Shown: piece after piece, positions 1 through 37,344 of the stretch
How the letters are laid out: the number at the start of each line of letters is the position of its first letter
Numbering within the stretch: position 1 is the stretch's first letter
Origin: an uncultured Clostridia bacterium
GTDB lineage: Bacteria > Bacillota > Clostridia > Christensenellales > Borkfalkiaceae
DNA length: 37,344 bases
Assembly: GCA_947627565.1 (NCBI GenBank)
Contig: CANQWO010000016.1
Location: 1 to 37,344, forward strand
Direction: 5' to 3'
Program-made: the position numbers and the translations under genes
Notes under the pieces: generated by a model
What the model saw: only the letters and a program-made list of their open reading frames with translations
Told to the model about the DNA's origin: nothing
Database searches by the model: none

Positions 1-123
1 TAGAAGAGAAACTCGTCGAGTTCGACCGACCGAGGCTTCTATTTGTGATTCTAAGGTCGACACGAGCGTTCCGATGAACTTGTTTCAAGACGACCCGCCC
101 ATAACGCGAAGTAATCTCGTCTT

Positions 124-148
124 CCGCCGAAAAATCGGCGGGATTTTT
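124..148 (+). terminator. Terminator-like hairpin followed by a T tract
   Basis: CCGCCGA (124-130) pairs with TCGGCGG (135-141) around an AAAA loop and is followed by GATTTTT. It reads as an intrinsic terminator on the plus strand. The gene it would serve lies outside or is unrecognisable in the first 120 bases. Confidence 0.5.
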
Positions 149-225
149 GCGTAGAAGACGAGTAAAAAGCAATCGTGCCTCACGAGTTCGCGCGATACAA
201 GTAGCCCGTGGGTCCGCAAGACGTA

Positions 226-260
226 AAAAGAACGTAGCAACAACACTACGTCCTTTTTCA
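226..260 (-). terminator. Terminator of the CFI-box gene
   Basis: On the minus strand AAAAAGGACGTAG is followed by a short loop and CTACGTTCTTTTT, a 13-bp stem with one mismatch ending in T residues. It lies about 70 bases after the stop of the CFI-box gene. The hairpin is nearly symmetric and could also work on the plus strand. Confidence 0.6.
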
Positions 261-330
261 TTTTGCAACCGCAGGTGACCGAGGAGATTGTCAAATAACG
301 CCGCATATCAAGTATTGCAACGGGCGGCAA

Positions 331-797
331 TCAAACTCCGGTATCCTTTTTCAGAAACAGCACCATGGATTTGTATTCGTCCAAAGTTTTCTCCAACTCG
401 TTTCGGGCCAATAAGCACACGCATTTGTCTATTACGAGGCTGATATAGCGGTAATAAAGTTCCTTCTTTTCGGAAGAATCTATTTTTTCGACTATCAACG
501 GCGCAACTTGGTAATATTCTTCGACAAGTTTTTGCCCCTCTTCCGTGGTTTTCATATATGTATCCCTGAAATTTCTGAGCGCGGTAAGTTCCTTGCAGTC
601 GTCGGACTTCCCCAAATAATTTACGCAAGCGGAAGTCAAGAAACAGCCCTCTTTTCCTCAAAATCACTGCAAGAATAGCCCCCATTCACATATTTCCCAT
701 GATATATGCACAAATAATTCATATAAAAACCCGTCTCCGGACCGGATATGATCTTGCCCTTGTCCAAATACTTGCAACTACTACACAATCCCATCAT
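331..797 (-). pseudogene. CFI-box-like cysteine-rich small protein, frameshifted
   Basis: The gene starts at 797 (ATG ATG, with AAGGAG five bases upstream at 802-807) and reads MMGLCSSCKYLDKGK, then a second cysteine pair (LCIYHG, YSCSDF). At 647-649 the frame ends in VS-stop. If one G is added to the GGG run, the frame continues as GCFLTSACVNYLGKSDDC and runs to the stop at 331, giving about 155 residues. The CFLTSAC...DDC.ELT.LR.FRD.Y pattern is that of the clostridial CFI-box C-terminal domain, recognised from memory. The four N-terminal cysteines suggest a small zinc site. Function is unknown. The break may be a true mutation or an assembly or sequencing error in a homopolymer; the intact promoter and coding sequence on both sides favour a recent event or an error. 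Confidence 0.7.
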
Positions 798-829
798 TTT
801 TCTCCTTTTTTATATAGTTTCATGTTATA

Positions 830-858
830 ATTATAGTGCGATTTTACGGAAAAGTCAA
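830..858 (-). promoter_or_regulatory. Sigma-A-type promoter of the CFI-box gene
   Basis: Minus strand TTGACT (853-858), 17-bp spacer, TATAAT (830-835). It lies 33 bases before the start codon at 797. Confidence 0.75.
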
Positions 859-917
859 GGGTTTCGGACATCTGAATGATTAATGCGCCGGCTTACAGTA
901 GCTCTCCGAGGCTCCTG

Positions 918-1463
918 TTAACTGTGCAGCCTGAAAAATTCGAGCGCGTATTCGATCTCCGGAATATTCGGGTTGAGGAGCACCTTCATGGAATTGATCT
1001 CCACGCCGTCAAACGAACCGATCACCAAAATCAGATTGTCCTCCGCAGTCATTCCAACCGATTTGCGGAGAATATGACGGTCGATCACCAACGTGAGCGC
1101 CTGTTCGGCCGTAAATTTTCCGTCCGCCAAATACGAAAAAAATCGGCCGCTCTCCTCTGCCAAGAGTTCGAGATCCGCATCATCGCCGATCGTCGGCTCC
1201 GAAATGTCGAGACAGCGCGCGGCATCGGTATGGCAATAGTTATAAAATTGCCGATAGTCGATCTGATACGCATGATAGGACAGATAAAAATACCGATACG
1301 CGTCCTGCACCGTATATTTTGCTTTATCCCCGAGAATTTGCGTGATCAAAGCGGCGACTTTTCCGAAAAGCTGTGGGTCGAGGACGTATTCCAGATCATA
1401 TTTTTCGGATACCCACTGTCTTTCGCAAAATCCGTTTTTCTTGTTGAAAGCGCCTGCAAACAT
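918..1463 (-). CDS. Hypothetical protein, 181 aa
   Basis: I do not recognise this family. The start at 1463 (MFAGAFNKKNG) is preferred over an ATG seven codons upstream because GGAGAGG lies four bases before it. The protein is soluble, with no signal peptide or membrane segment. It has an aromatic-rich middle (repeated Tyr around YRYFYLSYHAYQIDYRQFYNY) and acidic and hydrophobic helices after that. It is transcribed divergently from the gene at 1630. The shared divergent spacing of about 165 bp holds a strong promoter for the plus-strand gene only. Codon use is ordinary, so I regard it as a real gene. Confidence 0.6.
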   Translation of the reverse strand: MFAGAFNKKNGFCERQWVSEKYDLEYVLDPQLFGKVAALITQILGDKAKYTVQDAYRYFYLSYHAYQIDYRQFYNYCHTDAARCLDISEPTIGDDADLELLAEESGRFFSYLADGKFTAEQALTLVIDRHILRKSVGMTAEDNLILVIGSFDGVEINSMKVLLNPNIPEIEYALEFFRLHS

Positions 1464-1581
1464 CTTTCCTCTCCGTGCGTGCATTTTCTCCGATTATACC
1501 ATAAACCGCGGGGCAAAGCAAGTTTCCGCCGCCGGGGAAAACGCGCGGGCGAGAAAATCCGAAAAATTTTTCCGAGGCATC

Positions 1582-1610
1582 TTGACAAGTCGCGCCGTCT
1601 CAAGTATACT
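1582..1610 (+). promoter_or_regulatory. Consensus promoter of the gene at 1630
   Basis: TTGACA (1582-1587), 17-bp spacer, TATACT (1605-1610), followed by AAAGGGGG as ribosome binding site five bases before the ATG. Confidence 0.85.
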
Positions 1611-1629
1611 TTCGGCAAAGGGGGTTTTT

Positions 1630-2121
1630 ATGACTGTCACGTTTTTCGAATACGGCAACACCGTCATGTTCAATATTCACGACATCATGGGCGAACTCGC
1701 CTATTGGGAAGACGAAATTTCCGCGGGAGATACCGTGCTCTATCACGACTCCGAACACGGGACCCGTCCGCTCGGCAAGATCATTTCCATCTCTCCCTGT
1801 CGCGAATATCTGCTCCTCCGGCTCGCGGGATACGAAAAATTCGTCATCATGCGCAAGATCAATCTGAGCGAATACATCGTCATGAAATCGGACATCGCCG
1901 CGATGCTCGAGACGACGGGCAAGCTCTATTACGAGGGCACGGTGAGCCTGCAAAACGTCTATTGGGAGCGCGATCCCGAACGCAAGATGCGCGTCGTCTT
2001 CCTGTGGTACCACAATGAGGAGCGCCGTCTGTTCGCGGATTTCGTCACGCTCAAGGAGCACGCGGAGAGCACGGGCGAGCTCGTGGACTTCATCAGCGGT
2101 CGCTATACCGTCTCCGAATGA
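1630..2121 (+). CDS. Hypothetical protein, 163 aa
   Basis: No family recognised. The start MTVTFFEYGNTV at 1630 fits the promoter just upstream and the AAAGGGGG ribosome binding site. The protein is acidic and soluble with alternating beta-type segments (TVLYHDSEHGTRPLGKI, EYLLLRLAGYEKFVIMRKI) and a Trp/Tyr-rich C-terminal half (VYWERDPERKMRVVFLWYHN). It is a single-gene unit ending in a strong bidirectional terminator shared with the convergent chloride channel gene. The strong consensus promoter suggests steady expression. Confidence 0.65.
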   Translation: MTVTFFEYGNTVMFNIHDIMGELAYWEDEISAGDTVLYHDSEHGTRPLGKIISISPCREYLLLRLAGYEKFVIMRKINLSEYIVMKSDIAAMLETTGKLYYEGTVSLQNVYWERDPERKMRVVFLWYHNEERRLFADFVTLKEHAESTGELVDFISGRYTVSE

Positions 2122-2137
2122 CCGCATGGTTTATTCA

Positions 2138-2164
2138 GGCCCCGCCGGCACAGCCGGCGGGGCC
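2138..2164. terminator. Bidirectional GC-rich terminator
   Basis: A 12-bp perfect stem, GGCCCCGCCGGC (2138-2149) with GCCGGCGGGGCC (2153-2164), around the loop ACA. It separates the convergent genes ending at 2121 and 2176. The T-rich flank is weak (TCTCTGTT on plus, TGAATAAA on minus). Confidence 0.7.
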
Positions 2165-2175
2165 TCTCTGTTGCG

Positions 2176-3837
2176 CTATTTTGTCTCGGGCGGAATAACG
2201 GGCGGAACTGTCGGCGGGTTCTCGGATGAAGTCTCGGGCGGGTCTTCGGGCGGAATAACGGGCTCCCCCACTTCTCCGAGCAGAGCGAGCGCGGAAAGAT
2301 ATTCGTCGACGTCTTCGGGGCGGCCGATTACGGTGAGGAGGTCGTCCTCCCGCAGTTCGGTGCTGCCGTTCGGGAGAATGGTCTCGTCGCCGCGGCGCAC
2401 CTCCAGAACGTGCGCGGAGAAAGGCCAAAGGATCTCGCGGACCTCCGCGCCCGCCGCCCGCGTGACGCGCACCGTCACCGTGAGCTGCGTCGTATGCGCA
2501 TCGCGCTCCTCCAAAATCTCCTCGAGCAGCCGTTCATAGAGCGGCTCCATGCGGAAGATGCTGCCGATGAGGTACCCCACTGCCACGCTGAGCACGGCGG
2601 GGAGCAAAAACGTGAAACTCCATGTGAGTTCCACGGACATGATGATGCCCGTCATGGGTGCCTTGACGACCGTTGTGAAGAACGTGACCATGCAGATGAC
2701 GATCAGAACGTCCGCATCCGCCGCAGACATTCCCATCTTCACGAAAAGAAGGCTCATGAGCTTCCCGATGACGGCCCCCATCGCCATCATGGGGACGGAA
2801 CAGCAACAGGGGAGATCGGAGGCCGTGTTGAGGGCGGTCACCGCAAATTTTAAGAGCAGAATAATGAGCAGTGAGAGGAAAAGCGAAGCCCCAAACACGG
2901 ACATGGTATCCTCGGACGCGCTCCCGAGCGTGTCGATCAGCTCCAGACCGCTGCCCGTCACCCCGACGGAAATCAGCCCGACGACCCCCGCGAGCAGGAA
3001 GGGAAGGAGCACGTTTCCATAGCCCTTCCAGAGGCGGAATTTCTTCACATATTTGCGGATGAAGAAGAGCAGATAGTAGAACGCCACGCCGGCAAGCGCC
3101 ACGACGATCGCGGCGAGGAAGGCGAAGAGCGAAAAACGCAGCCCGGGATCGACGTCGAAGACGAAGTTTTCGAGGAAGGGTCCGACTTCGAGCCCCAGCG
3201 CGGGGCGGAGCAGGTTGCGCACGATGATGGCCAGCGCCACCGCCGAAAAGGAACAGATGAAGACCTCGGGCGTAAAGCGCTTGTGCGCCTCCTCGTAGGC
3301 AAAGATCATGCCGGTGAGGGGCGCGTTGAGCGCGATCGCGAGCCCCGCACAAGCGCCGCTCGTGATCTGATAGCGCCGCACGATGGCGTTGCGCCGAAAG
3401 ACCGTGCTGAATCCGTCGCCGCAGGCCCCGCCGATCATGAGCGCAGGCCCCTCGCTGCCGCCGGAGAGCCCCATAAACACGGCGAAGAGACCGGCCGCGA
3501 ACATGCCCGTCAGCACTTGGTACCATCGGAAGCGCAAAAGGCCCTGCGTGGCGCCCTCGACCTGCGGGAATCCGCCCCCGCGGATCATGGGGAACGCTTT
3601 CATCAGGCCGCCCATCACGATGGCGCCGAGAAAGAGCGCCGCAAAGAGGAGCGGAATAAAGGCGGGATGGGTCCGGAAAAAGCCGTAATACCCCGCGGCA
3701 AACTCCTCGCACAGTTCGAAGGCGGCCTGAAAGAGGGTGACCGCCACCCCCACGAAAAGCCCCGTGACGATCCCCGCGAAGGCGATCTGGATCCCATAGT
3801 TCACCTTGTTCCCGAATGACTTGAATTTCGTTTGCAT
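2176..3837 (-). CDS. ClC-family chloride transporter with C-terminal RCK_C-like domain
   Basis: A 553-aa membrane protein of the ClC family. The start at 3837 (MQTKFKSFGNKVNYG) is chosen because the longer frame runs into the upstream gene. Selectivity-filter regions are visible: GGGFPQ (87-92, usual GSGIP) and GGSEGP (126-131, usual GREGP) with gating Glu129. The pair Glu182-Glu183 in FAYEEAHKRF matches the internal proton glutamate of exchangers, so Cl-/H+ antiport is more likely than a channel. The third motif, normally GxFxP, reads CCCSVP, which is unusual. Residues of about 450-520 (LTVTVRVTRAAGAEV ... DDLLTVIGRPEDVDEYL) look like a TrkA-C/RCK_C ligand-binding domain, followed by a Pro/Glu-rich tail. 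The gene follows the XRE-membrane regulator by 70 bp and is probably cotranscribed with it. Confidence 0.9.
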   Translation of the reverse strand: MQTKFKSFGNKVNYGIQIAFAGIVTGLFVGVAVTLFQAAFELCEEFAAGYYGFFRTHPAFIPLLFAALFLGAIVMGGLMKAFPMIRGGGFPQVEGATQGLLRFRWYQVLTGMFAAGLFAVFMGLSGGSEGPALMIGGACGDGFSTVFRRNAIVRRYQITSGACAGLAIALNAPLTGMIFAYEEAHKRFTPEVFICSFSAVALAIIVRNLLRPALGLEVGPFLENFVFDVDPGLRFSLFAFLAAIVVALAGVAFYYLLFFIRKYVKKFRLWKGYGNVLLPFLLAGVVGLISVGVTGSGLELIDTLGSASEDTMSVFGASLFLSLLIILLLKFAVTALNTASDLPCCCSVPMMAMGAVIGKLMSLLFVKMGMSAADADVLIVICMVTFFTTVVKAPMTGIIMSVELTWSFTFLLPAVLSVAVGYLIGSIFRMEPLYERLLEEILEERDAHTTQLTVTVRVTRAAGAEVREILWPFSAHVLEVRRGDETILPNGSTELREDDLLTVIGRPEDVDEYLSALALLGEVGEPVIPPEDPPETSSENPPTVPPVIPPETK

Positions 3838-3907
3838 ACCTCGATCGCCTTTTTCGCGAAAATTTTCAAGAAAGGACGGCTCGCCCGCTATTGGGCCGCG
3901 CGCCGCA

Positions 3908-5395
3908 TCAGCGCACATACCGCCGCCGTTTGACGGCATATATGCCCGCGCAGACGAGAATGTCGGCGACAATTACGCCCCCGCCCACCGCATAGAAGAG
4001 CCCGTCGTAGAACGCATATACCGTAACCGCATAGGAATACCGCTCCCCGTCCCACGAAATCTCGCCGGAAGCATACGCATGGTCGGCGAGCGGAGGAGTT
4101 TCGGGCGGAATACGCGTGAGGACGGCATGTCTGAGGTCATAAAAGGAGAGGCCCGTCTCTTCTTCGGTAACGCACGGGGCAAAGAGTTCGGTGCAGCGCG
4201 CCATGCCCTCGCCGCGATCCAAAACGACCGTGACCGTACACCCCGCCTTGTCCTCCGTAAATTGTGCATAAAAGCCGTTCCCGAGGTCGATCCGCTCCGT
4301 GCCAGCGTCCTCTGCGCGCGCGGAGAGCGGAAGAAAATACTCGCCTTCCGCGGCCGTCTCGCCGTTTGCGGCCTCCAAGTCCCCCACAGAGAGCCAATTT
4401 TCCGTGTAGGAATCGGTGAATCTTCCGTCGATAACGATGCTCTCCATCTTCCTTACAAATTCCGCCCCGTCCCTCTCGGAAACTTGTTCATTGTGCGAGA
4501 CGGGGTAGGAAAACGCCGGCATGATCGCCATCTCGAGGAGGGCGAGCGCCGCGGGAATGAGGGCAAAACAGAAAATTTTTGCGGCCCGTTTTGCGTTGGC
4601 GCGCAGCGTATTTCGCGCCTCTTCGCCGCTCGCTTTCAGGGCGAGGGTGTAGGGCAGAACTCCGAACAAAAAGAGCCCGAGCGAAAGGACAAAAAAGCCG
4701 ACTGTGGCGGCCGTCCGCTCCGGCGAGAAGACCATTTTTGCCGACGCGAGGCCGAATGTAGCGCCGAACACGAGCGACAGCGCGGCGGGAACATACGCGC
4801 AGTAGGAGAGCTGGCGTCTGACGCGAAGGCGAAACGCCGCGTCCTCCCCGAAGGCCCTCTCCGCACTCTGCCAAAAGGCGAGGAAGACGCCCGCAGTGAC
4901 CACCATGTCCGCAAGTCCCGTGAAGAGAAGCAGCAGCCACCACTGCCAACCCGTCCATACGACGGTGGTGAAATCTTGATAAAGTCCGAAAAAGAAGAGC
5001 ACAAGCCCTGCCGTGAAGACAGCCGCCGTGATACACGACTGCGTGCAAAAACGGGACAATGTTTTCTTCGGCCCGGCAGGCTCCGCGCTTGTCGGCGCGC
5101 CGTTCTCTTGCCCAACGCCTGCGTCCTCTTCAAAGGGTTCGCCCGCCATTTCGGGCCGCGCGCCTTTTCCGTTTTTTTCTCCGCGCAACAGCTCGTCTGC
5201 CGTCACGCCATAGAGGTCGGCGAGCGCGGGCAGGAGGAGAATGTCGGGCATGGCCGTCCCGCATTCCCACGCGGAGAGCGTGCGGTTGGAGATGCCGAGC
5301 CTGTCGGCGACCTCCTGCTGGGTCAGACCGTGCGCGCGGCGCAATCGTTTCAGAAAATCCCCGATCCTGTTCTCTTGCATAACGTCCTCCTCCAT
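3908..5395 (-). CDS. XRE-family regulator fused to a multi-pass membrane domain
   Basis: A 495-aa protein. The N-terminal ~65 residues are a lambda-repressor-type helix-turn-helix (GLTQQEVADRLGISNRTLSAWECG). A linker rich in Gly, Glu and Pro follows. Then come five hydrophobic segments (for example WWLLLLFTGLADMVVTAGVF), an extracytoplasmic soluble stretch of about 170 residues, and a final membrane helix before the basic end KRRRYVR. The start at 5395 has AAGGAGG six bases upstream; a second start at 5380 (MQENRIGDFLKRL) also has GGAGGA, so both are possible. The design suggests a membrane-tethered transcription factor sensing the envelope or an external ligand. It may control the ClC gene that follows it. 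Confidence 0.85.
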   Translation of the reverse strand: MEEDVMQENRIGDFLKRLRRAHGLTQQEVADRLGISNRTLSAWECGTAMPDILLLPALADLYGVTADELLRGEKNGKGARPEMAGEPFEEDAGVGQENGAPTSAEPAGPKKTLSRFCTQSCITAAVFTAGLVLFFFGLYQDFTTVVWTGWQWWLLLLFTGLADMVVTAGVFLAFWQSAERAFGEDAAFRLRVRRQLSYCAYVPAALSLVFGATFGLASAKMVFSPERTAATVGFFVLSLGLFLFGVLPYTLALKASGEEARNTLRANAKRAAKIFCFALIPAALALLEMAIMPAFSYPVSHNEQVSERDGAEFVRKMESIVIDGRFTDSYTENWLSVGDLEAANGETAAEGEYFLPLSARAEDAGTERIDLGNGFYAQFTEDKAGCTVTVVLDRGEGMARCTELFAPCVTEEETGLSFYDLRHAVLTRIPPETPPLADHAYASGEISWDGERYSYAVTVYAFYDGLFYAVGGGVIVADILVCAGIYAVKRRRYVR

Positions 5396-5414
5396 AGCGT
5401 CCTCCTTCCCCCAC

Positions 5415-5443
5415 ATTTTAACAAAGGGAGAGCGGGAAAGCAA
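5415..5443 (-). promoter_or_regulatory. Promoter of the XRE-membrane regulator
   Basis: Minus strand TTGCTT (5438-5443), 17-bp spacer, TAAAAT (5415-5420), about 20 bases before the start at 5395. Confidence 0.65.
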
Positions 5444-5479
5444 GGCATGGCGGGTGGAATTTATCTCGCTTTCATGGAA

Positions 5480-7222
5480 TCAGCCCGAAAAGCCGGCGTG
5501 GTAGAGTTCGGCATAGAAGCCGCCCCTTGCAAGGAGCGCGGCATGCGTGCCCTGTTCGACGATCTTCCCCTCCCGCATGACGAGAATGAGATCGGCGTTC
5601 TCGATGGTGGAAAGTCTGTGGGCGACGATGAAACTCGTCCGCCCCTTCATGAGCGCCGCAAACGCCTCCTGCACGATCTTCTCGGTGCGCGTGTCGATAT
5701 TGGAAGTCGCCTCGTCGAGAATGAGCATGGGCGGGCGACAGAGCATGACGCGGGCGATGCAGAGGAGCTGTTTCTGCCCCGCGGAAAGCACGCCTTCGTC
5801 GCCGATGACGGTCTCATATCCCTGCGGCAGACGCATGATGAACGCATGCGCCTTGACCGCCTTGGCCGCCTCCACCATCTCCTCGTCGCTGCAATCGGGC
5901 CGCCCCATTTTGAGGTTTTCGCGCACGGTCGCCGTCTTGAGCCACGTCTCCTGCAGCACCATGCCGTAGTTCTCCCGCAGCGAGGCGCGCGTGACGGTGC
6001 GCACGTCCCGTCCGTCCACGTAGATCGCCCCCTCCTGCACGTCGTAGAACCGCATGAGGAGATTGACGAGCGTCGTCTTGCCGCATCCCGTCGGGCCGAC
6101 AATGGCGACGCGCATGCCCGCCTGCACCGCGAGATCGAAATGCTTGATGAGCTCCCGGTCGGGCGAATAGGAAAACGCGACGTCCTCTGCCGCGACCTCC
6201 CCGCGAACCCTGCCGAGCGCGGGAAGCCCCGCGTCCGACGGCTCCTCCTCTTCCCCGATGAGCGAGAAGAGGCGCGCCGCACAGGCGAACGCGTTCTGGA
6301 ACTCCGCCACGACCTCGGAGATCTCATTGAACGGCTTGGTGTATTGGTTGGCGTAGGAGAGAAACGTCATGAGCATCCCGGCAGTAAACGGGGCACCCAT
6401 GTCCGCGGTCATGAGCACAAAAAGCCCGCCGGAGAAGGCGACGGCGGCGTAGACGAGGGCATTGATGAAGCGCGTCGTCGGGTTGGTCGTCGACGAGAAA
6501 AATACGGCTTTCAGCGAGGCCTGCCGCAGCGATTCGTTCTTCCCTTCGAAGATCGCCTCGTTGGCCTTCTCGCGGGAGAAGGCCTTGACGACTTTGAGTT
6601 CGCCGAGCATTTCGTCCACGAACGCCGCCTCCTCCGCACGGGACTCCGCCTGCGCCTTGAACGTCTGATAGGTGCGCGAGGCGATAAAGCGCGCCACGAA
6701 GATGGAGAGCGGCGTGATGCAGAAGACGACGAGCGCGATCTCCCAGCGGATGGCGAGCATGATGCCGAGCACTCCGAAGATGGTCAAAATCCCCGTAAAA
6801 AATTGGTTGAACGCGAGGAGCAGGCCGTCGGAGAACTGCTCCGCGTCGGAGACAATGACCGAGGACACGTCGCCGTAGGGGCGGTCGTCGAGGTAGCGCA
6901 GGGGGAGCCGGGCGAGCTTTCGGAAGGCGTCGCGGCGGATATCCCGCAGCACGCCGTAGGCAATGCGGTTGTTGCATACGCTCAAGATCCACTGAAAGAC
7001 GAGGACGCCGACGGCGGAGACGCCGACGCCGAGAATGTTTTTGCGCACGCCCGCCATGTCGACGCCCGTCTCCAAAATGCAGTCCACGGCGCGCCCCGCA
7101 AAATAGGGCGCGAGCAACTGCCCCGCGGCGACCGTGAGCGCGGAGACGATCGTCACAAGAAGCGGGACCGTATACGGTTTGAGATAGCGGAGAATGCCCG
7201 CAAAGGCCTTGCGATTTTTCAT
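5480..7222 (-). CDS. ABC exporter subunit, permease plus ATPase (catalytic half)
   Basis: A 580-aa half-transporter with six N-terminal membrane helices and a C-terminal ATPase. Walker A is GPTGCGKTT, the Q-loop VLQETW, the signature LSAGQKQLL, Walker B MLILDEATS with the catalytic Glu present, and the H-loop VAHRLSTI. Its start overlaps the stop of the next ABC gene by four bases (7219-7222), so the two are translationally coupled. Together they form a heterodimeric multidrug-type exporter of the BmrCD/LmrCD/TM287-288 class. The signature LSAGQ (not LSGGQ) is the partner half of the degenerate ATP site. The substrate cannot be told. The segment FVLMTADMGAPFTAGML, in the loop between helices, carries one copy of the dispersed motif at 6386-6408. 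Confidence 0.92.
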   Translation of the reverse strand: MKNRKAFAGILRYLKPYTVPLLVTIVSALTVAAGQLLAPYFAGRAVDCILETGVDMAGVRKNILGVGVSAVGVLVFQWILSVCNNRIAYGVLRDIRRDAFRKLARLPLRYLDDRPYGDVSSVIVSDAEQFSDGLLLAFNQFFTGILTIFGVLGIMLAIRWEIALVVFCITPLSIFVARFIASRTYQTFKAQAESRAEEAAFVDEMLGELKVVKAFSREKANEAIFEGKNESLRQASLKAVFFSSTTNPTTRFINALVYAAVAFSGGLFVLMTADMGAPFTAGMLMTFLSYANQYTKPFNEISEVVAEFQNAFACAARLFSLIGEEEEPSDAGLPALGRVRGEVAAEDVAFSYSPDRELIKHFDLAVQAGMRVAIVGPTGCGKTTLVNLLMRFYDVQEGAIYVDGRDVRTVTRASLRENYGMVLQETWLKTATVRENLKMGRPDCSDEEMVEAAKAVKAHAFIMRLPQGYETVIGDEGVLSAGQKQLLCIARVMLCRPPMLILDEATSNIDTRTEKIVQEAFAALMKGRTSFIVAHRLSTIENADLILVMREGKIVEQGTHAALLARGGFYAELYHAGFSG

Positions 7223-8928
7223 GCTCCCTCCGTCTGCGACCGATAGATCTCTTGATAGAGCGGACAGCGCGCGAGGAGCTCGTCGTGGGTACCCATGTCC
7301 GCGATATGCCCCTCGTCCATCACCAAAATCTTGTCTGCGTCCCGCACCGAGGACACCCGCTGGGAGACGAGAAAGACCGTACAGGAAAGCGTTTTGAGCG
7401 CCGCCCGCAGGCGGGCGTCCGTCGCATAATCGAGCGCGGAGGAACTGTCGTCGAGGATGAGGATGTCGGGCTGTTTTACCAAAGCGCGGGCGATGGTGAG
7501 CCGCTGTTTTTGCCCGCCCGAAAGGTTACGGCCGGCCTGCGCGATCTCCCCCGCAAGGCCGCCCTTGGCCTCCACGACGTCGGCGGCCTGCGCAAGTTCC
7601 GCGGCGCGCATGAGGGCCGCGTCGTCGGCGTTTTCGCACCCCCATCGCAAATTGGAGGCGACCGTCCCGCGGAACAGGACGGCCTTCTGCGGCACATAGC
7701 CGATCTTGGCGCGAAGTTCTTCGGCGGGGATGGCGTTGACGTCGCGGCCGAAGAGGCGGACCTCCCCCGCCGTCGCCGCATAGAAGCGGGGCAAAAGCCG
7801 CACGAGCGTACTCTTTCCCGCGCCCGTTCCGCCCAAAATGCCGATCGTCTCCCCGCGCTCCGCCGTAAACGTAATGCCCGAGAGCGCAGGCGCGCCGCCC
7901 CCGTCGTAAGTGAATCCGACGTCGCGGAAGACGACGACGGGGGCACCCATGTCTGCGGTGTCCCCCTCCGTAAGCGTAGAAGGCTCGCCCTCCGCGTCTA
8001 AGACGGCCCCGATGCGCTTCATGCACGACGCGGCCTTTGCGACGGTGACGATCAGGTTGGCGAATTTGACGAGTTCGACGAGAATGAGCGCAAGATAATT
8101 GTAGAGCGCAATGACGTCCCCCTGTTCCAGCGCGCCGTGATCCACGCGGATCGCGCCGACTGCGACGAGGACGATGACGGCGACGTTGACGAGCAGATAG
8201 GTGAGCGGCCCCGTGAGCGCGGCGATGCGGCCGACGCGGACCTGCGACGTATAGAGCGCCTTCGTCCTTTGGCGAAACTCCGCGCGCTCCCCCTCCTCCT
8301 TGCGGAAGGCGCGGATGACGCGCGCGCCCGTCAGATTTTCACGGGCGGAGAGATAGACGTCATCGAGCCGCTCCTGCACGTTGCGGTAGCGGGGCACACA
8401 GACCGCCATCACCGCATAGATCACGACGACAAGCAGCGGGATCAGGCCCAAAAAGACGAGCGCCGTGCGCGCGTCGACAAAGAATGCCATGGCCGTGGCG
8501 CCGAAGACGATGATGGGCGAACGGAGCAGAAGGCGCAGCGTCATGTTGACGCCCGTCTGCACCTGTTGCGTATCGCTCGTCATGCGGGTGAGCATAGAGG
8601 CCGTACCCATGTCGTCGATGCGGCTGAAGGAAAAGGACTGCATCTTGCGGAAGAGGCGGCCGCGGAGCGTCGCCGAAGTCCCCACCGCGGCCTTTGCGGC
8701 AAAATACTGCGCCGTGAGCGCGAAGCCCAGCCCCAGCACGGCGAAGAGCGCAAGGATGAGGCAGGCGTGCAAAATGTAGGCCCTGTCCCCGTTTTCGATG
8801 CCGACATTGACGATGGCGCGGATGACGAGGGGGACCATGAGCTCCATCATGGCCTCGAGCAGCTTGAAAAGAGGCGACAAGATCGCCTCGATCCGATAGC
8901 GTTTCAGTGCGGAAAAGAGATGTTTCAT
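7219..8928 (-). CDS. ABC exporter subunit, permease plus ATPase (degenerate half)
   Basis: A 569-aa partner of the exporter at 5480. Membrane domain first, then the ATPase: Walker A GGTGAGKST, Q-loop VPQKAVLF, signature LSGGQKQRL. Walker B is DILILDDSSSALD with Asp in place of the catalytic Glu, and the H-loop His is replaced (VSQRVSSV). Both changes are typical of the non-catalytic half of heterodimeric exporters. It begins six bases after the CaxA-type exchanger ends, without a clear ribosome binding site of its own, so the exchanger and both ABC genes probably form one transcript under the Mn-type riboswitch at 9956-10050. Three copies of the dispersed motif fall inside it (7289, 7937, 8602), encoding IADMGTHDE, TADMGAPVV and DDMGTASM. 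Confidence 0.92.
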   Translation of the reverse strand: MKHLFSALKRYRIEAILSPLFKLLEAMMELMVPLVIRAIVNVGIENGDRAYILHACLILALFAVLGLGFALTAQYFAAKAAVGTSATLRGRLFRKMQSFSFSRIDDMGTASMLTRMTSDTQQVQTGVNMTLRLLLRSPIIVFGATAMAFFVDARTALVFLGLIPLLVVVIYAVMAVCVPRYRNVQERLDDVYLSARENLTGARVIRAFRKEEGERAEFRQRTKALYTSQVRVGRIAALTGPLTYLLVNVAVIVLVAVGAIRVDHGALEQGDVIALYNYLALILVELVKFANLIVTVAKAASCMKRIGAVLDAEGEPSTLTEGDTADMGAPVVVFRDVGFTYDGGGAPALSGITFTAERGETIGILGGTGAGKSTLVRLLPRFYAATAGEVRLFGRDVNAIPAEELRAKIGYVPQKAVLFRGTVASNLRWGCENADDAALMRAAELAQAADVVEAKGGLAGEIAQAGRNLSGGQKQRLTIARALVKQPDILILDDSSSALDYATDARLRAALKTLSCTVFLVSQRVSSVRDADKILVMDEGHIADMGTHDELLARCPLYQEIYRSQTEGA

Positions 8929-8934
8929 GGCAAG

Positions 8935-9933
8935 TTACGCAAGAAAGAGATAGACGTAGTAGCCGATAAAGAGGAGCAGCATCGCCGCCCCGGAGGCGCG
9001 CCCCAGCTTGCGCCTTCCGAGGAGGGCGCAGAGCAGCAGTACGACCGCGGCGCCGAGCGCGACCAGCGCGTCGACGAGATTGCCCGCGAGCGTGAACGTC
9101 AGCGGGTAGAAGAGCGACGCAATGCCCGCGACAAAAAAGATGTTGAAGATATTGCTCCCGATGACGTTTCCGACGGCGATGTCCGTCTCGCCCTTGGAAG
9201 CGGCCATCACGGACGTCACGAGCTCGGGGAGCGACGTCCCGATGGCGACGACGGTCAGGCCGATGATGCGCTCCGTCACGCCGAAATAGGAGGCGATATA
9301 TTTGGCGCCGTCGACGAGCAGCGTCCCGCCGCCCACGACGAGCCCGAGGCCGACGAGCGTGAGCAGGATCAGAAACCACGTCTTCTCCTCCATGCGCGCA
9401 AACCAGCGGCCGAGCGCTGTTTTCGGAGGCTCTGTCTCAGACATGCCCCCCTCGTTTATCGTCTGCGCCTCGTTCCGTTCGCGAAGCGTCGTGCGAATGA
9501 GGAGCGCCATGTAGCCCGTAAAGACGGCAAGCAGGATGAGTCCGTCCCACCATTCGAGGGCGCAGTTCCACGCGCCCAACCCCACGAGGAGCGCGGAGGC
9601 GAGGAGCAGCACGGGAATATCCGCCGTCAGCGAATTTTTTCGGACGGGAAGGGGATGGATGAGCGCCGTAAAACCGAGGATGAGAAAGATGTTGGTGATG
9701 TTGCTGCCCACGACATTCCCGATGGAGATATCGGTGGAGTGCCCGATGGCGGACGTCACGGAGACGGCGAGTTCGGGCGCGCTCGTACCGAACGCGACCA
9801 CGGTGAGCCCGATGACGAGCGGAGAGATCTTGCACTTCCCCGCGATCCCGGCCGCACCGTCGACAAACCAATCGGCCCCCTTGATGAGAAAGGCAAACCC
9901 GAGAATGACCAAAAAAATCCAAAGATACAGCAT
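8935..9933 (-). CDS. CaxA/YrbG-type calcium(manganese)/sodium exchanger
   Basis: A 332-aa integral membrane antiporter with two inverted halves. The signature alpha repeats are clear: VVAFGTSAPELAVSV with SIGNVVGSNITNIF in the first half, and VVAIGTSLPELVTSV with AVGNVIGSNIFNIF in the second. Start at 9933 (MLYLWIFLVILGFAFLIKGADWFVDG) with AGAAGG upstream. The family exchanges Ca2+ or related divalent cations for Na+ or H+. A yybP-ykoY-like Mn2+ riboswitch leader suggests that here the physiological cargo includes Mn2+, as in other riboswitch-linked members. First gene of an operon with the ABC exporter pair. Confidence 0.93.
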   Translation of the reverse strand: MLYLWIFLVILGFAFLIKGADWFVDGAAGIAGKCKISPLVIGLTVVAFGTSAPELAVSVTSAIGHSTDISIGNVVGSNITNIFLILGFTALIHPLPVRKNSLTADIPVLLLASALLVGLGAWNCALEWWDGLILLAVFTGYMALLIRTTLRERNEAQTINEGGMSETEPPKTALGRWFARMEEKTWFLILLTLVGLGLVVGGGTLLVDGAKYIASYFGVTERIIGLTVVAIGTSLPELVTSVMAASKGETDIAVGNVIGSNIFNIFFVAGIASLFYPLTFTLAGNLVDALVALGAAVVLLLCALLGRRKLGRASGAAMLLLFIGYYVYLFLA

Positions 9934-9955
9934 ACCCGACCTTCTGAGTAAGATT

Positions 9956-10050
9956 GCAGCGAGAGTCTTGTCATTCAAGGAGAACGGCCATGACACGGAA
10001 TTGCTCCGGGGTATGTTGCCATGGCACCGAGGACTACTCCCTCCCGTCCG
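9956..10050 (-). ncRNA. yybP-ykoY-type manganese riboswitch, caxA leader
   Basis: On the minus strand the leader contains, in order, the conserved elements GGGAGTAG (about 10042-10035), CAACATACC (near 10015) and GACAAGACTCTC (near 9972-9961). This is the spacing and content of the yybP-ykoY class (family consensus GGGGAGUAG ... ACAUAC ... AAGAC). It sits between a strong promoter and a cation exchanger gene. No terminator is visible between the aptamer and the start codon, so control of ribosome access is more likely than attenuation. The assignment rests on motif reading, not on a covariance-model score. Confidence 0.8.
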
Positions 10051-10054
10051 AAAA

Positions 10055-10083
10055 ATCATACCACTTCGGACAAAAGAAGTCAA
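10055..10083 (-). promoter_or_regulatory. Promoter of the riboswitch-caxA-ABC operon
   Basis: Minus strand TTGACT (10078-10083), 17-bp spacer, TATGAT (10055-10060), just upstream of the aptamer. Confidence 0.8.
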
Positions 10084-10133
10084 GTTTATCGCCCGCCCCG
10101 TCCGAAGATATTATAAAATTCGCCCGTTTCCGT

Positions 10134-10160
10134 TAAAAAAATCCCGTTCCGGAGAACGGG
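10134..10160 (-). terminator. Terminator of the PlsC-like gene
   Basis: Minus strand stem CCCGTTC / GAACGGG (10143-10149 with 10154-10160) followed by ATTTTTTT (10134-10141). It lies seven bases after the stop at 10168. Confidence 0.88.
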
Positions 10161-10167
10161 ACGGGAT

Positions 10168-11439
10168 TCAGAGTTTGGTCTTTTCCTTCGCGAGGAAGTA
10201 GATCTCCTCCGTCGCATACGAAATCTTCGTGAGCTGATCCCGCAGCCCCACCGGGTGCAGCCAATAGCTGTCGTCGGGCGTCGAGATGTCGACGCAGTCT
10301 CCGAAGATATTCTTTTTGTATTTCTTCTTGCGGAACGGATAATCGTATTCGATATGTACGCTCTCGAGTTCCGTCCCGGCCCAATGCAGCGTCCGCTTCT
10401 CGCCGTAGACCGTGCATTCCAGCGTCGTCCCGCTCTGATCTTGCGTGAGTTTTCCTATCCCCTGGTCGTAAAAACGCTTGGCGTTGGGCAGGGTGTGAAC
10501 GGTCACCTCCGCCTCGAAACGGTATTTGCCGCTCCGCACCTCCTCGCGGACATTCTGCCGCTCCCATTTGGTCCAGTCCGGAATGTGGGAAAATTCCGTC
10601 TCTCCCTCCTCGGCCGAGAGCTCGGAGAGCTCGCTCATGTTCCAGACCTTGCCGCAGGCCTCGCACCACAGCCGCGTGCCCCCGGAATGCATTCGGAACT
10701 CCGTTTTGCAGTGCGGGCATTGATATAAAATGGCATGCAGTCCGTCGGCACGGTGCGGGCTCGTGAGACGGATCCCGTTCTCCTGCTGATACCGATAGTC
10801 GTCGCGCGCCATGCCGCGCAGGATGCGGGCATAGACCTCTTCCCACGGAAGTTCTTTGAGTTCCTCCGTCGTCGCGAGACATTCGAGTTCGGCGCGCAGC
10901 GGGATCTTCTGCTCGGGCTTGTTCCACTGCGGCGCGGCCACGAACGTCCCGTAAATGCGCAAGACGACGAGGGGCACCTTCATCAGCTTCGCCATCTTGG
11001 CGACGGATTCGGGGACGTATGACGTCGTCCCGTCGAGGGAATACCGCGCCTCGGGATAGACGCAGACGATGGATTTGTATTTCTCGACGCAATACCGCAT
11101 GTGACGGATGAGATGGTAGTCCTTGACGAACTTGCGTTTGGTGATGCACCCGAGACGGCGCATAAAGAAATCCCCCACGTCGCGCACGGCGTCGATCGCG
11201 ACGACATTGTTGGCGTTGTGCGGATGCACCGCCATATACATCACGGGAAAATCAAGCATGCTGGCGTGCGTCGCGAGCAGGAGATAGGGCGGCTCGATGC
11301 CGTCCATTTTCAATTTCTCCACCGTGAGCGGCCTGCCCTTCAGACGCGGGCGAATGGCGAACGGCCGCGCGATGCCCATCCAAAATCTGCTGGCCTTGCG
11401 GGGTTTCTTCGAAAAATCATAGTGCTTGATCGGCTTCAT
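10168..11439 (-). CDS. PlsC-like acyltransferase with an internal zinc ribbon
   Basis: A 423-aa protein. The N-terminal ~200 residues are a 1-acylglycerol-3-phosphate acyltransferase (PlsC/LPLAT) domain: catalytic HX4D motif His58-Asp63 in ATHASMLDF, and PEARYS (129-134) as the substrate-binding block. A four-cysteine zinc ribbon follows (Cys241, Cys244, Cys259, Cys262; CPHC...CEAC), then a C-terminal beta-rich region of about 150 residues that I cannot assign. The start at 11439 is chosen because GAGGTGG precedes it; an ATG nine codons upstream has no ribosome binding site. It is a single-gene unit with its own consensus promoter and terminator. The acyltransferase acts in membrane lipid synthesis; the role of the ribbon is unknown. 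Confidence 0.85.
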   Translation of the reverse strand: MKPIKHYDFSKKPRKASRFWMGIARPFAIRPRLKGRPLTVEKLKMDGIEPPYLLLATHASMLDFPVMYMAVHPHNANNVVAIDAVRDVGDFFMRRLGCITKRKFVKDYHLIRHMRYCVEKYKSIVCVYPEARYSLDGTTSYVPESVAKMAKLMKVPLVVLRIYGTFVAAPQWNKPEQKIPLRAELECLATTEELKELPWEEVYARILRGMARDDYRYQQENGIRLTSPHRADGLHAILYQCPHCKTEFRMHSGGTRLWCEACGKVWNMSELSELSAEEGETEFSHIPDWTKWERQNVREEVRSGKYRFEAEVTVHTLPNAKRFYDQGIGKLTQDQSGTTLECTVYGEKRTLHWAGTELESVHIEYDYPFRKKKYKKNIFGDCVDISTPDDSYWLHPVGLRDQLTKISYATEEIYFLAKEKTKL

Positions 11440-11478
11440 AGCCACCTCGTTCGTTAACTTCATCAAACAATTTCTTTC

Positions 11479-11507
11479 ATTATAACAAATCGAGGCCGCG
11501 CTGTCAA
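11479..11507 (-). promoter_or_regulatory. Consensus promoter of the PlsC-like gene
   Basis: Minus strand TTGACA (11502-11507), 17-bp spacer, TATAAT (11479-11484), about 40 bases before the start codon. Confidence 0.88.
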
Positions 11508-11523
11508 GCCGATTGGCCGTTTC

Positions 11524-12111
11524 CTACAAAATTCCCTCCCCGAGGATCTTGGCGCCGATGGCAATGAGTACCAATCCGCCGACGAGCCGCGCACGGTCGG
11601 CAAAGCGCCCGCCGATCCGATTCCCCGCAAAGACTGCGCACGCCGACAGCACAAATGTGACGGCTCCGATCAAAACCGAGCACCATATCACAGACATGGG
11701 TAGGCCGTTTTCCGTCTCGACGGCGAGAAACGTCACGCCGACGGCGAGGGCGTCGAGGCTGGTGGCAATGCCCTGTAACACAATTTCGCCTGCCGATACG
11801 GGCCGCGGGCAGGACAGTTTGAGCGTGCGCTTTTCCTGCTGTCCGGAAAATTCCAGCACGGATTTTCCGCCGATCGCGAGCAGGAGGACAAAGGAAAGCC
11901 ACGGCGCGATCTTTTCGACGAGAAAGGAAAAGAACGTACCGAACGAATAGCCGAAGAGCGGCATGATGAACTGCATAAAGCCGAAGACGCCCGCAATGAG
12001 GACAACTTTTTTCAGCCCCATGCGCGGCTCCGCCATGCCGTCGGTCATGCCGGCCGCAACGGCGTCCATCGCGAGCGCGACGCCCGTCAGACAAACTTCC
12101 CAAATCTCCAT
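11524..12111 (-). CDS. mntP: Manganese efflux pump MntP
   Basis: A 195-aa membrane protein with six hydrophobic segments and the two family repeats around conserved Asp residues: VALAMDAVAAGMTDGM near the N terminus and IATSLDALAVGVTF in the middle. The length matches MntP (about 185-190 aa). MntP exports Mn2+ across the cytoplasmic membrane and is a classic yybP-ykoY riboswitch target, in line with the leader found here. After helix four the sequence LAVETENGLPMSVIW seems a few residues longer than usual and holds the 18-bp sequence shared with comEC (11693-11710). The next gene downstream has its own promoter. Confidence 0.9.
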   Translation of the reverse strand: MEIWEVCLTGVALAMDAVAAGMTDGMAEPRMGLKKVVLIAGVFGFMQFIMPLFGYSFGTFFSFLVEKIAPWLSFVLLLAIGGKSVLEFSGQQEKRTLKLSCPRPVSAGEIVLQGIATSLDALAVGVTFLAVETENGLPMSVIWCSVLIGAVTFVLSACAVFAGNRIGGRFADRARLVGGLVLIAIGAKILGEGIL

Positions 12112-12125
12112 ATCGCCTCTCGGGG

Positions 12126-12169
12126 AAAGAAAAAAGACTTACGCACGAAAAAACTCCGTGCATAAGTCT
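12126..12169 (-). terminator. Riboswitch-controlled attenuator in the mntP leader
   Basis: Minus strand AGACTTATGCACG (12157-12169) pairs with CGTGCGTAAGTCT (12135-12147), one G-T wobble, followed by TTTTTTCTTTC. Its 5' arm includes the AGACTTATG end of the putative aptamer, so aptamer folding and terminator folding would exclude each other: Mn2+ bound would mean read-through. Confidence 0.82.
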
Positions 12170-12250
12170 CACCGTTTCATGCAGAACCCGCGAAAAATCG
12201 CAATGTGTGGACGCTGCCGCCCGCATTGCGGGCCGATTACTCCCCTATGT
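12160..12250 (-). ncRNA. Putative yybP-ykoY manganese riboswitch, mntP leader
   Basis: The leader starts with AGGGGAGTAATC, has CACACATTG in the middle and ends GGTGAGACTTATG, resembling the yybP-ykoY order GGGGAGUAG ... ACAUAC ... AAGAC, with a GC-rich hairpin (GCCCGC/GCGGGC) near the 5' side. The middle element departs from consensus. Support comes mainly from position: between a consensus promoter and an attenuator, in front of mntP. Confidence 0.68.
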
Positions 12251-12257
12251 GCTCTGT

Positions 12258-12286
12258 ATTGTATCACATCTGCCCGCCGCTGTCAA
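12258..12286 (-). promoter_or_regulatory. Promoter of the mntP leader
   Basis: Minus strand TTGACA (12281-12286), 17-bp spacer, TACAAT (12258-12263). The stop codon TGA of the upstream gene (12283-12285) lies inside the -35 hexamer. Confidence 0.85.
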
Positions 12287-12540
12287 GGATTTTCCAACTT
12301 CTTTTCGATCGACTTCACGCGATTCATCGGAACGGGCGCGGTCTGGCGTCCGTTGACCTCCGTGCGAAGCACCGTGCCCGCGACCGGCTGCGCGCTCCGC
12401 CCGAACGGTACGAGCACGCGGTCCCCCGCCTCGACGGGAAAGGGCGCGAGATACCAACAGGGCGTGCCCATCACGTCCACTTTGGCAAAGAGCATCTGTC
12501 GATCGTCGGCGAGGACGCCGCCCGAAAGAGAATGGATCAT
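12283..12540 (-). CDS. Small protein resembling the N-terminal barrel of PriA
   Basis: An 85-aa protein. The core AGDRVLVPFGRSAQPVAGTVL resembles the 3'-end-binding N-terminal domain of primosomal helicase PriA (usual form GxRVxVPFG...xGxV), but nothing of the helicase is present. Similar short stand-alone proteins occur in Clostridia as hypothetical proteins. The start at 12540 (MIHSLSGG) lacks a good ribosome binding site; AAAGGAGGG occurs about 30 bases further upstream with no fitting start, so the true start is uncertain. It follows the cardiolipin synthase gene by 87 bp. A nucleic-acid role is only a guess from the fold. Confidence 0.55.
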   Translation of the reverse strand: MIHSLSGGVLADDRQMLFAKVDVMGTPCWYLAPFPVEAGDRVLVPFGRSAQPVAGTVLRTEVNGRQTAPVPMNRVKSIEKKLENP

Positions 12541-12627
12541 GGCATTTCGTCCGCACCCGCGTGCCGCGGACTTCCCTCCTTTGCGGCCGTTTTTTTCCGG
12601 GACGGGGCCGCCTCACAAAGTTCCCGG

Positions 12628-14208
12628 TCAGAACAGCGGCGCGAACAGTTTGGCGATCTCGCAGAGCCCGCGCGTGACGACGTTCCGCTTGGCGTCTTCG
12701 AGCGTTTGCTCCTTGGAGACGGCAAACGTCGAGACCATGTCCTCCTTGATGCTGTAGAGCGCGAGCGTGCGATACATAAACACGGCGTTCTCAAAATGAT
12801 AGAGGAACGAGCGGTAATCGAGATTGATGGTGCCGAGAACGGCGACCTCGTCGTCGGCCAGCATCATTTTGGCATGGACAAACCCGGGGGTATATTCATA
12901 AATATGTACGCCGCCCTCGATCAGCGCCTTATAGTTGGAGCGCGTGAGCGCGAAGACCAATTTTTTATCGGGAATGTGCGGGGTGAGGATGCGGACTTCC
13001 ACGCCGCGCTTGACGGCCGAGACGAGCGCCTCCCGCATGCGGTAATCAATGATGAGATAGGGCGTCGTGATCCACACATACCGCCGCGCCTCGTTGATGA
13101 TGTTGATGTAGACGTCCTCGCCGAGATGCCGCCCGTAGAGCGGATAGGGCCCGTCGCCGTAGGGCTGGACATAGCCGCGTTCCGCAAACACCTCGAACGT
13201 CTCGGGAATGTAGGGCGCGACGTCCTCGACCTTCCGCTTTTGCATGCCGTAGAGGCGCAGGAACATGAGCGTCAGATTTTTGACCCCCTCCCCTTCGAGG
13301 CGGAGAGCCGTGTCCTTCCAATAGCCGAAGGGGTGCGTCTCGTTGATGTATTCATCGGCGAGATTGAGCCCGCCCGTATAGCCCACTTTGCCGTCGATGA
13401 CGGTGATCTTGCGGTGGTCGCGGTTGTTGTGGACGTTGGTCACGACGGGCACAAACGGATTGAATTTCACGCACTTGATGCCCTTCTTTTGCAGCGTCTT
13501 ATAGTAGTTGAGATGGATCTTACTCATGCAGCCGATGTCGTCGTACATGACCCGCACTTCGACGCCCGCCTTGACCTTCTGCTCGAGGATCTCCAAAATG
13601 GCATTCCAGAACTTGCCGCGCTCGAGGATAAAGTATTCGAGGAAGATGAACTTCTCGGCCCGCTGTAAATCTTCGAGGAGGTGCGGCATCATCTCCTCCC
13701 CCGAGGCGAAATACTGCGTCTGCGTGCCGCGGCACGGCACGGCAAAGGGATTGGCGGTGGAGAGCGCCACGCTCACGGCCGCCCAGCGGCCCATCTCGGC
13801 GTGCATCGTCTCGCGGGAGACGCCGGGCTGTTCGTAGGGAGCGGTGTTGTTCCCCGTCGCGCGGTAGATTCGCCGCATCTTGCGCGAGGGACGATGAGAG
13901 GAAAACGTCGCATAGATGGCAACGCCGAAGATGTTGAGGCCGACGATGCACAGGATCCACGGGATCTTGGTCTCGGGGACCATGTCGCGGTTGGCGGCGT
14001 GCAGGACCGCGATCACGTCGATGATCCAGAGGATCACCGTCACCAGCGTGGAGACAATGCCCTCCGCGCGCGGGAAGAAGTGCACGATGATGACCTCGGG
14101 CAGGAAGATCGCGCCCAGCGTCAACGCCACAAACAGCAAAAACAGCACAATGATGGTCAGCCCCACGAGGGAAAAGCGGCTGAATATTTTCTTCAAAATC
14201 TTCTTCAT
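12628..14208 (-). CDS. cls: Cardiolipin synthase (phospholipase D family)
   Basis: A 526-aa membrane enzyme that joins two phosphatidylglycerols to make cardiolipin and glycerol. It has two or three N-terminal membrane helices (residues about 13-95) and two HKD motifs, HRKITVID around residue 270 and HAKMMLAD around residue 450, each followed by the usual GGLN or GTINLD block. The start at 14208 has AAGGAGG four bases upstream and overlaps the stop of the preceding secreted protein gene (ATGA). It is the last gene of the trmL - secreted protein - cls operon. The product acts at the cytoplasmic membrane. Confidence 0.93.
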   Translation of the reverse strand: MKKILKKIFSRFSLVGLTIIVLFLLFVALTLGAIFLPEVIIVHFFPRAEGIVSTLVTVILWIIDVIAVLHAANRDMVPETKIPWILCIVGLNIFGVAIYATFSSHRPSRKMRRIYRATGNNTAPYEQPGVSRETMHAEMGRWAAVSVALSTANPFAVPCRGTQTQYFASGEEMMPHLLEDLQRAEKFIFLEYFILERGKFWNAILEILEQKVKAGVEVRVMYDDIGCMSKIHLNYYKTLQKKGIKCVKFNPFVPVVTNVHNNRDHRKITVIDGKVGYTGGLNLADEYINETHPFGYWKDTALRLEGEGVKNLTLMFLRLYGMQKRKVEDVAPYIPETFEVFAERGYVQPYGDGPYPLYGRHLGEDVYINIINEARRYVWITTPYLIIDYRMREALVSAVKRGVEVRILTPHIPDKKLVFALTRSNYKALIEGGVHIYEYTPGFVHAKMMLADDEVAVLGTINLDYRSFLYHFENAVFMYRTLALYSIKEDMVSTFAVSKEQTLEDAKRNVVTRGLCEIAKLFAPLF

Positions 14209-15263
14209 GGATCCTCCTTGGTATAGACCGTGCAACCGCAGGGTGCGCGCTCTGTCCGATACGGTCCGGAGAGCCGAAGCGCGTCGCACGGCGCATGAAT
14301 GATGCCGACGTTTGCGCCGACAAAGGCGAGCGGCGAAACGCGCTCCGCGCCGCAGAGCGTGACCTGCGCGAGTTCAAACCCGTAAAACGCGTCGTCTGCG
14401 ATCTCCCCGCCCGTCACCGTTACCGAAGCGAGCATCGCGGGCATGGGTGCCCCGTTTTTCGTCTCAAAGAGTCGCAACAGGGTCCCGTCCTCCTCCGGTC
14501 CGCCCTTCGCGCCGCCGAGGAAGGGAAGCGTGAGCGAGACCAGCGCCTCGCAAGGGGAGAGCGCGCCCGCGTCGAGAAAGTCGCAGTCCCCCACCGTGAG
14601 CGAGACGGCGCAGGGAAGGGCGGCGATCAACCGTCTTCCGCCCGGCGTATCGAGATAGAGCGCGTCCTGTTCCGCCGCATAGGGCGGGACCGCCGTGACG
14701 CGCGCAATGCCGCTCCCGACCAGTCTGTCCGCCGTGATCGCGGCAGACGGCCCCATGATGCAGAGCGCCGAGGCGCCCGTCTCCGCGAGATAATCGCGCG
14801 GAAGCGTGCCGTCGAGCAGCCGCACGCAGTCGGCCTGCGTCAGCTCCATCGGCGCGACGGTATCTCCGACGATGGCAAACGCCCCGCCCGCATAGTAGAT
14901 CTGATTGCCGAATGCCTGCATAATTGCGGCGCGTTCGAGCTTATCGAGGCCACCCATGTCCAAGGAGCACAGCTCGGCAAGCGTTCCGAAGCGCAGAACA
15001 TCGCAGACTTCTGCGAAAGCCTGCCCCGTCTTCACATACCCATGCTTTCCGTCGCGCACGAGGCCGATGGTCCCGTCGTCCCGAATGCCGTCGAGCGCGT
15101 CATACGCGGCGGCATAGGGTTCCGTGCGGGCCCCGTCCTCCCAGATACAGAGGACTTTCTCCTCCGCCGCGGCCTTTGCGGGCAGGGGCAGCCCCGCAAG
15201 GACCAAACAGGAAATGACCAGGGCCGCGACGAGCACGGCGGCCGAACGTCTGCGCCTCACCAT
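14205..15263 (-). CDS. Secreted protein with LRR_5-like C-terminal part
   Basis: A 352-aa protein with a clear signal peptide: RRRR, a hydrophobic core of about 20 residues, and a cleavage-like AKAAAEE end near residue 35. The body is not recognised for certain. Its last ~150 residues have the spacing of BspA-type leucine-rich repeats (VSLTVGDCDFLDAGAL, ASVTVTGGEIADDAFYGFELAQVTL). It overlaps trmL upstream and cls downstream, which implies translational coupling. Two motif copies lie within it (14437-14460, encoding NGAPMPA; 14948-14961, encoding LDMGG). The likely place is outside the membrane; function unknown. Confidence 0.7.
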   Translation of the reverse strand: MVRRRRSAAVLVAALVISCLVLAGLPLPAKAAAEEKVLCIWEDGARTEPYAAAYDALDGIRDDGTIGLVRDGKHGYVKTGQAFAEVCDVLRFGTLAELCSLDMGGLDKLERAAIMQAFGNQIYYAGGAFAIVGDTVAPMELTQADCVRLLDGTLPRDYLAETGASALCIMGPSAAITADRLVGSGIARVTAVPPYAAEQDALYLDTPGGRRLIAALPCAVSLTVGDCDFLDAGALSPCEALVSLTLPFLGGAKGGPEEDGTLLRLFETKNGAPMPAMLASVTVTGGEIADDAFYGFELAQVTLCGAERVSPLAFVGANVGIIHAPCDALRLSGPYRTERAPCGCTVYTKEDP

Positions 15264-15748
15264 CGCAGTCTGTGGAGCGCGCCGCGTGTCTCCAGCCCCG
15301 CAAAGTCGTGCCGCCGCAGTCCCTCATAGACGGCGATGGCCACGCTGTTGGAGAGATTGAGCGAGCGGCGCCCGCCGAGCATGGGGATCCGCACGCAGGA
15401 TTCGCGGTTCTTCACCAACAATTCCTCCGGCAGCCCCGCCGTCTCCTTGCCGAAGAAGAGCGCGCACCCCGCCTCATAGGGGATGTCGTCGTAGCGCTTC
15501 TCCGCTTTGGTCGTAAAAAAATAGCAGGGAACGCCCCGAAGCGCGGAGAGCGTCTCTTCAAGATCTTCATGCACGCGCACATCGACGAACTGCCAATAGT
15601 CGAGGCCGGCACGCTTCAAGTATTTATCGGAGATCTCAAACCCGAGCGGTCTTACAAGATGCAAGACGCACCCCGTCGCCGCGCATGTGCGGGCGATGTT
15701 GCCCGCATTTTGCGGGATCTCGGGCTCGACCAAAACAACGTGGAACAT
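15257..15748 (-). CDS. trmL: tRNA (cytidine/uridine-34-2'-O)-methyltransferase TrmL
   Basis: A 163-aa SPOUT methyltransferase, the normal length for TrmL (YibK). Family hallmarks are all visible: VEPEIPQNAGNIARTC at the N terminus, RPLGF, ALFFGKETAGLP and the knot segment RIPMLGGRRSLNLSNSVAIAVYE. It methylates the wobble ribose of certain tRNA-Leu species. The start at 15748 (MFHVVLVEPEIPQN) is fixed by the family. The promoter -10 ends only six bases before it, so the transcript is likely leaderless or nearly so. The gene heads an operon with a secreted protein and cardiolipin synthase. Confidence 0.93.
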   Translation of the reverse strand: MFHVVLVEPEIPQNAGNIARTCAATGCVLHLVRPLGFEISDKYLKRAGLDYWQFVDVRVHEDLEETLSALRGVPCYFFTTKAEKRYDDIPYEAGCALFFGKETAGLPEELLVKNRESCVRIPMLGGRRSLNLSNSVAIAVYEGLRRHDFAGLETRGALHRLRW

Positions 15749-15754
15749 ACCTCT

Positions 15755-15783
15755 ATTATAGCGCACCGCTCCGATTTTTGCAA
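15755..15783 (-). promoter_or_regulatory. Promoter of the trmL operon
   Basis: Minus strand TTGCAA (15778-15783), 17-bp spacer, TATAAT (15755-15760). The start codon follows after six bases. Confidence 0.78.
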
Positions 15784-15871
15784 GTCTTTTGGAAACGAAG
15801 ATTTTGTACCCGGCACGCCGCGCGGGCGCGCCCGACCCCATCGGCCCGAAAAACTGCGCAAATACCATAAA

Positions 15872-15905
15872 ATCCTTTATTTCGAAATTCATCGAAATAA
15901 AGGAT
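15872..15905. terminator. Bidirectional terminator after ypeB
   Basis: A perfect 13-bp stem, ATCCTTTATTTCG (15872-15884) with CGAAATAAAGGAT (15893-15905), with T-rich flanks on both strands (GGATTTTTC on plus, GGATTTTATGG on minus). On the minus strand it closes the sleB-ypeB operon about 70 bases after the stop. Confidence 0.85.
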
Positions 15906-15973
15906 TTTTCGCTGTTTTTGGGGATTTTACCCCCGTTTTTTTGGATTTTCGGAATTTTCCTCGGAATTTCCGC

Positions 15974-17974
15974 TCACCTGAGGTAGCTGCCTCTCGCGCT
16001 GGCCATGACGCGGAAAATTTCCACTTCTTCGCCCGTATTGGCGTCGATATAGACAAGATATTCGTCCTCGCCGTATTTGCAGCCAAACTCGTAGGCGACG
16101 ACTTCCCGGCCGTCGACGGGGATGAGGGCCAAATTGCAGGCGTAGGGTTCGAGCCCAGCCGTCAGCCGCCGCGCCGCCTCTTCGCGGGCAAGCGTGTGGC
16201 GGATGTTGTAATCCTTATCGTTGACGAGGAATCCCCGCGCGTCCATGCCGACCACACGCCCCTTCTCTTCGCACACGCGGACGCGGATGATCTCGGGATA
16301 GATGCGGACCCCCTCGCTGACCGTCGTATACGTCAGGTTGGCGACCATGCCGCCGTCGGAAAGCCACACGGCCTCGACGTCCTCGATCCCCAGCCCCGCG
16401 AGGAAGGAACGTGCAAGCGCGTCGCACTCCTCGAGGTCAAAATTCTTCTGCGTGCATTCCTCATAGGTGTCGAAGAAGAGCAGTTTGCCGCCGTGTTTGG
16501 TGATCTGCGCAAAGATCTCCAGCCCGTCCTCATCGGTGAGCACGAAGTCGTAGGCGCTAAATTCCCGCGTGACGGTCTCGCCCGTGTAGCGGACGTCCGC
16601 AATGCGGTACCCTTCGAAATACGATCTCGCGCGCGATTCCGCTTCGGAGGAAGAGATCTCTTCGAGCGCGAAAAGGCGGTTGCTGCCGATATTGCCCTCC
16701 TCGGAGAAGGGCGCCTCGGAGATCTCCTTGCCCGAATTTTGCAGGCGCGTGAGGGCGTCCTTCATGCCGCCGAGCTTGCCGAAGAACTCCTTGAGCGAAT
16801 TGACCTCGGTGATGAGCCCGTTGAGCTCACCGTAGATGCTGTCGTTGACCTCATAGAGATCGGCGATGCGCGTCTTGTCCTCCTCGCGGATGCCGTCTCC
16901 GGAGGCGAGCCGCGAGAGCAGCGTGCGCGCATAGGAGCCCGTGTTGTTGACGAACGCCGAGATGCTCGTGCCCGTGGCGCTGTCGACGGGGATGCGTTCG
17001 ATGGAGGCCTCCAAGAGCGCCGTATCGACGAGGATATCGGTGAGCAGTTTTCTCTGTTCGCCCGCGCCCGAAGAGACGCGGAGCTTGCCGAGGCTGTCGT
17101 CGAGATCTTCGCAGACGGAGACCATTTCATAGAGCGTGGAACGGTATCCGCTCTCTGCCTCGACGGCCATATCGTTCATGCGGAACGCGCCCGCCGTGAC
17201 GACGGCAGCGAGGACCAGACAGGCCGTGCCGAGAGAAATGACGGCCGCGAGCCACCCCCCGAACCCGTTTCTGCGGCGCTCCGTCTTCTGTTCGCGTCTG
17301 TGCTTTTTGTCCTCCGCCTTGCGGACATGGGCGGCCTCTCTTGCCTTGAGTTTGTTTTCCCGCGCCTTTTCGCGCGCCTCGGTCTTTCTCCGTCTCGCGG
17401 CGATCTTGTCGCGCTTTTCCCGTTCGATCCGCTTTGCGCGTTCGGTCTTGGATTCGTTTTTGAGGATCTCGCGGCGCGCCGCCTTTTCGGCACGGCGTTC
17501 AACGCGCTTCGCCTTGAGATCGGCCTTGCGCCTCGCGCGGTTTTCGAGACGTTCCGCCTTCTTCTTGGCGATCATCTCCTTGCGCGCCAACTTCTTTTCC
17601 GCGATGGCCTGCTTCTTTTCGATCTTCGCCTGTTTGACGGCGGCCTTCTTCTCGATCTTCGCCTGCTTGACGGACGTCTTCTTCGCGCGCTTTTCTTCCT
17701 TCTTGTCGGCGCGCACTTTGGCCGCCGCCACGCGCTTGTTTGCGGCCGCCTCCTCCCGCTTCACGGCCGTCTTCTTGGCCGTCTTTTTGGCCGCCGCCGT
17801 GCGGGGTTTTGAGGTTTTCTTCTTCCCCGTTTCGGACATGGTACCATCATTTTTGGTCATGGTCTCCTTACCGGGGGCCATGGGATCCACGCTCTCCTGC
17901 GTAAAATTTTCCTGCTCCACGCGCTCCACTTTCTCGGCGCCGCTGGATACATTCTTTCCGGTTTCTTTCTTCAT
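15974..17974 (-). CDS. ypeB: Germination protein YpeB with a long basic N-terminal tail
   Basis: A 666-aa protein. From the membrane helix (239-263, GWLAAVISLGTACLVLAAVV) onwards it follows YpeB: a helical extracytoplasmic region with SATGTSISAFVNNTGSYARTL, then C-terminal PepSY-type repeats (YTTVSEGVRIYPEIIRVRV, NIRHTLAREEAARRL). YpeB stabilises the cortex-lytic enzyme SleB in spores, and sleB lies directly upstream. Bacillus YpeB is about 450 aa and begins at the helix. Here about 235 residues precede it; 50-235 are almost wholly Lys, Arg, Ala and Glu, including a tandem KQAKIEKK repeat, like a histone H1-type tail or a long charged helix. The tail would lie on the cytoplasmic (forespore/core) side. 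The start at 17974 has AAGGAGG. A motif copy at 17833-17845 encodes DGTMSE. Confidence 0.88.
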   Translation of the reverse strand: MKKETGKNVSSGAEKVERVEQENFTQESVDPMAPGKETMTKNDGTMSETGKKKTSKPRTAAAKKTAKKTAVKREEAAANKRVAAAKVRADKKEEKRAKKTSVKQAKIEKKAAVKQAKIEKKQAIAEKKLARKEMIAKKKAERLENRARRKADLKAKRVERRAEKAARREILKNESKTERAKRIEREKRDKIAARRRKTEAREKARENKLKAREAAHVRKAEDKKHRREQKTERRRNGFGGWLAAVISLGTACLVLAAVVTAGAFRMNDMAVEAESGYRSTLYEMVSVCEDLDDSLGKLRVSSGAGEQRKLLTDILVDTALLEASIERIPVDSATGTSISAFVNNTGSYARTLLSRLASGDGIREEDKTRIADLYEVNDSIYGELNGLITEVNSLKEFFGKLGGMKDALTRLQNSGKEISEAPFSEEGNIGSNRLFALEEISSSEAESRARSYFEGYRIADVRYTGETVTREFSAYDFVLTDEDGLEIFAQITKHGGKLLFFDTYEECTQKNFDLEECDALARSFLAGLGIEDVEAVWLSDGGMVANLTYTTVSEGVRIYPEIIRVRVCEEKGRVVGMDARGFLVNDKDYNIRHTLAREEAARRLTAGLEPYACNLALIPVDGREVVAYEFGCKYGEDEYLVYIDANTGEEVEIFRVMASARGSYLR

Positions 17975-17983
17975 ATTTCCTCC

Positions 17984-18739
17984 TTATATGGCAAAGACGT
18001 GCTTGCCGATGACCGTCACCGTCTGGCGGCCGAAGATCCAGGAACTCGTCGCGACGGCCGGGTTGTAATAATACAGGCATCCGTAAGTCGGATCCCAACC
18101 GTTCATGGCGTCGCGCGCGGCGTTATATGCAGTCTGGTTCGGTTCGAGGTTGATCTGTCCGTCCGTCACGGCCGTAAACGCGCCTTTCTGATAGATGACG
18201 CCCGAAATGCTGTTGGGGAAGGACGCGCTCCTCACGCGGTTCATGATCACGGCGCCGATCGCGACCTGCCCCGTATAGCTTTCCCCCCGTCCTTCGGCAT
18301 AGATCGCCTTGGCGAGCAGGTAGAGATCGGACGAGGTATAGCTCGACGCCTGGTTCGAGGAGCCCGAGCTCGAACTGTTGCCGCTCCCCTTTCCGTCCAG
18401 AGCGTTGTAGGAATCATTCATGCCGAGCGCGGCATAGGTCGCCTTCCCGACGACCCCGTCGGCGGTGAGCCCGTTCTTTTTCTGGAACGCGATGACCGCC
18501 TTCTTTGTTCCCGCGCCGAAGATGCCGTCGACAGCGCCCGTATAGTAGCCCCATTGTTTCAATCTGCGCTGGACCTCCTTGACCTCGGCGCCCGTACTGC
18601 CTTGACGGAGCACAGCGGTCTCTACGGCTTCGACTGCAGGCACGTCGTCTGAGCGGAATGCGGCCGTGGTCACGACCCCCGCGGCAACCGTTGCCCCGAG
18701 TGCAAGCGAAAGCGCAGCGACTAACAAAAACTTCTTCAT
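17984..18739 (-). CDS. sleB: Spore cortex-lytic enzyme SleB
   Basis: A 251-aa exported enzyme that degrades cortex peptidoglycan (muramic-delta-lactam-containing) at germination. Signal peptide at residues 1-27, then a PG_binding_1 repeat (LRQGSTGAEVKEVQRRLKQWGYY ... GIFGAGTKKAVIAFQ), a Ser/Gly linker, and a Hydrolase_2 domain with the catalytic Glu in AIYAEGRGE and the GAVIMNRV and YNPAVATSSWIFGRQ blocks. AGGAGG lies five bases before the ATG. ypeB follows nine bases after the stop, the standard pairing. No sigma-A promoter is visible upstream, which fits forespore-specific sigma-G transcription, though I cannot point to a clean sigma-G site. Confidence 0.94.
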   Translation of the reverse strand: MKKFLLVAALSLALGATVAAGVVTTAAFRSDDVPAVEAVETAVLRQGSTGAEVKEVQRRLKQWGYYTGAVDGIFGAGTKKAVIAFQKKNGLTADGVVGKATYAALGMNDSYNALDGKGSGNSSSSGSSNQASSYTSSDLYLLAKAIYAEGRGESYTGQVAIGAVIMNRVRSASFPNSISGVIYQKGAFTAVTDGQINLEPNQTAYNAARDAMNGWDPTYGCLYYYNPAVATSSWIFGRQTVTVIGKHVFAI

Positions 18740-18856
18740 AATTTCCTCCTATGCGCAATGTGTGCAAGCGTTTCGGAAATTATTCCGTCCGCGAAAATTT
18801 CCGTATCCGAGGCGGCGCGAAGTGATCGCTTCGGACCCTCCGCCCCCGTTTCATAA

Positions 18857-18889
18857 GGGCGCGCCGCGGACATGGTCCGCGGCGCGCCC
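18857..18889. repeat. 15-bp inverted repeat with the ATG of the dispersed motif in its loop
   Basis: GGGCGCGCCGCGGAC (18857-18871), loop ATG, GTCCGCGGCGCGCCC (18875-18889), a perfect 15-bp stem. There is no T tract on either strand, so it is not a standard intrinsic terminator. Its centre CGCGGACATGGTCCGCG looks like a symmetrised form of the window's dispersed motif. Confidence 0.7.
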
Positions 18890-18944
18890 CTCTCCCCCAC
18901 GCTGTAAGTCTCATTGCGCGCCGTCCGTGAACAGGCGCGGGCGC

Positions 18945-18971
18945 AAAAAAACGGCGGGGGTTCTCCCGCCG
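18945..18971 (-). terminator. Terminator of the cdaA-lysC operon
   Basis: Minus strand CGGCGGG / CCCGCCG stem (18965-18971 with 18952-18958) followed by TTTTTTT (18945-18951), 25 bases after the lysC stop. Confidence 0.88.
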
Positions 18972-18996
18972 CAATCGTTGAAAAAATTTCCGAAAA

Positions 18997-20319
18997 TTAT
19001 CGGTCCTTGAAAAATTCCTCGTAGACCGCCCGCACCGTCCGCTCGTATTGGGCGTTCTCCACGCCGACGATGATGTTGAGCTCGGAGGAACCCTGGTCGA
19101 TCATGCGGACGTTGACGCCTGCGCGCGCGATCGCGTCGAACAGGCGCGCCGCGATACCGATCTTGCGGCTCATGCCGTGTCCCACGACGGCGATGAGCGC
19201 GATGCCCGTGATGACGGAGAGCCGGTCCGGATGCACCGCCTCGTCGATCTCACGCTCCACTTGCTCCAGGATCCCGCCTGTAAGCTCGGCGCTGTCGACG
19301 ACAAAGGACATGGTGTCGATGCCCGAGGGGATGTGTTCAAACGAAACGCGGTGCCGCAGCAGTACTTCGAGCACGCGGTAGGCAAAGCCGATCTCGGCAT
19401 TCATGAGCGACTTCTCGAGAAAGATGACCGTAAAATCCTTCTTGCCCGCGATGCCCGTCACGGGGCGGTTCAGAAAATCGTATTTGGAGGTGGGGACGAT
19501 GAGCGTGCCCTCGTCCTCGGGGCGGAACGTATTCTTGATGCGGATGGGGATATCTGCCTCGCGCACGGGGAAGATGGCCTCGCTGTGCAAGACGTTGGCT
19601 CCCATGTAGGAGAGCTCGCGAAGCTCCTTATAGGAGAGCGAGGGAATGCCGGCGGGACTTGCGACGATTCGCGGATCGCACGCCAGGAAGCCGGAGACGT
19701 CCGTCCAATTCTCATAGAGGTCGGCGCCGACCGCACGCGCAACAATGGCGCCCGTGACGTCGCTCCCCCCGCGCGAGAACGTCTTCACGCGACCCTCGGC
19801 GTCCTCGCCGTAGAAGCCCGCGACAACGGCGCACGGCTTGCCTTTGAGCGCCTCGCGGAGCAGCGCATAACTGCGCGCGCCGTCCAGCCTGCCGTCGGCG
19901 GAAAACTTGATATACAGCCGCGCGTCGAGGAAGGGAACGTGCAGAAGTTCGGCCATGACGAGGCCCGCAAGATACTCCCCGCGCGAGGCCGCAAAATCTT
20001 CACTCCCCTCGTGCTCGATGGCATCGGCCGTCTCCGCGAGCACCCCTTCGATGTCCATGGCGAGCCCCAACTCGTGCACGATAGAGCGGAATCTTTCCGC
20101 GACTTTTTCATATGCATCTCGGACATGCCCCCCCTCTTTTACGTCTCTCGCCGTCTCATAGAGGAGGTCGGTGACCTTTCTGTCGCCGCTGTAACGCTTG
20201 CCGGGCGCGGAGACGACCACATATCTGCGGGAGGGATCGGCCGCGACGATCTCCCGCACGCGCAGGTAGTTCGTGCCGTCCGCCATCGACGTCCCGCCGA
20301 ATTTGCAAACTTTAATCAT
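18997..20319 (-). CDS. lysC: Aspartate kinase
   Basis: A 440-aa monofunctional aspartokinase catalysing the first step of the aspartate pathway (Lys, Met, Thr, diaminopimelate). The start at 20319 (MIKVCKFGGTSMADG) has GGAGG six bases upstream. KFGGTS (6-11), ASRGEYLAG and FSRGGSDVTGA are the kinase motifs; the last ~150 residues form two ACT domains (IFLEKSLMNAEIGFAYRVLEVL and VVGHGMSRKIGIAARLFDAI) for feedback control by amino acids. Its start overlaps the end of the DUF1015 gene, so it is the last gene of the cdaA operon. No lysine riboswitch is seen at this operon's promoter. Confidence 0.95.
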   Translation of the reverse strand: MIKVCKFGGTSMADGTNYLRVREIVAADPSRRYVVVSAPGKRYSGDRKVTDLLYETARDVKEGGHVRDAYEKVAERFRSIVHELGLAMDIEGVLAETADAIEHEGSEDFAASRGEYLAGLVMAELLHVPFLDARLYIKFSADGRLDGARSYALLREALKGKPCAVVAGFYGEDAEGRVKTFSRGGSDVTGAIVARAVGADLYENWTDVSGFLACDPRIVASPAGIPSLSYKELRELSYMGANVLHSEAIFPVREADIPIRIKNTFRPEDEGTLIVPTSKYDFLNRPVTGIAGKKDFTVIFLEKSLMNAEIGFAYRVLEVLLRHRVSFEHIPSGIDTMSFVVDSAELTGGILEQVEREIDEAVHPDRLSVITGIALIAVVGHGMSRKIGIAARLFDAIARAGVNVRMIDQGSSELNIIVGVENAQYERTVRAVYEEFFKDR

Positions 20320-21457
20320 AGGCATCCTCCCGCATCTCGAGGAGGCGGCGCGCCTCGCTCTGCGGATAGGCGGCAAAGGCCTCCCGCGGGAGCATAGTCC
20401 CCTTGACGGCGCTCTCGAAGATCTCCTCCTTATCGGGCAGTGTCAAAAAGACGCCCGCGCTGTCCGCGTCCTCGCACAGCCGCTGAAACTCGGCGCCGCG
20501 GACATATTTGACCTGTCCCCCGTTCGCCTGCAAGAACCGCGCGATGAGCGCGTCGCAGTCGCGCACGGCCGCAACGCCGCTCTTGACGGGCTTTACGACG
20601 TTCCCCGTCCGCTTGCACTTGAGATTTTTCATGAAGAAGTCGCAGAAGGCCTCGGCGTCGACGTCGCAAAGCACGCGGTGCAGGGGCCGTGGCTCGAACG
20701 TCTCCTCATAGAGGTCGACAAATTCGACGAGCAGGAAGCGGGCGGGATGGTTTTCGCACTCCTCCGCGCGCAGGGTCTTCTTGCAATCTTCCCACTGCGC
20801 CTTGGCCGCGCCGACGACCTCCGCGCCGGAGAAGACGCAAAGATCGGGCGAAGAGCGCGGACACATCAGCTCCGCGACCATCTCGGCAAGGTCCTCCGGA
20901 AGGTAGTACCCCGCGACATGCCCCTGCCCTTCGACGTCATAGGCATATACTTCCTCGAGTTCCTCCCTGGAGAGAAGCCTCTCGATCTTGCGCCGTTTAT
21001 CGCGGTAGACGACGACGGCGCGCCCGTATTCGAGCGGCGTGGCGTCGCGCAGCGCGCGTTCGCGGGCAAGGCGGACGGGATCGGCCTCCATGGCGGGAAA
21101 AATGTGTCCCTCCCCGCGCACGGAATATGCTTCGAGGTCGATACAGCCGAGAATGCCGCTCCGAAGCCCCGCGGCCGTCTCGCGTTGGACGAGGAGAAAT
21201 CCGCGGTTGAGTTTTTCAAAGAGCCCGTCTTCCAGCGCGGCATACATCGCCTCTCCGGCGGCCGCAATGCGCGCGTCGAGGTCCTCGTCGCCGTAAACTT
21301 CGGGCAAGATCATGCGAAGCGCCGCGGGATCCCCCGCCGCGCTCCCCGCGTTTTCCCAATAGGCGCGGTCGCCCGCATAGAGTTCGGGCGGCGTGACCGC
21401 CCACTTCCCGTAGTCCTCCCGCGGGATGATCATTCTCGGTACTTTGAAAAGGTTCAT
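20312..21457 (-). CDS. DUF1015 family protein
   Basis: A 381-aa soluble protein. The N-terminal pattern LFKVPRMIIPREDYGKWAVTPPELY, followed by RMILPEVYGDED, matches the clostridial DUF1015 proteins (usual form KWSVVACDQFTS...LRLILPEVYL). Members have been linked to serine-kinase-like (SerK) activity in archaea, but the function in Clostridia is not established. Both ends overlap neighbours: its ATG shares four bases with the stop of the 36-aa microprotein, and its end overlaps the lysC start. It is therefore tightly coupled to cdaA and lysC. Confidence 0.85.
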   Translation of the reverse strand: MNLFKVPRMIIPREDYGKWAVTPPELYAGDRAYWENAGSAAGDPAALRMILPEVYGDEDLDARIAAAGEAMYAALEDGLFEKLNRGFLLVQRETAAGLRSGILGCIDLEAYSVRGEGHIFPAMEADPVRLARERALRDATPLEYGRAVVVYRDKRRKIERLLSREELEEVYAYDVEGQGHVAGYYLPEDLAEMVAELMCPRSSPDLCVFSGAEVVGAAKAQWEDCKKTLRAEECENHPARFLLVEFVDLYEETFEPRPLHRVLCDVDAEAFCDFFMKNLKCKRTGNVVKPVKSGVAAVRDCDALIARFLQANGGQVKYVRGAEFQRLCEDADSAGVFLTLPDKEEIFESAVKGTMLPREAFAAYPQSEARRLLEMREDAYD

Positions 21458-21564
21458 AGGGCTGCGTTGATGACGATGACCGCCGCCGCGGCCAAAATGA
21501 GCGCAAGGAATTTGAGCGGAACGTTGTGTGTGAAGAGCTTCTTCACGGCTTCGAAGAACTTCAT
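21454..21564 (-). CDS. 36-aa single-helix membrane microprotein in the cdaR position
   Basis: The frame reads MKFFEAVKKLFTHNVPLKFL followed by ALILAAAAVIVINAAL and a stop. It overlaps the cdaA stop at its 5' end (ATGA, 21561-21564) and the DUF1015 start at its 3' end (ATGA, 21454-21457), so both junctions are coupled. In most Firmicutes the gene after cdaA is cdaR, which begins with exactly this kind of segment (a few charged residues, NxPLKxLALxLA helix) followed by several extracellular YbbR domains. Here the protein stops at the end of the helix. I read it as a CdaR reduced to its membrane anchor; it could instead be an unrelated microprotein. CdaR modulates the c-di-AMP cyclase through the membrane, so regulation of CdaA is the natural guess. 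Confidence 0.75.
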   Translation of the reverse strand: MKFFEAVKKLFTHNVPLKFLALILAAAAVIVINAAL

Positions 21565-22400
21565 TTCTTCACCTCGGCATTAAATTCTTTCCAATAATAC
21601 TCTTTCAAAAAGTTTTTGAGTCCTTCGGAATCGACATAGCGCGTGATCTCGCCCCGCTTCACGATGGAGACAATGCCCGTCTCTTCGGAGACGATGATGG
21701 TCGAGACGTCGGCGACCTCGGTGATGCCGATGCCCGCGCGGTGGCGCGTGCCGTAGTCCTTGGGGAAATCCTTCTGGGTCAGCGGCAGGAAACAGCCCGC
21801 CGCCTGGATGCGGTCGCCGTAAATGACCATCGCGCCGTCGTGCAGGGGCGCCTTGGGGATGAAGATCCCCTCGATGAGTTGGCTGGAAATTTTGGCGTTG
21901 AGCGCCACGCCGCTCTCGACGATCTCCTTGGGCAGATTGCCGTTGGACAGCACGATGAGCGCGCCGATGTCGTTTTTGGAGAGATTCTGGACGGCCTTGA
22001 CGATGCTCGTCACATATTCGTCGGCGCGGGCGGCGACGGCGGTCATCTTGGCCGTCGAAGCGGAGGACGCCGTGATGGACGTCCGCTTTCCCGCGTTCCA
22101 GATGCTCCGCTTGATCTCCACGTTGAACAGGAAGAGGAAGAAGAGCGACAGGAGGAAGAAGAACAGATAGAAGATCCCGATGCTCATCCTGTCCGAGAAC
22201 AGCGTGCAGACGCCCGCCGTCAGCACGAGCAGGATGTAGGCGAAAATGAGCTTCTTCGCATTGTTCTCCCAAAGCGTCTTGAGGACCCAATAGATGATGA
22301 CGGCAAAAAACAGCGTCTCGAGCACGATGACCCATTCAAAGGTCGTAAAAACCGATTGGATCCCCTCCCAAACTTCGATCAGCGATCTCATATGTTCCAT
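21561..22400 (-). CDS. cdaA: Diadenylate cyclase CdaA
   Basis: A 279-aa membrane enzyme making c-di-AMP from two ATP. Three N-terminal membrane helices (about 22-95: EWVIVLETLFFAVIIYWVL, LIFAYILLVLTAGVCTL, IGIFYLFFFLLSLFFLFL), then the DAC domain with ALIVLSNG, APLHDGAMVIYG (DGA motif), AAGCFLPLT, and GTRHRAGIGITEVAD (RHR motif; Gly where Ala is more common). A GGAGGAGGA site lies in front of the start at 22400; an ATG three codons further is also possible. First gene of the cdaA - microprotein - DUF1015 - lysC operon. The usual partner glmM is not here. Confidence 0.95.
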   Translation of the reverse strand: MEHMRSLIEVWEGIQSVFTTFEWVIVLETLFFAVIIYWVLKTLWENNAKKLIFAYILLVLTAGVCTLFSDRMSIGIFYLFFFLLSLFFLFLFNVEIKRSIWNAGKRTSITASSASTAKMTAVAARADEYVTSIVKAVQNLSKNDIGALIVLSNGNLPKEIVESGVALNAKISSQLIEGIFIPKAPLHDGAMVIYGDRIQAAGCFLPLTQKDFPKDYGTRHRAGIGITEVADVSTIIVSEETGIVSIVKRGEITRYVDSEGLKNFLKEYYWKEFNAEVKK

Positions 22401-22430
22401 TCCTCCTCCGGCCGTACTCCGGACAACGGC

Positions 22431-22459
22431 ATTATATCGTTTTTTTCCGAAAATTGCAA
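22431..22459 (-). promoter_or_regulatory. Promoter of the cdaA operon
   Basis: Minus strand TTGCAA (22454-22459), 17-bp spacer, TATAAT (22431-22436), about 30 bases before the cdaA start. Confidence 0.82.
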
Positions 22460-22481
22460 AGCCTTTTGCGCGGCAGTTGCA

Positions 22482-23465
22482 TTATCCGTAAAATATTTCG
22501 GCGACGGCGCCCGCAAGCGCGCCCGATTTGCTGTATTTCCCGCTCCGCATGTCGGCCGCGAACGCGTATAATTTGAGGTACAGCGCCGAGGCGCGTTCCT
22601 TTCCCATCCGCGCGAGGACCTCCCGGTCCTTTTTGACGACATAGGGGTGCAGACCGAGCGCTTTGCCGACGTCGGCGTCGCTCCCCCTCATGCCCGCGAT
22701 CTCCGCAAGCGCGCGGAAATGGGAGACGAGCGCCGCAAGCGCGGCGTTTTCGTCGAATCCCTTCTCGTTCAGATCGTGCAGAATCTCGAAGAACGCGGAC
22801 TTGTTCCCGCCCGACGCGGCCTGCGTGAGTTCAAACGTCTTGTATTCGACGTCCTTCGCGACGTACTCCTCCACCGTGGCGCGCGTAATCGTCCCGCCGT
22901 CGCCGAGGAGCTGGCCGAGTTTTTTGAGTTCGAGCTGCATGCGCGCCGCGTCGAAGTTGCAGTAGCGCACCATGCGCGAGACCGCGTCTCCCTCGATGGA
23001 CAGCCCCGCCCGCTTGGCGCTGCCGAAGAGCCAGCGCGAGAGCATCTCCTCCGACTCCTTGGCGCAGTCCACATAGACGACGCCCCGCTTCTTTTTGAGA
23101 TCGGCCGCCTTCTTCCGGCCCGTGTTGACGATGACGAGCACCGTCGTCTCGCACGGTTTTTCGGCATAGGCGCCCAGCGCGCTCTCCCATTCCCGCTCCG
23201 ACGGGTAGAACTCATAGATGCGGACCAGCCGTTTTTCGTCGAAGAAGGGCAGCGTAAAGAGCTCGGCGGGAAGCGCGGCGAGGCGTTCCCCCCGCATGGC
23301 CTCCCCCTCGTATCTTACGTCGTTGAGCGCAGGCTGTGTGAGCGCGCACGCGTCGCGGATGCTCGCCACCGCGCGGTCGCGGAAATACGCCTCCGCCCCC
23401 TCGACGACGTAGACGGGCTTCAAGCCCTCCTCTTTCAGATTTTTGGCAAGTTGCACGAATTTCAT
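22482..23465 (-). CDS. holA: DNA polymerase III subunit delta
   Basis: A 327-aa clamp-loader subunit. N-terminal VYVVEGAEAYFRDRAVASI, then ELFTLPFFDEKRLVRIY, RMVRYCNFDAARMQLELKKL and the C-terminal LYAFAADMRSGKYSKSGALAGAV follow the HolA pattern and length. It opens the sliding clamp as part of the gamma/tau complex. It starts 15 bases after the comEC stop, the usual comEC-holA order, but also has its own consensus promoter inside the 3' end of comEC. The ribosome binding site before 23465 is weak. Confidence 0.9.
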   Translation of the reverse strand: MKFVQLAKNLKEEGLKPVYVVEGAEAYFRDRAVASIRDACALTQPALNDVRYEGEAMRGERLAALPAELFTLPFFDEKRLVRIYEFYPSEREWESALGAYAEKPCETTVLVIVNTGRKKAADLKKKRGVVYVDCAKESEEMLSRWLFGSAKRAGLSIEGDAVSRMVRYCNFDAARMQLELKKLGQLLGDGGTITRATVEEYVAKDVEYKTFELTQAASGGNKSAFFEILHDLNEKGFDENAALAALVSHFRALAEIAGMRGSDADVGKALGLHPYVVKKDREVLARMGKERASALYLKLYAFAADMRSGKYSKSGALAGAVAEIFYG

Positions 23466-23480
23466 AGCAAGAAACGCCGC

Positions 23481-25475
23481 TCAACGCGGCCATGTCCTCA
23501 TTATACCATTCTCCAAGAAAAATTTCAAGCCCCCGTCCGAAGAATCGAGGAAGAAATCGGCGCCAAGTGCGGCAGGATTTTCAAAATCCAGCTCGAGGAC
23601 CGTCCCCTCCGCAAGAATCGCGAGCTTATCCCGCCGCGCGAACCGAAAGACGAGCCCGCCGATCTCAACGCGTTCCCCGAAGACGAGCGCGGTCTCCCGC
23701 AGTCCCGTCTCCACCGCGTCGCGCGCATAGACCGCCGCCGCGGGCAGGAAGGCCGCGCGGTTGATCGCCTCCGTCTCGTCCTCCGCGAGCACCAAAACGC
23801 CGTCGAGCTTCCCGCCGTATGTGCGGGCGAGAAAATCCTTGGCGTCGGCGAGTCCGAGGTCCCCGTCGATCACGAGCACGGCGGCATGGGGCGATCTGAC
23901 CAGTGCGGCGGCGCCGTCGTCCTTGGTATAGACGTCGATGCGGCAGCCCGTGAAGACGACGTTTTCGAGCACGACGATCGCGGCGAAGACCGCGACGAGG
24001 CAGGCGGCGATCCCCGCGCGCACGGCGTTCGAAAGACGGATGCGATCGGAGAGCATCACCAACGCGATTACAAAAACGGAGGCACCCATGCCCAAGGAGA
24101 AGCCCGTCAAAACCCATGAAAGGTCGGCCGCGGAGAAGAGAAAGACAAAGAGCGAAAGGAGGCCTTTGGGCGCGGCATAGAAAAAGGCGGCCGCGGGCGG
24201 GATGGCGAGCGCCAACGCCGAAAAGAGGAGCGTCGTCAAAAAGAACACGGGAAGCAACGGAATGAACGCAATGTTGAAGAGAAATCCCCACACCGAGAAA
24301 TATCCGAACGCCTCCAGAAGGATGGGAACGGTGAAAAATTGGACCGCGAGGTTGGCGGAGAGATAGCGCGCGAAAAGGCGCGGCAGGTGCGGGATCCGGC
24401 ACAGACAGCGTTTGAGCGGGCCGCCGAGCAGCGCGATGCCGAGACAGGCGCCGAACGAGAGGCGGAAGCCCGTCGCAAGCCATTCGCAGGGCGAAACGAG
24501 GAGGATGAGAATTGCCGCGAGGGCGAGCGCGGAGGGATAATCGTATTTTCTGCCCATGCTGCGATAAGCGCCGAGCACGGCGCACATCACGAGCGCCCGC
24601 ACCGAGGAGACGGTAAACGCGCAGAATGCGGCGTAGACGAACGCGGCCGCAAGCGCGGGAAAATAGGCCCTGCGCCCCAATTTGCGGAAGAGGAGCATCA
24701 CCGCCGCGAACAGCGTGCCGATGTGCAGCCCCGAGACGGCGAAAATGTGCGCGATGCCGCCGGCGCGCACCTCCTCGAGCAGCCCCGTATCGATGCCGTG
24801 CGAATTGCCCGTAAGAAGCGCGTAGGCGATCTGCGCCTCCGTGCCGCCCATGCCGCTCCGAAGGCTGTCGTATAGCGCCGAAGTGCTCAGAAGGAGAACG
24901 TTCCCGCTCGTGCCCGTCTTCTCGGCCTCGGCCCGCCCGACCCGATAGCGGATCCCGTTGCAAAAGAGATAAATCGAATCGCTATCCCCGGACATGGGTA
25001 GGCCGTTTGCCGTCACCTTCGCCTGAAATGTGACAATATCGCCCGCGCGGAACGTCTCGCCCGTCAAGGAAGTCGTCAACTCTCCCCCGACGGGCACGCC
25101 GTCGAAGGTGAGATCGCGCAAGAGGACGTCCGTCCGCCCGTTTTTGACCGTAAACGTGCCTACCATGCCCGAGACGAGGTATTCGCCGTCAGGTTTCACG
25201 CGGAGCCGTTGCTCCGTATTGAGATGCGCGAGACCTGCGCCGAGCCCGCCGAACAGGAGCAGGGCGAGCGCCAACGCGAGCACGCGCCGCCTTTCGAACG
25301 GCACGAGGCAGAGGGAGAACAAGATGAGAAAAATACAAAAATCCGAGGGCCGAACGCCCCCGAACCGGATCGCAAAATAGAGTTCGATGCCGAAAATCAA
25401 GCCGAGGGCACAGCAGACGAGCGGACGAAAATTGATCCGCGGCCGCTCGTTTGTCCTCCCCTCTTCGCGCTTCAT
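23481..25475 (-). CDS. comEC: ComEC/Rec2 DNA-uptake channel with degenerate nuclease domain
   Basis: A 664-aa protein. N-terminal helices plus an OB-type domain (about 90-190, VSGMVGTFTVKNGRTDVLL), then the Competence membrane domain with the signature GIAHIFAVSGLHIGTLFA and GATGFRLSFGACLGIALLGG-like blocks. It would carry single-stranded DNA across the membrane during transformation. The C-terminal region has the frame of a metallo-beta-lactamase (VYTKDDGAAALVRSPHAAVLVIDG) but lacks the HxHxDH metal motif: the equivalent stretch is LDGVLVLAEDETEAINRA. The nuclease is probably inactive. GAGG precedes the ATG at 25475. A copy of the dispersed motif at 24991-25008 is identical over 18 bases to one in mntP; another lies at 24074-24097. 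Confidence 0.9.
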   Translation of the reverse strand: MKREEGRTNERPRINFRPLVCCALGLIFGIELYFAIRFGGVRPSDFCIFLILFSLCLVPFERRRVLALALALLLFGGLGAGLAHLNTEQRLRVKPDGEYLVSGMVGTFTVKNGRTDVLLRDLTFDGVPVGGELTTSLTGETFRAGDIVTFQAKVTANGLPMSGDSDSIYLFCNGIRYRVGRAEAEKTGTSGNVLLLSTSALYDSLRSGMGGTEAQIAYALLTGNSHGIDTGLLEEVRAGGIAHIFAVSGLHIGTLFAAVMLLFRKLGRRAYFPALAAAFVYAAFCAFTVSSVRALVMCAVLGAYRSMGRKYDYPSALALAAILILLVSPCEWLATGFRLSFGACLGIALLGGPLKRCLCRIPHLPRLFARYLSANLAVQFFTVPILLEAFGYFSVWGFLFNIAFIPLLPVFFLTTLLFSALALAIPPAAAFFYAAPKGLLSLFVFLFSAADLSWVLTGFSLGMGASVFVIALVMLSDRIRLSNAVRAGIAACLVAVFAAIVVLENVVFTGCRIDVYTKDDGAAALVRSPHAAVLVIDGDLGLADAKDFLARTYGGKLDGVLVLAEDETEAINRAAFLPAAAVYARDAVETGLRETALVFGERVEIGGLVFRFARRDKLAILAEGTVLELDFENPAALGADFFLDSSDGGLKFFLENGIMRTWPR
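23500..23528 (-). promoter_or_regulatory. Internal promoter for holA
   Basis: Minus strand TTGAAA (23523-23528), 17-bp spacer, TATAAT (23500-23505), within the last codons of comEC. Confidence 0.7.
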
Positions 25476-25528
25476 AGGTTCCTCGTTGCATCAATGCCGA
25501 TTGCACGGCCGAACGCAAAATAGGACAA

Positions 25529-25551
25529 GAAGAGCCCCGGGGGGCTCTTCC
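25529..25551 (-). terminator. Terminator-like hairpin after pnp
   Basis: GAAGAGCCCC and GGGGCTCTTC form a 10-bp stem about 15 bases after the pnp stop. The following T tract is weak on the minus strand (TTGTCCTATTTT). Confidence 0.68.
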
Positions 25552-25563
25552 TGCATTCCGTAC

Positions 25564-27660
25564 TTATGCCATTTTTTCAAGCAGTTTGAAGTCGATCCCC
25601 TTCTCGCCGATCTTGATGATGCGCACCTTCACGACGTCGCCCACCGCGAGCACGTCCTCCACCTTGTCGATGCGGTGATCGCTCATCTTGGAGATGTGGA
25701 TCATGCCGTCTTTGCCGGGAGCGAACTCGACGAACGCGCCCGTCTGGGAGAGAATGCGCACGACGCGGCCGATGAACATGTCGCCGACTTCGGGGTCGTG
25801 GACGATGCTCTCGACGATCGCCTTGGCCTTCTCCGCGGCCGCGGCGTCGCCATAGGAGGCGATACAGACGGTGCCGTCGTCTTCGATGTCGATCTTCGTC
25901 CCCGTCTCCGCGATGATGGAGTTGATGACCTTGCCCTGTTTGCCGACGACGTCGCCGATCTTCTCGGGGTCGATCTTGAAGAAGATGATGCGGGGCGCAT
26001 ACTTGGAGAGCGAGGGGCTGACCTCGGGCACGCATGCGAGCATCTTGGAGAGAATGAACTCCCTGCCCTCATTGGCCTGGTCGATGGCCGTATGCATGAT
26101 CTCCTCGGAGATGCCCTTGATCTTGATATCCATCTGAATGGCCGTGATGCCCTTCTTGGTCCCCGCGACCTTGAAATCCATGTCGCCGAGGAAATCTTCG
26201 AGCCCCTGGATATCGGTGAGTACGCGGAACTCGCCCGTTGCTTGATCCTTGATGAGACCCATGGCGACGCCCGCTACGGGAGCCTTGATGGGCACGCCCG
26301 CATCCATGAGGGCCATCGTCGAACCGCAGACGGAGGCCATGGAGGAAGAACCGTTGGAGGACAGGATGTCGTTGACCACGCGGATGGCGTAGGGGAACTC
26401 CTCCACGGAAGGGATGACGGGCTCGAGCGCGCGCTCGGCGAGGGCGCCGTGCCCGATCTCGCGGCGGCCGGGGCTCCTCAAAGCCTTGGCCTCGCCCGTG
26501 CAGTAGCCGGGGAAGTTATATTGATGCATGTAGCGCTTTTCCGTCTCATCGTCGAGCCCTTCGAGCTTCTGCGCCGCGGCGAGCATGTCCAGCGTGCAGG
26601 TCGTGAGGGTCTGCGTCTGGCCTCTCGTGAAGACGGCCGAGCCGTGCGCACGGGGCAAAACGCTCCGCTCGCACCAGATGGGACGGACGTCTTTGAGCCC
26701 TCTGCCGTCGGGGCGGACGCCGTGATCGAAGATCTTCGCGCGCACCTTTTCCTTGGTGAGGTAGTAGACGGAATCGTTGATCTCGCGCGTCTTATCGGGG
26801 AAGATGTCCTTGAAGTGCTCCAGAACTTCCGCGCCGACTTGATCCTGCCGCGCCTGCCGCTCCTGACGGTCGAACGTATCGAGCGCCCAGTCGAGTTTTT
26901 CGCTCGCAAATTCGCGCACGGCGGCGTCGATCTCCTCGGGGATATGGTAGAGCTCGATGGGACGCTTGGGCTTGCCGACGGCGGGGACGATGGTCTCCTC
27001 GATGTAGGCGCAGATCTTGGAGATCTCGGCCTGTCCGAACATGATCGCGCCGACCATTTCGTCGTTGGAAACTTCGTTTGCGCCCGCCTCGATCATGAGG
27101 ATGGCGTCCTTCGTGCCCGCAAGATTGAGGTGGATGGTGCTCTTTTCGCGCTGTGCGGCGTCGGGATTGATGACATACTGCCCGTCCACGAGGCCGACGA
27201 CGACGGAACCCGTGGGGCCCGCCCAGGGAATATCGGAAATGGCGAGCGCGATCGAGGAGCCGATCATGGCGAGGGGCTCGGGGGAAACGTCGGGCTCGAC
27301 GGAGAGCGCCGTCGCGATGACGACAACGTCGTTGAAGAGCCCCTTCGGGAAGAGCGGGCGGAGCGGGCGGTCGATGAGACGCGCCGTCAGAATGGCCTTG
27401 TCCGAGGCCCTCCCCTCTCTCCGTTTGAATCCGCCGGGGATCTTGCCGACGGCGTACATCTTCTCCTCATAGTCCACCTGAAGAGGGAAGAAATCGATGC
27501 CCTCTCTCGGCGTCTCGGACATGCAGACATTGACCATGACGGCCGTCTCGCCGCAGCGGACCACGCAGCTACCGTTGGTCTGCTCGGCATACTTGCCCGT
27601 TTCCACGGTGACTTCGCGGCCGCCGACCGTAAACTTAAATTCTTTGTAATTGGGTGTCAT
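25564..27660 (-). CDS. pnp: Polyribonucleotide nucleotidyltransferase (PNPase)
   Basis: A 698-aa phosphorolytic 3'-5' exoribonuclease, full length. Two RNase PH domains (GREVTVETGKYAEQTNGSC at the start; HGSAVFTRGQTQTLTTCTL, IRVVNDILSSNGSSSMASVC and FKVAGTKKGITAIQMDIK in the second), then a KH domain (IGDVVGKQGKVINSI) and an S1 domain (GDMFIGRVVRILSQTGAFVEF). It degrades mRNA and contributes to tRNA maturation. AAAGGAG lies eight bases before the ATG. It follows rpsO at 208 bp, the common rpsO-pnp order. The leader between them has a hairpin (GGCGCA/TGCGCC) and no clear promoter, so pnp may be read from the rpsO promoter. Confidence 0.96.
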   Translation of the reverse strand: MTPNYKEFKFTVGGREVTVETGKYAEQTNGSCVVRCGETAVMVNVCMSETPREGIDFFPLQVDYEEKMYAVGKIPGGFKRREGRASDKAILTARLIDRPLRPLFPKGLFNDVVVIATALSVEPDVSPEPLAMIGSSIALAISDIPWAGPTGSVVVGLVDGQYVINPDAAQREKSTIHLNLAGTKDAILMIEAGANEVSNDEMVGAIMFGQAEISKICAYIEETIVPAVGKPKRPIELYHIPEEIDAAVREFASEKLDWALDTFDRQERQARQDQVGAEVLEHFKDIFPDKTREINDSVYYLTKEKVRAKIFDHGVRPDGRGLKDVRPIWCERSVLPRAHGSAVFTRGQTQTLTTCTLDMLAAAQKLEGLDDETEKRYMHQYNFPGYCTGEAKALRSPGRREIGHGALAERALEPVIPSVEEFPYAIRVVNDILSSNGSSSMASVCGSTMALMDAGVPIKAPVAGVAMGLIKDQATGEFRVLTDIQGLEDFLGDMDFKVAGTKKGITAIQMDIKIKGISEEIMHTAIDQANEGREFILSKMLACVPEVSPSLSKYAPRIIFFKIDPEKIGDVVGKQGKVINSIIAETGTKIDIEDDGTVCIASYGDAAAAEKAKAIVESIVHDPEVGDMFIGRVVRILSQTGAFVEFAPGKDGMIHISKMSDHRIDKVEDVLAVGDVVKVRIIKIGEKGIDFKLLEKMA

Positions 27661-27836
27661 TGATTATTCTCCTTTCTGCTCCTATTCTTTGCCCCCGTAC
27701 CCCGTGGCGCGGGGAGCGAATTTCCGAATGATGCGCGCGGGTTTCGCTTTGCAGGGCCGCAAAACAGAACCGCGCGAGGGCGCAAAGGTGCGCCTCATAA
27801 AGACACGGGCCCCGCGGACGGGACGGTTTTCAACAA

Positions 27837-27865
27837 AAAAGGGCGGACAAAAGCCCCGCCCTTTT
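27837..27865 (-). terminator. Terminator of rpsO
   Basis: AAAAGGGCGG (minus strand, 27865-27856) pairs with CCGCCCTTTT (27846-27837) around a 9-base loop and is followed by further T residues. It is likely partial, given that pnp lies downstream without a visible promoter. Confidence 0.82.
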
Positions 27866-27868
27866 CGG

Positions 27869-28123
27869 TCACTTGCGAAGTCCGAGTTGTTCGACAATGG
27901 CTCTGTAACGCGCGATGTCTTTGGCCTTGAGATAATCCAAAAGACCGCGGCGCTTACCGACCATCTTCAAAAGGCCGCGACGAGAGTGATTGTCGTGCGT
28001 GTGCACTTTGAGGTGCTCGTTGAGGTGGTTGATGCGCTCGGTGAGGAGCGCGATCTGGACCTCGGGCGACCCCGTATCCCCTTCGTGCTGTGCGAACTTT
28101 GCGATGATTTCGTTCTTTTCCAT
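27869..28123 (-). CDS. rpsO: 30S ribosomal protein S15
   Basis: An 84-aa ribosomal protein, slightly shorter than the usual 88-89. The signature is complete: [51 protein letters not shown]. It binds 16S rRNA helix 22 and nucleates the 30S platform. TAGGAGGA lies in front of the ATG. The leader of about 90 bases from its consensus promoter is GC-rich and structured, in line with the autoregulation known for many S15 leaders, but no specific binding structure is claimed. Confidence 0.97.
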
Positions 28124-28215
28124 TTGCGTTTATCCTCCTATGGAATTTGCCCTGCGGCATGCCGCGCACACCAAGAGGAGCGTGGAGAGCGCCCGACCTC
28201 GTGTACGTCTTGTAT

Positions 28216-28244
28216 AGAATAGCATATTTTCGGGAGGTTGTCAA
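28216..28244 (-). promoter_or_regulatory. Promoter of rpsO
   Basis: Minus strand TTGACA (28239-28244), 17-bp spacer, TATTCT (28216-28221). Leader about 85 bases. Confidence 0.82.
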
Positions 28245-28382
28245 AGGATTTTGGCGGCCAAATCAATTTTTTTCCCGCTTCCGCCCCCGTCTTTCCGCAA
28301 TCGCGCGAATTTTTTCCCCAAACTTCTTGCTTTTTTGCGCAAAAACGTGTACCATATAGAAAAACGCACCCGGGAGATCGCC

Positions 28383-28898
28383 ATGCGCCCCTATAAACTT
28401 TTTCTCTACGTCCTGCTCGCCGTCTTAACGTTCGGCGTGATGGGCACCCTCCTCGCATGGAGCCTCACCCAAAAAGACGTCCTGCTCGCCGTCTCGGCCT
28501 CGCTCGGCGCCGTGTACCTTGTCTATTTCATCGGGCTCCTCTATCTCAACAACAAGACGGGTTGGAAGGACGAAAAGACCGTGCGCGGCCGCATCGCCGG
28601 CACGGAGACCATGCTGCTGCATCTCTACTACTCCGACGAAGCCAAGCGCCGCCTCGTCGCGGCCGCCTACCATCCCTACGATCCCGAGATTTTTATCAAA
28701 ATATTGAAACAGAACGGCTCCAATCCGGACATGGATATGTTTGACGACGTCTACATCGGTTATGCCATCATCAAGCCAAAGGAGCTGAAAGCGGCGCGGA
28801 ACAAGACCGTCGTGCTCGCGGAGGACGTGCTTGCCGCGTTGAAAACGGCTCCCGGGCTCGAAGAATTTATCGGAGGAAACACCTTTGTCTGCGAATGA
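28383..28898 (+). CDS. Hypothetical membrane protein, 171 aa
   Basis: Not recognised. Two N-terminal membrane helices (about 5-26 LFLYVLLAVLTFGVMGTLLAW and 31-54 LLAVSASLGAVYLVYFIGLLYL), then a cytosolic basic/acidic domain of about 115 residues with DVYIGYAIIKPKELKAARNKTVV. The start at 28383 has GGGAGA upstream. A possible promoter TTGCTT-17-TACCAT lies about 25-50 bases upstream. Its 3' end overlaps the start of the YggS-type gene by 14 bases, so the two are coupled. Confidence 0.65.
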   Translation: MRPYKLFLYVLLAVLTFGVMGTLLAWSLTQKDVLLAVSASLGAVYLVYFIGLLYLNNKTGWKDEKTVRGRIAGTETMLLHLYYSDEAKRRLVAAAYHPYDPEIFIKILKQNGSNPDMDMFDDVYIGYAIIKPKELKAARNKTVVLAEDVLAALKTAPGLEEFIGGNTFVCE

Positions 28899-29559
28899 GG
28901 CGATGATTGCGGAACATGTGAAAGCCGTCCTTGCGGAGCTCGCCGCGGGTAACGGCTACGGGGAGCCCGTAACGCTCGTCGCCGCGGTCAAGACGCGGAC
29001 GCCCGCAGAGATCCAGTGCGCGATCGACGCGGGGGTCACGGCCGTCGGGGAGAACAAAGTGCAGGAGTTCCGCGATAAATACGACAAAATTATCGGCGCG
29101 GAGCGGCACTTCATCGGGCATTTGCAGACCAATAAGGCCAAATATCTCGTGGGCCGCACCCATCTCATCCATTCGCTGGACCGCGACGAACTGGCCGCAG
29201 AGCTCTCCGCGCTCGCCGTCAGGCGGGAGACCGTGCAAGACGTTCTTATTCAAATCAATATCGGCGACGAAGCGAGCAAGGGCGGCTATCCGCTGTCCGA
29301 CGGGCTCGCCGCGTTTGAGCGGGCGGCAAAGACGGCGGGCTTGCGGCCGCGCGGATTCATGGCCATGCTCCCCCTGTCCGACGACGCGTCCGTCCTCGCG
29401 CCGCTTGCCGACGCCATGCGCCGTCTCTTCGAAGCGGCCCGCCCGATGGGCGCCGAGTTCCTCTCGATGGGCATGAGCGGCGACTACAAACTGTGTCTCG
29501 CGCACGGCGCCAACATGATACGCATCGGCACGTCGCTCTTCGGAAATCGCCCGGCCTGA
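28885..29559 (+). CDS. YggS/PLPBP family pyridoxal-phosphate homeostasis protein
   Basis: A 224-aa single-domain alanine-racemase-fold protein that binds PLP without known catalysis and affects B6 and amino-acid balance. The PLP lysine is Lys36 in LVAAVKTRTPAEI (usual LVAVSKTKP). GENKVQEFRDKY, HFIGHLQTNKAKYL, LIQINIGDEASKGG, MGMSGDYKLCLAHGANMIRIGTSLFG all match. The start is a TTG at 28885 with GGAGG eight bases upstream; no ATG fits as well. It overlaps the membrane protein gene before it and ends in its own terminator. Confidence 0.93.
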   Translation: MSANEAMIAEHVKAVLAELAAGNGYGEPVTLVAAVKTRTPAEIQCAIDAGVTAVGENKVQEFRDKYDKIIGAERHFIGHLQTNKAKYLVGRTHLIHSLDRDELAAELSALAVRRETVQDVLIQINIGDEASKGGYPLSDGLAAFERAAKTAGLRPRGFMAMLPLSDDASVLAPLADAMRRLFEAARPMGAEFLSMGMSGDYKLCLAHGANMIRIGTSLFGNRPA

Positions 29560-29560
29560 C

Positions 29561-29585
29561 ATCCTCCCCAAGGGGGGATTTTTTT
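29561..29585 (+). terminator. Terminator after the YggS-type gene
   Basis: ATCCTCCCC and GGGGGGAT form a short stem followed by TTTTTTT (29579-29585), immediately after the stop codon. Confidence 0.8.
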
Positions 29586-29620
29586 CGTATAAACGGACAT
29601 ACTTGATACAAGGAGGCGCT

Positions 29621-30499
29621 ATGCCTGCAAGTATTACGCATGAACTCGTCGCGCGGGAGACGCTCGGGCTGCTTTCTCCCTGCGTCCGCGACCTCATCGG
29701 CCGCGCGAGGGATTACTACTATCTCGGGGCGCAAGGGCCCGATCTGTTTTTCTTTTTACAGCCGCTCTCGAAAGAGATCAACTTCGGGCGGCTCCTGCAT
29801 CGCGCGCGCGTCCGCGATTGGTTCGAGGGCATGCTCCTCGCGCTGCCCGATTTCACGGGCGCGGAATTTGAGGACTGCCTTGCCTATGTCTTCGGCTTTT
29901 GCTCCCACCTCTCCGCGGACGTCGTGTTTCACCCCTTCGTCTATCACTTTTTGGAGGCGTATGACGCCGACCGTCTCACGCACCAGGAGATCGAAAACGA
30001 TTGGGACGTCTATTTTCTCCGCGCGCTCGACGGGAGGGAGGTCACGCGCCATTCCTATCCCTTTGATCTGAAACAGATCGCCGACGACGGCATTTTGTAT
30101 CGCTTCGTGACCGACGCGGCCCGCTATTACGGGCGGGAAGTGCCTGCAGGCGCCTTCCGCCGCATGTGCCGGGGATTTCATCTCTACCTCTCGCACACGC
30201 ATGCCGGGCACGGCAGAGTGCTCTCCTGTTTCGGTTTCGAAGAACTCTATCCGCGGGAAGAGCCGAGCGCACTCTATCTCGGCGGCAAGCAATTCGAGCG
30301 ACTGAGCGAGGGCCGCGGCAAGGACGCCGACGAGCTGTTCGCGCTAGCTGTGACGGAGAGCGCGGCGCGCATACGAGCCTTTTTGGAAGCGTTCAACGCG
30401 GACATGCCCCTGCCGAAATGCTTCTCGCTGCACATGCTGACGGGAAAACCGCTCGAAGATCAACCCTCCATGGAAGACAAAAACGACCCGTCGGAATAG
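29621..30499 (+). CDS. Zinc-dependent phospholipase C-like protein
   Basis: A 292-aa protein resembling the bacterial Zn_dep_PLPC family found in Clostridia. Conserved metal-ligand patterns are visible: MPASITHELVARE at the start, YYYLGAQGPDLFFF, the central AFCSHLSADVVFHPFVYH-like block (FGFCSHLSADVVFHPFV), and LYLSHTHAGHGRV. The start at 29621 has AAGGAGG. No signal peptide is seen, so it is probably cytoplasmic. Substrate unknown. Single gene, closed by the bidirectional terminator at 30528-30566. Confidence 0.82.
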   Translation: MPASITHELVARETLGLLSPCVRDLIGRARDYYYLGAQGPDLFFFLQPLSKEINFGRLLHRARVRDWFEGMLLALPDFTGAEFEDCLAYVFGFCSHLSADVVFHPFVYHFLEAYDADRLTHQEIENDWDVYFLRALDGREVTRHSYPFDLKQIADDGILYRFVTDAARYYGREVPAGAFRRMCRGFHLYLSHTHAGHGRVLSCFGFEELYPREEPSALYLGGKQFERLSEGRGKDADELFALAVTESAARIRAFLEAFNADMPLPKCFSLHMLTGKPLEDQPSMEDKNDPSE

Positions 30500-30527
30500 C
30501 CGTTGGGTTTCTCTAATTCCGTGTTAT

Positions 30528-30566
30528 AAAAAGGGACGCTGCCTGAAATGAGCAACGTCCCTTTTT
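30528..30566. terminator. Bidirectional terminator between convergent genes
   Basis: AAAAAGGGACG (30528-30538) pairs with CGTCCCTTTTT (30556-30566), with T runs on both strands. It serves the genes ending at 30499 (plus) and 30590 (minus). Confidence 0.88.
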
Positions 30567-30589
30567 TTGAAAATGTCGGATCTCCGCGG

Positions 30590-31699
30590 TCAGGCGCCCT
30601 TCACGAGCGAGACGATCTTCTCGATGGCCGCCCCGATATCCGCCCCCACGTTCACTTCCACGTCGCACACTTCGCTGTTGCGGTACTCGAAATCCAGCGA
30701 CATGATGCGCCGGGTCTTGTCCTCGATATCGATGTCGCGGCTGATGATATTTTTGATGGCCTCGGCGCGGTCCCTGCGCGTGAACACGAGCATGGCGCGC
30801 TGGCGATAGAGATTTTTCAGCGTGATCGCGCCGCAGATGTCGATGGGAATGACCGCGACATGCCCCCGCTCGACGATGGGCGCGATGTCCTTTTCCGATG
30901 TGCCGAAGTGATAGCCGCTGTATACCGTCGTCTCGATATAGCTGCCCTCCTTCATCTCGCGAAGAAACTGCGCATCGCTGATGAACCGATAGGAGCCCTC
31001 TCCCTCCCCCTTTCTGCGGGGACGGGTGGTCGAAGTCAACGGTTTTTCGAATCCCTCGAGCTTGGTGAGGCCGTTCGCGATCTCCGTCTTTGAGGACCCG
31101 GAGGGCCCGACGAGGCATAACACGCCGCCCTCGTTCAGCCCGGGGAATTTTTCCGAGAAGGAATTTCGCACCATTTCGCAAAAATGCAGGAAGTCGTCGT
31201 AGCTGTTGACGGAGAGCAGCCCCGAAAGACCCGTATTCCACGGCTTGCGGAAGAGCACGGGGTAGGCCGCGCGGGAGCTGGAGATGTTGTGCGCGCCGTC
31301 GTCGAGCATGATGTCGAGGGAAAGGACGTCCTTCCGCGTCCCGATCATGATGTTCTGCGCGGGAATCTCGGGGAAATCCGCGACGAGGCGCTCCGCCCGC
31401 GCGCTCATGCAGCACGCCGGCACGGCGGTGACAAAGAAGACGTCCGCGATCTCCGAGAGCTTTTTCACGAACTCCTGCGCGCCCGGCGTGACGGGCTGCG
31501 TCCGCACAAATTCGGGGTTGGAATACAGCGCGATGCGCTCGTCCGCATGTCTGCCGCTGCTGCCCCAACTGTTGATCTCCTCGATCTTCATCGGCTCCTC
31601 GTCGGGATGGTTGCGGTTGATGATGGTCACCGCATAGGAATTGCATTCATAAAGCGTATCGTCCACGTCGAGGCCGACACGGATCCTGTATTTTCTCAT
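30590..31699 (-). CDS. Fusion of a 5'-deoxyribonucleotidase (NT5C-type) and a guanylate kinase
   Basis: A 369-aa two-domain protein. Residues 1-185 are a HAD phosphatase of the 5'(3')-deoxyribonucleotidase type: GLDVDDTLY (9-17) with the nucleophile and acid Asp pair, VFFVTAVPA, and the metal-binding LDIMLDDGAHN (128-138). Residues 190-369 are a guanylate kinase: P-loop LVGPSGSSKTEI (Ser where the core Gly of GxxGxGKS is usual), TSTTRPRRKGEGEGSYRFIS (GMP-binding loop), EGSYIETTVYSGYHFGTS and the lid region. The start at 31699 has GGAGGG. One half removes phosphate from nucleoside monophosphates and the other adds one to GMP/dGMP, so the pairing suggests balanced control of a nucleotide pool or a sensor role. 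Transcribed alone and divergent from the DHH genes. Confidence 0.85.
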   Translation of the reverse strand: MRKYRIRVGLDVDDTLYECNSYAVTIINRNHPDEEPMKIEEINSWGSSGRHADERIALYSNPEFVRTQPVTPGAQEFVKKLSEIADVFFVTAVPACCMSARAERLVADFPEIPAQNIMIGTRKDVLSLDIMLDDGAHNISSSRAAYPVLFRKPWNTGLSGLLSVNSYDDFLHFCEMVRNSFSEKFPGLNEGGVLCLVGPSGSSKTEIANGLTKLEGFEKPLTSTTRPRRKGEGEGSYRFISDAQFLREMKEGSYIETTVYSGYHFGTSEKDIAPIVERGHVAVIPIDICGAITLKNLYRQRAMLVFTRRDRAEAIKNIISRDIDIEDKTRRIMSLDFEYRNSEVCDVEVNVGADIGAAIEKIVSLVKGA

Positions 31700-31720
31700 G
31701 GTCCCTCCTCTCTTACCGCC

Positions 31721-31749
31721 ATTATACCCGAAACCGCGCAACTTGTCAA
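31721..31749 (-). promoter_or_regulatory. Promoter of the nucleotidase-guanylate kinase gene
   Basis: Minus strand TTGACA (31744-31749), 17-bp spacer, TATAAT (31721-31726). Confidence 0.88.
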
Positions 31750-31760
31750 GCCGGAACGGG

Positions 31761-31789
31761 TTGACAAACCGACGCATTTGTGGTATACT
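31761..31789 (+). promoter_or_regulatory. Promoter of the DHH-DHH-surE operon
   Basis: TTGACA (31761-31766), 17-bp spacer, TATACT (31784-31789). Its -35 lies 11 bases from the -35 of the divergent promoter. Confidence 0.88.
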
Positions 31790-31821
31790 GCTGTTCTCAA
31801 TGAAAATCAACAGGAGATACC

Positions 31822-32760
31822 ATGTTCCGAGAAGCCTACAACCTGATCGAAGCGTTTGATACGATCATCATCCACCGCCATTCCCACCCCGACGGCGACG
31901 CGCTCGGCAGTCAAATGGGACTTGCGCAGCTCATCAAGGACAACTTCCCCCAAAAGACCATCTATATGGTCGGCGACATTGCGACGCGCCTGCCCTTTAT
32001 CGAGGTGACGTTCGACGAGATCCCCGACGAGGCCTATGAGGGCGCGCTGGCGGTCATTCTCGACTGCGGCTCCTCCCGCCTCATCTGCGACGAACGCTAC
32101 AAGCTCGCCGCCAAGACGCTCCGCTTCGACCACCACATCTACTGCGAACAGATCGCGGATGTGGACGTCGTAGACAGCACCTATGAGAGCGCGTGCGGGC
32201 TCGTCACGATGTTCGCGAAGGAGACCGGCCTCAAACTTTCCCCCGCCTCGGCGTCCGCGCTCTATTTGGGCATGGTGACGGACAGCGGACGGTTCGTCTT
32301 CGATTCCACGACGGCGCGCACGTTCGAACTCGCGGCCTTCCTCCTCTCGCAGCCCATCGACCTCAACACGCTCTACTACAACCTGTATGCGGAGGAATTT
32401 TCGGACATCATCGAAAAGGCCGATAACATGCACAAGATCAAGTTCACCGGACACAACGTCGCCTACATCTATACGCCCCGCGAAGAGCTGCCCGAGGGCA
32501 GCGAGGCGGCCCCGACCTCCTCGGGCATGGTGGGCCTCATGCGCGACATCCGCGGCGTGTTCATCTGGGTCAACTTCACCGAGGGCGACGACGGCGTACA
32601 CTGCGAACTTCGATCCAACCGCTATAACATCAATCCCGTCGCCGTCAAATACGGCGGAGGCGGACACAAAAAGGCGAGCGGATGTACCGTGCCCGACCGG
32701 GAGACCGCCATGCGGCTCCTCGACGATTTGGACGCGCTGAGCGCGACGGAGCCCGTATGA
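31822..32760 (+). CDS. DHH/DHHA1 phosphoesterase, NrnA-like (first of a tandem pair)
   Basis: A 312-aa protein with the DHH motifs: HRHSHPDGDALGS near residue 18, AVILDCGSS, the DHH triad in LRFDHHIYCEQIADVDVVD, LGMVTDSGRFVFDST, and a C-terminal DHHA1 domain ending in KYGGGGHKKASG. Relatives cleave nanoRNAs or pApA (the product of c-di-AMP breakdown) and pAp. CAGGAG lies six bases before the ATG. It overlaps the next, related gene by four bases. The presence of CdaA in the same window makes pApA hydrolysis a reasonable guess. Confidence 0.9.
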   Translation: MFREAYNLIEAFDTIIIHRHSHPDGDALGSQMGLAQLIKDNFPQKTIYMVGDIATRLPFIEVTFDEIPDEAYEGALAVILDCGSSRLICDERYKLAAKTLRFDHHIYCEQIADVDVVDSTYESACGLVTMFAKETGLKLSPASASALYLGMVTDSGRFVFDSTTARTFELAAFLLSQPIDLNTLYYNLYAEEFSDIIEKADNMHKIKFTGHNVAYIYTPREELPEGSEAAPTSSGMVGLMRDIRGVFIWVNFTEGDDGVHCELRSNRYNINPVAVKYGGGGHKKASGCTVPDRETAMRLLDDLDALSATEPV

Positions 32761-33737
32761 ACGAAGAGATCAAACTGAAAATTTTGCAGACCATCGAACG
32801 CTACCAAACCATCGTCGTCTCCCGCCACATCCGCCCGGACGGCGACGCGGTCGGCTCCACCATGGGGCTCGTCAAGATCCTGCGCGATACCTATCCCGAA
32901 AAGCGCGTCTACCTCGCCGACGAGGATTTTTCCGACTATCTCGCGTTCTGCGGCCCCGAAGACGAGGTCGCGGAGGAAGTCTATCAAGACGCGCTCCTCA
33001 TCGTCATCGACACGGGGACGCGCAAGCGCATCTCCAACAGCCGCTATGCGCTCGCGAAGGAGATCATAAAGATCGACCATCACATCGAGGCCGATCCCTA
33101 CGGCGACATCAACTGGGTGGAGGACTTCCGCTCGTCCGCCTGCGAAATGATCGCGGATTTCTGCGTCACGTTCCGGGACAGGCTGAAGATCTCCGCCGAG
33201 GCCGCGACCGATATCTACATGGGCATGGTGACGGACAGCGGCCGGTTCCGCTTCGAGGGCGTGACGGGCGAGACGATGCGCCTCGCGGGCGCCATGCTCG
33301 ACTTCGGCGTCCGGACGGAGACGCTCTTCGCCAATCTCTATACCGAGGAGCCCGCGGCGTTCCGGCTGAAATCCTACGTCTATGACAATCTGCAGGTCAC
33401 GAAAAACGGCGTGGCATACATCTATATGGACGAGGCCGTACAGAAAAAATTCGGCCTCACGCTCGAAGCCGCTTCGAGCGTCGTCGGCGAGCTCTCCGAT
33501 ATCCGCGGCAGTCTCATCTGGGTCGCGTTCATCACGAATACGGAGAAAAACAACATCCGCGTGCGGCTCCGCTCCCGCTTCCTCGGCATCAACGATCTCG
33601 CGATCAAATACCACGGCGGCGGGCACAACATGGCCGCGGGCGCGACGGTGTTCTCCGAGGCGGAAATGTACGCGCTCATCGACGACGCCGACGCCCTTCT
33701 CGGCGAATACAAATCCACGCACGAGGGCTGGCTATGA
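32757..33737 (+). CDS. DHH/DHHA1 phosphoesterase, NrnA-like (second of a tandem pair)
   Basis: A 326-aa paralogue of the gene before it, same domain order: SRHIRPDGDAVGS, LIVIDTGTRKR, IKIDHHIEADPYGDINWVED, MGMVTDSGRFRFEGV, and KYHGGGHNMAAGA at the end. The metal-binding Asp and His residues are kept in both copies, so both look active. Its ATG shares four bases with the preceding stop, and its own stop overlaps the surE start. Strict coupling of two diverged copies suggests a heteromer or division of labour on different substrates. Confidence 0.92.
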   Translation: MNEEIKLKILQTIERYQTIVVSRHIRPDGDAVGSTMGLVKILRDTYPEKRVYLADEDFSDYLAFCGPEDEVAEEVYQDALLIVIDTGTRKRISNSRYALAKEIIKIDHHIEADPYGDINWVEDFRSSACEMIADFCVTFRDRLKISAEAATDIYMGMVTDSGRFRFEGVTGETMRLAGAMLDFGVRTETLFANLYTEEPAAFRLKSYVYDNLQVTKNGVAYIYMDEAVQKKFGLTLEAASSVVGELSDIRGSLIWVAFITNTEKNNIRVRLRSRFLGINDLAIKYHGGGHNMAAGATVFSEAEMYALIDDADALLGEYKSTHEGWL

Positions 33738-34456
33738 AAATTCTTCTGACAAACGACGACGGCATCACCGCCGAAGGGCTCAAACATCTGCTCGATTGGG
33801 CAAAGCCGCTCGGCGAGGTGTGTATCTGCGCGCCCAAGACGCAGCAAAGCGCGAAGAGCCACTCCATTGAGATCCACAGCGGCTACGAGATCCAAAAGGT
33901 GGACCTCTTCGACGGGATCGAGGCATACAGCGTCGACTCCACGCCGGCCGATTGCGTCCGCGTCGCCGTTCTCGGCATGAAAAAGAAGTTCGACCTCGTC
34001 ATCTCCGGCGTCAACAACGGCCCCAATCTCGGCGGCGACATTCACTATTCGGGGACGGTCGCGGCCTGTTTCGAGGCGGCGCTCCTCGGGATCAAGAGCA
34101 TGGCGCTCTCGGCGGCGTTCAACTCCTTCGACTGCGCGCTCAAAAATCTCACGCGGGTCTACGAGGAGATCACGGCAAAGCGGATGTTCGACTTCGCCGA
34201 GATCCTGAACGTGAATTTTCCCAAGGAGGGCGACGAGATCCTCCTCACGCGCATGGGCCCCGCGATCTACTCCGATACCTTTGAATTTTTGCCCGACGGC
34301 ACGGTGCAGCCCCACCTCGTCTGCCTCTACACGGGCACGCGCGATCTCACGCTCGATACCGACGCCGTCATGACGGGGCACATCTCCGTCACCCCGCTGC
34401 GGAGCTGTCTCACCGACTTCTCCGCCTACGAAACGATTTCGCGGCAAGTGAGCTGA
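33734..34456 (+). CDS. surE: 5'/3'-nucleotidase SurE
   Basis: A 240-aa survival protein family phosphatase. The N-terminal LLTNDDGITAEGL has the metal Asp pair (8-9); APKTQQSAKSHSI, STPADCVRVAV, ISGVNNGPNLGGDIHYSGTVAAC are family signatures. It hydrolyses nucleoside monophosphates and short polyphosphates. The start overlaps the second DHH gene (ATGA), so all three hydrolases come from one transcript, ended by the terminator at 34503-34525. Confidence 0.95.
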   Translation: MKILLTNDDGITAEGLKHLLDWAKPLGEVCICAPKTQQSAKSHSIEIHSGYEIQKVDLFDGIEAYSVDSTPADCVRVAVLGMKKKFDLVISGVNNGPNLGGDIHYSGTVAACFEAALLGIKSMALSAAFNSFDCALKNLTRVYEEITAKRMFDFAEILNVNFPKEGDEILLTRMGPAIYSDTFEFLPDGTVQPHLVCLYTGTRDLTLDTDAVMTGHISVTPLRSCLTDFSAYETISRQVS

Positions 34457-34502
34457 ACCGCTTTGCTACCCGGTTTTCTTCTTCGTAAACCCATCAAAAC
34501 AG

Positions 34503-34525
34503 AGGCCTCCCCGTTGGGGAGGCCT
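34503..34525. terminator. Bidirectional terminator between surE and tdk
   Basis: AGGCCTCCCC / GGGGAGGCCT stem around GTT. Followed by TAAATTTT on plus and CTGTTTTG on minus. Confidence 0.85.
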
Positions 34526-34592
34526 TAAATTTTGTGAAAAACATTGCGATGAGCGTGGACATGGTACCCGCAAACGACGTCTCGGTCCGCTT

Positions 34593-35195
34593 TTACGGCT
34601 TTCCGACCACGACGGGAGAGGAGCGGTCCGCCTTATATTTCAGCCAGCATCTTCTGCACATCGCGACATAGCGGTCGTTGCCGCCGAGCAAGACCTGCGA
34701 GCCCTCGGTGACGATCCGGCCGTCGTCGTCGATGCGGGCATTGACCGTCGCCTTGGCGCCGCATGTGCACACCGATTTGATCTCGCTGATGGATTCCGCG
34801 ATCTCAAACAGCCGCTTGCTCCCGGGGAACAGGTGCGTCGTAAAATCGGTGGAGAGCCCGAAGCACAGCACGGGGATATTCTTTTGGATGACGATATCGG
34901 CCAGTTCGTCCACCTGCTCGGGCCGCAAAAATTGGCATTCGTCGACAATGATGACGTTGCAATCGGAATACTTCGTTTCGTACAGCGCGAACAGGTCCTC
35001 GTCCTCCGCGACCGCGATGGCGTCCTGCATGAGCCCGATGCGCGATTTGACGACGGCCGCCCCGTCGCGCGTGTCGATCGCGGGCTTCAGAAGGAGCACC
35101 TTCATGTTGCGCTCCTCGTAGTTGAATTTGGTGATGAGCGCCTGCGCCGTCTTCGAACAGCCCATCGCGCCGAATTTGAAATATAATTTTGCCAT
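34593..35195 (-). CDS. tdk: Thymidine kinase (type II)
   Basis: A 200-aa salvage enzyme phosphorylating thymidine with ATP. P-loop GAMGCSKT (9-16; the more usual form is GPMFSGKT), Walker B-like VIIVDECQFL with the catalytic Glu, CFGLSTDF in the flavin-of-lasso region, and zinc cysteines CTCGA and CRRC. The start at 35195 has only a weak site (TTGGGA). It follows the pyrimidine-nucleoside phosphorylase gene by 49 bp, likely the same transcript: together they salvage and recycle thymidine. Confidence 0.92.
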   Translation of the reverse strand: MAKLYFKFGAMGCSKTAQALITKFNYEERNMKVLLLKPAIDTRDGAAVVKSRIGLMQDAIAVAEDEDLFALYETKYSDCNVIIVDECQFLRPEQVDELADIVIQKNIPVLCFGLSTDFTTHLFPGSKRLFEIAESISEIKSVCTCGAKATVNARIDDDGRIVTEGSQVLLGGNDRYVAMCRRCWLKYKADRSSPVVVGKP

Positions 35196-35244
35196 AATCC
35201 CAATGATCTGCGGATCGTTTCACGCGCGATCCCCCGCGCTGTCT

Positions 35245-36546
35245 TCAAGCGATGATATCGTAAACGAGCGGCTCATCCTCGGGCATGGTGGCCTCGATCG
35301 TCGTCGCCGCGCGCAAAATCTTCTCGGCTTCCGCGAACGTAGCAGGCCGATCGGAATACAGCGTCGCGAGCGTTTCCCCCTTGCGCACGAAATCGCCCGT
35401 CTTCTTCTCCAGAAGAATGCCCGCGCCGGGATCGATTGCGTCCTCCACCCGGTTGCGGCCCGCGCCGAGCGCCAGCGCGGCGAGCCCGTAGGCCTCGGTG
35501 TTCACCTTCCCGATATACCCCTCCTCGCCGCTCACGACCGCGTGCGCATACTTCGCCTTTTGGAACGTCTCGGGGTGCGCGATACAGTTCGCGTCGCCGC
35601 CCTGCGCCGCGACCGTCTGCTTGAGTTTTTCGAGCGCACTGCCGTCTTCGATCGCACGTTGCGCAAGCGTCCTGGCCTCATCGGGGGTACCCATGCCCGC
35701 GAGAGACAGCATGTAAGAGGCCAGCGTGAGGCAGACACCGGTGAAATCTTCGGGGCCGTTTCCGCGCAGCGTTTCGACCGCTTCGACGACTTCGAGCGCG
35801 TTGCCGATGGCGTGGCCGAGCGGGCGGTCCATGTTGGTGATCAGCGCCACCATCTTCTTCCCCGCGCGCTTGCCGATGTCCACCATGAGCCCCGCAAGTT
35901 TCTTGCTGTCCTCCACGCTCTTCATAAACGAGCCGCTGCCCGTCTTCACGTCGAGCACGATGCAATCGTCGTCCGCGGCAAGTTTTTTCCCCATGATGCT
36001 CGAGGCGATGAGCGGCATGCTGTCTACCGTCGCCGTGACGTCGCGGAGCGCATAGAGCTTTTTATCGGCGGGCGCGAACTGCTTGGACTGGCCCACGATG
36101 GCGAGCCCGATCTCGTTGACCTGGCGGATGAAATCCTCCTCGGAGAGCGTCGTGCGGAAGCCGGGAATGGATTCGAGCTTGTCCACGGTGCCGCCCGTGT
36201 GACCCAGGCCGCGGCCGCTCATCTTGGCGACTTTCACGCCGAAGGAGGCGACGATGGGCGCGACGACGAGGCTCGTCTTATCCCCCACGCCGCCCGTGGA
36301 ATGCTTATCGACCCGCACGCCGTGAATGGCGGAAAAATCCAACCGCGCGCCCGAATCGCGGATGGCAAAGGTGAGATCGGAAGTCTCCCTGACGGTCATA
36401 TCCCTGAAATAGACGGCCATCAGCAGAGCGGAAATCTGATAATCGGGAATGGAGCCGTCGGTGACGCCCCGAATGAAGAAATTGATTTCTTCGGCGGAGA
36501 GCTCGCCGCCGTCCCGCTTTTTTTTGATGATATCATACATACGCAT
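35245..36546 (-). CDS. pdp: Pyrimidine-nucleoside (thymidine) phosphorylase
   Basis: A 433-aa enzyme, normal length, splitting thymidine, uridine or deoxyuridine with phosphate into base and sugar-1-phosphate. Signature SGRGLGHTGGTVDKLESIPGF is complete; KHSTGGVGDKTSL and VDVKTGSGSF-like (LDVKTGSGSFM) phosphate-binding blocks and the C-terminal PYNP domain (AGILLEKKTGDFVRKGETLATLYS) are present. The start at 36546 (MRMYDIIKKKRDGG) has GGAGG nine bases upstream. Its promoter overlaps ACCATGGGTGCGG, a relative of the dispersed motif. First gene of a pdp-tdk unit. Confidence 0.95.
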   Translation of the reverse strand: MRMYDIIKKKRDGGELSAEEINFFIRGVTDGSIPDYQISALLMAVYFRDMTVRETSDLTFAIRDSGARLDFSAIHGVRVDKHSTGGVGDKTSLVVAPIVASFGVKVAKMSGRGLGHTGGTVDKLESIPGFRTTLSEEDFIRQVNEIGLAIVGQSKQFAPADKKLYALRDVTATVDSMPLIASSIMGKKLAADDDCIVLDVKTGSGSFMKSVEDSKKLAGLMVDIGKRAGKKMVALITNMDRPLGHAIGNALEVVEAVETLRGNGPEDFTGVCLTLASYMLSLAGMGTPDEARTLAQRAIEDGSALEKLKQTVAAQGGDANCIAHPETFQKAKYAHAVVSGEEGYIGKVNTEAYGLAALALGAGRNRVEDAIDPGAGILLEKKTGDFVRKGETLATLYSDRPATFAEAEKILRAATTIEATMPEDEPLVYDIIA

Positions 36547-36586
36547 AAGATTCCACCTCCGTGATCCACGAAATTTGATTGATCTT

Positions 36587-36615
36587 ATTATACCATGGGT
36601 GCGGAAGAAAAGCAA
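36587..36615 (-). promoter_or_regulatory. Promoter of pdp-tdk
   Basis: Minus strand TTGCTT (36610-36615), 17-bp spacer, TATAAT (36587-36592), 41 bases before the start codon. Confidence 0.8.
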
Positions 36616-36635
36616 GAGCGCAGGAAAAATCGAAG

Positions 36636-36662
36636 AAAAAAACAGCGAGGGAATTTCCTCGC
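36636..36662 (-). terminator. Terminator upstream of pdp
   Basis: Minus strand GCGAGG / CCTCGC stem (36657-36662 with 36645-36650) followed by TTTTTTT (36636-36642). Most likely the end of the transcript of the leucine-rich repeat gene at 36885. Confidence 0.75.
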
Positions 36663-36786
36663 CATCTTTCAGACGCTCGTTCTGCATACATTTCGGCAAT
36701 CTCATTCATTTGCAGCTTTCTGCGCATTGGCGCGTCCTTAAATTGTGTGCTCCTAACGGCCCCGTGCCACAATAGAAGCAGATACC

Positions 36787-36863
36787 GCGGACATGGGTGC
36801 CACTTGCGGACATGGTACCGCCAAAATAAACGCCACCAAAACAGACATCGCGGACATGGTACC
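36787..36863. repeat. Three copies of the dispersed GGACATGG motif
   Basis: GCGGACATGGGTGCC at 36787-36801, GCGGACATGGTACC at 36806-36819 and GCGGACATGGTACC at 36850-36863, all in the same orientation. The second and third also share the following GCC. Spacings are unequal (4 and 30 bases). Confidence 0.8.
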
Positions 36864-36884
36864 GCCGTTTGCGGTTCAGCCAAT

Positions 36885-37344
36885 TCACGCTTTTCGCTTC
36901 CAAACGTATTGGAAGTAGTCCTGCATGGGCCGCTCCTCCGTCAAAAGCGGGAGCTCCTCGCCGTCCATCTCCACATACCAGCTCTCCGGCTCCGCAAAGT
37001 GCCACGAAAGCTCCTCCGAATACGGAAACGCGTTCTCCCCGATCCGCTCCACCGTCTCGGAGATATAAACTTCCTCCAAACTGTCGCAGCCGAAAAACGC
37101 CGAGCCCTCCACCTCGTTTACCCCCGTCTCCAAGCGCACGCTGACGAGCTGTTTGCAATTTTGGAACGCGCCCGCGCCAATCTTTGCCGCGTACACCGTC
37201 ACGGCCGTGATGTCTTTTTCTTCGAACGCCCCCTCTGAGACCTCTAACACGGGCAGCCCGTGAATCGTCGCGGGAATTACGAGCTCCTCTCCCGTCTCGC
37301 GGCCGAGCCCCGTGACAAAGTACCCCTCACCCGAAGGCGCAAGA
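36885..37344 (-). CDS. BspA-like leucine-rich repeat protein, C-terminal part
   Basis: Partial: the frame stays open to the right edge of the window, so only the last 152 residues are seen. The visible part is a run of LRR_5 (BspA/TpLRR) repeats: VIPATIHGLPVLEVSEGAFE, VTVYAAKIGAGAFQNCKQL, VRLETGVNEVEGSAFFGCDSL, VYISETVERIGENAFPYSEEL, followed by an acidic Trp/Tyr-rich end. Such proteins are normally secreted or surface-bound and are common and numerous in gut Clostridia. The start, signal peptide and anchoring region are outside the window. Confidence 0.85.
   Translation of the reverse strand, partial: LAPSGEGYFVTGLGRETGEELVIPATIHGLPVLEVSEGAFEEKDITAVTVYAAKIGAGAFQNCKQLVSVRLETGVNEVEGSAFFGCDSLEEVYISETVERIGENAFPYSEELSWHFAEPESWYVEMDGEELPLLTEERPMQDYFQYVWKRKA

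Follow-up and report, generated by a model that had tools for sequence, protein, structure and literature searches.

The window, the whole 37,344-nucleotide stretch that was analysed, carries genes for an HTH-domain protein, two MsbA-like ABC transporters, a Ca/Na antiporter, cardiolipin synthase, YpeB, an amino acid kinase/ACT protein, ComEC, a DHH protein, and a pyrimidine nucleoside phosphorylase. One DNA motif recurs within and between these genes. Its scoring matrix was trained on 437 kb of the source genome, that of an uncultured Clostridia bacterium from the gut (1.80 Mb (1805 kb), 63 contigs, 99.63% complete), including the window, and the reversed matrix was the control. The window has 29 sites scoring >12, and the reversed matrix finds 1. 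The word GGACATGGTACC with up to two mismatches occurs 11 times, compared to a mean of 1.05 and a largest value of 4 in shuffled sequence; for GACATGGGTGCC the values are 14 matches, 2.57, and 11. A first-pass annotation had listed 15 places holding 17 copies, three of them at 36787-36863. All 15 places carry the motif, and 16 of the 17 copies are among the matrix sites >12; the other is an exact GACATGGGTGCC at 36790, the first tandem copy. The copies in the window are as follows.

2894..2924, + strand, motif copy, score 24.3; antisense in a 392-aa ORF
4886..4916, - strand, motif copy, score 17.5; sense (ADMV), HTH-domain gene
5241..5271, + strand, weak motif copy, score 12.3
6380..6410, - strand, motif copy, score 28.3; sense (TADMGAPFTA), MsbA-like ABC transporter
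7276..7306, - strand, motif copy, score 23.5; sense (IADMGTHDEL), second MsbA-like ABC transporter
7930..7960, - strand, motif copy, score 29.3; sense (TADMGAPVVV)
8590..8620, - strand, motif copy, score 22.3; sense
9434..9464, + strand, motif copy, GACATGCCC variant, score 25.1; antisense, Ca/Na antiporter
11687..11717, + strand, motif copy, score 30.9; antisense in a 240-aa ORF
12718..12748, - strand, motif copy, score 24.8; sense, cardiolipin synthase
14434..14464, + strand, motif copy, score 35.9, the best in the window; antisense (NGAPMP), 352-aa ORF
14937..14967, - strand, motif copy, score 22.2; sense in a 352-aa ORF
16181..16211, + strand, motif copy, score 16.7; antisense, YpeB
17318..17348, + strand, motif copy, score 18.8; antisense, YpeB
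17829..17859, + strand, motif copy, score 28.1; antisense (DGTMSE), YpeB
18863..18893, + strand, motif core, score 16.6; intergenic, within a GC-rich inverted repeat
20116..20146, + strand, motif copy, GACATGCCC variant, score 27.5; antisense, amino acid kinase/ACT gene
24069..24099, - strand, motif copy, score 22.7; sense, ComEC; 29.9 at the orthologous position in L029
24985..25015, + strand, motif copy, score 27.6; antisense (NGLPMS), ComEC; 28.3 at the orthologous position in L029
25146..25176, - strand, motif copy, score 31.2; sense, ComEC; only 8.1 at the orthologous position in L029
28722..28752, + strand, motif copy, score 16.7; outside the named genes
30395..30425, + strand, motif copy, score 18.5; outside the named genes
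32409..32439, - strand, weak motif copy, score 15.0; DHH gene
32518..32548, + strand, weak motif copy, score 12.1; DHH gene
34552..34582, + strand, motif copy, score 24.3; outside the named genes
35276..35306, + strand, motif copy, score 23.9; antisense, pyrimidine nucleoside phosphorylase
35674..35704, - strand, motif copy, score 25.8; sense, pyrimidine nucleoside phosphorylase
36790..36801, + strand, motif core GACATGGGTGCC, first of three tandem copies, under the matrix threshold
36803..36833, + strand, motif copy, score 13.9; second of three tandem copies
36847..36877, + strand, motif copy, score 30.3; third of three tandem copies

The motif is tripartite, non-palindromic, and about 30 bp long, with the approximate consensus YCKCGGACATGGKW.SC.C.kWT..sCGTC and GGACATGGTACC as its core. 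It is thus longer than the 12-15 bp first assigned to it and includes a box at about +12 to +18 and CGTC at +21 to +24; the AAACGG noted beside several copies is the first of these boxes read from the other strand. The downstream boxes were examined at sites picked by the core alone. T at +23 has a frequency of 0.68 in G000, 0.57 in G025, 0.74 in G016, and 0.65 in G009 over a background of 0.20-0.21. The pooled value for G028 and G005 is 0.26, and the 13 pooled core sites of the motif-poor G012 and G035 give 0.62 for T at +23 and 0.15 for TC, without the T-rich box. In the source genome GGACATGGTACC has 42 copies and its reversed control none. In samples of this genome, the most over-represented 10-mers are words around CGGACATGG, which are also found among the top 12-mers, and the counts lie well over a Markov model, bearing out the early impression of a number far above chance. 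The 816 kb scanned contain 240 sites >15 (reversed matrix, 1), and the genome total scaled from this sample would be roughly 530-650. Strand polarity is absent, with 102 of 217 sites on the majority gene strand.

The relation of the motif to genes was determined for 192 sites: 84 are antisense, 69 sense, 35 intergenic, and 4 partial, which confirms that both orientations occur. Contrary to what had been proposed, the ATG is not always in frame; codon phase 0 accounts for 55 of the 69 sense copies, and the 84 antisense copies fall into phases 1, 2, and 0 in 53, 28, and 3 cases. Chance or constraint on the encoded proteins was the simplest explanation to consider, and ADMGT-type peptides can suit the ABC transporter consensus. 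This idea is refuted. The word CGGACATGGK occurs 313 times genome-wide compared to 2 for the reversed word, the same DNA motif is read in several ways within genes and also lies between genes, so that protein residues do not explain the motif peptides, and the motif-poor G005, G035, G012, and G028 have no sites above threshold at orthologous positions (0/13, 0/10, 0/8, and 0/34 ungapped alignments). Same-amino-acid codons inside motifs are not significantly more often identical than those in the flanks in four motif-rich comparisons (Fisher p 0.53, 0.18, 1, and 0.10).

Rickettsia palindromic elements are known very small inserted repeats, and an insertion of this kind was one of the original suggestions; a mobile REP-like element was considered with it. 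Gaps of the insertion type are somewhat more frequent at motifs, with 43 of 272 alignments, than in shifted control windows (14-25 of 213-252). However, a gap in just 43 of 272 alignments indicates that most copies replaced existing codons. Motif codons mostly align ungapped and one for one with those of orthologues, unlike in-frame RPE-like insertions, and the REP-like repeats sampled in G012 are intergenic in 20 of 20 cases, unlike the motif. These data largely refute an inserted repeat, which we consider highly improbable. A regulatory element, either a promoter or a transcription factor operator, would fit the box spacing, since GGAC-N17-CGTC is similar to extracytoplasmic sigma factor promoters. 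It would also fit the modest intergenic enrichment of GGACATGG (36 of 146 sites; coding fraction 0.89). However, most copies are inside genes in either orientation, and the intergenic copies between co-directional genes do not point at genes (12 in the same direction, 19 opposite). We did not detect a promoter- or terminator-like layout among 57 intergenic sites. A regulatory role is therefore very unlikely.

Strong elevation of the motif is restricted to one genus near Candidatus Gallimonas, in which copy numbers range from 0 to 301 in 103 genomes; 290 other genomes of the class have at most 20 copies each. Five or fewer copies are present in 27 of the 103 genus genomes, indicating that the role is dispensable. 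Such variation among species would be expected of an exchangeable reader, as in recognition by a DNA methyltransferase or another modification/restriction system. A length of about 30 bp, graded conservation, and confinement to a domain (below) all speak against a modification site, and to our knowledge no known recognition site of this type has these properties; we give this explanation little credence.

The motif was described as dispersed. This holds for both strands and for positions in and between genes, but not for the whole genome, because the copies are restricted to part of the chromosome. Sites scoring >20 number 133 in the 341 kb of five dense contigs and 2 in the free stretches, which total 307 kb; the reversed matrix finds none in either set. 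The two sets were chosen after the counts were seen. The contrast was then scored in new sequence. FtsZ regions of five species contain 8 sites >12 in 154 kb (reversed, 0), and dnaA, ComEC, and adjoining regions of four of those five contain 93 in 209 kb (reversed, 1). The dense/free contrast thus recurs in four further species. It is weaker with the bare core GGACATGG in G002 (FtsZ, 2 in 22 kb; dnaA, 5 in 19 kb; ComEC, 2 in 20 kb), and the FtsZ region of G016 has 3 bare cores in 40 kb. The free block consists of core genes, including FtsZ, FtsW, MutS, MutL, and ThrS, and is syntenic between G000 and G025. Its edge is visible in both. On G000 contig C4, the final 10 kb contain 7 sites >14, compared to 1 in the preceding 79.5 kb; on G025 contig C2, 23 lie in 94 kb and 5 in the following 125 kb. 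In both species spoIVA harbours the dense-side site nearest to the free block; the mean protein identity between the two over the edge contig is about 71%. G025 retains the site in 16 of 64 ungapped orthologous alignments, showing that single sites turn over while the domain persists. These data identify the domain confinement of the motif as a new finding.

The map covers 816 of the 1805 kb of the source genome and 568 kb of G025, in unordered contigs. Gaps on dense contigs are at most 23.6 kb, and spacing is clustered rather than regular. The dnaA regions are motif-dense in the source genome, G025, G009, G016, and G002. Majority gene strands place the dense side upstream on G025 C2, G000 C4, and G000 C1, with local exceptions. 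Gene strands converge on the free contig C9, where the GC skew also changes, and a dif site was not found on the contigs examined. The free end of C1 carries dnaB, a gene that is often origin-near in Firmicutes.

The hypothesis that the motif is a DNA uptake sequence, which would mark DNA as self for natural transformation and spread through biased uptake and recombination like those of Pasteurellaceae and Neisseriaceae, draws on several features. There are hundreds of dispersed, uninserted copies on both strands, in and between genes, and sites turn over between species. The core with downstream T-rich and CGTC boxes has a layout akin to the Haemophilus influenzae USS, described in PMC7811141 as a core plus AT tracts over about 31 bp; USS of Haemophilus and DUS of Neisseria likewise number in the hundreds. 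The motif-rich G083 (301 copies) and G025 (121 copies) have a strong match to PF00437. ComEC, present in the window, had been taken as a reason to test for uptake, but ComEC (57 of 61 genus genomes) and DprA (59 of 61) are near-universal and do not discriminate. The source genome lacks a PF00437 ATPase match over the cut-off (best 22.2 vs 24.9 bits), as do G009 and G016, and the matches in G002 and G066 are weak (25 with neighbours, and 31 bits). Genomes with strong PF00437 matches are poorer in the motif (median 6 in 17 genomes vs 25.5 in 44; p = 0.007, Mann-Whitney, phylogeny ignored), also after removal of G034, G001, and G027 (14 of 17 genomes; median 9; p = 0.04, same test, phylogeny ignored). 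Samples of the motif-poor G035 and G028 revealed no substitute strong word of this kind. Uptake sequences are present throughout the core genome, and near absence over core-gene blocks is not expected from an uptake drive. The layout fits an uptake signal, whereas the missing ATPase match, the negative copy-number association, and the domain confinement do not, and we regard uptake as unlikely. The host, a member of the Clostridia, also differs from those of USS and DUS. The motif illustrates that hundreds of copies and a core-plus-tract layout need not denote an uptake sequence, because it is domain-limited and the pilus ATPase is undetected in the genome.

A regional molecular drive, in which transfer or conversion limited to part of the chromosome spreads the motif there only, would account for why the motif is confined, why its sites turn over, and why ComEC and DprA occur where pili do not. 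Its vehicle may be gene transfer particles, for example, or the release of DNA from an amplified region to a recipient equipped with ComEC/DprA. The same-gene edge in two species demands a stable domain-limited process, which makes such a drive improbable, more so than uptake.

Hundreds of scattered copies in one chromosome part and their near absence from another suggest a DNA mark read by a putative cell protein. Among the functions first proposed, a chromosome-organising site fits best, because the motif is non-polar, gene-neutral, and confined to a chromosome domain; the inserted repeat and uptake are opposed by the data. We propose, with a probability of about one half, that the motif constitutes several hundred sites of a predicted sequence-specific DNA-binding protein that mark one large chromosome domain. 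The putative protein would bind the motif, and binding would organise or mark the dnaA-containing domain. Selection would keep the domain-wide density over individual sites. The most likely role would be in the chromosome's spatial bookkeeping: domain compaction, membrane tethering, or steering of cell division or of the sporulation septum relative to marked DNA. Counting against this proposal are the search for a binding protein, which yielded none in the one family examined (ParB), the many species of the genus with few or no copies, the codon comparison, the T at +23 in the motif-poor G012 and G035, the weaker contrast by bare core in G002 and G016, and the gaps and clustered spacing on dense contigs.

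KOPS, SRS, and Chi have strand polarity along the replichore, which the motif lacks (102 of 217 sites; also 71 vs 75). RacA and RefZ sites, which belong to Bacillus subtilis sporulation, are likewise skewed towards one portion of a spore former's chromosome; they are palindromic and few. The source genome has YpeB and SpoIVA genes. The closest parallels are the SlmA sites of Escherichia coli and the Noc sites of B. subtilis, which are likewise sequence-specific, confined to a chromosome part, and conserved between species. According to PMC3116907 and PMC4726725, these are 12-14 bp palindromes with about 24-70 sites, SlmA sites are mainly coding, and their Ter exclusion is conserved among related species; the motif here is about 30 bp, non-palindromic, and tripartite with hundreds of sites, and its free domain may or may not be Ter. 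The E. coli matS motif is also short and domain-specific and was found in silico before MatP, but PMC3116907 places its 23 copies of 13 bp inside Ter only, whereas here the dnaA region is dense. Noc is a ParB paralogue and SlmA a TetR protein. ParB, the one candidate reader family examined, is present as a single copy in 22 of 23 genomes irrespective of motif abundance, and these thus lack a Noc-like paralogue. The best reading is that the putative reader would work like SlmA or Noc but belong outside those families.

Motifs that mark part of a bacterial chromosome are few (SlmA, SeqA, Noc, and MatP sites), and the one described here is much denser, longer, and non-palindromic. It may represent a previously undescribed chromosome-domain code, a possibility we rate slightly below even: a tripartite, non-polar mark of about 30 bp, placed on average every ~1.5 kb over part of the chromosome and read by a putative protein, or else the first uptake-like signal in a Clostridia lineage, limited to one chromosome domain. 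In equally tentative terms, the mark would run largely through genes, with its edge at the same gene in two species and its single sites turning over. If true, the density of this positional signal would be tens of times that of SlmA or Noc sites. The range from none to hundreds of copies within one genus is a natural experiment, and comparison of rich with poor species should point towards the reader protein.

The motif occurs far more often than chance allows, as the first-pass annotation had claimed for the window. The word GGACATGGTACC with up to two mismatches matched the window 11 times compared to a mean of 1.05 in shuffled sequences, and GACATGGGTGCC matched 14 times compared to 2.57. 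In the whole source genome (G000; 63 contigs totalling 1,804,522 bases, completeness 99.63%), GGACATGGTACC occurs 42 times and its reversed control word 0 times, and CNCGGACATGGK and CGGACATGGK occur 233 and 313 times against 2 for each reversed word. The comparison with a Markov model that the annotation had proposed was run on 437 kb, the window plus 20 stretches of the same genome. Under a fourth-order model, the top over-represented 10-mers are words around CGGACATGG, and the same word group leads the 12-mers (for example, CGGACATGGT with 34 copies compared to 1.4 expected). The finding is real and larger than that annotation had it.

Unconstrained EM motif discovery converged on codon periodicity and not on the motif. 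The working model was seeded and used a third-order background; reversed and column-swapped matrices served as controls. The matrix gave 118 sites in the very 437 kb on which it was trained, compared to 0 for the reversed matrix and 2 and 3 for two column-swapped matrices at the same threshold. The consensus is approximately ATCKCGGACATGGKT.sC.CgtwT..CGTCw. Circularity was avoided by picking sites by the core alone and then examining the downstream boxes, which are present in G000 (176 sites in 816 kb) and in the motif-rich genomes G025 (93 in 568 kb), G016 (53 in 290 kb), and G009 (26 in 131 kb). The frequency of T at +23 is 57–74% in these four compared to a background of ~21%. Pooling G028 with G005 (23 sites in 400 kb) gives 26%. 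Pooling G012 with G035 gives 62%, from 13 sites in 400 kb that are too few to interpret; in this second pool TC is at 15% and there is no T-rich box. In the 816 kb read from the source genome, 240 sites score above 15 compared to 1 for the reversed matrix, which gives a genome-wide estimate of ~530 sites when scaled by length and ~650 when scaled by core count.

The sites are unevenly distributed along the chromosome, and the counts per contig are bimodal.

Motif sites (score >12) in contigs of the source genome
C3: 62 sites in 95 kb; dense
C7: 44 sites in 60 kb; dense
C10, carrying dnaA: 38 sites in 50 kb; dense
C2: 45 sites in 99 kb; dense
C8: 20 sites in 40 kb; dense
C16, the window: 29 sites in 37 kb; dense
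C5: 4 sites in 76 kb (reversed matrix 3); free
C9: 4 sites in 58 kb (reversed matrix 3); free
C4: 12 sites in 90 kb, 7 of them in the last 10 kb
C1: 31 sites in 151 kb, mostly in the right half

Above score 20, there are 133 sites in 341 kb of five dense contigs compared to 2 in 307 kb of free stretches. This grouping was set after the counts were known, and it was therefore retested on new sequence. FtsZ lies in the free block, and the FtsZ regions of G009, G016, G002, G018, and G030 contain 3, 1, 1, 1, and 2 sites, a total of 8 in 154 kb (reversed 0). The dense set, consisting of the dnaA regions of G009, G016, and G002, the ComEC regions of these three and G018, and the G009 stretch in between, contains 93 sites in 209 kb (reversed 1). 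G030 was covered by its FtsZ region alone and G018 without a dnaA region, so the contrast within species extends to four further species. Counts of the bare core GGACATGG in G009, G016, and G002 are 0, 3, and 2 at FtsZ, 8, 11, and 5 at dnaA, and 6, 9, and 2 at ComEC; the G009 stretch in between has 12, G018 has 0 at FtsZ and 4 at ComEC, and G030 has 0 at FtsZ.

In two stretches of the C4 free block, 14/17 and 12/14 genes have relatives in the sequence retrieved from other species, the gene order is kept in G025, and the genes include FtsZ, FtsW, MutS, MutL, ThrS, and a CarB-DapF fusion. With this gene content and order, the block is not accessory DNA. In both genomes, spoIVA contains the last site on the dense side (C4:80,400 in G000 and C2:93,745 in G025, ~620 nt into the gene in each), with the edge resolved to within several kb as set by site density. 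Across this edge, from dense to free, sites above score 14 drop from 7 in 10 kb to 1 in 79.5 kb in G000 and from 23 in 94 kb to 5 in 125 kb (one of the five strong) in G025. A second motif of comparable strength was not found in the free domain. In free DNA, the palindrome CATAGTACTATG occurs 8 times in 306 kb of G000, and CATAATACTATG 5 times in 218 kb of G025. The CarB-DapF fusion is a single 1372-residue ORF on C4 (L248:2426-6541) joining the carbamoyl-phosphate synthase large subunit to diaminopimelate epimerase; the G025 counterpart matches it at 87% across 1350 residues, and a reading of this gene as RNA polymerase was rejected.

The dnaA gene lies in dense DNA in all five motif-rich genomes examined (G000, G025, G009, G016, and G002). 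Most genes on G025 C2 are on the + strand, pointing away from the dense side toward the free one, and the dense side of G000 C4 and C1 is upstream relative to the majority strand, with local exceptions on all three contigs; because C4 corresponds to C2, these amount to two independent cases. A terminus closer to the free part would predict this polarity. Genes converge and the GC skew changes sign on free contig C9, although dense C3 has strand switches too. A search with a dif consensus gave nothing convincing, and dnaB, which in Firmicutes is often near the origin, lies at the free end of C1. Given these results and contigs of the source genome that cannot be ordered, exclusion of the motif from the terminus is plausible but unproven. 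In sampled contigs of this genome, two octamers are biased relative to the strand that carries most genes locally: CGAAGAGG follows that strand 124 times and opposes it 77 times, and TGAGATAG follows it 14 times and opposes it 45 times. They may be polar motifs of the chromosome or reflect codon effects.

Placement relative to genes was tallied for 192 sites above score 12 in 26 loci: 84 are antisense, 69 sense, 35 intergenic, and 4 partial, with genes called by a simple, imperfect hexamer model that took the wrong strand at window positions 3806-7246, where family matches support genes on the opposite strand.

Window genes with family support
two MsbA-like ABC transporters
Ca/Na antiporter
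cardiolipin synthase
YpeB, ComEC, and PNPase
pyrimidine nucleoside phosphorylase
cell wall hydrolase; DisA-type domain
two DHH proteins
SurE; thymidine kinase

A DHH/DHHA1 gene pair stands in tandem at 31822-33737, adjoining with a slight overlap. Intergenic DNA is mildly over-used (GGACATGG is intergenic in 36/146; coding fraction 0.89). The majority gene strand is not followed (102/217 sites on six contigs), and a second strand tally gave 71 and 75. The 57 intergenic sites have no promoter- or terminator-like layout; neither inverted-pair terminators nor a promoter orientation was seen. In dense contigs, the sites form clusters and are not evenly spaced (mean distance 1.5 kb, coefficient of variation 1.36). 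At the intergenic site 18863-18893 of the window, the core occupies the middle of a perfect inverted repeat rich in GC, GGGCGCGCCGCGGAC-ATG-GTCCGCGGCGCGCCC.

A very small inserted repeat had been offered as one explanation of the motif. Aligning motif-bearing peptides with genus relatives gave an insertion-type gap at the motif in 43/272 alignments, more often than in shifted control windows (17/252, 25/232, 17/228, and 14/213), but most alignments are gapless there. The copies are thus mostly not insertions. In ungapped orthologous alignments, the motif (score >11) is kept in 8/12 for the metagenome-assembled genome L029, 5/15 for G016, and 16/64 for G025, and in 0/13, 0/10, 0/8, and 0/34 for G005, G035, G012, and G028, in rows that use ORFs of both strands, so that some sites are counted twice; rows shifted by one base are scored as misses. 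Amino acid identity at the motif compared to its flanks is 0.55 and 0.65 in motif-poor G028, 0.53 and 0.63 in motif-poor G012 plus G035, and 0.57 and 0.67 in motif-rich G009. It is slightly lower at the motif in G025 (0.67 and 0.72) and G016 (0.62 and 0.65), and higher against L029 (0.68 and 0.59). The copies thus tend to occupy variable protein positions. Identical amino acids showed no significant excess of identical codons at the motif over the flanks (p = 0.53 for G025, 0.18 for G016, 1 for L029, and 0.10 for G009), which counts against strong per-site constraint.

The annotation had called for a comparison with sister genomes. Across 103 genus genomes, CNCGGACATGGK has 0 to 301 copies (median 18; reversed word 0 to 5), with at least 90 copies in 18 genomes and at most 5 in 27. 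The other 290 genomes of the class have at most 20 (G128, control 3), and two of the same family among them have 0 each. G083 has the most copies (301) and a strong full-length PF00437 (pilus/secretion) ATPase. Among the 80 named loci listed, the nearest by PNPase gene is L029, an uncultured Clostridia genome (94% identity), and the nearest named species is Candidatus Gallimonas faecavium (L032, 88%; NCBI lineage). L029 is also the sole dense locus among the named loci tabulated (L029-L069 plus any later one with >2 GACATGGK), with 9 GGACATGG in 22 kb and a control of 1. In a ComEC tree of 31 genomes, G000, G083, G016, G080, and G002, each with at least 90 copies, fall in one clade of ten (support 100/99) that also includes motif-poor G012 (1 copy) and G077 (2); the other 13 motif-rich genomes are outside the 31. 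This grouping suggests either that the motif was amplified in the clade or that it was retained there and lost elsewhere. Alternative motif dialects were not seen in 200-kb samples of motif-poor species. G012 (L109-L118) has a REP-like repeat with the words CCAATGGAGGGGG and GGGGTAGGGGGGTGGG, the sampled CCAATGGAGGGGG copies being non-coding in 20/20; G016 has related words, and G005 has a different repeat family (CGAAATGACAAA). Viral contigs gave at least 120 stretches, and the 80 listed have one match each to an 18-bp pattern, which weighs neither way.

A plain DNA uptake signal, the explanation to which ComEC had drawn attention, fits less well. The motif layout resembles that of the H. influenzae USS as described in PMC7811141. 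A PF00437 match over the cut-off is absent from the source genome, and genomes with a strong match have fewer copies (median 6, n = 17) than those without (25.5, n = 44; p = 0.007), in a comparison that ignores phylogeny and puts G002 and G066, with their weak matches, in the group without; the motif-rich genomes G083 and G025 have a strong match and are counter-examples. What argues most strongly against a plain uptake signal is the confinement to a domain.

A mark on a chromosome domain that is read by a protein fits the data best, and is nearest to the chromosome-organizing site that the first-pass annotation had listed among its options; both the protein and a function that follows from its binding are inferred. 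PMC3116907 and PMC4726725 describe the SlmA and SeqA sites of E. coli and the Noc sites of B. subtilis as domain-marking sites, a role that the motif would share. It differs from these families in palindromy and site number, and a single ParB in 22/23 genomes also speaks against Noc. The nearest working analogy is Ter-excluded or domain-specific sites. No prior description was found in titles and abstract openings on Clostridia uptake sequences, nucleoid occlusion sites, Gallimonas, uptake-signal distribution, or Firmicutes domain motifs. Within these topics, the motif appears to be undescribed, and a putative protein would read it as the mark of one chromosome domain.
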